DNA of 64,000 bases from Hemileia vastatrix (taxonomy: Eukaryota; Basidiomycota; Pucciniomycetes; Pucciniales; Zaghouaniaceae): the NCBI GenBank assembly GCA_030280995.1, contig JASXTE010000012.1, forward strand, positions 5,961,001-6,025,000. Direction: 5' to 3'. Made by a program: the position numbers and the translations under genes. Positions within the stretch are counted from its first letter, which is position 1. The number at the start of each line of letters is the position of its first letter. Below the pieces are notes generated by a model that saw nothing but the letters and a program-made list of their open reading frames with translations, was not told the DNA's origin and searched no databases. Shown here piece after piece: positions 1 to 64,000 of the stretch.

Positions 1-1674
1 GAAGCTTGCATCAGTGTACAAGATAAAAGGTAGGGTGAAATCTGGAAGTCCCAATATTGGGGCTGACATTAAACATTCCTTTAATTTATTAAAGGCGTTT
101 TGTCTTTCATTATTCCAAATGAAAGCCTCATTTTTCCTGATTAGTGTTGTTAAAGGAGCTGCAATGGATTGGTAGTTTTTAATATACTGTCTATAATATC
201 CACACATACCCAAAAAACTTTGAACATCTTTTACATTCTTAGGTATACCAATGTTTTTAATTGCTGCCACCTTATTCGGGTCAACACAAATTTGAAATCC
301 AGATACAACATATCCAAGTACTTTCAAGGATTGAAATCCAAACTTACATTTCTTTAATGCAATTTCCATATTAATTTCATTCATCTTTTGAAAGACTCTC
401 TTCAGGTGATTTAAATGTTCATCATATGTTTTTGAAAACACTATGATGTCATCAATATAAGCCAAAAGCCATCCTTCAACCATTTCTTGATGAAAGACAC
501 TATCCATCAATTTTTGGAAGACTGAAGGCGCATTATTTGGGCCAAATGGCATTCTCACATACTTATATATTCCCATATGTGTTGTTATTAATAAGTAATT
601 TTGAGAACTCTTTTCCACAGGAATCTGGTGGTAACCTTTGTTTCCATCCAGACAGGAAATATATTATGCTCCTTGTAAGGTAGCATGGATAAAAGCTATC
701 CTTGGTAGAGGGTAAATATCATCTACAGTGTATGTATTCAGAGCTCTATGATCACCGCATAATCTTGCCTTATCTTTTTCATAAGAGATTAATACTGGTG
801 AAATAACACAATACTTAGGTGTTGTGTCTACTTTTTCAACAATACCCATCTCCAACAACATTTTTATATTGTCTTCAATATCTTTCCTTTTTGCAGGAGA
901 TTCTGGGTAAGGTTTCTTTTTCAAGCTTCCAGGAATATTATCCAAGTCACAACTTAAAGAAATTTTCATCTCATGGTCTTTGACCAATCCTAGTTCATTT
1001 GAACCATGGGCAAATGCCATAGGATAATATTTGATCAACCTCAAAATATTGTCTTCTTCAATTTTTGAGAGTTGAGGACTGAAAGTGGCCTTTTGGATTT
1101 CATTGTCCAATTCTAACACTTCAGTGGTGGTTCTTCCACCTTGCAGTTGTTCTTCTCTAGGAGAAATGGCATACACTGAATTTTCAGAACATATCTTGAA
1201 TTTTCTCTTACCATTCACTCCTATGGTGAAAAAACTGTTTGCAGGATCTAGTTTAATTCCAAATTTTGTCAATAAATCATTGCCAATAATAAACCAATCA
1301 CTGCAATTATTATTATCCATTACAACAAATTCACACACTGCTCTTACATATCCATTACTATACTTAAAGAATACAGCAGTTTTTTATTTTCCAATTGGAT
1401 TTAATACTGAACCAAAAACCCTCCAGTTCTTTGTCTGAACAGGTTCAAGTTTTTCCTTATACTTACTGTCAAGTTTCATTAATGTATTAATAGAAACTAC
1501 ACTACCTGCAGCCTCAGTGTCAAGAATGGTATTCATTTCTCTTCCACATATAATAACAGGTGCTCTTATAGGTTTTATTTTGTAAATATCATGAGATACA
1601 TCTTTAATTATTTCAGCTTCTTCGATGGAAGTTAAAGATGTATCTGTATGAGGTATAACATCATTCAGGAACAT
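1..1674 (-). pseudogene. Gypsy-1 pol: protease and reverse transcriptase, broken, runs off window
   Basis: The 1674-1384 segment holds the aspartic protease. Its active-site loop reads LDTEAAGSVVS, where the usual D-T/S-G-A is changed to D-T-E-A, so the glycine is replaced and activity is doubtful. The 1338-664 segment gives the start of reverse transcriptase: the spacer, then KARLCGDHRALN and YPLPRI, which are RT fingers motifs. A stop at 664-666 interrupts it. Sense continues on the minus strand to base 1, with MPFGPNNAPSVFQKLM, the catalytic AYIDDIIVFS near 450-470, and FLGMCGYYRQYI further on. This copies RNA into DNA in the virus-like particle. RNase H and integrase are outside the window. 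Confidence 0.85.
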
Positions 1675-1686
1675 AATATCCTGTTC

Positions 1687-3919
1687 TTATACAAATATAT
1701 CATGTTCATCATCACTGTAAGAAATTTTACTTTTACAATCCTCACTGGATTTCATGTTCTCATCTTCATGATTACTTGGTTCAGAATTTTGTGAGGTTTT
1801 AATAACATTAATTCTTTTCTTACACGTGTGACCCTTAACCCAAGGTTCATTACATTTATAACAAGTGTTATTTTCTTGTCTTTTAGGGAAAAGGGGAGCT
1901 GAAGGTTTTTTCTTCTCCACTGTTAACTTACTTGTAGTAGGTTTTACTACATCAACACTTTTTTTGTAATTATTATACTTGGTTTCATATTTGTGGTTTA
2001 ATAATATTTCATTGCATATATTAATGAGCCCAGAGGTATCTCTGATGGTTTCAGTTCTAGCTACAATAATGTCTCTAACTGATATAGGCAACTTGTATAT
2101 TATTTCTCTTTCCACTCATCATAATCCATTTTTGGATCCATAGCTTTCATGATTTTTATTAAATTAATTAAAAAGACCATGGGTTTATCTCCAGCATTTG
2201 GATTATATCTGGCTCTTTCATACAATCTTTGTTGAGTGATTCTGAATTTTGGGCCACCAAATTGCCTTTCAATTAGTGCCTTCCATTCATTCCAGGAGTA
2301 GTTAATTCCCTCACTCAATACAGATTAAACCCATAATAAGGCCACATCTGTAAATAAAGATATCAATTTTGATGTAATTTCTTAATCAGGTAATTTGTAT
2401 GAAAATTTTAAGTTATCAATTCTTTGAATGAATTGTTGCCAATCAGATTTTGAATCCCCGTCAAAAGAAGGGTACTGATCTAACTTAGTCCAGTTCTTTT
2501 GGCTAGTTTTTGCTTCCCTAACCTGAGGAATATTGAGTAATTCACTTACTTTAGAAAGATGATCATTTATTTCATTTTTTAATGATTTTATATTCTCAGA
2601 GCCCATGACACTATATTCATGTTTAATCATTGGTTTATCATCAGAGTTTTTCATAAAAACTGGTACTATTTCCACATAAGAGGTATTATCTTTTATTTTA
2701 TCAGTATTTTTCAAAATGTTAGCTACTTCAATTTCTACTCTTTTTAACCTATCTTTTATTACAGGTACATGAGTTAGGGTATCAATCACATTTGAAAAAG
2801 ACAATTTTACACGTCCCTCTATGGTAACCATAATATTCTGAGAATGTTCCAATTTATTTTCTAAATTTTTAATTTCAGAGTTTAATCTTTTGTTTTCATT
2901 GATTAATTCATTATTTGAATTCTCAATAATTTTTAACCTATTGGCTTTTGTACTCAATGATTGTGTGAGGTGTAATAATACACTTTCTGTATTATTGTTT
3001 GACTCTCTAGAGAATTCTTCCAATTTTTCAATTCTTAATAATAATTTACTAATTACTTTTGATTCAATTGGATTTTCTTTTAGAAAATATTCAATTTTTT
3101 CTGTGTCCAATTCAGTAGACTCATCATCAGGTTCAATATTTAATTCATTTGGTTCCATTTTTATATTAATAGCATTTTCCTGGTGGTCAATAAAACTATG
3201 TAAATTGTCCTCATTTAAAGACAAGTTTAACATGTTATTTATAAATGAATAATTTTTTAAATCCTTATCAATTATATCCAATAACTCTCCATCAATTTCA
3301 TTACCTATAAGTAATTCATTTTTAAGACTATATAATTGATCCTGAAAAGATGGATGACTTACCAAGGTCTTATTCCATTTCCCCTGCCTCTCCTTGGCTT
3401 TCCCCTGTAAGGGTGACTGCTGGAGCCCTGCTGTTGAGGAGGGTTGTTGTAATTTTGGGTGTACCAATCTCACTTCCATTTGCTGACTGTAATTTTTTGG
3501 TCCTCCTCTTGGACTGGAGGTGTTGCTATGGAATTGTTTGGTGCCACTGTTGGTGGTTGAGCCTTTATTTCTACTAGAGCTTGATTGACTTCTAGGAAAC
3601 CCTAAGCTGCTCTTTTCTCCAGATTGTTTATCTGGTCCACTATATTGTTTACTCTTATTGTCAAGGTGTTCAGTAGAGTGGAGAGGGAGTGAATTTGTTC
3701 TTGTAAGGTATTTTTTGTTTTCTTTATTGATACCTGTTTTAATAGTTTTCCCTTTCCTCCAGAGACATTTGTGGAGTGATGGTGTTTGTGAGGGAATCCT
3801 GGCCCTCCATTTTCATGTCCTGTACAAGGTCTCTCAGATCTAGGTCTTAAGCTATAAGGATTTGCCTTGTTACTCACAATATCATTTTTGTCACACATTT
3901 TTACATGGAATTTAATCAA
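1687..3919 (-). pseudogene. Gypsy-1 gag (nucleocapsid/coiled-coil), broken
   Basis: Five minus-strand reading segments (3919-3602, 3479-2382, 2318-2100, 2115-1687 and the joins between them) follow one another as a gag polyprotein would. The first is basic, with an HKHHHS stretch. The second is 365 codons, Asn/Glu/Lys/Leu-rich with heptad-like Leu/Ile spacing consistent with a coiled coil (about residues 145-215), and ends in a WQQFIQRIDNLKF capsid-like segment. The third carries WNEWKALIERQFG, typical of the Ty3 gag 'retrotrans_gag' region. The last holds a CX2CX5-6HX4C-type zinc knuckle (CYKCNEPWVKGHTC) for RNA packaging. Stops near 3602 and 2382 and frame changes near 2318 and 2100 break it. 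Coordinates cover the whole decayed gene. Confidence 0.8.
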
Positions 3920-4217
3920 AGAATTGAAATTTGAGATTTTAAAACTTCAAAAAGGAGTTTTATCAGTATTTATCAATACCACTGAAGACAATTTTATTTC
4001 TTACTTGTAGGTATGAAGTGAATTTAGAAGTGCCAAAAGTCAAATAGGCTTTTATGTGGTCACTTGATTTAACTGGTCTACAATATGTAGCTGTGTTTTT
4101 ATATTTAAAAAAGAAAATTTGTCAGTAAGATTCTTTCTAAATATTAAATGAATTTTACAAACCAATAAAAAGGGATAAAGAGTCCTGTTAAAAGAAAACA
4201 ATTAATCAGTTTAATTG

Positions 4218-4390
4218 GTTATCATCTGAAAAGATCACAAATTTAATTGGTCTATTGACAGATTCCCACTAAGAACAATTGTATGTTAAATTAATGGTAA
4301 AATATTTTATCTGCAAAGATCACAAATTTAATTGGTCTATTTACAGACCCACTAAGAACAACTATATGTTAAATTAGTGGTAAAATTGTT
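4218..4390. repeat. Two-copy tandem repeat (~85 bp) in Gypsy-1 leader
   Basis: The block starting GATCACAAATTTAATTGGTC at 4233 recurs at 4318, followed in both copies by a 'cactaagaacaa' stretch and a 'gttaaatta' stretch. It lies between gag and the LTR and is non-coding. Confidence 0.75.
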
Positions 4391-4558
4391 GATTCAATAT
4401 CACAATTTTATTATATAACAGGGCTTCTTTTCCTGAAATCACTATATAAGTGACCCCAACCTGTTTTAGATATCCAAATATTTCTATAGGGATTTTATTT
4501 ACTTGTAGCCTCTTTTTTGAATTTTTTACTTACTGGAAGATAACCAACAGAATTCTTG

Positions 4559-4573
4559 AGGAAAGACCCCCAT
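4559..4573 (-). promoter_or_regulatory. Candidate primer binding site of Gypsy-1
   Basis: Two bases inside the 5' LTR the minus strand reads TGGGGGTCTTTCCTC. It starts with TGG, the complement of a tRNA CCA end, at the place a primer site must be. I could not assign the tRNA species. Confidence 0.4.
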
Positions 4574-4574
4574 T

Positions 4575-6069
4575 TGTCAGGCTGAGGTCAAGTACAAAGA
4601 CGTGAACTATCTTGAATGGTCAGTTGTCTAGAAGATTTTAATGGTCCTATATGAATACTGTAGTACAAATCCAATAAGTATTTAAAATAACTCAAAGTAA
4701 GGGTCTCAGTAATTCTAATCTCACTAATTATATATGGCTTACAATCTTTATAGTTGGTAGAAAAATATATTTAATAATTCAGATACTATTCAAAGACTAT
4801 ATAAGTGCTATTGATATGTATTGTAAATTGATTTGGTTATATGATTGAATTGTAATGATAAAGAATGTCGAAAACAAGACCCAAAACCTCCTCCTTTTGA
4901 ACACCTTGAGTTACACAATGAATCCATTGATTTACCAGTCCAATACACAGTTAATGACGCCTCTATCCAGCTAATAGACATGTCCATCAACATCCCTAGT
5001 GACCCATAACATAATTAGAAAAGGAACTACCACCAAGATCCTGGAATAATAGGGAAAATCCATCAAAATTAAAGAATACGTAAAAAAGAGAGTATATGTG
5101 TATTATACATCAATATAAAAGAATAAAGAGGGAAAATTAAGATTAATAAGAGCTTAATAATAAGGGGGATTCACTGTAGAAATTATGGGGCTAATCCTGA
5201 CATTATACTACATGAAATTCCCATTCAAAAATGACCAAAATTGACTGAGAAACCATCTAGAAACCCAAAAAAGGGCATGAGATGTGGGGTAACTACATGC
5301 AGTCCTTGGAAGGCGCTAGCACAGGTAAATCCTTGACTAATTTTAGGCAAATTTAAGCGTGGTAGTGAAATAAGGCGCCAAGAGTGAGGTTATTAATGAA
5401 ATTACTGCATATAAAGAGGGTCAATGCATTATTAATTAAGCTAGGACACTAAATATGCGCCTGTCGCCTATTTTAGTGTGTTTCCCCACAGTGGGCATAG
5501 AATGTGGGGGTAATTATAGTGTGAAAAAGCTAAATTTGCTAAAAATGAAGCTATTCACACGGGAAAAATGCAGGCAGTATGTGACCAGTACACAGAAGCC
5601 ATTTCTGGCATAAAAAACACCAAATTTGAAAAGTGTTATTTTTATGCATTTAAGTAGCCAAATAAATAGTCCTAAATGAGAAAAATTGAATTGTCAAAGC
5701 GCATTTTTAATATTCTTAAATTTATAGTGCATATATTCAACTTTTAAGTGAAATAAAGTGCATTTCTTGTTTTTTCATAAAACAATGAAAATAACAGCTT
5801 TAAGTATACTTAAAAATTATGTAGCCTTATAATTAAGGTTCTTAAGGTTACCCTAACATATTCCAACTTAATATTAAGTACATAAGACTTATAAAAGGTG
5901 GATATATGCGTGTATATAAGGTGTTATAATGGCATTTTTTGTGTATTATCATAATTTTACTTATGTATACTGTTTGTGTACTCTCATTTATTGTTCCCAT
6001 GTATAGTTCATGTGTTTAACATAAGTTATAATTAATTTTTACTCAGTCCTGGGGATATACAGGCTGACA
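4575..6069 (-). repeat. 5' LTR of Gypsy-1 (1495 bp)
   Basis: On the minus strand it starts TGTCAGCCTG and ends CAGCCTGACA, giving TG...CA ends inside a short inverted repeat. It aligns along its whole length with the solo LTR at 59446-60937 (1492 bp) and with the split LTR at 34855-34953 plus 62012-63070. At the place where the solo copy has a TATA-like box (TATAAAAGG), this copy reads TTCAAAAGG on the minus strand near 4893-4901, so its promoter may be weakened. Confidence 0.88.
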
Positions 6070-6156
6070 CCTATCATCCTGAAACCAACACACAAACCAA
6101 AAGAATTAATCAAATCCTTGAAAAATATCTTTGAATGTATGTCAATTACCAACAAG
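6070..6156 (+). pseudogene. Chromovirus integrase, upstream piece
   Basis: Starting right at the Gypsy-1 LTR edge, the plus strand reads TYHPETNTQTKRINQILEKYL, a stop, then MYVNYQQ. This is the familiar end of the Ty3 integrase core (the YHPQTDGQTER-type motif). The frame continues exactly at 8221 (DNW...) after the foldback element is removed. So this is one gene cut twice: by Gypsy-1 on its left and by the foldback on its right. Confidence 0.8.
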
Positions 6157-6348
6157 CACCAGGTCAAAAGTTAGACAACTTGCAGTCAAGTGGTTTTTCA
6201 GGTATCTTAAAGTAACATCAGAAGTAACCTTTGAATGAATTTCAGTGCTTAAATTACTTACAAGACAGACCAAAACTCTGAGTGTCTCTGTACCAAATAG
6301 AAAATTAGAGAAAGTTTATTTCACTGCTTATTGTTAAAATGTTCTATC

Positions 6349-6588
6349 TTATTTGATCTTGAGTGGCTTCCAAAAATTGTGTCTCAGAATTACATTACCT
6401 TTTTTTCCTGGAAATAAGTCTTCCATGATAACTACTCTTGCACCATTTATTCCAGGCCCATGAAATAACTTGTCATAATTTTCATTCTGTAGGTTAGCAT
6501 TGTAGACTTTACCAGAACAAGCATCAATGAAAGCACATTGAAAAGTCTCATACCCTTTTTTTGTTAGGTAAATGTGGGTTAATTTCAC
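6349..6588 (-). CDS. Unrecognised 79-aa ORF inside the foldback element
   Basis: It starts at an ATG (6588) and ends at a TGA-proximal stop near 6349. The composition looks protein-like rather than random: FIDACSGKVYNANLQNENY, FHGPGINGARVVIMEDLFPG and NFWKPLKIK. It lies in the left arm only; the right arm has no counterpart. I do not recognise the family. It may be a terminal exon of a captured host gene or of a lost transposase. Upstream on this strand there is no clear promoter before the palindrome array. Confidence 0.35.
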   Translation of the reverse strand: MKLTHIYLTKKGYETFQCAFIDACSGKVYNANLQNENYDKLFHGPGINGARVVIMEDLFPGKKGNVILRHNFWKPLKIK

Positions 6589-6633
6589 TCATTGAAAATT
6601 TTTTACATGAACTCATATAATATCCTTAATTTT

Positions 6634-7730
6634 AGGTGACATGTCACCTCATGTATGCATGCAAGCAACTTGCTTGCTTTTTTACCTCTGTATGTTTCTG
6701 AACTTCAGGATATATTGCATACATGAGGCGAAATGTCACCTCATGTATGCATGCAAGCAACTTTCTTTTTGTTTTACTTCTGTATTTTTTTGAACTTAAG
6801 GATATATTGCATACATGAGGGGACATGTCACCTCATCTATGAAATAACAAGATTGCTGATAAAAAATAGTGCAATACATTTTTTAATCAGCACTCTTGTT
6901 ATTGAATACATGAGGCAACATGTCTCCTCATGTATGCAATAACATTCTTTGAAATCCTTCATTTAGGTGAGCAATGCATTGGTGCATACCTACCATACCA
7001 AAGAAAATACACATCATAGAACTTTTTTACATGCATACATGAGGCGACATGTTGCCTCATGTATGCAATTTTTTTTTTGAAGTTTAACTTATATAGGTAA
7101 GAAATGCACTTGTGCATGCCTACCATACCAAGTGAGTTCCTCAGAATGTGACTTGTTTACATGCATACATGAGGCGACATGTTGCCTCATGTATGCATGT
7201 AAACAAGTTGCATGATGTGGAATTTCTTTGGTATGGTAGGCATTCACCAATGCATTTCTCACCATAATGAAGAAGTTCAAAGAATTTTATTGCATATATG
7301 AGGCGACTTGTCCCCTCATATATGTGATATATCCTTAAGTTTAAAACCATGCAGAAGTAAAAAAGCAAGCAAGTTGCTTGCATGCATACATGAGGCAACA
7401 TGTCTCCTCATGTATGCAATATACCCTTGATCTCAAAAACATACAGAAGTGAGACAGAAAGCAAGTGGCTTGCATGCATACATGAGGCGACATGTTGCCT
7501 CATGTATGCAATATATCCTCAAGGTTAAAACAATACAGAAGTCAAAAAGGAAGCAAGTATCTAACATGCATACATGAGGCGACATGTCGCCTCATGTATG
7601 CATGTAGGCAACTTCCCTACCCCTTTCTCATATGACTTTCCACAAAGCATAAGATGAGGCAAATTGTTGCCTCATCCTTATGCAGCTGCACCATTTTCTG
7701 ATGACATGAGGAAATTCTTTGCCTCATGTA
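6634..7730. repeat. Array of about 12 palindromes arranged as one large inverted repeat
   Basis: The core is a ~36-40 bp perfect or near-perfect palindrome with half-site TGCATACATGAGGCGACATG. Copies lie near 6640, 6733, 6824, 6922, 7049, 7179, 7306, 7399, 7491, 7585, 7661 and 7717, so the spacing is roughly 60-130 bp. The spacers are also mirrored about a centre near 7179: the 'gaaatgca...cctaccatacca' stretch at about 7100-7130 recurs inverted at about 7228-7262, and the 'gcaagcaactt' stretches of the left arm return inverted in the right arm. The central copy (7149-7208) extends to a ~58-bp palindrome ending ACTTGTTTAC/GTAAACAAGT. Confidence 0.9.
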
Positions 7731-8220
7731 ATTGGGATATGGTGTATACTTTGAATGTAGTTCTGTGTGCCAACATAGAAAAATGATTTTATTTTGGATT
7801 TGAGCTTTTTGCTGAGCACATGTGGGGAAACATGGGGCCATATGTCACCACAATTTTTCCTGCATTTCAGATTTAGTATGAAGTAAAATTATATCCAATA
7901 TTTGAGGTAAAATATTACCTCTTGTATCATAAGAACTTTGTTCCAGTAAGTGTAAGTAATGCACTGCACTGGGTAATGTATTTACTAATGTAGCTGAAAC
8001 ATTTAATTTTCTTCAAAGGCAGTGCATAGAGAAATATATTTCCAAATTCAGTTCTATTTCAGTTGAAAAATATCTACACTTTCTTTCTACAAATATATGA
8101 GCTATGTGTCATGATGAAAAATTATCTCACCAAAGTTCCAACACAGGTTTGACTCAGGTTAGACCACAGGTACTAAACAACCACTTGACTGCAAGTCGTC
8201 TAACTTTTGACCTGGTGAAG

Positions 8221-8905
8221 ACAATTGGAACACATGAATACCATTGGCCAAAACTGCTTATAACAACTTGACACATTCTTTGAAAAAACAATCTATGGAC
8301 AACACCCTTGATTCAATCCAATTCATGTAGGAATCAATCATCCTGCTGAACACTATCTTTGAGCAATTTCAGGACTTCAAGGAAAACTCCAATCTAACCT
8401 TAAGGCAGGAAATCAAAGATATAAGGAACAGGCCAAAAAACATTGACAATCTGCTCCACCTTTTAAACCAGGCAATAAAGTATTGCTCAACTCTAAAGAT
8501 ATTCAAACAACTCAAACATCAAGGAAACTATCAGAAAATTTTTTGGATGCATTCAAAATTGATGCAGAAGACTCTAAAAATGCATTTTGGATCAAGTTAC
8601 CTTTAAAATGGAAATAAATTCATTCTTTTTTTCATGTATCTCTTCTAAAATTTGCTTGATAAAAATACCTGGGCAAGAACCAACCCCCTCCAGAACTGGT
8701 CAAAGTAGAAGATCGTCTAGAGTTGAAAGTAAGTCAGATTCTTGATTCAAGATGGCACAAGGTAAAACTTCAATACCTTGTGGAATAGGAAGGCTACCTT
8801 GATGACTTGAATAAAACATCTTGGGAACCAGCTATTAATTTTTCAAATGCTCCTGAACTTTTAAAATTTTTTCATTCAAAATATCCTAAAAATCCTAAAC
8901 CTTAA
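8221..8905 (+). pseudogene. Chromovirus integrase C-terminus with chromodomain
   Basis: The plus strand first gives IPLAKTAYNNLTHS, the integrase segment that follows the core, then about 400 bp of decayed linker. A recognisable chromodomain follows at about 8680-8890: VKVEDRLELKVSQILDSR, KLQYLVE, GYLDDLNKTSWEPAINFSNA, then a PELLKFF...YP tail. Chromodomains target Ty3 chromoviruses to modified histones. The conserved Trp of the 'VEW' part is a TAG stop here, and another stop lies near 8239. AT-rich non-coding DNA begins right after. The identification rests on motifs seen in the sequence; function is lost. Confidence 0.82.
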
Positions 8906-9780
8906 AAACTCAATTTTTTTTCATTAAAATTTTTTTAAAAATTTTCTATCATTTCTTTTCTTTTCTTGTCTAAATCAAATTTTTAATTTCATATATTTTT
9001 TATTTTCATTTCTCTTCCTTTCTAAAATCTTTAAATAATTAAAATAAATCAAGATCAAATTAAAATTAAATTAAATTAAAATCAATAAAATATAAAATAA
9101 ATAAATATAATTATAATTATAATTATAATTATTAATTAAAAGAAAAATATAATCAAATCAAAATAAATTAAAACTAAATTAAATCAAAATTTCTGTTTCT
9201 TTAAATCTTATTTTACCACATTACATTTTTTTTCTTTCTTTTCAATTGTTCTTTATATGTTTTACAAACTTCAATTCAATTTTTTCTTTATTCTTTAAAA
9301 CTCAAAAATTTATTTTATTTTTCTTCTCTTTCTCTTCTCCTACCTAAACAATTCTCAAGCATAAAAATCTTCACAATCCAACTCAAAACCCTATTATTTT
9401 TCAATTATCTTCAAATCTGAAATTTTTCCTTGTTTAAATCAATTTTTCTTATCCTATAAAATTTTATTTCTAAAACACATCTTATTTCTTTTTAAACTTT
9501 TTTAAAACTATTTTTATTTTTCTCTTTTTATTTTTGAACTACTAAAATTAAATTAAAACTTCAAAAAAACAAATTAAAATAAACTCAAATTAAAATTAAA
9601 CAAAATTAAAATTTCTTTTTCTTTTCTTTCAATTTCAATTCTCTTTCCTTTCTTAGATAAATAAATTTCAACAAAAATAAAATAACAAATTAACCAATAT
9701 TCCAGATAAAACTATTTACATTTTTTCTTATATTTCAAAATCTTCTCCTCAATTTTCATCATAATCAATTTCATATTTTT
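8906..9780. other. Extremely AT-rich, low-complexity spacer
   Basis: Runs of A and T with 'aaattaaa', 'ttcttttctt' and 'ataaataaa' patterns fill the stretch, and no ORF is supported. It separates the plus-strand chromovirus pol from a converging minus-strand Cys-rich pseudogene. Confidence 0.6.
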
Positions 9781-10763
9781 TTCCACCACTTTCTGAACTT
9801 CCTTTTTAACATTCCCAAAAACCACTTCCTCTCCAACTGGAACCACCTCTCTAATGTCCAGTAATTCCTCAGCTACATTTTAGGAAGCCGCATTGACAAT
9901 CATGTTGATTTTGTTGCATAAATTTTTTGAAAATTGTGATTCAAAAATCCTTCACAGTCTTCTTCGACCACACCTGGTCCAACTCAAACTCCCCATTCAA
10001 AGCATCAGTCATGGTTTCAGTAAGAGTAATCCTTGAGGGACCAGCTTTAACTGGTCATTCATCTGTGACTCAAGGCTCAATAACCACTACCTCTGGTTTG
10101 ATAGGCAATTCTTCATTGATTCCTGCCTCCTACAAAAAAGAATCAGTTAGCTACTAAATTGAATCAAAATTTTAAATTTTAAAACTACTTACTTCAAACT
10201 CAAGATCTGCTTAATATATAATTTTGGCCTAGTGGGTTCAACTACTTTCACCGTCTCAACCTCTTCATCCTTGACAATCAGTCAACTTCACTCAGTGGTA
10301 GGAGCAACCACCACTACCAGATCCAACCCATCCTTGACCAACTCATCTACCTCCTCCTTGGGAGTCATTGGTCTTTTCCCCTGATTCATACTGGCTACCC
10401 AAAGGGATATCTCATTCCTCTCTTCATGATTTAGTACCTCCTTGGCACCATCCACCACCAAAACATTTTTTATGGGAGCCTCCCAAAGGTCTTCAATGAT
10501 GGCCTGCTATTTGCAATTAACCAGAACTTTTTCAAAGAAAACCATTCCTCAACAACTGTGTTCTTCTCTAATTTTTCACATACTACTTGGTGCCATTGAC
10601 AAAACTTGCACTTCTTGCAAGGACCTCAGGATGCAGTGCATTCTATTAAAAATAGATCCAATTCTATGCATCAGGCTCACACTACCTTGAATTGACATGT
10701 GGTTATCCCAACATCAGCATTGGGATGAGGGGGAGTGGGAGTGGTATTGTTGTGTTTGGTCAT
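9780..10763 (-). pseudogene. Decayed antisense Cys-rich ORF downstream of the chromovirus
   Basis: Reading on the minus strand from an ATG at 10763 gives MTKHNNTTPTPPHPN..., then a cysteine cluster GPCKKCKFCQWHQVVCEKLEKN (about 10635-10570), and then a broken acidic/Val-rich stretch with VWSKKTVKDF near 9945. Several stops interrupt it. The CX2CX2C...C cluster suggests zinc or nucleic-acid binding. Its position, convergent to pol and before where the 3' LTR of the chromovirus should be, suggests an additional antisense ORF of that retroelement. That is inference; it could also be a separate decayed gene. Confidence 0.45.
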
Positions 10764-11640
10764 AGTAAAAATATCAAATTAATTCTATTTACAAAACTCT
10801 ATTAAAAATTTTCAAGTAGATGGAAATGATGAGATGAGTTAATTAAGAGTTCTCACATTTTATACCTGGGAATCTGTCACAAACCACATGACATTCAAAG
10901 AAAAAGTTAATCTTTTAATCCATAAATCAGTACAAAATTCCATACTCAAAGTGCAGAAAGCAACATCTACCTAGTAACTGCTTTTTCCCTTTGTTGTCTT
11001 AATTCAAATGCACTAGCAACTGCGCTATCTAAACCTTAAATTTAAATTTGTCAATCATCTGCTTATACTTTTCAAATTTAAGCAAATTCACAATGTATTA
11101 GCGCTAGGATCAATATTATATTTTAAATTCTGGTTTATTGTGTGTCTAAGAGTAATTTAAGGTATTTGAGTAGGGATAGGAGTAAGTTTGAAGGATCTGT
11201 GGGTTTAATTGAAGGTTCATTGATAAATTAAGGGTGGTTTATTAAAGGGGTCAATGCAAGATGTAGCTGTCTATATAATGGTGTGTATTTAGTTTGAAAT
11301 TCTTTAGAATTAAATTTTAATATCATTTTGATAGCAGTTAAATTTATATAAGGCTTTTATTGTTTCCTAACTTTCTTAATAAGCAATTTCTCCTCAAACT
11401 ATTAAAACTCCTAAATCCCTTTTGATTATTAAGTTACAAACCTTTGTGAGATTAACCTGAATATTTAGTGTTACTAGAAATTATATTATTATTCACCTTG
11501 AACTTATCTCAAAGAAATATTAATTTATCTTTCACTTATCTTCAAATCACTCCCTCAAAGTATTCCTCTGTGCTTCAAAGTAGTCTTCAATCATCTTTTA
11601 CAATATCATCAATCCAGAAACACCCTTGACCTTGTGCTTA
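10764..11640. other. Unassigned AT-rich DNA
   Basis: I see no supported gene, terminal repeat or RNA gene. It could include the remains of the chromovirus 3' LTR, but there is no second copy in the window to compare. Confidence 0.4.
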
Positions 11641-11863
11641 GTCTTTCTGCTGACAGGTGTGCAGAAATTTGATGCACAGTGAATTGGTGGAATATATGTA
11701 TTGGTGGGCTGAATTATGGTTGGGGAAATGGAGCAAGAGTAGGAAGTATTTGACCTCATGTTTGAAATGTCTAACCCTAAGTCTTACATTTATGATGGCA
11801 TCTTTAAATGGTTTTTTGATACTGAAGTCTTTCAGGTGTATATGGTAATGTTTGACACCCCCT
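11641..11863 (+). mobile_element. Terminal fragment of the giant-Harbinger family
   Basis: About 220 bp aligns with the right end of the giant element (about 61790-62008). Shared blocks include TATTGGTGG, AGTAGGAAGTATTTGACC, TTTATGATGGCATCTT and the terminus GGTAATGTTTGACACCCCCT, ending at 11863. The next bases are AAT. No left terminus was found, so this is a broken copy or a solo end. Confidence 0.7.
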
Positions 11864-12251
11864 AATATTATCATTTATACAGTGCTCTGGAAATTTTGAA
11901 TCAATTATATGATGTATTTCACATAATAAATCTTGGTCCTCTATCTTACTTACAATATTCTTGAAATCTTGTGCTCTAATGCCTATTTTAACTCTGTGTA
12001 TAGGACAAATATTTTTTCCTCTATAGCACTTGTTAATCCACAGTGCCATGTCCTTATTAAGAATGATCTTACTTCTTAAGAAACAGAACTTCTAAAACTA
12101 TGCAGAAGCAAGAGTTAAAATAAAGTGGGGTGGTTTTTTATTTGGTTTTATTTACATAATATAAGATAAAATGTTCTAAAACCTGACATATGCTACCAAA
12201 TTTCAAGTAAATTAAGTAAAATAAAATATTTGCATTTAATTTTTATTTAAT
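11864..12251. other. Unassigned DNA with one 81-codon minus ORF
   Basis: The ORF at 12049-11804 (MALWINKCYRGKNICPIHRV...) runs across the end of the neighbouring Harbinger fragment, so at least its C-terminal part is chance. The part before 11864 looks mildly protein-like but I do not recognise it. Confidence 0.3.
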
Positions 12252-12500
12252 CACCACACAATATGGGGGTGGACTTGCTAGTGAGTCTGCAACCTTGGAC
12301 CCAAACTCATCACAGATTGAACACACATTGAGCTATTGATAAAGGAACCATACAATTAGGGATGAACACCACTTAGCAGAACATTTTTAGGTGGGTGTTC
12401 AAGTAGAGGTCAGTATGGGTTCAGTATGAGTTCAGTCTGAGTTCCATCTGATTTCAGGTTGAGGACTTGCTAGTAATTCCACCCCCTATATTGTGTAGTG
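12252..12500. mobile_element. CACTA-like MITE, copy 1 (249 bp), TSD AAT
   Basis: The left end is CACCACACAATATGGGGGTG and the right end is CCCCCTATATTGTGTAGTG, the inverse of CACTACACAATATAGGGGG. AAT flanks both sides (12249-12251 and 12501-12503). About 80% or more of its length matches copy 2 at 42126-42363, including the central CACAGATTGAACACACATTG. It is too short to code, so it must be mobilised in trans. Confidence 0.85.
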
Positions 12501-14090
12501 AATTATTCCATCATGTAATGTGGCCCTTCAAATATTAGAAAAGGAAATTTTATGTGCACACTTGTTAATAGTATTCCTGTTTCCCCTCTATAGCCCTTTT
12601 TTGGAACCCAGGGCACCTCACTTGGGCCCCCCTGGCTACTCATTAGGGCCTTTAAAGTTAACTTTGTGTATGTTTTTTGTGTTCCCATTTTCCCCACATA
12701 GCTCTTTGTGGGTTCTACTTGGCCATTTTTCTCACCCTATATTTCTTGAGCTATATTTAACTCTCATGGCTCCAGCTAAATACCCCATTCTTCTGTAGGA
12801 CACTCTCAATGGTCCTCATCTCCTATAATCCACTCCTCTTAAACCCTTTTTCTTTCAGGGAATGTTCTAGAAAAGATGCTGCATCTTTTCAGAAAGTGAA
12901 CAAGCAGATTTCTCCCCTGGACCCTTGGGTGAACTGAATTGAATGTTGCTATGACTTTTAATTCATTTGTGCCATAACTTAGTACCTCCAATTTATGATC
13001 AAGTTCTGAAAAAATTGTAGCATCTTTTCAGAATATGAGCCTTAGAGTAGGGGTGCCTTGAAATGTATAAAATGTATCACAATTCAACCAACCTGTTGTC
13101 TATCTGACAGAAGGGTTCCTGGGGACCTGCACCAGGTCATGTGCTAAAATGACACAGCATCTTTTCAGTATTTGACTTGAGTGTGAGGTTTTCAAGAATT
13201 GTGAAAAATGGATCACAATTGAGGTAACTTGTGATCCATTTCACACAAGGGTCCATGTGAGTAAACACAAGGTCCCTTTCTGAAGAGAAACTTCATATTT
13301 TCAGCACATGAGCTCTTGCACATCATTTTTTCATTCTCTTTTTCTTCCTGTACTTTAAGTATCCACCTAATCAAAAAAAGAATTAAATATAAAACATAGT
13401 TTTAGTTTTAATCAATTATCTTAAAATTAAACTAACAAGAGGCAGAAAAAATAGCAAAAAATAATCTGAGATTTTTTAAACTCTCAATTGATCATTTTAA
13501 TACAACTGATCAAAACTGAAGAATGAAAAAATAATAAAGAAAAAAATATGGAGAAGTTTAACCAGCCATTTAAAAATTCCTTAACATTGATAAAATAGAA
13601 TGATAGTCAAAATATCTACAGTGGTTAAAACTGCCATTTTTTTAAGAAAAAATTAAATGATCAAAAAATCAAAAAAGTAAATGCATATATTTTAGTCTTA
13701 ACTTCAAATTTATTGCTTTGAAATCCAAAAAATTAAAAAATTAAAAAAAATGAAAATGAATAGATAAGATCAAACTTCCTATTATTTTTGGAGCTTTTTT
13801 TTGAAGGGGAGTCACAGTGGATGAGTTCAGAGTTAAATATGAGAACATATGTATATTTTTAGGAGAGGGTTTCAGCCATGATCATGGATCTAAATAGTTG
13901 GAATATTGATGAAATAGGGAAACATAAGTGATCAGTTGGTGTGGAAGCAGGGATTGTAAGTGATTGGATTTAAGAAGGTGGCTCTACCCTTGTCTTGAAC
14001 ACCAAAATTAGGTCAAATACTGTTAAATTCCTTTTTAAATGTATCTAAATAAATTTAGAAATTTCATTAATTGAGACTACTAGAATTTAT
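12501..14090. other. Decayed repeats, no gene seen
   Basis: The motif GCATCTTTTCAG recurs at about 12879, 13023 and 13148, within loosely similar ~130-bp blocks. An inverted pair 'aatggatcacaattgag / gtgatccatt' lies at about 13205-13240. The rest is AT-rich. ORFs here (for example 12520-12798) lack protein-like composition. Confidence 0.45.
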
Positions 14091-14740
14091 ACTGAGGCTA
14101 CTCTGGGGGTAGTCTGAGGGACAAAAAATAACTTGCCTCCCATTTGTCTTTTTTTTCACCCTTTTATTGTTGTGAAACACAGTGTTTTCCTGAATAAGAT
14201 TAACCAATTTAAGTAAAACTTTGTGTAAAATCCTAAATTACTGTCCAAAACTGGGTGTAGATAATTTTAGGAGTACTTGGATGGTGTACTTGAGGGTATG
14301 AAGTACTTTTGACTTTGTGGGAAGAATATGAAATTTTCAGGCCATTTTTGATAAAAAAAAGTATTCTTCAAGATCAGAATCAGAATCCAGGAAGAGATAA
14401 AGAGCTATGAAACTGATTGCTTGATGTAGTTTATCCCAACTTGAGAGTGAAGAAGGCATGAATCTTACATGATATGATAATAAAAAATTTGTATGTTGTT
14501 CTGAGTTATAGAATTTTATACTTGTGATTGTGGTTTATGAATGGGATGATGCTGAAAAATCAGTGAAATGGGAATTTACAGTGAAACCAGAACTTTTTCT
14601 TGAGAAAGTGCAGATTGGAGTGAAATATGTGGCTTATTTAACTTTTGAAATAGACCAGTGCCAGGGATAGTGTGTTTTGGAACTCTGCACTTAGATAAGT
14701 GCTGATTTTAAGTGCAAATTTTACAGACCTGATACCTCCT
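14091..14740 (-). pseudogene. Decayed 5' end and transposase N-terminus of a Harbinger (family A)
   Basis: Read on the minus strand, this aligns from the terminus to about codon 110 of the transposase with the element at 48868. The end AGGAGGTATCAGGTCTGTAA corresponds to AGGGGGTGTCAGTTCTGGCA. Next come the subterminal GCACTTA repeats, the 'cccattcataca' leader, a mutated start region, the acidic stretch matching DSDSDSDLEEDF, and the segment matching FRWLFRTSQEF. AAT follows the terminus at 14741. Many indels and stops make it non-functional. The 3' part of the element was not identified. Confidence 0.75.
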
Positions 14741-16819
14741 AATGGTTATAACTACTTTTACTATTTTATCCCTGACACCCTCTAATATAAGTGAACTATC
14801 TAGCCCTCCCTCCTGGTTGTATTTGAAAATGATTTGGAAGAAAGTGGTTTGAAAAGGCTTTAAATTGGAGAAATATGGCTTGCAGTGAAACCTTATAGTG
14901 CTTTTGGTGTAAGAGAGCCCCTTTTGGTAGGTGGAAGTTGCTTCATATAAGGGTTGTGGAAAACCTTAATGCTCTAAAAAGGCCAAAAAAATGCAGGAAG
15001 AAAACATATAAAAAAAAGGATGAAGTTGAGATATAAAAGATATAAAAACTTTACTAGATGCAAAAGTGAGGGTCAAAGATCCAAGAGACCAATTTAAACA
15101 GGCTTATTGGTGATGATGGTGGTATAAGCAAAAAAATAAAATATGCATAAAAAGTGACCAGAACACTTGTCTGGCTACTGTGAAAAGGTAAAATTTGAAG
15201 TTTTTAAGATTTTAATATTTTCCTGTCATTACTGTTTGTCATCATTGAATCTGGAAATATTTTTCTGGTAGCTGATTAAGGTGAAAATGGCTGAATGAGG
15301 CTAAAAAGAAAAATTTTAACATAGAAGCAGCAGAAATTGTGGCCTGAGAAGCAGAAAAGAAGGTGGCTCTTTTAACACCTCCTTTATATTAATATAATTG
15401 GCAAAGCATTTCACTAAAGGACTATCAAAAAGAAATGATCTCTAAGGGTTTTTCCTCTTCCACTTTATACATCCACTCATCTGAATTACAGCTTTAAAAA
15501 CTTGGCTTTCATTTACATTATCTACCATTCAAAAACCTATATTTAAATTGAACACAAGCCAACAAATAATATTGTTTCCACTCTTTTGCATACAATGTGT
15601 TACTTGATAATGAATATTACATCTCCTTTGAATATGAATAATAGAAATGTATACAATACATAGCTATTATCTACTTATTCTGATAGGGGAAAGATGGTCT
15701 ATGTGGTTTGATCATTTACTAGATGTCCATTAGTCATCTTGACTTGTATGTCATAGGTTTAATCCCTGCTGTCTCTCCCCTTTTTCCATGGTTTACACAC
15801 TTTTTTCCATGCTAGTTTCAATTTCTTGTTCTCCCCACAATATCTCTATTTTTACTTAGCAACCTGCAGTGAATAGACATGTATGTGAAAGTTGGAGCAC
15901 CCTCGCCACTTTTCCAACCCCCCATTATTGGTATGAATGTGCTTGGCCATTTTCCTTGGGTCAGCTGTGGAATTCCACTTCCCAAATATTCTTGAAAACC
16001 CAGGCCCATCAAACCATGAACCCTCAATGATTACCTTCCCCCCTATTACAACCCCATCTGTGGTCTTAAGCCACCTGGCTCCCCCCTGTTACCTAACTCA
16101 TTACATTCATTACTCCCCACTTTTACCTAGCCAATCAGTTTACCATGCCTTCATTCCCCTAGCTGGGTGAGATGGTAAGAAATTTAAAAAAAAATCTCTG
16201 ATAATAGAATAATAGTCTATTGTGCATAATAGAAATTCTATTTTACAATTCAATAATCAAATAGAATAATAGCTATAATATACATCTATTATAATAGATG
16301 TGCAATGCCCTGAATTATAAGAAAATGAGGTCTCATTATCTTTAGAATAGATAATTTATTTCAAAAACTAGAGGTTGATATATAATATCTGATTTTCTAA
16401 ATTTCACATCCACTTTTAGGTATATCACACTTCTGGTGTAGGTTATGTAGATTCACCTCCTTGCCTGAACAATTATCCAATATTGCATCATTAACCACCA
16501 AAAATAACTAATCAATTGTTTAATTTCTTTTATTATTATTCTTTTTTCTCTATGATCCTGATTACTCTCACCAAATTCTTACTAAATATTGGAAATATCA
16601 ACACTCAGGATAGGCCTTGTCATGTTTATGTATTAAAGTGTTGTTATCCTGATCAAATATCTTATTCTCCCAGTTTAGGTAGTGACCAATAATATAGCAT
16701 AGCGTTCAAAAATTGATTTAAATGATAGCAGGATACATAAAGATATTTTTTCCAGGCTACATTGAGCAGTTGTATTTAATGTAGATTCAGAAGAGAGAGG
16801 TATAGGCCCTAAGTCTCAA
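14741..16819. other. Long intergenic stretch, no supported gene
   Basis: AT-rich sequence with short ORFs only; 15818-16170 has open frames on both strands without family resemblance. The only distinctive item is the tRNA-like block at 15686-15780. TA-rich runs occupy about 16200-16320. Confidence 0.45.
15686..15780 (+). other. tRNA-like / Pol III promoter block (possible SINE head)
   Basis: It contains TGGTCTATGTGG, a good A-box, and 47 bases downstream of it GGTTTAATCCC, a good B-box, followed by a T run at 15781. Its ends GGGGAAA and TCTCCCC can partly pair. The T-arm to acceptor spacing is four bases too long for a normal tRNA, so I read it as a tRNA-derived relic, not a working tRNA. 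Confidence 0.35.
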
Positions 16820-17205
16820 TCTTTTATTACATAAATATTTTTTTTGAAAAAGAGTCAAAACGTCTTAATAGCTGTGATACCTTGTTACAAGGACTTGGCA
16901 AGCTATGTCAGCATGCATAATATTCCATCAAGTCTTGAGCGCTTTTACTTTTTTATTACATAGATATGTTTTTTTTTAAAAAAAGAGAGAAAATACCCTA
17001 ATAATGGTGATACCTTGTCACCAGAACTTGAGAATTTATATTTCCATGTATAATATTCCATCAAGTCTCCAGCGCTTTCAATGTTATATTACATAGATCT
17101 TTTTTAAAAAAAAGAAAGACAATATGGATGATAACTTGTCACCAGAACTTGAGAAGCCATATCTGCAAGTATAAATATTCCATCAAATTTGGAGCGCTCT
17201 TAAAG
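16820..17205. repeat. Three tandem ~130-bp repeats downstream of the isochorismatase gene
   Basis: Each unit runs: TTATTACAT(A), a T then A run, 'gtgataccttgt(c/t)ac', 'a(a)cttg', 'tataatattccatcaa' and 'gagcgct'. Units start near 16820, 16946 and 17081. They are diverged but collinear. Confidence 0.75.
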
Positions 17206-17612
17206 CTTCCGAAGTCTTAGTTTTAGTATCTTTGATCAAAGTTTGAATTTCCTAGTGCGAAAAAATTATGTTAGAGTTTTATTGGCAAGGGGGCAATGTC
17301 AAAAGACATTCATATATTCACAAAATGAGATATGAAAAGTTTGAACCGGTGGTTAGCTTCTTGTTTTAGAATAAATGAATAAGAATGAAAAAAATATATG
17401 AACTTAAAATAGAAAAAAATGAAAGACTTTTAAATGTACGGAGCATCTATGTCATCTCAAACTAAACAACCATCTCCAAAATAAATAGATAAAAACCTTT
17501 GGAAGATAAAAATACTCGAAAACAAAGATACCAGTCAAAAAAAATACTAGAAAAAGATGATATATATATACGAATATATTATATAAAAAAAGAGACAAGG
17601 AAATATACCCAC

Positions 17613-19901
17613 TTTAAATTTCGTGTGTTGCGCATCCTCAAGTAGTTGAAAAATGAAAGATTCCGAACATGTTAATATAGCTCCACTTGATTGGTAATTC
17701 TTTGATTCAAACCATTCGGATCCCAGGAAACCACCATTGCAATAATTGGCATAGTAACCATTTTATGTGATATTATAGATATCCGAATAAATGGATTAAA
17801 GTTTAGATATCGTTGTATTTGATGAAGTTTTTTTATGCATAAGATACCCAACCAAAAAGAACATGTTGATAAACCAAAAAATATAAAACATTAAAAAGAA
17901 ATCATTCCATAAGCATTGAACACATCAGTCATCAATACAGGTCATATTTGAAAAAAATTATCAATATAGAAAATTTGATAAGAATAAACATACTTGAAAA
18001 GCAATTTTTCGTTCAAAAGGATTGCAGCTACTAACTGCATCGCAAATTACCTATCCAAATCCAATATCAACACGCGAGAAAAAAGAAAATATCGGGTGTA
18101 AGTACATTATACACATGTTAAAGATCTGCTCATAGTGAGAGTATGTAAAATTTATTATGACCAAAATGGTGATTTATAAGGAAAGGCAGATGGGGCGAGA
18201 GAAGTTGAACTATTATAATGTGCCAAGCATAAATCTTGTTTATTCTCCTTTTACCAGCTATATGGTTCTTTTTTAGATGATTCACTATATCTCTAATACA
18301 GGTCAAGATAGAAAAAGAAAATGGATGTAATTGAAATGAAAGAGAACCACACAAACGTACATGTACATTTACTTTCCTACCCAGCGCATCAAAATTCAAT
18401 AAATCGAAAACAGTTTGCAAAACACAAACATGGCTTTCAATACCCATCAAAACGATATGCTCAAAACCGCCCTTTTTTCGTTGATTTAATTCTTCTTTGA
18501 GTTCTGGTATGATCATACTAAATTTGGTTTTAGAGAACGGTTTGAGTGTGAATGAGTGCTGAGAAAGGGGATCAGTAGTTGTTCCTAAAGCTGTTTTTTG
18601 TATGTTCAAAATCAGAAATAACCTTCCAGGTTAAGATTTATCGAAAGAATATATATATATGATTATCAACCTTGTGGATTTTGTTCCGTGGCATAAACAG
18701 GAACACTTAAAATTTCAGCCGCCTTAAGCTACATTAAACCGGAAATTAAATCAAAAGGAGCCGACATTATTTATGAGTTTTCATGGAAATGAAAAACACA
18801 TTAGGAATAATTAGTTATTTAGAATTGAAATGTCCAGGTCATAATCACAAGATAAAGAGATATAAAAAAAGTTAGAAATAAGAAATGAACGTACCATTTT
18901 TTCACACATGTTTGAAATATGTTCAAATTGAAAAATAGCCGACTCTATAAGCACGATGATTCGTTTTTAATCCACATTTCCATCATGGAATGAAATGAAT
19001 AATGAATAGGATGAAAAATTGTTAATTTTCACACTTCATATGCTTTTAATTGATAAAGGGCACTAGAATTACTGAACAAGAGAAAATGAGAAAAACATTA
19101 TCAAAGTTGGTAACACATTACGATTTCTTAAAACTGGAAGAATTTTGATAACTGGTTTTCTTTAAAGTCTTACTTTAAATGTATAGCCAAGTAGTGGCTC
19201 GGACCAATTTTCCTCAAGTTCTCATACATTGATAAAGTCATTGGTAGATTTTGGGGATGCATATATATATATATATATCCTATCCAAAGAAGTCATTCAA
19301 AATATGAGCCTTAATATACCACACCAAGTATATAGTGCGAACTGAATTTTAAAATGTCAAAACATACCTTACATCTTCGACCAAGGGGATGGGGCTAATT
19401 AACCCCAAATTTTAGTTTATTCTATTTTTCATTTTCCATCTTCCTCGGCATTATTTGAAAAGATTTGATAAAGAAAGAACAGAAAAAAACAAAGAATAAA
19501 AATGAAATGTCATCAAAAAACAAACTCACTAAACCTTTCTTGCTAGACATATCATACAATGTAGAAAACATGAGAGAAAAAAAATTAGTCTTTTGCACAA
19601 TCAAAAACTATCAAAGACTTCCACGACAAAAATAAAAATAAAAATAAGCAATACATTAACCAGATAAAAAAAATGCCTTAAAGACAAGGATGAAGTGAAA
19701 AAAAAAAAAAATCAAATAGTAACAAAGTAAATAACGTGTCCAATACATTTACTGGGAGGAATGATAAATATAGACGGATTTAGAGAAAACCCTTCATAAA
19801 AATGAAACATAAAAACAGGGTCTAGGTAGAAGAAAGAAGAAAATCCCTAAACTAACCATGTCACAAAGTAAGAACACAGTCTGTCGCAATATTTCACCCA
19901 T
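17613..19901 (-). CDS. Isochorismatase-family hydrolase (ISOC1/2-like), multi-exon
   Basis: Exons I can place on the minus strand: 19901-19857 (starts MGEILRQTVFLLCDM), 18944-18895 (SAIFQFEHISNMCEKM), 18728-18671 (LKAAEILSVPVYATEQNPQ), 18590-18361 (ALGTTTDPL...SKTKFSM...VLMGIESHVCVLQTVFDLL...NVH), 18050-17994 (VICDAVSSCNPFERKIAFQ) and 17699-17613 (NYQSSGAILTCSESFIFQLL...). All joins are GT-AG and in phase. Family hallmarks are the CDM aspartate, ATEQNP, the lysine in KTKFSM, and the nucleophile Cys in GIESHVC. This is a cysteine-hydrolase fold of uncertain substrate, probably cytosolic or mitochondrial. One short exon after CDM (equivalent to QEKF) and the last few residues are not placed; intron 18360-18051 is long (310 nt). 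It looks functional but the model is incomplete. Confidence 0.85.
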
Positions 19902-22673
19902 CCATTCGATCAAAAACCATTTTTTTTTGTTTTTTTTGTTTTTTTGGAGGCAAGTGCCATCGAAACCAAACCAGACATTCGGTAATCAAAAAGATAGATG
20001 AAATTATTAGATTGTGCCCATTATCACCAAAAAGGGTTAGAAATTGAGCAAACGTATGAAATCAAAATTTGTGTTTCATCACAAATAATAATTTCTGAAG
20101 AATTAACAGACTTACATTTTCACAAGTCGGTCTACTCAATAAACGAATCAAACCGGTTGAAGACATTTTTAGGCCAAGAAGATATGAAAAGAACAATGGA
20201 TGAGGTGCCTTGTTATATCTTTCTTGTCTGATGAAAATCGCTAGTTGTTGATTGGCTAACTTTCGTAACTGGAGTTCTAGATAAGAAGTTACTTTATGCA
20301 AATCTTGATTGAATTCAAAGTGCGTCCATAAATTTTAAATACAAATGGCTATCAATAATAGAGATTTACAGAACTTGGAAAAGATCATTGCTGGGCTCGC
20401 ACAGCGTCCAAAAAGCTGTAAATTAGGAAGAATACTCATTAAAGAAGTTCACCTGTGATTGCAATTATTGGTCAAACTCCAATTTAAATTCATTTGCAAA
20501 TCTCAATTCTACAGATAACAACTCATCAAATTCAACATTTTTTCATTAATACACATAGATTACATGGGAGTCATCTGTAGAATGCACATTTTCCAATGAA
20601 CTTTTATTGTTGGATTCAATTCCGCAAGTAAACCTATTTTATGAATGGTTTTTTATTCCACTGTTCTTCGTATGTTATGTGAGAACCTACAACGTGAACT
20701 GAAGGAAGTCAGCTAGGTACTGCTAATTCAGAAAAAATTGTGGCTTTCAGGCTTCTTTTCCTCTCCTAGTCCCCTCAGAACGTGAGTTTGAGTTAATGCA
20801 CCTTGTGCATCTATCCCATTAGATCATCCTAACCCTGGCCCTTCAAGGTTTTTACTTTTTTACTTTTTTTATTTTATAAAATCTCACCCAACTCAGAGAC
20901 ATGATATCTGTCAAGGCTATCTGATCTAAGCTCAAATTGTGGATGAGGTAAGAAAGGAAACGATGTTTGAGAAGCCGCCAGCTTTTTTAAATTCTGCACG
21001 TACAGGGGGTGGAAGAAGGTCCTCATGAGTTTTTGTTTTAAGATAAAGAATGTCACTCACGCCTTTTTAAAATTAATTAAATTTGCTTCTGTTCGAAAAA
21101 GAACTGTAGGCTACGACTACAAGTATAAAACTTCAAAATTAGGAATTGTTTCCCTTTTGCTGAATTCTTTTTTAAAAATGTCGAAATTTGGCTTAGCCTA
21201 CAGTAATTTCTTAAAGATGAAGGTACTGTAGAAAGAAAGACTGTCAGAAAAAATAATTTTCTGGAAAGATAAATTTTTTTTTTAAAAAAAAGTCATTTTT
21301 TTACTTTTGAAAATTAGGTGGTTGGCAGATGAATTTGCTATTTTCTGCAAAAATAAATAAATAAAAGGAGTATTCACCTATTAGTGGTTCTCATAAAAAA
21401 CCTAAAATTTGAAAAATAAATAAAAACCAAAAATTTAGTTAATCAATTCAGAAATTTATAATTTATCTCTGTTTATCTCTCTATGATACTTTCACCTTTG
21501 AGAGGTGCAAGTAGATTGAACCAACTTTCGAAATTTTATTAAAAAAATAATGAAAAAAAAATGTTCATAATGCAGCAGTTTTATATGCATATTTGAAATC
21601 TACTGGTTTTTTTAACCAGATTTTGCTTTGCTGAGGTTAAAAATAGTGCAATTAACATTCTTTATATATTGAAACAAAAAATTATGAGGACTTTCTTTTA
21701 CCCACTCACCAGGATAACAAGGCTGGCACCTACCAGAAGGGGTACAATTGAACTACCGTAGTTCAGTCAGGGATAGGGACCTACTAACAAGCACCAGTTT
21801 TTTTTTTTTTTTCTTTTTTTTTTTTGGTGACTGTATGTACACTGGTAATATAATGTTTGTCTATTGCAAATACAAAACATCATGGCAAACTAGTACGGCG
21901 ACTTGCTAGCAAGCCCCTTCAGATTCACCCTGGTGATGTATAATAAATACATCAGTCCTATTTTATTTTTGAGGACAATTCTTTAACTGAATAATCTCGT
22001 TCTTCCTTTCAAAAACTTTTCTCTCAGGATTCAGACAGCGGGGTATTTTTATTTTTTTTCCAAAAAGATATTCCTCATAATAATTGAAGAATATACCTGC
22101 CATGAGAATGTCACAAAGTGGAACTTTGTCAAGAGCAGATTCCATCACTAACATTGACTTTTGTGAGCTTGAATATGTCTACAGCGTGGCATCATGTGAG
22201 TACAAACAAGTAACAAAAGTATCAGGTGGAAAAAAAGAATACTGATCAATAAAAGGATAAACAAAATAGTGTTTATAAACTTCGTATTTTGGGATTGAGG
22301 ATTTGATTTGATTTAATTATATTTGTGTTTTTTTAGAACAAAAGAGATGATGACCTGGTTGTTCCCGCGATGCGAAACCGGCATGATTTATGGAAAAAGC
22401 GAACTAAATGGTACACAAACTATATAAAATGAGTACAATACGAACCAAAGACTTTTTCAGAATATATAAATTTTTCTTGCTGAATGTAGCCCAAATAGAT
22501 TTTGACATGCAAACTGTAATTGGAAGTATGGTAATCAATCCAAGTGAGCTGAAGAAATAGGTGTGAGAATCAATTTCATTAAAGACGCCCGTATCCGTTT
22601 TAATGAAAAAGTTGAGAATTAATGAGCAACTGGAATTTTTGGTATGGTTGTGTATCGAGCCCATCGCAGGAAT
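19902..22673. other. Intergenic DNA between two host genes
   Basis: No gene is supported. T-rich tracts occur at 19920-19946 and 21800-21825. An ORF on the plus strand at 19998-20231 has some protein-like character but lacks context. A block at about 20735-20850 shares order with one at about 25985-26110 (a 'cttt...cctctt/ctag' stretch, 'gtgagtt', 'tgcac/tgca', 'taaccctgg...caaggtt'), a possible dispersed repeat. It includes the probable promoter of the isochorismatase gene just right of 19901. Confidence 0.45.
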
Positions 22674-24304
22674 TCAATTATCCGAGACTTGAATATCTTG
22701 AACTGAGGCTTGAGGAGGACTGATAGGCACAATCATATTTGACCAATCCATGCATTTTTCAGTAGATTCCTTCGTATTTTTAGTGGTACATATAACGCCT
22801 TTCTCTTCAGATATCTGGTGCGCTGATCTCAAATCATCTTGCCTGAAAAGCTGATATTTGGTGTTCCCTTTATGGATCCAATCTAATTGAGAGGACTCTA
22901 CAGTGGAAGCTGCCTTCAGTTTGGGAGTGTGAAACTTTAGGCCACTTAATACGAGTGATAAGACATGGAGTGGGAAAAACAAGAAAAAATTAGTGATGGA
23001 AGCGTTTTTCAAACTCCTGTAGGGCCACATTGGAAAGTTCCAGACTGTCAGAGAGGAAGAAGACACATGTGATTCTGTTTGATGTTTGTCAGTGGCATAA
23101 AAAGAAGTTGGATCGAGAAAAATAACTTGAAGCCCACCTTTCGAAAATGATTGATTCTCAATCTGACCCATTAATGAATTTTCATCTCTATAATCAAACG
23201 AGGTATTCAAATCGGAATCGCTGCTATGATTTCCAGAATAATAACCAATACTTGTGGCTTTCAACATGTGGTTCACCAATTTACTCAAAACATGAATCGG
23301 ACTTTTGCGCAACTGTTTGTTTTCTTCCTTTAAACTTTTCAAGAGTTGCTCATCTTCTGCTAGCTTTCGGTTAACTTCGTTGAGGCAAGTTTGCAGATCT
23401 AAAAAGCGTTCTTCAGAAGTTAGGCGGAAAGACTCATCCGATTTAACAGAACGCTTGACTGCCTTGGAGAGCTGATCCAAGGGCAAATTAAGTTGCTCCC
23501 TGAGGCCTTTGACTTCCATTTTAGTTGCACTACGTTGCTGGATCGAATTTAACTCTTCGCGGAGTCGTTCGATGTCTTTTTTCAAGTCTAATGCAGCCGG
23601 AAGTGGATGCTCAAGTTGAGATTGTAAGTAAGAAACTCTTAATAAAATCAAGTGATGAAAATGGCTGAGGGGCTTAATGAGTGAAGCCATACTGTAGAGC
23701 ACTACTGAGGTAGAGTTCAAGTAATGCGCCGAGGAGGAAAGGGATGTGCGGAACCAATTGAGGAGAATGGCGCCAAAAATGGGGGAAATCATTGCGAAAA
23801 GAAATGACACCATCTCCGTCACTTGAAGTTCAGAGGTAAAAGCAGACGGGTTGGGCCAGACAGGCAGCTCAGAGCCTGTTTGGCGAGCAGCATCAAGGAT
23901 TCGCATTGTGCGTGAGGCAGTATATATCGTCCAAGGAACTGTGATAAAAGTTACCACAATATTTTCAACGATGATCAGGGTCAATGGTCAAACCAATCAC
24001 GGAAACAGAAAAGAAAAAAAAGTTCACTTTTAGCGGACTGGTAAAGGAAAAAGCTTGTCAAGAGGGCCATCAATCCATTAGTCCACATGGCAGCATCGCC
24101 GAAAAGGATGCCACCCAAACTAGGACCCAGGACAAAGACCAAGGGAAACCAGTGTGAGCCACCGAGGTGGTGCTGCTCCTCAACAAGTTTTTCAATCTCA
24201 TGAATTTCAATTTCCGGTGGATCAGCAGCAGCAAAAGGAGCGCCAGGCTGCGGGGAAAGGGGAGATTTTGGTTTTCGAGGACGAAGGGCAGGAGTGTTGG
24301 TCAT
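22674..24304 (-). CDS. 513-aa multi-pass membrane protein with central coiled coil
   Basis: Two exons, 24304-24028 and 23938-22674, are joined by an 89-nt GT-AG intron (donor GTGAAC, acceptor TATCACAG) that keeps the frame (...YQSAK|IPWTIYTASR...). Predicted hydrophobic segments lie at about residues 52-69 (WFPLVFVLGPSLGGILFG), 73-89, 134-154 (MVSFLFAMISPIFGAILLNW), 170-195 and 407-425. Residues 205-305 are Leu/Glu/Lys/Gln-rich with heptad spacing, a likely coiled coil. The N-terminus is proline-rich and cytosolic in style. The IPW-IYTASR-RIL block resembles conserved fungal proteins of unknown function, as far as I can recall. There is no enzyme motif. It probably acts as an organelle or ER membrane scaffold, which is inference only. 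Codon use is richer in GC than its surroundings, as expected for a real gene. Confidence 0.82.
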
Positions 24305-27300
24305 GCTGCCGAGCGAAGACGAGGGTCAAGAAAACAAGCGAGCTCATTTCCCTCTTGAGCCTGCCACGTGATCTCTTCACCTCGTCTCAAAGTAGAAATC
24401 CACAACTCTGGTCAACTTTGTTGTTCCAAGCACTCAGCACCAGCCTCTCTCACTAGGAAAAATGTCATAGATGTTCTTTTAAGTTATCATATAAATTGCT
24501 TATTTTGGTTATTGTACCGGATATTAAAACATTAAGACAAAATCGAATTTTTTTTTATCAGCTTCAGTTCACTTTCTGGTATCAAACAAGTCTTCCCCAT
24601 TAGTTTTAGAGAAAAATATGTTCTATTTTTGTTTTATTATTTCATAAAACCTCAGCCAACTTGCAGCATGAAGGGTAAGGTAGAAAGTATAAAGTATCCC
24701 CTGGGGGCTCAGAAATTCCCAGATGATTTGCAACAGCAAAAACATTTAGTAATAGTTTACAACCAGCAACTTGATCATCCTCTGTAGAAATCTCACTGGA
24801 TTGATCTCTTTTCCGAGCACAAGGATGAGATAAATCAATTATGGGTGGCCCTCCCACTATTTTTCTTAGTTAAGTGGTTGGAGCTGCTCACATGTCATTA
24901 GTTGTTGCTAGTTTGAATCTTGCAAGCGACCTTATTCTTTTCCATTCCTTGACACAATCAGCTTAGTCGCGACAAAATGAAGTGTAGTTGTCAATAGAAT
25001 TATGCGGATCGGCTTTCGACCGATCAAAAAAAATTAAAATTTCGCGACTTTGTTTCCATGTCTTCAGATCCTGCTGTATTTCATTAAGTGGAACAACATA
25101 AGTCTGTAATTAGATATCATTTTATACATATAAAATCAGTTTATCACACCTTAAAGTTCTCTGTCTAACTAGAAAGGTGTCTTATCATTTTTCTTTTAAG
25201 CTCATTATTTATAAGCTGATAATTGAAAATGCATTGGTTAATTGTAATATCTATCGTCACAGCAACTTTGAATCGTGATGCCACCAGCTTTCCGCTCCAG
25301 AAATCTATTTCTCCAGATATCAGATTCTATTCTTTTTCTAATTGGTATTCCAATGAATCTTGAAAATACTTTCCGGTATAGTACATACGCAATTTATTTG
25401 ATGATCTTTTTTTAAAGTGTGTGAGGAAAAAATCTAAAAAATACTACCAGATGTTTTGAACATTTTGATGAGTTTTTACAGCAATTGTGCTTTAAAGCTT
25501 AAAGAAAATAACTCAGAGGCTAACCCCAAGTCCATTGTCTTACTTTTAAAAAAGTTCATAATAAATGCTTGTAGAAAGAGAGGGAGTCTGCAATTCCGGA
25601 TAACGTTTTATAGGATTAGATATTAGAATACAGTAAAATTGGCAGGTCTTTCTGTCAGTAATTTTACTTGTGCCACCATTTTGTCTAGAAGTTTCAACTG
25701 TGTCTTTGTGATGTCTCTTGAGAAAATTGATATGACTTTGTGGTTTAAAAAAGGCCAAATAGTTGAGACAACCTGTCTGTATAGACATTATTGTTTGTTA
25801 AATTGATAAGCATTGCCCCTTATTCAATTTAAAATATACTGTCTTCCACATTTATGATAAGTTATCTAAAGAGAATATCTCAAAGAAAGAGGGGCTTTTT
25901 ATGAGTCTAAAATACATTAAGTTTTTCAATCACAGACAAAGAAACAAAGAAGTATCATATGATAAAGCAGAAGTTACAGCTAACTCAGAAAAGCTTACGG
26001 CTTTTGCTAATTTTTGTTTCCTCTTGTAGCACTTCTAGATGTGAGTTCAGAACAGCACAACTGGTGCATTTTCCTCTTTGGATTGTCTTAACCTTGGTTC
26101 CACAAGGTTAGTTAGCCTAAATGCATATTTTGAGGGAAGCAAGAAAGAAAATCATTTTCAGAAGGCTGGAGACTTCTCTGAATTAGCTGTGAATCATGAG
26201 ATGGTCCAAATTTTAAGACTGAAGATTATAGCTCTTGAATGGTAGATTACAAAACATGTTGAAATTATTAAATGAATGGCAAAACTAGACTCGACCTATT
26301 TTCAGAATACTGTCTAGTACCCCCCAATAAATACAAGTCACTTCAATGCATTTTTTTAATTAGAGAGGCTTCAAATTTTATTTATGACATTGTCTGTTCC
26401 AAATTTATCAAGTGTATTTGTTATCTTTATACCGGAAATTCCCTTCCCGATGGAGAAAAAATTTCGTCAAGTCCGTTTCGCGTTTTACAAATTTACATGG
26501 ATTACTCATCAACAATGTTATTTTGTAACGTACTCAGATATTTACAGGCATTGGCATTAATTGTGAATACTCAAGTGTATCCAACCACTTGATTTTGTCT
26601 TTACTTATCAACACTCCTTTTATTTCAGTTTCGAGAGATCAAGCATCGGATATTTCTCAAGAGAGTAAAATGGCGAAAAATGCCAGCCAGGAGGGATCAG
26701 TTTCCACATTCGCAAAAAAAAAAAAAAAAAAAAAGAAAAAAAGAAAAGAAAAGAAAAATCTTCATCTTCACATGAAATGAGATTGTAATTTTCCTTTCCT
26801 TATCTTTTATCATTTATAAAATTCATTAATTTTCATTTCTAAAGTGAATATAATAGAACTACTGAAAACTTCACTACATAATTTTTTTATTCAATATAAA
26901 ACATTATTAGCCGCCATGTAGGGTACACAAGTTAAAATATATTCTTAACAATTTCATGCTTTCAAAAATAAAAAAATTATTTGGAAATTATTTTGAGTAT
27001 TAAATTAGACCACCTTCTCACCTATGATGCACAAATTAAAATAATTGCCTCTTGAAAAGGCTTTTGAGTTACAAGATAGCTTCATTAATTATCGGATAAG
27101 TTAATGGTTGTTGAAATAAGATTGATAACAACAGCGTTCAACTTGAAAATTATTAAATATTCTTGTTTGAGGGGCCACCGTTTTTTGAAATCTAGACCAG
27201 GACAATTTTATTTAGTATAACCAGAGAAACGTCTAAGTTGTTCTTTGCTTTCATTCTTAATAACTATTGCTGCCCTCCTGGTTTTCATAATAGATTTAAA

Positions 27301-27640
27301 CCAAAATATTGAAGCGGAACTCTTCATTCTGGAATTCTCTAGTTTACAACATATGACTTATCGTTTGTAACAAAAACCTAAATTGCCAAGGCTAATGAGT
27401 CCAGCTGACAGTTTAAACAATTACTACATCATCTGAAGCACGTGAATTCAATTCAAGAATTTCTATTGTTTACTTCAATGGAGTAGTGCTCTCATGGCCT
27501 TCCTTTAACAAGCATATAAATTGATAGATAAAGAGCATGTTAGCTCATCCTCACGTTCTTCAATATACCATTTGCATTGCCTTCCAAGTCAAATCATCTT
27601 CATCGAGCCCTTTCACATTCTTTCAAAATCGGAATGAATT
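24305..27640. other. Intergenic DNA, no supported gene
   Basis: CT-rich DNA just right of 24305 is the likely promoter of the membrane-protein gene. The ORF 26272-26592 (106 codons, plus) and minus ORFs at 24642-24857 and 25546-25788 lack family resemblance and splice context. A 21-base A run and A/G tract lies at 26717-26757. Confidence 0.45.
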
Positions 27641-27676
27641 TTCAACTCGGTAAGCTAACATGAAAACTTGTTCATC

Positions 27677-28327
27677 ATGTTTCAACATGCTGATACGAAA
27701 CGCTATTTTTATGGATTCATAGATAGCCAGTTGGTAGTTGCAAGAATAGAAGATTTGATGGCACTAATGAAAACATTTAGTCCTGTAAACAGAAGAAGCG
27801 AGCCTCCAACCATTTTCAATCCCATTCCGTCAAGCCAATATGAATTTTTATTTCCTGATAATGATGCGTGTATAATACGGTTTGTTCAGAGGCTGTGATA
27901 GTTTGATATAAAGGAAGAATCATAACAGTCGCGGCAGCTTCAATCTTGGCTAATTCCCACAGCTTCAATCAATTTACAGATCTTCACTTGTCCCGAATTC
28001 TCGGCGTTATTTAATTTGTGGTTTGATCAGAAGCTACATTCCATTGCTAGATCGCATCTCTGATTGTAATTGAAAATTCAGTATTATTCATGCATCGCAA
28101 ATTTCGGTGGCTGATCAGTTGGCATAATTTCTTTGACTTTAGACGAGGAACCCAGAACACATTCAATTATTTTTGATGAGGATTCTATTCGCGTGCTTCT
28201 GTTTTGGTGTCAGATTACTGCAGAAAAGGACATTATGTTTCCGGATGGAATAAACAACGAGTTAGTTCAGCGTGAATATAAACGTTGGGAGAATGATTGT
28301 AAGAAAATTTTAGCTCTTTCTCATTAG
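27677..28327 (+). CDS. Unrecognised gene candidate, two open segments
   Basis: The first segment starts at ATG 27677 (MFQHADTKRYFYGF...) and stays open to 27898. The second runs 28143-28327 (DEEPRTHSIIFDEDSIRVLLFWCQ...NDCKKILALSH, stop), entered after a convincing acceptor CTTTGACTTTAG at 28131-28142. Both have protein-like composition and host-like base use, unlike the flanking AT-rich DNA. I could not find a donor in the first segment with the phase the second needs, so a further exon or a separate gene is possible. A nearby ATG at 27634 opens MNFQL then GTAAGC, another candidate first exon. Function unknown. Confidence 0.45.
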
Positions 28328-29311
28328 ACTAATGTTTTGAGTCTGAAAGCAACTCTTCAAACCAGATTTTGAGTGGTTGTCAAGACGCCGTGAGTTCGCC
28401 AATCAAGTGATGGATTTGGCTTTACTTACTGGAAACCGAGAATTCCATCAAAAGTGTTACTGTATGATGTATCCACCACCGTAACAAATTGAAGCTAACT
28501 TATGGAAATATAGTTACAAGGTACAGTCGATGGTATATGTTTCAGAATAATATTGAAAGGGATCAATGAATGAAGTTGAGAGAAATGATTCTTAAAGAGC
28601 TAGAAATCGTTGAGATAATTCACTAAGACTAGTTTTCTACAGTCCTTTCTTCATAAATCATTTTTTCATTCGCTTCTTTCCGCCTTTTTTATTATTGTCT
28701 TATTGACTCCAAGCACCATATTATTGCTAGATCTATTACATCTATGTTAATGAGATGCTATCTGATGAATTATTTACTAGTTCTTTGTAGTATGATTGCA
28801 TAAATATGGGACACAAGTCGTATGATGACATATTAACTATATAGGTGCACTTTTTTCTTCCATTTCTCCATCAAGTAAGTTTATAAAACCATAAAAATGA
28901 AATTGAATTATAAAAACCAACCAGAGAGAGAGTTTTCTGGGTTGGAAACAGCTGATTTAATATGATTTGATTAAACAAAATCTATTTATAAAGGAGGTTA
29001 CGTTCACTAATCAAAATAGGAAGAGAAAAAGATGGTCAAAGAGGTCAGACTGTGATAGAATTCGGATTCCCTATAAAATAAAATAAGAGCTAGATCAATA
29101 TAACGATCTGCCACAGTATGTGGTCTATGTGCCGCCTTTACCTATTTATCAAAACAAAATAAGCAAATAAAACAAATATGAATATTATTATTATTATTGT
29201 TGTTGAGCGAGAAAGAAAGACAAGGGACAAATGGGACATATGGAACCCCAATATATATGTTAGTTCCTCACTCAACAATATCGGTATGAATGAATAGCAC
29301 ATAGATAGAAA
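28328..29311. other. Intergenic DNA left of Copia-1
   Basis: No supported gene. A short (ATT)n/(TTG)n microsatellite lies at 29184-29203. It ends in AGAAA (29307-29311), the left copy of the Copia-1 target duplication. Confidence 0.5.
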
Positions 29312-29472
29312 TGTTAAGTCACTAGGGCTATGTACTTAGTTATGTGTGCAAATGTATATATAGTCTGTAGTCGCGGCGTCCCCTGTTCTCCGGTTCTTTC
29401 CGGAGTTCTACAGGCTGACACCGTGCTACAGGTAAAGTAATGAATGTTATGGGTTCTTTCCGGAGTTCTACA
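29312..29472 (+). repeat. 5' LTR of Copia-1 (161 bp)
   Basis: It runs TGTTAAGTCACTAGG...GTTCTACA. It holds two copies of TTCTTTCCGGAGTTCTACAG and a module GGCTGACACCGTGCTACA between them. Confidence 0.9.
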
Positions 29473-29490
29473 GGTTATGGGCTGTACCCG
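29473..29490 (+). promoter_or_regulatory. Copia-1 primer binding site (half initiator tRNA-Met type)
   Basis: GGTTATGGGCTGTACCC directly abuts the LTR end. GGTTATGGGC is complementary to the anticodon loop region of initiator tRNA-Met, as in Drosophila copia, rather than to a tRNA 3' end. Confidence 0.75.
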
Positions 29491-29571
29491 CGGGCATTGA
29501 AATGTTAGCCAATAAAAACTCCACAATGTTAGCGACACTAGGAACATTAGTAGCCGAAAGACCCCCAGCGC

Positions 29572-31100
29572 ATGTCTGAAAAAGACGTACCTTCAACCCG
29601 TGCTGGTAAAATAAAACTCACCCGTTTGATCTCTAATCAGGAGCTTAAAAGCCTTGGAATCACATCTACCAATCCTACTGACACTGCCCCTCGCGTAACT
29701 TGCGCTTCGAATCACATACCCCTGCCCCTACTCTCACTCCCATCTCGGGCTCTCCTTCTTATTCACTTCAAAACCCCCCCTCACCTTGCGCCTCCTCCCC
29801 TAGCAAATCCTCCCCTGCCCCTCACCCCTCCCCTTCCTCACCTCACGCCTCCCCTCACGCCTCACCTCGCACCTCCTCCCCTGCCCCTCATCCCACCCCC
29901 TCCTCACCTTGTGACTCACCTTGCACCTCCTCCCACCCCCTCCTCACCTCGCGCCTCACCTCATGCCCCCTCCCCTGCCTCCACTTGTACCTCCCCTGTC
30001 CCTGCCTCCACCTATACCTCCACTGTCCCCACCTGTACCTGAATTAAATACTAAATACATTCCAACGGACTTGGCAACTAATCGCAAGCCGTCGGATAGC
30101 TTCTCCTCACCCATAGAAAATCTCACTCAAGCGATTGAGAGTCTGTCAATTAATCCAAAGCCTATCCTTCCTCCTACATCTGCCAGTGACAATAACATGG
30201 ACAATACTACAACGCCATCTGGGAGATCATGCTCACCCTTTAGACAGACCAATCTCCCTAGTACTTCACGCCCCTTGCCGCCTCACATGTCATTGCAACC
30301 TCATCATCCTCCTGTTAGCATGACTGAAAGGCAATGCACATTACGTAATGTCATTGAATTCACTAAGTCAATCCCCAATCTCGATGCAAATGGATGTAAC
30401 TACTCTGAATGGCATAGCAATGTACTAGCTCTGATTAAAGATTTTGTCGGCACCAGGGCCTACGCTATAAATGACAGTAATGGACCTGATGAGTATGAAG
30501 ACAGAGTCACCCACCTAATACTTGTTAACTCCATCTCCCCAAGTCTACGACAGGAAATATCAACTGATTGGAAGGCACGCCAAACTTATCTTCATATTAG
30601 CAAAAAATTTACCAGATCAAATCACACCTCTTCCATGACAGCAATTTTCAACTTCCTCAATCTAAAACAAACTCCGTTCACATCACAGTGAATATCTGAC
30701 TGCCTTCAACAAATATTTTGAAGCAATTGAACGGCAAGTAATTATTTTTGATCAGAATGTCTTCAAAGCTCTCATGTCACATGCGTTACTACCATCAACC
30801 CTGAAAGACCTTTATGTTGATTTATGTGTTGCTCTGGACAACCACCCTGACTCAAAGACGGTCATGTATGAAGATTTCTGCCAACTTATGCCAAGTTTAG
30901 TCCAAAACAGAACTGATAGAGAAGGAATGTCATCACCTGCTGCGACCCTTACTGTTGAACCATCCCTTCATGCTGCTGCTCAACATCAGAAGAAGACTGA
31001 ATCTTACAGGCCTCCTGGTGCACGTCCTAATTGCCATGAATGCCACTCAACTGCTCATATTGTGGCACACTGTCCATATAATCCACTTTCTTCCAACTTC
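29572..31100 (+). pseudogene. Copia-1 gag, broken
   Basis: It starts MSEKDVPSTRAGKIKLTRLI. It then enters a long C/T-rich proline microsatellite (about 29720-30030: repeats of 'cctcacctcgcgcctcac' type) where the frame slips. Capsid-like sequence follows (NVIEFTKSIPNLDANGCNYSEWHSNV, LRQEISTDWKA) to a stop at 30691. A third frame continues the capsid and reaches a CX2CX4HX4C zinc knuckle, CHECHSTAHIVAHC, at about 31036-31080. The proline repeat is unusually long and may itself be the source of decay. Gag packages the element RNA in cytoplasmic particles. Confidence 0.82.
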
Positions 31101-34100
31101 TCAGCTAAACTATACATTATGCGGGAACGTGCAACTGCATATGCTTCTGATCCTAATGCAAGAAACAAAAAAGTCTACATTCCATACAAACGCCCTCAAC
31201 GTGGCCCCATTCGTGCCAGAGATGTTCAAATTGAAGCTAATGAACTCACTATATTTGAACAAAACATTGAGGCGCTATATGAAATGGTGGACCATATTGA
31301 TCTGAATAGTGCTGAATGGTCTCCTGATGCTATCGCCAATAACTATGCTATTTTGGACAGTGGAGCAACTCATCATGTCACCGGCAATGTGAGCCTTCTC
31401 AGCAATTTAAAACTTCTTAAAAAACAGATTCCAGTCAAAGTGGCCACTAATAGTCCTTCTTCCTTCATCACTGGCATAGGAGATTTGAAAATTAAAGGGG
31501 ATGGTAAAATAGTCACTATTACCAATGTCTTCTATTGTCCAGATGTGAGGACAACTCTAATTTCTTTATTTGATTTAGTGAGATGTGGTTTCTGTTTTGG
31601 TTTATGTTCTGAAAATAAAAATTTGGGGATTTATATGAAAGAGGAATTGATTATGACTGGCCAGGTAGAGAATAACAGAAGAAGATGGGTCTTGGATGTA
31701 ATTAGTGTTAGTACTTGCAATCCAAATGATGTTCCTTCTTATTGCTATTCCTTGCACCCTTCATTACTTCGCACTGTAAAAAAGAATCATCATATCAATC
31801 GTCCACCTGCCACCAAAGGTTCCCTGATGGATTGGCATAGAAGACTAGGACATGTCAGCGTTGAAACCATCAGGAAAATAATCAATGCTGGTATGGGCAC
31901 TGGATTACCATTATCTATGCCTGCAGGTAAGATTGACTGTGAAGATTGTTTAATTGTGAAGAGCACTAGGAAACCATCAGCCACTCGTGAATCAAAGCCA
32001 GAATCATTAATGAGTTTAATTGTTGGAGATCTTGTTGGTCCCATGGATCCCACTATTCACAGTGCCAGATGGGCAGCAATGTTCAGAGAAAGCTCAACTT
32101 CATATGGTGAGGTTTTTTTACTAAATGCCAAATCTGAGGCAACTTCTTGTTTTTTTTCTTTCTATAAAAATTAGAAAATGTCACTGGGAAGAAGCTTCAG
32201 GTTTTGCGCACTGATGGAGGTGAGATGCACAGCAATAAAATGGCTCAGATCTTGGCAGACATTGGTGCTACTCATGAAGTTACATGCCCCCATCACCATG
32301 AGAAGAATGGAACAGCTGAAAGTTTTAACAGAACAGTTGGTGACATTGCAAGAACCATACTCCTTGCCAGCAAACTACCTGAATCATTCTGGGGTTTGGC
32401 ATACAAGTGGGTGGCTCATATTCACAATCCGATCCCTAATGTTAAAACAGGTTACAAAACCCCCATTCAACTACTATACAATGCCACCCCAAACTATTCC
32501 AACTTTTTCATCTTTGGTTAAACAGCGTTTGTCCATATCCAAAAAGAGACTCGCCAAAAACTTGATCAATGTGCTTTAATTTTTAAGTGTGTAGGTTATT
32601 CCTCAAAAAATGCTGGCTGGATTTTCTGACATAAGGAATCAAACAGCTTTTTTGAATCTGCAATGACTGTTTTCCCTGGTGAACAACTGCCTGCTCATAA
32701 CACTTCTTATCAACCAACATCATCCAAAGGATTTCTTGCTCATATACTCAATAATATGAAACTAGGCGATATAAAGGATGAGGAAACTCTTATCTCTCAG
32801 GAAAAATCTGTACATGAAACTGTTGAAAAAGGTTTGTCCCAATCATCCATTATTCCCAGAACGCATATGCAAGCTATGATCTCACCAGACAGTCGCAAGT
32901 GGGACCAAGCTTGCAAAATGGAACTACTAAATATGAAAGATATGGATGTATGGTATGAGGAGAAGCTCCCCCCTGGCGCCAAGCTCACCAATGCAAAATG
33001 GGTCTTCACAATCAAAAATCCTTCTTCCAAAACTCCAATCTACAAGGCACAATACGTTGCAAAAGGTTTTTTACAACAGTATGGTATTGATTTTACTGAA
33101 ACCTTTGCCCCAAATTCTACGTTTACTTCACAACACATTCTCCTCACTTTAGCAGCTTATCACAAATGGCCTGTCAAATCTTTTGATGTCACTGCTGCTT
33201 ACCTTCACAGTCCGATTGATGAAGCAATTTGGGTGTGACCTCCTGAAGGTTACCAACTACATGATGCTGGCAATGTGTTACGCTTAAAGAAAGCCCTATA
33301 TGGTACCAAGCAGGCAGCAAGATGCTGGTGGCTTCATATATCCAGCAAATTGGACTCTCTGGGGTATAAGGCAAGTCAGTATGATAAAAGTTTCTATGTT
33401 CTTAGGAAGAAGGATTGTTTGGGTGTGATATGGATACATGTTGATGATGGTATAGTTACTGGTAGTAGTGAGGAGGTGTTTAAGGGTTTGGAAGAAGGTT
33501 TGGATGGTAGTCTGAAAGTAAAATGGAATGATAGTGTTGATGGTATAGTAGGTGTTTCTATCAAAGAAGTTCTAGAAGGTTTTGATCTGCACAATTTCCA
33601 GCTCATTGACAAGATACCACGGACTCATAACCCCTCTGGATTAACCACAAGATCATCCTTAACAAACAACTTGGAAATCACCACTGCAAAGGACAATGAG
33701 GTATCTATAGAGACAACTAAATATCTCTCTATTTTAGGTGCTCTCAGTTATGTGGCAGTAGAAACTAGACCAGATCTGTCTTTCCCAGTCAATTTTTTGG
33801 CACGCTTCTCCGCCAAACCTACTGCCACCCACTGGATTGCACTCAATCACCTTCTTAGATATGTCCAGCACACTGCCACCCTTTGTCTTCACATTCACCC
33901 TGACCATAACTCACCACTTGAACTCCTATCCTTTTCTGATTCCACTTGGAATAACAAAGAATTCTCAAGAGCCCAACGTGGACACCTGCTACTCCTTAAC
34001 TCTTGCCCAATTGTATGGACATCAAGACGCCAGTTGACAGTAAGTGATTCATCATGCACTGCTGAATATGTGGCACTTGGTGGTGGTATGAAAGACGCAA

Positions 34101-34378
34101 TTTGGATCTCAAAATTGCTCAAAGATATCTTCCCCAATATTCCCCATATCAAGATCTTCTACAACAACAAAAGAGCAATTGCCAATGCAAAAGATAACCC
34201 TGGAAACAAGAGGACAAGGCATGTGGATAGGTGTTTCTATATTGTGAATGAAAAACTCTTTCTAAAGAAAGCAACATTGGAATGGGTTCCTACTGCTCAA
34301 ATGCAGGCTGATATACTCACAAAATCACTGGGCCCATCTCTAACAATGCTGAGAAGGAAGGATGTATGTGTGTGGTGA
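31101..34378 (+). pseudogene. Copia-1 pol: protease, integrase, RT, RNase H, broken
   Basis: The protease active site is DSGATHH (about 31358). The GAG-pre-integrase zinc finger is WHRRLGHVS...CEDCLIVKS (about 31832-31970). The integrase core runs to about 32520 with HHEKNGTAESFNRT, interrupted by a stop near 32172. RT shows WVFTIKNPS, YVAKGFLQQYGIDF..TFAP, AAYLHSPIDEAIWV, then a TGA at 33236, ALYGTKQA, and the catalytic HVDDGIV (usual YVDD; Tyr to His) near 33440. RNase H ends with RTRHVDRCFYIVNE and ADILTKSL. Breaks lie at about 32172, 32519, 32580-32660 and 33236. The enzyme set is recognisable but not translatable as one protein. Confidence 0.9.
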
Positions 34379-34500
34379 TGGGGTTATATTTCTCTTCTGT
34401 TATTTTTTCTCATTTCTTTTTATTTCCTTTTTCATTTTGGAGTTGGTTATGTTTGCATGGGGGGATATCAATAATATTTTTCATAACTAAGTGGGGGCGA

Positions 34501-34659
34501 TTCTAAGTCACTAGGACTATGTACTTAGTTATGTGTGCAAATTTATATAGTCTGTAGTCGGGGCGTCCCCTGTTCTCCGGTTCTTTCCGGAGTTCTACAG
34601 GTAAAGTAATGAATGTTATGGGTTCTTTCCGGAGTTCTACAGGCTGAAACCGTGCTACA
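34501..34659 (+). repeat. 3' LTR of Copia-1 (159 bp)
   Basis: Aligned to the 5' LTR, but it begins TTCTAAG instead of TGTTAAG, and the GGCTGAAACCGTGCTACA module is at its very end rather than in the middle. Confidence 0.88.
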
Positions 34660-34854
34660 AGAAACACCACAAAAAGGAAATGTGCATGTCCACGTCTAGA
34701 CACGTGTCAGAAGAAAAAGGAATAAACTACTAAATAAAGAAAGAAAATACAGCTACTGATAATTGGTGTTCTCACAGACTGCCTGGGAGATTTGAGTTAT
34801 TGAAAACAAGGAATTATAGTACAGTTCCCTAAAACAAGTTTTAATCACTGTTTA
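34660..34854. other. Unique DNA between Copia-1 and the split LTR
   Basis: It begins with the right AGAAA duplication and ends at GTTTA (34850-34854), which would be the left target duplication of the split LTR. No gene seen. Confidence 0.5.
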
Positions 34855-34953
34855 TGTCAGCCTGGATATTCCCAGGACTGAGTAACAATTGGTCATAAAT
34901 TATGTTAAACACATTAAGTACACATGGGAACAATAAATAAAGGTATACAAGAT
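34855..34953 (+). repeat. First 99 bp of a gypsy-family LTR, split by the giant Harbinger
   Basis: It starts TGTCAGCCTGGATATTCCCA and aligns with the LTR starts at 59446 and 6069 (minus). It stops at ...GTATACAAGAT exactly where AGGGGGTGTC begins. The remainder resumes at 62012 with GTATACATAAG. Confidence 0.9.
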
Positions 34954-34981
34954 AGGGGGTGTCAAACATTACCATTAACAC
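34954..34981 (+). repeat. Left terminal inverted repeat of giant Harbinger
   Basis: AGGGGGTGTCAAACATTACC followed by ATTAACAC. It matches the inverse of 61980-62008 and of the fragment end at 11863. Confidence 0.85.
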
Positions 34982-34986
34982 CATTC

Positions 34987-35101
34987 TGTTATGTACTCTA
35001 CTGGGCCGCATACTCATGTATATAACTTAAGACCATTTCCTAAAAGTAATTCATTCTATTCTCTTACCAAAACCTCCATATTCCCTTTTCCCGAGACACC
35101 A
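34987..35101 (+). repeat. 5' LTR of Copia-2
   Basis: TGTTATGTACTCTACTGGGC ... GAGACACCA, followed at once by the primer site. Confidence 0.9.
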
Positions 35102-35113
35102 GGTTATGGTCCC
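35102..35113 (+). promoter_or_regulatory. Copia-2 primer binding site
   Basis: GGTTATGGTCCC abuts the 5' LTR. It is the same half-tRNA-Met style as in Copia-1. Confidence 0.7.
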
Positions 35114-35559
35114 TTAACGCTCAGCTCTGCAACAAGTTCTCCCAAATTTCAATTTCTTTTTTTTTCTCTTGTTCTTCTTCAAAATCAAAACTCTGCCAGT
35201 TTCCTTTGGTCCCTCCTTCTTTTTTTTCTTTTTCTCCTTGAAACAAATCCCAGCCAGTTTCTTTTGGCCCAACTTTTTCACTTTTTTGTTCTCCTTCTCT
35301 TTCTCCTTTTCCTTTTTTGTTCCTTTTCTTTCTCTTTTTCCCTAATATTTTTATTAGGAAACCCGGGTTTGTCTTCTTACTAAGACCTACCACGGTTTGA
35401 CGGAGACGTCCCGAACTTCCTTTATTTAGTAGTCTTAACAAATAATAATAATAATAATAATAATAATAAAGAAATATTTCTACTCCACGGGTCAATCCAC
35501 CACTTAGACGGGCACCAAACACACCACCAAGATCTAGACAAACCAACTGACCACCACAT

Positions 35560-36840
35560 ATGCCTTCCCCCTCACCTTCAAACCCTCCCTCTGGCCCCCC
35601 ACACGAAAATGTTCCGGACAATCCCAATGAAGCTGACAATGATGAAACTATTTCAGGGTACCAAACTGGAACCCCCGGTTGTGAAGAACGTGAGGAACAA
35701 AAAACGACTGATGTCTCCCTTGCTCACATCAAAGCCAAAAAGAAGGATTGGCCCCATGTCCTACAATCGGATGGTAGAAATTATCAATGTTGGTACCTGG
35801 AATTACAATTAGTTCTTCTCGACCACATATACAATGAAGATTTTTTCACCAGACGCCGTGCAACATCCATCCCCTCTCATGAAACCCTAGCTTGGGCAAT
35901 ACTTATGAATTTGCTCTCAAAGGATCTCCGACGCCAGTGCATCTCAAAAAAACCAAGCAACAGGGCTTTTGCATACCTAAAAGACCTTTTCAGCGCAAAT
36001 TCAAGAGCCTCTCAACTAAAATTATATCAAAAGATCCACTCCTTAAGACTAAGCTCTTTCTCCAACCCTTCAGCACTGGTCACCAAACTACATGAGCTAT
36101 TTGACAACCTCAAGGAAGAAGGCTACACTTTCACCGAAGATTCAATGTTTTTGATGGTTCTCCAATTCACGGTAGACAATAAATCCGGCATTGCCTCAGA
36201 AGTTCATCAAGAGGCTGAACATGCTATGGAATCATTAAATGCCCCACCTTCATCAGAAAAAATTACCAGGATACTAACAAATGCCTGGGACCGTCATCAA
36301 CACTAAGGCAAACTTTAAGAGTCTCCCACCACTCCTATTCCCAGCACGTCGGCAGTAAACATTAACGAGTCCCCAGAACCCAACATTGACATACAAACTG
36401 ACACAATGAATACACTACACTGCTGGAACTGCAATTCTAATGGCCACCATCAAAACAGATGCCCGATTCCAAGACAAACAAGAATTACATCGGCCCCTCC
36501 TACCCTTGCCCCATCCCAATTCAAGGCTCATTACCCAACTGTCAACTATCCAGTTTTGACCCCACCATATGTGCCGCCTCACAGACAAAATTCTACACAA
36601 TCCTCACAAAACCGGGCCTCCATCAATCCACAACACCAACAAGGCCTCATGGACTCCTACAGGCCCGTCTACCCCAAACAATTACAAAACAAGGACAGTC
36701 CCTCCAAATTTCAGCCACTACAAGCAAAGATAATGGAAATTGGCAACCAACATGAAGCCTCAGCCTCCGACTTCCAAAACCTCACAATATCAGAAAATTC
36801 CCCCCACCTGTTTTTGACACAGGGGCGACTCATCACCTGA
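35560..36840 (+). pseudogene. Copia-2 gag, broken
   Basis: It opens MPSPSPSNPPSGPPHENVPD, then the capsid region with WPHVLQSDGRNYQCWYLELQ and the LSKDLRRQCISKK segment, to a TAA at 36304-36306. After it, a second frame (36406-36840) carries the zinc knuckle CWNCNSNGHHQNRCP and a Pro/Gln-rich spacer. The leader 35114-35559 is T/C-rich and holds a (TAA)n microsatellite at about 35440-35467. The gag length is normal for Copia. Only one or two lesions separate it from an open frame, in line with a young insertion. Confidence 0.85.
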
Positions 36841-39800
36841 CAAGTGCAATTAATGAGTTAGTGAACTTTTCTACCCTACCTGAACCTTTACCATTACAAG
36901 TGGCCACTAAAAATGTTCGCAATTTCATTACAGGGAAGGGAAGCCTTTGTTTTTCTGGACTGGGTGGGACAGTTATCAACATTAATAATGTATATTTCTG
37001 TAAGAATTCCTCACGCACACTTATATCTCCAGTGGCACTTATCAGGGGTGGAGCCTCTGTAGAATGGAATTCTGATAACCAAATTTTTGTTCATTTCACA
37101 GATATGCGTGTACTGAAAGCCACATTTACCAATTGTAGATGGCTGTTTCCATTCCCAAAAACACAACCAAAAACAGACTTACGCTCACTAAAACAATCAT
37201 ACCCTGTAAACTCCATTACTCCAAATGAATCTCACACCCTATACATGTCAGAATATTACCATTCAACCATTCCTTTTGAAAGCCCCCAACTAATCCACAC
37301 TCTTGCTACTCACCAATAAAACGATGATCTCTTATATTACTATCACCGACTCTTTGGCCATGCCAGCCTCAGACAAATCTGAAAACTTATTTCCCTGGAT
37401 ATGGCAAAGGGTCTACCAAAATACATACCTACAGGTGAGATCAACTGTGAAGTATGTAAAGTATCAAAAAGTACCAGACTCTCTGACTTACCATCCCAAA
37501 GTAGAGAGCTTGCCAAGCTAGAGCTCCTCACAGATGACCTCATTGGTCCCCTAGAAGAAGCCACGTTTGACAATGGTCTGTGGGCACTAACTATTAAAGA
37601 TTGCACCACGAAATACACAGAATGCCACATATTAAAAATAAAATATGAAGCTACCACCACCATCATCAATACTATCAACAGGCTTGAAACACAAACAAAA
37701 GTGAGTTTCAAAAGTTTCTGTTCTGACAATAGTGGTGAGTTCATTAAAAAAACCCTATCTGCTTTTTTCATATCAAAAGGCATTATCCATAAACTCTCCC
37801 TACCCTATAATCACAAGCGAAACGGCAAAATAGAATGACAAAATAGATCAGTATTAGACATGGGCAGAACAGTACTCCTTGATAGTGGCCTAACAAATTT
37901 TTCTGGGGTTTTGCTTACAAATGGGCAGCTTACGTGCAAAATCGACTGCCAAATTCTATATGCTCTGAACAAACACCTTTTGAGGCCATGTTTGGTCACT
38001 CTCCAATAGACAACATTATAAGACCTTTTGGTTCTACGGCATACATCCATGTCCCGAAAGAAACACGACTCAAACTTGATCAAAAGGCCAAAAAATGTAT
38101 CTTGGTAGGTTTCCCACAGGCCTCAAAGGGTTGGCTTTTCTGGGACCTTGAGAAAAAAAACTAATAGCTTCAGCATGGGCAGCTTTTGACCCAACACCCA
38201 CACCTCCCTTGGTCAAAATGTTGATAAACAACTTACTAAACCCAATAGAATCCAACATAATAGACCCAATCAACATTAACGACCTAGGCAACTTTGAATC
38301 TGAATGCCTTATAGACAATCAAGAGGAACTACTTGATTCCATTGAGAGAGCATCGTGTTTTCTTTCCTCAACAGCGCCCAAGTCCTTCAAAGAAGCCATG
38401 AGACTACCAAACAGCAAACAGTGGCATTAAGCCTGCACTGAGGAAATGAAAAACATGCAGAAGATGGGAGTTTGGGAAAGAACAAAGCCACCTCTCTTGG
38501 CCAAATTCATGGATGCCAGATGGGTTTTCACAGAAAAACGTGATTCTGATGGAAATCTTGTGAAACTGAAGGCCAGGTATGTAGCCAAGGGCTTCAAAAA
38601 ATTCACGGAATAGAATATCATGAAACTTTTGCGCACACTGCAACTTTCACATCCCAGAAGATAATCCTAACACTTGCTGCACACTACAACTGGCCGGTCC
38701 ATTCTTTTGACGTAACAGAAGCTTACTTACACAGTCCAATCAATGAAGAGATCTATATCAAGGACCCTCCAGGTTTTGAAATAAATGATGGCAAAGCACT
38801 CCTACTAAAAAAAGCATTGTACGGAACATGTCAAGCCGCACAATGTTGGTGGAAACACCTCTCATCAAAGTTAATGAAACTAGGATATCAAGTGTCCCAG
38901 TATGATGCCAGTGTCTATTACCTAAGGCAAGATGGACAAAATACACTGATTTGGGTCCACATAGATGATGGTATTGTCGCAGCAAACAGCCTTGAAGAAC
39001 TACAGAACCTGCAAAATTGCCTGGCAGATGAACTTACAATCAAGTGGAATCCTTCCCTTGACTCCATCATAGGTTTATCAATCAAGCGCATTGATAAAGG
39101 TTTCATCCTTAGCCAACTCACCCTCATAAATAAAATACTAGACAAATTCAGCCATATGTGTGAAACAAAATTGACCCCTTTACCACCATCATTGAACCTG
39201 AAAGTTGCACCCAAAGGATCAACACCTGTGAACGCAACAAACTATTTTTCAGCCATTGGATTGCTCAGCTATGTGGCCAGCGGCACCAGACCAGACATTT
39301 CTTTCAGTGTGAATTTCTTAGCCCGTTTTTCCAAGTGTCCCACAAATGAACACTGGTCCTCCCAGAAATACCTCCTAGCATACATACGCAACACAAAAGA
39401 ACTAACCCTAAACTTATTCCCATCAAACAAAAACATATCAACCATCAATCTCAAGTTTTTCAGCGACTCAGATTGGGGCGGGGAACATTCAAGATCGACC
39501 GGGGGCCACATTGCGCTACTCAACAACTGTCCCATCAGCTGGTCATCCAGATGTCTCTCTTGCGTAGCTACCGCCACCTGCCATGCAGAACTAATGGCCC
39601 TATCTACAGCAACTAAATCTGGCATGTGGATTAAAAACCTGCTCAAAGACATCATTAACTTCCAAGGAACCCTAAATCTTTTTTGTGACAATGAAGCATC
39701 AACAAAAATGGCAAGCAATGAAGGATCAAACAAAAGAACAAGACACATGGAACGGGATTTTTACTATGTAAATGAACAACTCTACAAAAAGAAAGCCACA

Positions 39801-39902
39801 CTAACATGGGTACCTTCAGGAAAACAACTGGCAGACGTAATGAAAAAACCTCTCAACACTTCAACTCACAAAGTCACTCTAGAACAACTACACCTCCTTT
39901 AA
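36800..39902 (+). pseudogene. Copia-2 pol: protease, integrase, RT, RNase H, broken
   Basis: The protease site DTGATHH is at about 36817 and lies in a different frame from the knuckle. GAG-pre-integrase follows (YHRLFGHASLRQI, CEVCKVSKSTR). The integrase core has DDLIGPL, SDNSGEFI and the NHKRNGKIE region, with a stop at 37838. RT has DARWVFTEKRDSDG, KARYVAKGF, a frame change near 38600, then a long open frame 38760-39902 with ALYGTCQAAQCWWKHL, the catalytic HIDDGIV (usual YVDD), TRPDISFSVNFLARF, and RNase H ending RTRHMERDFYYVNE...LADVMKKPL. The 3' half is open, while the integrase half has most of the stops. Confidence 0.9.
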
Positions 39903-40137
39903 TTTTTTTTCTCTTCTTCTCTTCTTCTTCTCTTCTTCTTCTCTTTTTTTTCTCTCAATACCAAACATATAAGCAGATTTTATATTTAGATAAAAAAAAA
40001 AATAATAAATAATAAAAAATAAATAAATAATAAAAACAATAAGAAACACATCATTGCATTACCATTAACTTCTTCTTCTCTATCTGTTATCACTCTCTCA
40101 TAAGTCAATAATCTATAGCGTCTTGCCGAGGGGTGGG

Positions 40138-40252
40138 TGTTATGTACTCTACTGGGCCGCATACTCATGTATATAACTTAAGACCATTCCCTAAAAGTAA
40201 TTCATTCTATTCTCTTACCAAAACCTCCATATTCCCTTTGCCCAAGACAACA
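40138..40252 (+). repeat. 3' LTR of Copia-2
   Basis: Same start as the 5' LTR and ends AAGACAACA. It is preceded by AGGGGTGGG, a likely polypurine tract (40129-40137). Confidence 0.9.
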
Positions 40253-40703
40253 CATTCAAGCAAGCCTCAAAAAAGGCACCAAGTCATTTCAATTATAATT
40301 ACATACCCCATTAGCTGGTATACTTCAACAGCATGATTTTCCCTACACATGCCATCTGTTGGGTACATCCAAGCCCCTCAAGCACTTCTACCCCTTAACT
40401 TGATTGGTCAGAATTAGGTACACACATGCCCATACCTTAAAATTTTTCTTCACCTAATCTTTAAGGGTAAATTCATACATGTGCAGTACCTTATGCATAA
40501 AGTTTTATGCCCCCCCAAACATCATACTCCAACCGTTACTTCCTCCCACCCTTGATTACTCTGGCTCTTATTTTTTTCCTCAAAACACTAACATGACTCC
40601 TTCACTTCCTCAACAGCTTCAAACAACTACTGATGCTCTAGCCCTTGATCTTTTGGTTGAGTCTGATCCAGATTCTGATGCTGAGTTTGATTTTTTTATA
40701 TGA

Positions 40704-41803
40704 GTCACCTGTTAGAGAACCGCTGTGGTCTTACAACATTGGCAGAGGCCTTTGTTGGTCTGTTTCGCGCTGTTTTTTTATGTCTTAATTAACATTGGTT
40801 GAAGAATTAGGTGTATTTTGGTTTATATTCAGTGAATATTGGGACTATGGGTATGTGGGTACTACCATTGCATAGCCCCGGTTTTTCTCTATATTTGATG
40901 TCTTGTTGATATTTTTCATATTCCAAGTTTTAAGGGGTCATTTACTCAATTTTCATTTCTAAAAGATAGCTGTTTAATTTTGTTTTTTGTGTTTCACGGG
41001 CTAACCTTAAGTCTTAGGGTTAAGTGCTTAGTACCATTAATTAGAGCTAATTTGGCTTTATATTTTAATGTCTCAATGTTGTCATAGCTTAATTTTGTGT
41101 TTTAAGGGTTTTAGTAGTCATGGTGGATTTTTCTAAGTATTTTGGGCTTTATTGGAGGTTTTTAGTGGTTTTCTGGCTTCAGGGAGGTCTGGCCACCTCT
41201 AGGGGGGCCACCCGGCATCAGCTGGCCTGTCCGCCTTGGTTATAGAAGGCTGGGGAGCGTTTCTAGAGTGTTTTTATTCAATTTAACTGTCAAAAGCACC
41301 AAATTAGTTGCTTTGCATGGATTTTTTAGGTGGTGGTCTGTGTGTACATACTGAATAAGACAGTTTGGGGCAACTTTAATTATCATACAACCATCTGGTA
41401 ATTATATCATTGTTTCTCACTCAGTTTTCATTTTTTTTTGGCCACAATTGGTTGTGTTTGTTGCAAATTTAGTTCTTCATTTAACTCAACTTTGGCAACT
41501 GGTTTCTCTGGTGTAGCTTTGCAACCTGCATCAAGTATTATTTCTGTTTTCTGTGCAACAAGTGCACAGTGTTTTGTTTTTCTGGTGTAGATCTTTCTGC
41601 ATTTCAGGTTCTCTTTGGTCTGTGGCCAATCTAGGCTACTTTCTTGACTATTAAAGCAGTCAAGAAGTGTGTTGGAAGGGGTATTGTAACAGTCTCTAAT
41701 TTTCTGTAGAAAATAAATCTCACCTGGTATTTCTCAAAGGGACAGGGGTTTTTCTCACCAGTTTTACTCCAAGTCCCTTGGTCAAGGCCTATAGGTAGTA
41801 CTA
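40704..41803. other. 1.1-kb sequence interrupting the transposase
   Basis: It separates two adjacent parts of the transposase. It has no ORF, is T-rich on the plus strand, begins TGTTAGAGAACCGC near 40709 and ends near TAGTACTACA (41800). It could be a solo LTR (TG...CA) or a very long intron. I could not find a clean target duplication, so I leave it unassigned. Confidence 0.45.
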
Positions 41804-42125
41804 CAGGATTGTCTATACTGCTACCTTACTTCCCAAACCCCATATATACACTTCAAAAACTTTCTGAAATACCTGATCCCAGTTTTCAGAAAATTTTCCA
41901 AACTACTTATCATGCTTTTAAATACCTACATGATTTGATTCATGATCATTCTATTTACCATAACAATTTTCATTGCCCACAGAAGGACCCTGAAATACAA
42001 ATCTCTATGGCACTTTGCCAATTTGGCTCAAATAGGAGCAGTGCTGCTATAACTTGTCTCAAGAACCTCTTCAGTATAAGTCATGGAAAAGTATTTTTAT
42101 ACACCAAGAGAACCATCAAAGCCAT

Positions 42126-42363
42126 CACCACACAATATGGGGGGCAGACTTGCTAGCAGGTCCACAACCTTGGACCCAAACTCACCACAGATTGAACACA
42201 CATTGAGATATTGATTAAAGAACCATACAATCAGGGATGAACACCACTTAGAAGAACAGTTTTAGGTGGGTCTTCAAGTATAGTTCAGTATGGGTTCAGT
42301 ATAAGTTCATCTGAGTTCAGGTTGAGGACTTGCTAGCAAGTCCACCCCCTATATTGCATAGTG
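42126..42363. mobile_element. CACTA-like MITE, copy 2 (238 bp), TSD CAT
   Basis: Starts CACCACACAATATGGGG and ends TATATTGCATAGTG, with CAT on both sides (42123-42125 and 42364-42366). It matches copy 1 at 12252-12500. It splits the transposase between ...IKAI and the codons equivalent to NSLES in the related element, so the site before insertion can be read from protein alignment. Confidence 0.87.
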
Positions 42364-43075
42364 CATTGGCTAACTTCAATCACAATTCCTCACATGGCCC
42401 ACTAAGGAGGTTAGACTGGAAAACTCACAGGTCATGCAAAATGAAGGATCCCCTGGATGTATTGGTTTTGTTGATAGCACAACCATCCCTTTGAGCCAAA
42501 AGCCTGCAGAGGATGGAAATAATTATTTTGATTGGAAAAAGAGGTCAGTGATTATCTATATCTTACATATTCTTACATCTAATAATTATCCACTCTTACT
42601 TTTTCTATTTTCAGCTATTCTGTTGCTCTCCAATTGGTTTGTGATATAAAAAAGAAGTTTATTGCATTCCATGCTGGCTTTCCTGGTGCACACCATGACT
42701 CTCCAGTTTTTCAAAATTTGATGATTTATAAAAACCCAGAGAATTACTTTGATGAACATAAAAATCTTCTTTCCAACTCTGCTTACACCAGTGATACATA
42801 TGTGAACCCAGCATTTTATGGGGCTGGTGATGAAAATAGTGAAAAATAACAATTCAACACTCATCTTTCCAAGTCTTGAGTAAAGATTGAACATGCAACT
42901 AGAATTTTGAAAGGTCAATTTTATTCACTAAGGGAAATGAGGACTCCTCTTTTTAACCAGAAATAAATGAAGGTTATGGTCAATTGGATCATTTCATGCT
43001 TGATAATACATAAACTCCTTGCACACTTAAAGGATGAATGGAATGATCATTATGAAGACAAAACTCACAACCCCC

Positions 43076-44540
43076 CCCCACCCCCCAACTATTGAATCAT
43101 CCTCCAGTTCTTCATCCTAACCTGGTGGAATGTGTGCTAAAGTTCTCCATATCACTCTTTCTCACTTTGAAAACACAGATTAATTATCTACTAGTACTAA
43201 AGTTTTTTCTTTATTTCTTCTTTGATATCATTAGGGTTTTTTTTGGATTATGCACTTATAGTGATTAGAGTTGTTTATTCCTTTGTTACATTTCAACATG
43301 TAAGTCTGCTTAACATTCAAGTAAATACATGTTTCATGAATTTTTAATCTTCAAAGGGAGATATTTTGTCTTTTTATCATGTATATACATTTAAAAAAAT
43401 TTCAAACCAAATCAGAAAAAAAAAATGGCAATACCCTCCTCTACAATTTACTCTGGGAGGGGGTCAGGATTGCCAAATTTTCATTTTTATTTCATAAATG
43501 AATAAATAAATCATTCAAAATAGATAATCAACCAAGTAAAAGTAATGGTATTCAGAATACTATCAGCCAATGAGTTCAGATGTGACCAGAGCCAAAGAAT
43601 ACATTGAAATGGAATTGTATTTTGAACTCATTCAAAAAAATAATTGTTTGAATGATTACCATTTACACAGCAGCAAGGCCAATGGACCATTATTAAATTT
43701 AATTATTATCTTTAATGAATGATTTTTTTACAAATTTTAGAAATGAAAATGAGAATTTAGCAAATACTTTAGTTTCCATACAGCTTTACTTTTCACCAAA
43801 CCTTCTTGCCTAACTTTAATTACCCTCTTTATTGAAATATGGTTTATCTAGAAAGAGCAACCAAAATGAGTAAACTTTTCACAAGATGCTAACCCAGGAG
43901 GAGCTTTAGTTGTTTGATGGTTATCTTGAAAAATTATGTCAAATAAATGAATCAGCATTCACCACAGGAAATCTAGGGATGAATTGCTAGCAATCCTCTC
44001 TCTTGAAATTTAGAGTGTCCCTTAATTATGCCAGGTTTATGAATACTTTATAAACATAAGTAAATTAGAGTTAGATTTACATTTATTCTCAGATTGATTA
44101 TAGACAGAATATCAACTGATTCCAAATTATGCACAAGTTGATCCTCCAGAACTTGATTTTGGTCCTCTGTTGAGCACAAATTGAGCACAAATTGATCTAA
44201 CCTAAGCTTATGCATATATAATAATTCAGGATACTTGCTCTATTAAATTTGATAATAAAATAAAATATTGATGAATTTATATAAAAAATAATTATTATGT
44301 AAGATATTAAATTATAAATTTAGGCATCATAGGAGGGCACTTAATAGAACTTAATTATACTATGTGACACCTTCATACTGTATCACACTGTTTGAAACAT
44401 TTAAAACAAATTGTGTCATTATGGGCAATGAAATTGCTTGGACAGACACTTTCAAAATTAATACTGACCATAATACACAAGTATGAAACCTTGGCATCTA
44501 TCCAATAAAAGATTTTCCTTCTGATAAATGGATTTTTCTC
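43076..44540. other. Non-coding interior of giant element
   Basis: Starts with a C-rich tract (43071-43086). An inverted pair GGCAATACCCTCC / GGGAGGGGGTCAGGATTGCC lies at 43428-43485. The same GGGAGGGYATTGCC motif occurs twice in the element at 48868. The rest is AT-rich with no gene. Confidence 0.5.
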
Positions 44541-47500
44541 AGTTACTCCCTGCTAAAAAGTGTCCTTGTGAGGTTTGTCTGACCTTCAGGGGGGTAATTT
44601 GGCCACATCAAACTACTTCTATTTCCATGATTGACCAAAACATCATCCTCATTTCCATCAAAAGAGTTGATCTCATCTGACTGTGGCTGATCAAAGGGGT
44701 CCACCACAAGTTTAGCCAAAATTTTGGTGAACACTTTTTTGATGGATAGTGACTAACTGGTGCTTTCCAAAATTGTCCACCTGAAGTTAGGCTAAACTTC
44801 AGGAGGATAAATTTATTATGAATACCAAATTAACTGAAGAATACTTTTGCCCTAGCTACTCTGCATCATAAAAGTGTCCAACTGAGGTTTCGCCATAATT
44901 CAGGTAGACACTTTTGGAAAGGCACAATATGATGGGTTTAATATCTATATATGGCAATAAGTATCAGTTTTTTATCAACATGGAACTAGAATTAATTTAA
45001 TATGGCCAAAGTGTCCACCTGAAGTTTGGCCAAAATACAGGTGGAAATTTTTATGAGGGTTACTTGATGAAATGAAGAAGACTTGCAATTACTTTCCATC
45101 ATAAAATTTTCAAACTTAAGTTTATCAAAAATTGTGGTGACACTTTTGCCAGATCCAGTCATATGGGATCAACTCTCTATATGGCAATGAGAATCAATTT
45201 TTAGTCAATCATGGCATTAGAAGTAATTTGATATGGACAAACTTTCCACCTGATTTTTGGCCAAAAATAAGTTGGAAATGTTTATTAGGAATACTAGATT
45301 AACTAAAGAAGACTTGAACCCTTCTACTGTCCATCATAAAAGTGTCCACCAGAAGAATTCTCAAACTTGTGGTTGACACCTTTGGCCTGGTCCAGCCATA
45401 TGGGATCAATTCTGCATATGGAAATGAGGATTTAATTTGGTCAATCATGGTACTAGAAGTAATTTGATATAGACAAAGTGTCCAACTAAATATTGGAAAA
45501 AAATCAGTTGAAAACTTCATTTAGTTTTTCAAAAAATCAAATTAAGTACAATTTTATTCCTGATGATGCCCATTTTATCCAACACCTCTTCTGAGACTTG
45601 AAAGTAGGCATTTAGCTTGAATTTTAAATTTCATATAAAATCCCCTTTATTCAACCTATTTCTTTTTATCCCTTTTTTTTTCTTTTAGATATCAATTAAT
45701 TTTATGTAAAACAAATCATTTTCATAATTTTATACCTGTATTTAATAAAATTATTAAAGGTTTAACATCACCCTGTAAGCATTTGGCACATGTTTTTTTG
45801 TTATACTAATAAAAATAATAATATACTGGTGACAAAAAATTGATTAAATGGTAAAATATTAATAAAACAGAAAGATCAAATACCAGTGGATATGTTTTAA
45901 AAAAATACCAGTTGCACTGAAGAAGAGCTGCACCCTAGATACTCACCATCAAAAAAGTGTCCAGCACAAGTTTGGCGGAACTTGTGCTGGACACTTTTGG
46001 TCAGGTGCAGTCATATGAGATCAATTCTTGCTATGGCAATGAAAAAAATTATTTGATAAAAAACTTCACTAGAAGTAGTTTAACATAGCCAAATTTTCTA
46101 CCTAGAGTTCATCCAAACCACAGGTGCACAATTTTTAATCTTTAAAAAAATTCAATTTAGTACAATTTATCCCTGATGGCTCTCATTTGCTTCAACACCT
46201 CTACTGGCCTTTGATAGTAGGAATATTACTTGGATTTCTTTTTTCATATTTGATCCCTTTAACTTAATTTTTTATTCCTAATATTGCTTTTGGATATCAA
46301 TTAATAATTTTTAAAATAAAATATTTCCATATTTTTATACATTTATTTAATAATATTATAAATGGCATAACATCACCTGGTATGCATTTCGCACATGAGT
46401 TTTTTCTATACTTATAAAATTAATAATATAATGGCGACCAAAAATTAATCAAATGATATTTATGAGTGAGGAACAAAGATAAAATACCAGTAGACATGTT
46501 TGTAAGAAATACTAGATGAACTGAAGAAAAATTCTACCCTAGCTACTCTCCATCATAAAATTGTCCAGCATAAGTTCGGCCGAACTTGTGCTGGATACTT
46601 ATGGTCAGGTGCAGTCAGATGGGAGAAATTCTCTCTATGGAAATGAAGATAAATTTTTGATAAAAAATTAAACTAGAAGTAGTTTGATATGGGAAAATTT
46701 TCATGCTGAAGTTTTGGTGAAGCTCAAGTGGATTTTTTTTTATTTTTACAAAAAAGAAAATTTAGTGCAAGTTTAGCCCTGATTGTGCTAATTTGATTCA
46801 ACATCTCTTTTTTCTGTTTATGGCAGGAATTTAACTTGGAATTTGATTTTCATCTTTGATTTCTTTTATTTTACTTTATTCCTCTCATATTGCTTTTGGA
46901 TAGAAGTTTATTTTTTGTAAAATAAATCATTTTCATATTTTTTTACCTTTATTTAATAATATTATAAAAGGTGTAACATCACCCAGTATTCATTTGGCAC
47001 ACAAGTTTTTGCTATACTGATAATATTAATAATATAATGGTGACAAAACATTAATCAATTGATAAATATGAGTGAGGCACAAAGATTTAATAACATTGGA
47101 CATGTTTATAAGAAATTCCAGATGATTTAAAATGACTTGCACCCTGGCTACTCTCCATGATAAAAGTGTCCAGCACCAGTTTGGCCAAACTTGTGCTGGA
47201 CACTTTTGGTTGCATGCCCTCAGATGCAATCAATTCTTTTTATGGAAATGAGACTGAATGATCACTCCATCATTGAAATGAAAGTAGTTTTATATGGATA
47301 AATTGTCCCCCAGAAGTTTGTCCAAACCTAAGGTAGACAATTTTTTACTTTGGTAAAAAGTAAATTTGATCCATGTTAATCTATGATGGTGCCCATTTTT
47401 TCTGAAGCCTCTACTGGCTCATGATAGCAGAAATTATACTTAATATTTTTATTTCATGTGTGATCTCTTTAATTTTAATTTTACCCTTTTATTTATCCTT

Positions 47501-48867
47501 TAGCTTTTAAATATCAATTTTATTTTGGTAAAACTGATAACCTACACATTTTTTTACATTTATTATATAATATTATTAAAGTTGTAAAATCACACAGTGT
47601 ACATTCAGTACACATGTTTTTTCTATACTAAAAACATTAATAATATAATGGTGACTAAAAAATAATCAAATAATAAATATGGATGACACAGAAAGATCAA
47701 ATACCCATAGACATTTTTAAAATGAATATAAGATTAACTGAAGAAGACTTGCACCCTAGCTACTCTCCATCATAAAAGTGTCCAGCACAAGTTCAGCTGA
47801 GCTTGTGCTGGACACATTTGGTTGCATGCAGTCAGATGAGATAAATTTACTCAATGGAAGTTTAAATGAATTTTTGCTCAATCATTGCACAAGAAGTAGT
47901 TTTATACTGCTATACTATCCTCCTGATTTTTTTTGAAAACCTCAGGTGGACACTTTTATTAATTTAAAAAAAATGAAAATATATTCCAAATCTAGAACTG
48001 GTGGTGCAATTTTGGTCTGAAAACTCAAATTTTCTTTGATGGCAGAAATTTTATTTGAATGTTTAATTTCATATTTAACCACTTTTATTTTACTTTTTTA
48101 TTCCTCTTTTTGCTTTCAAATATCAATTTATTTATTGTAAAACTAATACTTTTCATATTTTTTTTACTTTTATTTAATAAGATTATTAAAGATGTAGCAT
48201 CTACCAGTATGCATTTGGCTTATAATTTTTTTCAATACTAATAACATTGATAGTATAATGGTGAAAAACAATGAATCAAATGATAAATATGAATGACACT
48301 GAAAGATCATATACAAGTGGATTTGTTTATAAGGAATACCTGATGAACTGAAGAAGACCTGCACCCTCAATACTCACCATCATAAAAGTGTCCAGCATAA
48401 GTTTGGCCAAACTTGTGCTGGACACTTTTGGTTGCATGCAGTCAGATGGGATAAATTTACTCTATGGAAATGAAAATGAAATTTTGCTCAATCATTGCAC
48501 AATAAGTAGTTTGATATTGCCAAAATGCCCTCCTGATGATTTTTCAAAACTCATCAGGACACTTTCTTTGGTTTAACAAAAAAGAAAATATAGTCCAAGT
48601 TTAGCCCTGGTGGTGCACATTTGATCTAACACCTCTACTTGTTACTGATAGTGGGAATTTTCCTTAGATTTTTTTTTCTTATTTTATCCCTTTTCTTTTA
48701 CTTTTTTATTGCTCATATTGCTTTGGATATCAATTTTTAATTTTTAAAATAAATAATTTTCATACTCTTATACCTTTATTTAATAATATATGATTAAAGG
48801 TGGAACACCACCTGGTATGCATTTTTCACACAAGTTATTACTATAGTAATAACTTTAATAATATAAT

Positions 48868-49050
48868 AGGGGGTGTCAGTTCTGGCAAATCCGCACTTAC
48901 AAATCCGCACTTAAATTTGACCAAATCCGCACTTAAATAAGTGCGGATTTCCAAAACACACTAGCCCCAATACTGGTGGATTTCAAAATGAAATAAGTCA
49001 CTTATTTCACTCAAATCCGCACTTTCTCAACCAAAAGTGCTGATTTCACC
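48868..49050. repeat. Subterminal GTGCGGATTT repeats of family A, left end
   Basis: AAATCCGCACTTA-type 12-mers occur at about 48887, 48901, 48920 and 49014, with an inverted copy at about 48940. The right end has matching copies at about 52530-52575. Clusters of this kind are typical transposase or accessory-protein binding sites; that role is inferred. Confidence 0.75.
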
Positions 49051-49175
49051 ATCAAGTCCCATTTCACTGATTTGTCAGCATCATCCCATTCATACGCAGC
49101 ACTCCGCAGAATAACACTTCATAACTCAAAACATCGTACATCACTTACATCTTCATATCATATCATATAAGAGTC

Positions 49176-49706
49176 ATGCCTTCCTCACTTTCAAATTGTG
49201 ATAAATTACATAAAGCAATGACTTTCATGGCGCTTGAACTGCTCTTGGACTCTGATTCCGATTCTGATCTAGAAGAAGATTTTGTCGTTTTATCAAAAAT
49301 GGCCAGGAAACGTTACCTTCTTCCCAGAAAGCCTCAAGTACTTCATACCCCCAAGTACACCATCCAAACACTTCTTAAACTATCTACACCCAGTTTTAGA
49401 TGGCTGTTCAGGACTTCTCAGGAATTTTTCCTTAAATTGCTTGAGCTTATTCAGGATCATCCCATATTTCACAATAATTCTCAAAAAGAACAACGACATC
49501 CTTCAATTCAATTGGCCATCACACTATGCCGTTTGGGTTCAAATGGTAATGGAGCCGCTTTGAAACGTTTAGAAAATGTCTTTGATTTAGGGTATGGTTC
49601 AGTTAACACTTATACCAAACGATGTATCACTGCCATCAACTCCTTGGAATCATCCCCCTTTTCCCCCCTTTGGCTGCCTCATTCACCCCTCCTTGGCTCA
49701 CTCTAA
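49176..49706 (+). pseudogene. Harbinger transposase, N-terminal half only (family A)
   Basis: It opens MPSSLSNCDKLHKAMTFMAL, then the acidic DSDSDSDLEEDF, the basic ARKRYLLPRKP, and the helical region FRWLFRTSQEFFLKLLELI...LCRLGSNGNGAAL...GSVNTYTKRCITAINSLES. This N-terminal region precedes the DDE domain in related transposases, including the relic at 41804-42122. After NSLES the sequence turns into C/T-rich DNA and then a minisatellite; no FVDST or HHDS catalytic motif follows anywhere before the convergent gene. So the protein, if made, is a 176-aa DNA-binding-type fragment without nuclease. It could act as a repressor, which is speculation. Confidence 0.85.
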
Positions 49707-49849
49707 CCTCCCTTTTCTCCCTCTTTGGTCTCATCTCTCCCTTTCTCCCCCTTCTTGGTCTCCTCATATCTTCCCCTCATTCCACTCCACCCCCCACCAA
49801 ATCCCCCAAATCCTCCCTCCAAATCCCCACTAAACCCGCCTCTAACCCC

Positions 49850-50256
49850 CTCTGTTCTTCGGGCAAAGAACAGAGTTCACTTCCATTCACTTATATTTCT
49901 TTTTTCTCAACTCATCTCTCCAGGTAAGTCATTTTATTCTTTTTAAACAGAGTGTGAAAATAGGAGGATGAACTCTGTTCTTCGGGCGAAGAACAGAGTT
50001 CACTTCCATTCACTTATATTTCTTTTTTCTCAACTCATCTCTCCAGGTAAGTCATTTTATTCTTTTTAAACAGAGTGTGAAAATAGGAGGATGAACTCTG
50101 TTCTTCGGGCGAAGAACAGAGTTCACTTCCATTCACTTATATTTCTTTTTTCTAAACTCATCTCTCCAGGTAAGTCATTTTATTCTTTTTAAACAGAGTG
50201 TGAAAATAGGAGGATGAACTCTGTTCTTTGGGCGAAGAACAGAGTTCACTTCCATA
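49850..50256. repeat. Minisatellite, 123-bp period, 3.3 copies, hairpin in each unit
   Basis: Units start at 49850, 49973, 50096 and 50219. Each has the hairpin CTCTGTTCTTC-GGGC-GAAGAACAGAG, then 'cacttccattcacttatatttc', then CTCCAGGTAAGTCATTTT and TTTTTAAACAG. Units differ by single bases only, so the expansion is recent. Confidence 0.95.
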
Positions 50257-50603
50257 AAATATTAGCTGAAACATAGTTTTCAATTCTGTAAAAACAGTTG
50301 TAAGTAATAGAAAAAGTCACTGATTTTTTTTATATGTAATCTGAAATTTTTTAATAAAATTATTGTATTTAAGAATTGCAATATTGTCAATCAATCTTTA
50401 TTGATCAACTTAATTTAATAAAGTATTATTTAAATAAGTTGCTTCAAAAAATACTTTGCATTGAACCTAGTTTCTAGACTTGATCTGCATTTTGGCTTAA
50501 GGAATTGTCATTACTTTAAAAGTAGTATACTTGACATATCTTATTTATATATTAATTAATTTATGTAATTATATTGTATTTTGATGACTTTCACCCTTTA
50601 CTT

Positions 50604-50785
50604 CAATAAAATGCAGGGGAGGGTATTGCCAATTTTTTAAATCTGACATGTGAAATTGATGACTTAGAAAAATTTGGTGGTACCCACCCCTTGTTTCAAT
50701 AAAATGCAGGGGAGGGCATTGCCAATTTTTTAAATCTGACATGTGAAATTGATGACTTAGAAAAATTTAGATAAGCAAACTTATT
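50604..50785. repeat. 93-bp tandem duplication in family A
   Basis: CAATAAAATGCAGGGGAGGG at 50604 recurs at 50697, followed in both by ATTGCCAATTTTTTAAATCT and a shared 'gacttagaaaaattt'. Confidence 0.9.
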
Positions 50786-50922
50786 GACTAGAAAGTAAAG
50801 ATAGAAAATTTTTATTATACATTCAAATTTTTGTCAAAAATAACGTACTATATTCTTTTCCTTTTATAAGTCAGCATATAAGAAAATATTACCAAAATTA
50901 AATTAACTAGAAAAACAATTTA

Positions 50923-52237
50923 TCAATTGAAAAGGTCAAGTAATTTTTTAATGTCCTCATAAGATTGGCCATTTTTAACACATTCCATAATGAAATCTTT
51001 TTTTTTAAAACTCTCTTGTTTTTCCAATTCACAAGTAGCCATTTCTCTTTGAAATTGACGGTCATTTACTCTTTCCATCTGCTCTACCTCAAATTTTTTT
51101 TCTTCCAAATCTAAGGCTTGCTGATCTTTCCTTAGCATATGATCAAACTTCATCTTCTCAAAGTCAAGGGCATTATTTGCAATAGTTGATTTCGCTGAGA
51201 AAATTAAATTGAAATAAATAAATAAATGAGTTAATGATTAAGATATATAGTAAACAAAACTTACTTATATCTTTTTTTTCAAAATAATCCTCAAGGGAGC
51301 CAAATGAGCTTGTTGAAGTATTACCACGTTTTAATAGATGGTTCAAGTTCATTGAAGTTGAGGCTCGACGCTTTAGTTTGGAGTTTGAACAAGAGGCTTC
51401 AGGAAGTTCTTCTAAAGCAGCTTCTAAAGAGGTATTCACATTTCCAGAATTGAGATTATTTAATGGAGATTGAGTTTGAGTAGGAGGAGACTAGAAAGAA
51501 AGAGAAATTCAGAGAAGAATTGAAGAAAAAACAAAAAGTAAACATACATTTAAATTTTGGGCCTCTGAGGATTCAGATCTTCTGCGATATAATTTTTCTG
51601 CTTGATAGTTGGGATCATCTTCAGCTGAACTATGGTTAGAAGGTGGAGGGGATTGATCTTCTTCAAGTAAAGGTGTGTTGGGAGGATTATAGGAAGGTTT
51701 GGATCCAGAGGGTATATGCTTAGTAGTATCGTGTAGAAACCAAGGGTTTACATCAACTCGGGTGCCAAAAAGATTATCCATTTCCTCATAGAAAGGACAC
51801 ATGACATTGAGCTTTTTGGAAACAGTAGTAATTCCAATCTCCAAATCATCATCGTCAATACCAAAGCCAGTTTCATTTACAGCATGATGAGTCTTTTTAT
51901 ATTTTGAATGGTAACTCTTAAATCTCTCCTTCATTTGTTTAGGATTGATATCGATTCTCCCCCTTGTTTTCTTCCTTACTTCATTGGCCATCAACAAGTA
52001 GCCATTAACCTTTGAAGAAGGTGGACGTCCAATACGAGTGGACTTTTCACATCCAAAACATGCTTCAAAATTTGATTTTATTTTAAGGAAGTTGATTATG
52101 ATGAGATAATCATCCTTTTTAAGCTGACCTGAACCTGCCTTTGATTTTTCAGGTGTAGGGCTTGCTTTACGAGGAGACTTTTGTGACGAAGCAGATTTTT
52201 GAGTTACCTTTTGAGATTTGGAATGTCTGGGAGGCAT
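50923..52237 (-). CDS. Harbinger accessory protein (Myb/SANT- or NAM-associated-like), 395 aa, intact
   Basis: Three exons on the minus strand, 52237-51548, 51490-51265 and 51194-50923, are joined by 57-nt and 70-nt GT-AG introns (GTATGT..TTTCTAG and GTAAGT..TTCTCAG). They total exactly 396 codons including stop, with all phases matching. The start MPPRHSKSQKVTQ is a Ser/Lys-rich basic tail. Residues about 45-140 form a SANT/Myb-like trihelix-type segment (LKKDDYLIIINFLKIKSNFEACFG, NPKQMKERFKSYHSKYKKT). The middle is acidic/Pro/Ser-rich, and the C-terminus is a Glu/Gln/Lys coiled coil (LDFEKMKFDHMLRKDQQALD). This design matches the second protein of PIF/Harbinger elements, which helps transposase reach DNA ends. 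It converges on the truncated transposase, and its promoter would be the right terminal region. Confidence 0.82.
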
Positions 52238-55200
52238 TATGAAACTGGCACATAACAAGAAAAAAGATTAAAAAGTAGAAGAAATAAGTAAAAAAGAATG
52301 TAAACATGCCTGGTCAAAATATTGAAAATGTCAGGAAGGGGTGTGTGCCGAGGATTGATGGGTAGGTAGCGAGGAAGGTCAGTGTGTCACATGTGACAGG
52401 GATGGGGTAAGAAAGGAAGGGATGTTTTGTGGCCAAAATGTGGTTGTGAAAAAAAACGGGAAAAAAGTGCTGATTTGAGGTCATAACTGACACCCTTTTT
52501 TAAAATAAGTGACTTTTTTGCAAAATTTAAGTGCTGATTTGGTTTGAAATCCGCACTTAATTTAAGTGCGGATTTGCCAGAACTGACACCCCCTAATGAT
52601 GACAAAAAATTAATCGAATGGTAAATTTAAATGAAACAGAAAGATCAAATACCAGTAGAAATGTTTATAAGAAATCCCTTTTGAGTTTAAGAAGATTTGC
52701 TGTATGCCTACTCTCAATTATAAAAGTGTCCAAGCATATTTTTGGCCAAACTTGTGCTGGACACTTTTGGTTGCATGAAGTCATATGAGATAAATTCTCT
52801 CTATGGCAATGAAAATGATATTTCACTCAATTATTGAAGTAAAGAATGTTTAATATTTTAAAATTGTCCCCTGGAAGTCTTTCCAAACCTCAGCTCAAAA
52901 TTTGTTAGCTATACATAAAAGTAAGTTTAGACCAAGTCTTGACCTAGGGGTCCCCAACTGTCCCAACACCACTTCTGGCTCTTGATAGTAAAATTTTACT
53001 TGTATTTTTAATTTTGTATTTGATCCCATTTATTTTCATTTTACTTTTCTATTACTCTTTTTAATTTTAAATATCAATTTATTTTTTTAAAAACTAAAAA
53101 TATTCATATTTTTTTAACTTTATATAATAATATTATTAAAGGTGTAACATCACCAATTTTGCATTTGGCATGCAGGTTTTTGCTATACTAGAAACATTAA
53201 TAATATATATGGTGACAACTAATCAATTATAAGATAAATATGAATGATACAAAAAAGTTAAAAAACCAATAGAAATGTGAAAAAAAAACTGATCTACTGA
53301 GAAACACTTCCACCCTAGCTACTCTCCATCATAAAAGTGTCCAGCACAAGTTTGGCCAAACTTGTGCTGGACACTTTTGTTCAGGTGCAGTCAGATGGGA
53401 TCAATTCTCTCTGTGGAAATTAAATTTAAAAAAATACTAAATAATTAAATTAGAAGTAGTTTGGTATGGCTGAATTATCCACCTTGAGTTTTTCCAAACC
53501 TCAGGTGAAAAATTTTTTATCTTTAAAAAAAATTAAATTTTATCAAATTTAGCCCTGATGGCACCCATTTGTTTCAACACCTCTACTGGCTCTTGAAGGC
53601 AGGAATTTTTCTTGAATTTTTCTTTTTCATATTTGATCTCTTTTACTTTACTTTTTTATCACTCATGTTACATTTGGATATTAATTTATAATTTTGGAAA
53701 AAAAATCATTTTCATATTTTTTTAACATTTTTTAATAATATTATAAAAGGTGTAATATAACATGGCATGCATTTGGCGCACAAGTTTTCTCTATACTAAT
53801 AAAATTAATAATATTCTAATGACCAAAAATTAATCAGATAATAAAATATGAATAACACAGAAAGATCAAATACCAGTTGACATGTTTAAAAAAAATAACA
53901 GTTGCACTGAAGAAGACCTGCACCCTAGCTACTCTCCATCATAAAAGTGTCCAGCACAAGTTTGTCTGAACTTGTGCTGGACACTTTTGGTCAGGTGCAG
54001 TCAGATGAGATCAATTCTCTCTATGGAAATGAAAAAAATTATTTGATAAGAAAATTCACTAGATGTAGTTTGATATAGCTGAATTATCCACCTAGAGTTC
54101 ATCCAAACTACAGGTACAGAATTTTTTATCTTTAAAAAACAGTCAATTTAGTACAATTTATCCCTTATGGCTCTCATTTGCTTCAACATCTCTACTGGCC
54201 TTTGATATTAGGAATAATACTTGGATTTCTTCTTTCATATTTGATCCCTTTAACTTAATTTTTTATTCCTCATATTGCTTTTGGATATCAATTAATAATT
54301 TTGAAAATAAATTATTTTAATATTTTTATACATTTATTTAATAATATTATAAAAGGTGTAACATCACTCAGTATTCATTTGGCACACAATTTTTTGCTAT
54401 ACTTATATAATTAATAATATAATTAAGACAAAAAATTAATCAAACAATATGTATGAGTGAGGCACAAAGATAAAATACCAGTAGACATTTTTTTAAGAAA
54501 TACCAGATGAACTGAAGAAAAATTCTAACCCAGTGACTCTCCATCATAGAAGTGTCCAGCACAAGTTTGGCCGAACTTGTGCTGGACACTTTTGGTCATG
54601 TGCAGTCAGATGGGATCAATTCTCTGTATGGCAACAAAAATTTTTTTTTATCAAATTTCACTAGAAGTAGTTTGGTTTAGCTGAATCATCCACCTGCTGT
54701 TCTGCCCGATATCAGGTGTATAATTTTTTATTTTTAAAGAAAAGGTCACTTATTACAATTAAGCCCTGATGGCTCCCATTTGCTTTAGCACCTCTACTGG
54801 CTCTTGATAGCAGGAATTTTACTAGTATTTTTTTCATATCTGAACTCTTTGACTTTTATTTTACTCTTTTATTCCTCTTTTTACTTTTAAATTTCTATTT
54901 AATTTTTGTAAAACTAATCCTTTCCATATTTATTTACATCTATTTTAAAAAATTATTGAAGGTATAACTTCACATGGTATGCATTTGGCACACAAGTTTT
55001 TGCTATACTAATAACATTAATAATATAATGGTGATAAAATATTAATTGGATGATAAATATGAAAGATACAGACTGATCAAATACCAGTAGACATGTTTAT
55101 GAGAAATACAAGATGAAGGAACTGAAGAAAATTTCCACCCAAGCTACTCTCCAATATAAAAGTGTTGAGCACAAGTTTGGCCGAACTTGTGCTCGACACT

Positions 55201-56900
55201 TTTGGTCACGTGCAGTCAGATGGGATCAATTCTCTCTATGGCAACAAAAAAAATTTTTTTTATTAAACTTCACTACAAGTAGTTTTTTTTAGCTGAATCA
55301 TCCACCTGTCATTCTTCCCAACCTCAGGTGTATAATTTTTTATCTTTATAAAAAAATGTCACTTATTAAAATTTAGCCCTGATGGATCCCATTTGTTTCA
55401 ACACTTCTACTGGCTCTTGAGAGCAAGAATTTTACTAGTATTTTGTTTCTCATAATTGATTTCTTTGATATTAATTTTACTTTTTTATTTCTCTTTTTTT
55501 TTTAATATCTATTTAAATTATTGTAAAGATAATTTTTTTCATATTTTTTTAATTTTATTTCATAATATTATAAAAGGTGTAACATCACCTGGTATGCATT
55601 TGGCACATGAGTTTTTTCTATACTTATAATATTAATAATATAATGGTGACAATAAATTAATCAAATGATATATATGAGTGAGGCACAAAGATCAAGTACC
55701 AATGGACATGTTTATAAGAAATACCAGATTAACTGAAGAAAAATTCTACCCTAGCTACTCTCCATCATAAATGTGTCCAGCACAAGTTTGGCTGAACTTG
55801 TGCTGGACACTTTTGGTCACATGCAGTCTGGTGTGATTGATTCTCTCTCAATCATTGCACTAGAAGTTGTTTGATATGGCTAAATGGTTCTGCTGATGTT
55901 TTGTTAAACCTCAAATTGGCACTTTTTTGTTTTTCAAAAAAGCAATTATAATCCAAGTTTAGTGCCACTGGTGAGCGTTCACCCTAACATGTCTACTTGC
56001 TCTTGATGGCAGTAATTTTATTTTAATTTTTTATTTCATATTTGCTTCCTTTAATTTTACCTTTTTATCCCTCATATTGCTTTTGTATATCAATTTATTT
56101 TTTGTAAAACAAATCATTTTCATATTTTTTTACCTTTATTTAATAATATTATAAAAGGTGTAACATCACCCGGTATGCGTTGGGCATGCGAGTTTTTGCT
56201 ATACTTATAATATTAATAACATAATGGTGACAAAAAATCAATCAAATGATAAATATGAGTGAGGCACAAAGATCAAATACCAGTGGACATGTTTATAAGA
56301 AATACCAGATGAACTGAAGAAAAATTCCACCCTAGCTACTCTTCATCATAAAAGTGTCCAGCACAAGTTCGGCCAAACTTGTGCTGGACACTTTTTGTCA
56401 CATGCAGTCTGATGTGATCAATTCTCTCTATTGCAATGAAAATGAATTTTTCTTCAATAATTGCACTAGAAGTTGTTTTATATGGCAAAATTTTCATCCT
56501 GAAGTTTAGGTAAAGCTCAAGTGGATTTTTTTTTATTTTTACAAAAAAGAAAATATAGTCCAAGTTTAGTGCCACTGGTGGGCGTTCACCCCATCATGTC
56601 TACTTGCTCTTGATGGCAGGAATTTTACTTTAATTTTTTATTTCATATTTGATCCCTTTAATTTTACCTTTTTATCCCTCATCTTGCTTTTGGATATCAA
56701 TTTATTTTTTGTAAAACAAATCATTTTCATATTTTTTTACCTTTATTTAATAATATTATAAAAGGTGTAACATCACCTGGTATGCGTTGGGCACACAAGG
56801 TTTTGCTATACTTATAATATTAATAACATAATGGTGACAAAAAATCAATCAAATGATAAATATGAGTGAGGCACAAAGGTCAAATACCAATTAATCAATA

Positions 56901-58100
56901 GTTCTTTTTAATATTTTAAATTTTTTGATTAAATAAAATGGTAATAATGAATTATATTTTTCATCCACAATTCCACTCTAATGATTCCCACTGCACAAAA
57001 AGGGTTCACTCAGTCCTTTCTTTACTGCTTGTGCATATATTTTATTTCCCACAGTACTACAATTTTTTGTAGTGATTATCCCACATCTGATTCAGGAATA
57101 TTTTTGAACAATATAAGTTTTTTTTACAAAAGACCTTATCATATCCAATATCCCACAAAAAATACAACCTGTTTTTGTATTAAAACCCATTAATTATTAA
57201 GAAATTGTTAAAATAATTAGATTAGACCCTGGCACAGCTAGATCCATACCAACCGACCTAAAGTCTTTTCAATATTGAAAACAATTAAATAAAATTATGG
57301 GCACCAACCATAATTCAGCACTTCTCATTTGCTCTGCTACAAAATGAGTGCATGTAGCATTTTTCTAATGTTGGACTGTTTTTCTTCCTTCCCTCACACC
57401 TTTAGTCCAGAATGAAAATTTAGTATGAGTTTTGGTCAAGTTGGTTTGCCAGTGTTATCTGTATGCAATATGAATTCATATTGCATATTTCTATTTATGC
57501 ATAAAATATACTTGTTAAGCATCATTTTTTTGCATTTTTCAATCATTATGCATATTTATGGATATGGATATGCATATTAATTATACAGATTTATATGCAT
57601 ATTAATATATTTTATTCATATACATATATGCACTTTTTTTTTGCATATTCAATATGCATATTTTTAATGAATATTCAATATGCATATTTTTTATGCATAA
57701 TCACTATGCATATTTTTATGCATATTTTTTATGCATATTAATTCTTCATAGTCATTATGCATACACTTTAGATAGGCATTTCACATCAATTTTTAACATG
57801 CAATAAGTATCCACCATGCAAATTCAAATGCATATGCATCTATATCATACACACAACATATATTCAAGTTTAATATTTGAATATTAAGGTATGCTAAGTG
57901 ATTTTGTTCAACCTTTTGCCAAACCTGAGATTAACTGATGTTCAATGTGGTTCCTAAGCTCTGCTCAAGGAGGGATTGTTCTGGATTCAATCTGTGACAG
58001 TTTATTTTTTCAATGTTTTTTCATCAGATTTAAAAACATATTTCTGACAGTTTCAGGATGGTTTCCCAACAGTTTCCTGACAAATTCCTGATAGTTTCAA
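56901..58100. other. AT-rich interior of giant element
   Basis: No gene is supported. It lies between the satellite and the 150-bp array and includes the ATGCATAT cluster at 57460-57850. Confidence 0.5.
57460..57850. repeat. Cluster of ATGCATAT motifs
   Basis: More than fifteen TATGCATA/ATGCATATT-type words occur in under 400 bp, in both orientations because the core ATGCAT is self-complementary. Confidence 0.8.
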
Positions 58101-58474
58101 ATAGAGGGAACTGCTAGCAGTTCACCCCCAGATTTCCCATGGTGATTGTAGTGGGCATGTTTCCAGAAGGTTTCAAAAGGAAAAAAAAACTTACCAAAAA
58201 CTCTCAGAAACAGTGTAGAATTGTTTTGGAACTGTTTCTGAAGCAATTTTGAAAAAAAAGTTGGTAAAAATGCTCCAAAATGTGCTGGGCTTGCTCCCAA
58301 AATTTTTCTAAAGCTACAAAAAAAAACTTACCAAAAATTCTTGGAAACAGTGTAGAATGATTCTAGTACTTTTTCCAAAGCGATTTGGTAAAAAAAAGTT
58401 AGTAAAAACACTTGGAAACAAGCTGGGAATACCACCAGCACATTTCCAAGGCTAAAAAAAAACTTGATGAAAAC

Positions 58475-59279
58475 TGTCAGCCAGGCTACTAGACTTACCC
58501 AGTGAAATAATTAATTATTTACTGGATGAAGCCGTACCTTATCATTTTAATTATTATTTAATTATAATTTAGTTACATTAAAATCAGTTATAATAAATTA
58601 ACTAATAACAGAATGATAAAATTAAATAAATAATTAAAATTAAAATATAAAATTGTCCCTTATATTTTTCTCTAACACCATGCTCATTTGACAGGTTGGA
58701 AAAAATAAAAATTTATATTAAAAAATAGATATTAAGTTAAAATAAGGTCTTAATATTCAAATAATATTAAATATATACAAAAAATTCAAATTTCTTATTT
58801 AGAATTGACTTCTACAGTAAATATTAAATAAATTGTGTATTTCTGACATACTCTGTAAATACATCTTTTTGACGCCTTCTTTTTAGAATAACTTTATTAT
58901 TTGAAAATACTCCTTCTGGAATATTCTTTTCTCTCTCTCATACTACTGTTTTTAGAATTTGATTGCCGTGCTTTGTCTCTCCTTTGCCTATATAAGGCCC
59001 CTCTTTTTGTTGTCTTTTAATCATTCCTTTACTACATCACTTTATTACAAAAATAACAAATCAAAAACTTATTCTTATAATCTATACCATTAGTATTTAC
59101 AATACGTAACTCTAATATTTAATTTATATTGATATTTTAATCATACCTCTTTTAATTGAGTAAAATAATCATCCTTGATTTAAGAGATACATACAAATTT
59201 GTTGAGAGTCCATTTAAACCTTTAAAATCCTTGTAAAAACTTCATACCAAGACTTCTAGACCAAAAGCGTACCTTGACA
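58475..59279 (+). mobile_element. Solo LTR, second family (805 bp), TSD AAAAC
   Basis: It runs TGTCAGCCAGGCTACTAGAC ... GTACCTTGACA, with AAAAC on both sides (58470-58474 and 59280-59284), cutting a 150-bp repeat unit whose halves rejoin. A TATATAAGG box lies at 58989. It has no internal genes. The internal part was lost by LTR-LTR recombination, the usual route to solo LTRs. Confidence 0.85.
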
Positions 59280-59445
59280 AAAACACTCCAAAACAGTGTA
59301 GAATCATTCTGGGACTGTTTCTGAAGCAATTTGGAAAAAAAAGTTAGTAAAAAAACTCCAAAATGTGCTGGGCATGCTGCCAGCATGTTTCCAAGGCTAA
59401 AAAACAAAAAAAACATACCTTAAATGCTTGGAAACAGTGTAGAAT

Positions 59446-60937
59446 TGTCAGCCTGAATATCCCAAGGACTGAGTAAAAAGTACTTATAAGTTATGTTAAA
59501 CACATGGACTATACATGGGAGCAATAAATTAGAGTACACAAATAGTATACATAAGTAAATTTATGATAAAATACAAAATATGCCATTATAACACCTTATA
59601 TACATTCATATATCCACCTTTTACAAGTCTTATGTACTTAATATTAAGTTGGAATACTTTAGGGTAATCTTAAGAACCTTAAATATAAGGCTACATAATT
59701 TTTAAGTAGACTTAAAACTGTTGTTTTCATTATTTTATGTGAAAAACAAGAAATGCGCTTTAAATCACTTAAAAGTTGACTATATGCACTATAAATTTAA
59801 TAATATTAAAAATGAGCTTTGACAAATCAATTTTTCTTAATTAGGGCTATTGATTCAGCTACTCAAATGAATAAAAATAAAACTTTTCAAATTTGGTGTT
59901 TTTTATGCCAGAAATGGCTTCTGTGTACTGGCCACATAATGCCTGCATTTTTCCCATGTGAATAGCTTCATTTTTATAAAAGTTATCTTTTTCGCACTAT
60001 AAATACCCCACATTCTATGCCCACTGTGGGGAAACATGCTAAAATAGGCAACAGGCACTTATTTGGTGTCCTAGTTTAATTACAAATGCATTGACCCTTA
60101 TTATATGCACTAATTTCATTAATAACCTCAAGCTTGGTGCTTTAATTCACCACCATGCTTAAATTTGCCTAAATTAGTCAAGGATTTACCCATGCAAGCA
60201 CCTGACAAGGACTGCATGTAGTTACCCCACATCTCACACCCTTTTTTGGGTTATTCAGTGGTTTCTCAGTCAATTTTGGTTATTTTTGAATGGGGATTTC
60301 ACATAGTATAATGTCATGATTAGCCCCATCATTTCTACTGTTAATGCCCCTTAATATGGAGTAATAATTAGTCTTAATTTTCCCTTTTAGTCATTTATTT
60401 TAATGTATTACATGCATATACTCTCTTTTTTGCTTATTCTTTATTTTTGATGAATTATCCCTATTACTGCAGGATTTTGGCAGGTGATATCATTCTAATT
60501 ATGATATTGGTAACTATTTATGTTGCCGGAAATGTCTATTAGTTGGAATGAGGCATCATTAATCATTTATAGAGCTGGTAAATCAAGGGGTTTATTGGGG
60601 AAGTTATTTTGTATAAAAGGAGGGGGTTTTTGGTCTTGTTTTCTACATTCTTTATCATTACAATCAAACATATAACCAATACAATTAAAATACATATCAA
60701 TATAAATTATAAAGTCTTTGAATAGTATCTGAATTATTAAATCTATTTTTCTACCAACTATAAGATTGTAAGCCATATATAATTAGTGAGATTAAAATTA
60801 CTGAGACCCTTATATTGTGTTATGATTTAATACTTATTGGATTTTTACTACAGTATTCATATAGGACCATTAAAATCTTCTAGAGAACTGACCATTTCAA
60901 GCTAGCTCACATCATTGTACTTGATCTCAGCCTGACA
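59446..60937 (+). mobile_element. Solo LTR of the Gypsy-1 family (1492 bp), TSD AGAAT
   Basis: It runs TGTCAGCCTGAATATCCC ... ATCTCAGCCTGACA, flanked by AGAAT (59441-59445 and 60938-60942). The flanks rejoin a 150-bp repeat unit (CAGTGTAGAAT|TATTCTGG). It matches the 5' LTR at 4575-6069 over its full length and keeps a good TATA box, TATAAAAGG, at 60612. Confidence 0.93.
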
Positions 60938-61460
60938 AGAATTATTCTGGTACTGTTTCCAAAGCGATTTGGAAAGAAAGAAAAGAAAAGAAAAGAAAAA
61001 AGTTAGTAAAAACACTTGGAAATGTGCCGGGCATGCTTCCAGCAGGTTTCTGAGGCTAAAAAAAAACTTAACAAAAACACTTGGAAACTGTGTAGAATTA
61101 TTCTGAGACTGTTTCCAAAGCAATTTGGAAAATAAAAGTTAGTAAAAATGCTTGGAAATGTACTGGGCATGCTTCCAGCATGTTTCAAAGGCTAAAAAAA
61201 ATTAAAAAAAAAACTTACCATAAATTCTTGGAACCAATGTAGAATTGTTCTGGTATTGTTTTCAAAGCAATTTGGAAAAAAATACAAAAAAAAAAGAAAA
61301 AAAAAGTTAGTAAAAATGCTTGGAAATGTGCTGGAAATGCTTCCAGCACATTTCAAAGGCTAAAAAATAAAAAAATAAAACTTACCAAAAATGCTCAGAA
61401 ACAGTCTAGAATTGTTCTGGGACTGTTTCCAAAGCAATTTGGCAAAAAAAAACCAAAAAA

Positions 61461-61979
61461 AAGCCTTAAAAAAGGGAAAAAAAAGAGAAAAAAGCAAGTA
61501 AAAAGAAAAGCAGGATCAGTTAGCACTCACCTTGGGTAAGTGTTGGAAGGGGCTTGAAGAGAAAAATGAGGAACATGTGAAGCTGTGGAGAAAAAGAAAA
61601 AAACATACCATGATGAAAGGGCAGAGAAAGATGTAAAGAGGAAGAGAGTTGGGAGAATCTAGAAGGAGAATTGAATGATGATTAGGATATGCATTAGGAA
61701 ATGCGTTCAGAAATGTGATATGGAAGAGTTTCAAGGGAATGAGTTTAGGGCCTTTATGAATATATAGCTTTTAGCAGGATTCCAGGATGATTTGGGGTTG
61801 GGGGTAAAGGGGTCTGATGTGCAGTTGATTGCTGAAACATGTGTATTGGTGGCCTGAATTGTGGTTGGGGTTATGGTGCAAGAATAGGAAGTATTTGACC
61901 AAATTTTTGACATGTCTAACCTCAAGGCTACCATTTATGATGGCATCTTGGAATGGTGTTTTGTGAATGAAGTCTGCCA
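61461..61979. other. Right subterminal region of the giant element
   Basis: On the minus strand it shows leader-like C/T-rich DNA with splice-like signals: ATG|GTATGTTTTTTTC..CTCCACAG at about 61615-61585, and CAAG|GTGAGTGCTAAC at about 61533-61520. This is where family A has the start of its accessory gene, but no protein resembling it remains. The part from about 61790 matches 11641-11863. Confidence 0.5.
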
Positions 61980-62008
61980 GGCATATATGGTAATGTTTTA
62001 CATCCCCT
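61980..62008 (-). repeat. Right terminal inverted repeat of giant Harbinger
   Basis: Its minus strand reads AGGGGATGTAAAACATTACC then ATATATGCC. It has two substitutions against the left end in the first 20 bases. Confidence 0.85.
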
Positions 62009-62011
62009 GAT

Positions 62012-63070
62012 GTATACATAAGTGAAATTAATGATTAAATACAATATATGCCATTATAATATCTTATATACACACATATATCCACCTTTTATAAGTCTTA
62101 TATTAAGTTGGAATATGTTAGGGTAATCTTAAAAACCTTAAACATAAGGCTAAATAATTTTTAAGTAGACTTGAAGCTGTTGTTTTCATTGTTTTATGGA
62201 AAAAATAAGAAATTCACTTTAAATCACTTAAAAGTTGAATATATGCACTATAAATTTAATAATATTGAAAATTCTCCTTGACAGATCAATTTGTCTTAAT
62301 TAAAACTATTGTTTTGGCTATTCAAATGCATAAAAATAACATTTTTTGAATTTGATGTTTTTTATTCTAGAAATGGCTTCTGTGTACTTGCCACATACCT
62401 CCTGTGTTTGTCTCACATGAATAGCTTCATTTTTAGAAAAGTTAGAAATTTCACACTATAATTAACCCACATTGTATTCCCACTATGGGGAAACACACTA
62501 AATTAAGTGACTGGCACTTACTTAGTGTTGTAATTTCTTTATTAGTGCATTGACCACATTATATGCACTAATTTCATTAATAACCTAAATATTGGTGCCT
62601 ATAATCCACTACCACATTCAAAATTTCCTATTTACTCAAGGATTTACCCATGCAAGCACCTTCCAAGAGACTGCATTCAGCTACCCCACATTTCACATCT
62701 TATTTTGGGTTTCTCAATGGTTTCTCAGTCAATATTGGTCATATTTGGATGAGAATCTCATTATTTATTTGGAATAGTTAGTCCTTTCATTTCTACTGTT
62801 GATACCGCTTAATTATTTGTTATATTTAGTATATTTTCTTCCTTATTCAGTCTTTTATTTTAAGAATTACACACATATATTCTCATTTTAGTTATTACTA
62901 TAACTTTGATGTGTTAAAACTTGTTATTTATGTATTTTTGTGTGTGATATGATTCTTCTTTTTTTACTGGTTTATCCTTAGGTTGATGGGAATTTTTAAC
63001 TGCTAATTTGAGGCATCATTGGCCAAGTAGAAGTTTGGTAAATCAAGGGGGAAAATTGGGGAATTCATGG
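62012..63070 (+). repeat. Remainder of the split gypsy-family LTR
   Basis: It aligns with 59541-60600 of the solo LTR, including ATGCCATTATAA, AACCTTAAACATAAGGCTA, GGGGAAACACACTAAA and GGCATCATTGGCC, and with the minus-strand LTR at about 5960-4920. It breaks off near 63070 before the TATA region, where unrelated sequence starting TGTCAGTGTATGC takes over. Confidence 0.85.
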
Positions 63071-64000
63071 GTGTCAGTGTATGCTAGTACTTAAGTATGA
63101 TTTAATAATAAATATTAATCGTCCTACTACTTAATATTAAATGATTTATGGATTAAAACTCAGGGAAATATTAATAACACTCTTATACTCAATTGTTAAC
63201 TCACAATATTTGGATTAGTGCAGACTAGTGGTAGAAAATAGGGTAATAAAATATAGTTATAGCTAATATAAAGATTATATCAATTTATAAAGGCTTTAAA
63301 ATATACTTTTAAATTCTAATAATTTTTTATTAATTTTAATTTGATGTGTAGTAAGTAAGTGATGTCCAATAACCTGCCAAATTCTCCTTTACTTATACCA
63401 AAATCCACTGGAGTGCACAGACCTTCTATCCAGATGATGTCACTGCTATCCCTGGGAGTTACAGCACTGTGAGGGCTCATAACCTCTGCATGGAGTACAC
63501 TTCAAGAAGTTTCAACACCCATACATCCAGTAAGGACCCTCCATCACAATTAATGATATCATACACTCATACCATAAATAGAGAAAACAGATAAAAGCAG
63601 ATACAATAAGGAAAAAGGTAAACTAACTCATCCAAAGAGAATAAAATGAAACAAAAAGCATATAAAGGAACAAAAAATACTTTCCAAGCCCCCAATAAAA
63701 TCCCAAAGCATCTACATTAACCCAGTAATCATAAACCAACCCATAAATCCATGAAAATCCATTAAAGGAAGCAGATTAAGTTGTCCAAACTGGATGTATG
63801 GACCTGAAAATGGTCTATATGCTTGTGTAGGTGTGGTGAGTCCATTAAATATGTCCATAGGACTTTAATTAGAAGAGAAATAAAGCTTATAGGCTATTTA
63901 GAGGGTTAAACTTGTGTGTATACACATATATACATAGTATAACTGTATAATTCACTGAATATGAGGTTTATGCATACATATTAGCTTATGTATGTCTATA
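63071..64000. other. Unassigned right edge
   Basis: The split LTR stops at about 63070, and a sequence starting TGTCAGTGTATGC begins at 63072, possibly the start of another LTR-type insertion continuing past the window. About 63390-63540 is less AT-rich but has no ORF. Confidence 0.4.

Follow-up and report, generated by a model that had tools for sequence, protein, structure and literature searches.

In the genome of Hemileia vastatrix, a stretch of 64,000 nucleotides (the window) contains a gypsy-family LTR split into two pieces, between which lie the two ends of a Harbinger-like transposon, raising the question of how such an element came to span 27,055 bp (34954-62008, plus strand). The initial annotation had described a Harbinger element of 27 kb. 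A single insertion is indeed bounded by 34954 and 62008 and filled by nested layers, but alignment to relatives in the same genome shows that no more than about 4.8 kb, in fragments, is the element's own. The explanation we favour, at a probability of roughly 93%, is a cut-and-paste insertion of a PHIS-superfamily element (Harbinger in the wide sense) at a GAT in a gypsy-type LTR, followed by decay and then nested filling, the 27 kb being the sum of the layers. The outer element itself is thus of ordinary size, 27 kb is its apparent size only, and the locus amounts to ordinary nesting in a genome rich in TEs. Judging by titles and the openings of abstracts, we found no published description of the split-LTR locus.

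The LTR pieces (34855-34953 and 62012-63063, both on the plus strand, the family's last ~335 bp missing from the second) were aligned to both intact LTRs in the window. This revealed that the halves fit end to end, as had been proposed, the sole overlap being the target duplication GAT (34951-34953 on the left, 62009-62011 on the right). The intact LTRs have the right length at the cut point, in agreement with the initial annotation, but carry ATA and ACA rather than GAT at the target bases; three adjacent columns matching as badly occur in 10 of 1118 three-column windows of the LTR alignment. Among genome copies of the LTR family, GTT and GAT variants exist at these bases, and an uninterrupted copy in the window's own genome (747.6 Mb), L029, reads exactly ACAAGATGTATAC at the target site, showing that GAT was the target of the outer insertion and was duplicated by it. 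Against the joined LTR, L029 shows 88.4% identity in the first 473 bp but just 74.8% across the remainder, where other LTR copies reach 77-80%. Another copy, L024, holds an insert 2 bp from the window's cut point with an AAT duplication of its own, and its LTR is continuous once the insert is left out. Unrelated DNA at the same cut in other LTR copies, which had been named as evidence against the insertion, was not found; the insert in L024 belongs to the same transposon family. On the right, the flanking sequence (63064-64000) is a repeat with a best other match of only 88% among 40 scored of 7621 candidates, and therefore no second allele was seen from this flank.

The ends of the outer element, AGGGGGTGTCAAACATTACC (34954-34973) and inverted AGGGGATGTAAAACATTACC (62008-61989), are identical at 18 of 20 bases, confirming the terminal repeats first reported. 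Their motif has three matches in the window (the third at 11844-11863) versus 0.09 expected from shuffles, and a scan of IMG/VR with the exact motif gave no matches. Sequence belonging to the element survives, always on the plus strand, as its left end (34954-34986, the last five bases being the copia duplication CATTC), a block at 40253-40724 (85.7% identical to the relative L010), a broken transposase gene (41817-42846), a block at 43305-43959 (82.7% identical to L010 as far as 43928), the first part of a ~168-bp tandem repeat that relatives also have (58148-59440), and the remainder of this repeat with the right end (60938-62008). The transposase gene has an HTH-like part before an inserted MITE and a DDE_Tnp_4 part at 42586-42846 (PF13359, E = 4.1e-8, 33.4 bits where the cutoff is 24.8), the latter bearing out the relic noticed initially. 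With this relic, a protein search returned none of 1108 candidates at E ≤ 0.01, and a PDB search with one piece of it gave no useful match. A transposase piece at 49 kb was rejected as the outer element's own, since it is part of a nested element at 48868-52594, the outer relic being that at 41.8-42.8 kb. A remnant of a TET-like ORF covers 46 codons on the minus strand (43788-43925), one of which is a stop.

When blocks of the outer element were aligned to relatives, the breaks coincided with the edges of nested elements, and the element's own blocks followed the same end-to-end order as in a relative. Some of its bases are unaccounted for, as about 0.33 kb that relatives have is absent next to the EnSpm-type insertion described below and 42791-43304 aligns poorly to L010. 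The missing 0.33 kb would suit a recombination between two different insertions, in which the LTR halves and the ends were joined around an inside that was never one insertion, and substrates for such an event exist, the LTR family being abundant (its site pattern occurs at 3833 + 3880 genome places) and L024 holding an element of the same family so close by. Nevertheless, the same unusual GAT lies on both sides, the LTR continues with the very next base, and from one end to the other the blocks are arranged as in a relative, making recombination very unlikely. One point against a single cut-and-paste insertion, our preferred reading, is that the outer GAT departs from the AWT pattern of its family.

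This family is a high-copy one. Its sampled copies have a DDE_4-type transposase and the ~168-bp tandem repeat, which is variable in length, and often contain a TET-like dioxygenase ORF as well. The end motif, allowing up to two mismatches, occurs at 982 + 940 places in the genome, with none for a reversed control. Twenty regions were sampled: six picked for closely spaced ends, four that belong to two larger pairs, and ten 6-kb stretches around single ends, five of which yielded the second end. Eleven copies with both ends measure 2,226-6,294 bp, a range biased by the choice of six of them for ends close together. Identical 3-bp duplications flank nine of the 11, the unequal pairs being AAT/AAG in L009 and ATT/AAT in L012, and 31 of 33 ends of the fetched relatives are flanked by AAT or ATT. 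The DDE_Tnp_4 match of the relative L013 (20.8 bits) is below the cutoff of 24.8. The TET-like dioxygenase is recognized in L014 (PF20515, E = 2.2e-12), with related sequence in L009, L010, L012, L013, L021, and L027 and pieces in L016, L023, L026, and L028.

The outer element has received at least six later insertions. A copia element (34987-40252, plus strand) has LTRs at 34987-35101 and 40138-40252 that are 96.5% identical and a CATTC duplication (34982-34986, 40253-40257). Farther along, within the element's own sequence, is an insert of ~1.1 kb and unassigned kind (40725-41816, edges approximate, with ACCGCT/ACTGCT at the edges), which lacks clean ends and is missing from most relatives, L012 having a different insert in its place. 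The MITE in the transposase gene (42126-42363) has CAC..GTG termini and a CAT duplication (42123-42125, 42364-42366), and a solo gypsy LTR (59446-60937, plus strand) lies within the tandem repeat between copies of AGAAT (59441-59445, 60938-60942). An EnSpm-type element and, inside it, a second Harbinger-like element, duplicating ATT and AAT, respectively, complete the layers. The initial annotation had asked whether the locus might be misassembled, and long repeats are where assemblies fail; however, matching target duplications at six insertions are not expected from a false join, and the monomers of the satellite array at this locus differ by 13-27%, enough for placement by long reads, so that an assembly join as the origin of the 27-kb span has a negligible chance of being correct. 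In our preferred sequence of events, a PHIS-superfamily cut-and-paste transposon of ~5 kb entered the gypsy-type LTR at GAT and duplicated three bases. This copy then decayed, its transposase and TET-like genes now being broken, and was filled by the copia element, the ~1.1-kb insert, the MITE, the EnSpm-type element, and the solo LTR, with the satellite-bearing EnSpm-type element itself receiving the second Harbinger-like element. We infer that the 27-kb assemblage was never mobile as one unit, and likewise any ordering of layers that goes further than nesting alone dictates. Apparent element size can thus arise from nesting, and same-genome copies resolve most layers to the base.

The EnSpm-type element (43960-58144) has termini CACCAC..GGTG (GTGGTG in its copies) and an ATT duplication (43957-43959, 58145-58147), and measures 14,185 bp, or 10,455 bp minus its own nested element. 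An interrupted array of a 606-bp satellite (44557-56891) lies entirely within it and makes up ~8.6 kb of its 10.5 kb. On contigs C42, C26, and C103, copies begin and end at the positions equivalent to 43959-43960 and 58144-58145 in the window; their 3-bp duplications are TGT/TGT, AGA/GGA, and AAA/AAA, respectively, and the C26 copy is 10,482 bp long. These copies led us to reject ends reading CACTACAATCACC at 43953/58153, which have no duplication. Outside the nested element, 43960-58144 contains no stop-to-stop ORF of at least 120 aa that might encode an EnSpm transposase, and a non-autonomous copy would look alike. The initial annotation had attributed the 27 kb in part to satellite expansion, in which the array would belong to the Harbinger-like element and have grown within it. 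The array does lie between the outer ends, and relatives do have a variable tandem repeat of their own. In contrast, block alignment found the 606-bp array in none of the 11 relatives. One monomer has copies of 97-98% identity at 39 other genome places, while monomers inside the window's array are just ~73-87% alike, which argues that whole arrays were copied as units. Growth within the Harbinger-like element, extremely improbable on these grounds, is refuted by the same-ended copies, which lie outside any Harbinger-like element and have duplications of their own. An EnSpm-type transposon that carries a ready-made satellite array around the genome bears on how satellites are seeded.

The second Harbinger-like element (48868-52594; 3,727 bp) lies within the satellite and is flanked by AAT (48865-48867, 52595-52597), a duplication checked against 12 uninterrupted monomers, two of which align with a single-base gap close to the site. 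It contains an N-terminal transposase piece (49125-49706, plus strand) and a Myb/SANT-like ORF (52237-51512, minus strand) whose match to Myb_DNA-bind_4 (E = 0.0017, 19.1 bits) is below the Pfam cutoff of 27; a protein search with this ORF gave no match at E ≤ 0.001 among 129 candidates.

The outer element is a member of the PHIS superfamily, having a DDE_Tnp_4-type transposase and inverted ends with a duplication within the 0, 2, or 3 bp of that group, here the GAT of the empty site L029. Canonical PIF/Harbinger elements, with a mean autonomous length of ~4.1 kb (PMC4482050), share a DDE transposase of the same superfamily and 3-bp duplications, but these are TWA, whereas the outer copy has GAT, its relatives AAT/ATT, and the nested element AAT; the group name shifts because of this difference. 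A Myb/SANT second ORF was not recognized in the outer family, being seen solely in the nested element. Pangu (Harbinger2 in Repbase; PMC12730594) is described as a PHIS group known from fungi, with ANT duplications, a mean autonomous length of ~3.5 kb, and a second ORF for which that account reports no known motif (PMC4482050). The family resembles Pangu in its DDE transposase and in ends starting with AG. The duplications of the relatives, the L024 empty site, and the nested element fit ANT, but that of the outer copy is GAT, and the relatives differ from Pangu in their TET-like ORF. PHISTA, TET-positive Harbinger elements of rusts including Austropuccinia psidii, likewise pairs a PHIS transposon of rusts with a gene for a TET/JBP-type dioxygenase, but is defined by TA duplications (PMC12730594), while paralogous empty sites here give 3 bp (GAT in L029, AAT in L024). 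It is possible, although somewhat short of even odds, that the outer family represents a PHIS lineage that is TET-positive, makes 3-bp AWT duplications, and stands apart from TA-type PHISTA, or that the TA of PHISTA is a shifted reading, and that alongside it an EnSpm-type transposon disperses a preformed satellite array through the genome. A shift could arise because, where the ends are A..T and the flanks AWT, the inner GGGG/CCCC has TA to either side. Such a family bears on how rust transposons acquired enzymes acting on methylated cytosine, and these by-products, the satellite-moving EnSpm-type and the TET-carrying Harbinger-like elements, may outweigh the nesting in importance. Rusts have EnSpm (CACTA) elements with CAC..GTG termini and 3-bp duplications (PMC12730594), both of which the satellite carrier shares in the window and in its three copies with both ends, differing in its satellite content and in having no recognized transposase.

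Larger copies of the outer family were encountered on contig C34, comprising one of 15.9 kb, a 16.7-kb end pair around it, and a 26.5-kb pair, all with matching duplications, which are weak evidence for the 16.7- and 26.5-kb pairs because AAT and ATT alone are common. The joined flanks of the 15.9-kb copy align unbroken to the arms of other copies.

The outer element, comprising a Harbinger-like insertion at 34954-62008 and everything nested inside it, splits a gypsy-type LTR into two parts (34855-34953 and 62012-63063). The joined parts aligned without gaps across the junction to the two intact window LTRs of this family (4574-6069, minus strand; 59446-60937, plus strand). The left end at 34954, AGGGGGTGTCAAACATTACC, matches the inverted right end at 62008, AGGGGATGTAAAACATTACC, at 18/20 bases, and GAT flanks the element on both sides, in agreement with the initial annotation. 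The three target bases in the intact window LTRs are ATA and ACA, not GAT. Searching the genome (747.6 Mb, 791 contigs), in which the window lies at C103:5961001-6025000, with the LTR site pattern ACAANNNGTATACATAAGT returned 3833+3880 places, and among the first listed the target triplet was mostly ATA or ACA, with nine GTT and one GAT. As a GAT-bearing LTR copy, L029, is uninterrupted at the insertion point, GAT is a natural pre-insertion sequence and the outer duplication is 3 bp, supporting the earlier proposal of a single insertion into the LTR. Among the compared LTRs, L029 is the closest to the joined LTR over the first 473 bp (88.4%) and not the closest over the remainder (74.8%).

The initial annotation had read the whole interval as one 27-kb transposon; its bounds and nested insertions stood, but its size did not, as the outer element is a transposon of at most 4.8 kb plus ~22 kb of later layers. 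Its own blocks, defined by alignment to relatives, are in order along the element 34954-34985, 40253-40724, 41817-42126, 42373-42790, and 43305-43928 (90.6, 85.7, 84.5, 89.5, and 82.7% to the relative L010, respectively), 58152-59448, within a ~168-bp tandem repeat common to relatives, and 60938-62008, within and after this repeat (61121-62008 is 77.3% to L009). Between them lie a copia element (34987-40252; 115-bp LTRs, 96.5% identical; duplication CATTC), a ~1.1-kb insert (40725-41816; edges ACCGCT/ACTGCT) at whose corresponding point L012 carries a different insert, a MITE inside the transposase gene (42126-42363; CAC..GTG termini; duplication CAT), an EnSpm-type element (43960-58144; duplication ATT), and a solo LTR (59446-60937; duplication AGAAT). 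Removing these five inserts leaves 4,766 bp, of which ~1.8 kb is the ~168-bp repeat and ~0.5 kb (42791-43304) aligns poorly to L010, while ~0.33 kb found in relatives is absent beside the EnSpm-type insert. The transposase relic lies at 41.8-42.8 kb, with its DDE_Tnp_4 part at 42586-42846. Deep nesting is to be expected from the TE content of 47-92% given for the rust genomes studied in PMC12210899. The copia protein suggests a rust host, as its best named matches among 120 listed relatives came from Austropuccinia psidii, at 41%, and from Puccinia coronata, at 45% (63% of query). The MITE has a second copy at 12252-12500 (duplication AAT).

Growth of the Harbinger-like element by satellite expansion had also been proposed. 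The 606-bp satellite array (44557-56891) lies wholly within the EnSpm-type element. In a genome search with monomer 54420-55025, in which scoring covered 40 of the 1912 first-look candidates, 39 places beyond the window matched full length at 97-98%, whereas monomers inside the window array are only ~73-87% alike, indicating that whole arrays were copied. Six of these places were fetched as regions; three contained only parts of the EnSpm-type element, and both ends were in hand at the others, on contigs C42, C26, and C103. There, similarity runs from window base 43959-43960 to 58144-58145 at 93-97% identity, with CACCAC..GTGGTG termini, flanking triplets TGT/TGT, AGA/GGA, and AAA/AAA, and lengths of 8,543, 10,482, and 6,255 bp, respectively, the shorter ones being without inner parts. 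These copies with the same ends rule out the satellite as an outgrowth of the Harbinger-like element and place the array in the interior of a dispersed transposon. The interval 43960-58144 and its copies L047/L048, L053/L054, and L055/L056 represent an EnSpm-type transposon, apparently non-autonomous, whose interior is mostly satellite array.

This satellite is itself interrupted by a second Harbinger-like element of 3,727 bp (48868-52594). Twelve other satellite monomers read through its insertion site, as do two EnSpm-type copies, those in L047 and L053, which have a single AAT there. Inside it are an N-terminal fragment of a transposase, which aligns to the relic in the outer element at 43% across 109 aa, and a Myb/SANT-like ORF scoring under the Pfam cutoff; related pieces occur at other satellite points in L051 and L057. 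A tandem repeat within this second element, at 49850-50255, has a 123-bp unit present in 3.3 copies at 98% similarity and contains the palindrome CTCTGTTCTTCGGGCGAAGAACAGAG. A related end and transposase piece adjoins ATT/AAT at 14148-14783 (minus strand).

The outer element's end motif occurred at 982+940 genome places at ≤2 mismatches, versus none for the reversed control. Twenty regions were fetched and, accepting ends at ≤5 mismatches, yielded 11 two-ended copies of 2,226-6,294 bp, a range skewed short by the selection of six with closely spaced ends; nine carry identical 3-bp duplications. The triplet before the end was ATT or AAT in 31 of 33 cases (ATT 17, AAT 14, CTT 1, AAG 1). One relative, L024, lies inside another copy of the same LTR, which reads continuously once L024 (duplication AAT) is removed; as it sits 2 bp off the window's insertion point, the family struck this LTR point at least twice. 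The point is a near-palindrome, GTATACAANATGTATAC, located in the window at 34943-34953 and from 62009 onward, and also in L024; two members of the family lie there 2 bp apart in different LTR copies, and it is possibly a preferred target. A 15.9-kb copy (L015, L016; C34:5616519-5633185), also oversized, sits 76 bp inside another copy's end; with such larger copies known, the outer element is not alone in its size. A right-end fragment of the family adjoins ATT/AAT at 11670-11863.

Among four proteins scanned, the second ORF of L014 (2298-2711, minus strand) matched a Tet-like 2OG-Fe(II) oxygenase (E=2.2e-12). TET-related sequence, often with stops, is present in six more of the 11 copies (L009, L010, L012, L013, L021, L027), with pieces in L016, L023, L026, and L028, and the outer element retains 46 TET-like codons (43788-43925, minus strand) ending beside the EnSpm-type insertion. 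PHISTA, described in PMC12730594 as a TET-positive rust lineage, shares the TET-like ORF but has TA duplications, unlike the AWT of this family. In PMC4482050, the defining duplications are TWA for PIF/Harbinger, ANT for Pangu, and AT for ISL2EU. The outer element is filed in the PHIS superfamily, at superfamily level only.

Elsewhere in the window, 92-bp repeats, tandem and inverted, surround GAGGCGACATGTCGCCTC at 6634-7614, and an ORF at 18130-18630 (minus strand) with an isochorismatase domain (E=3.3e-9) may be a host gene.
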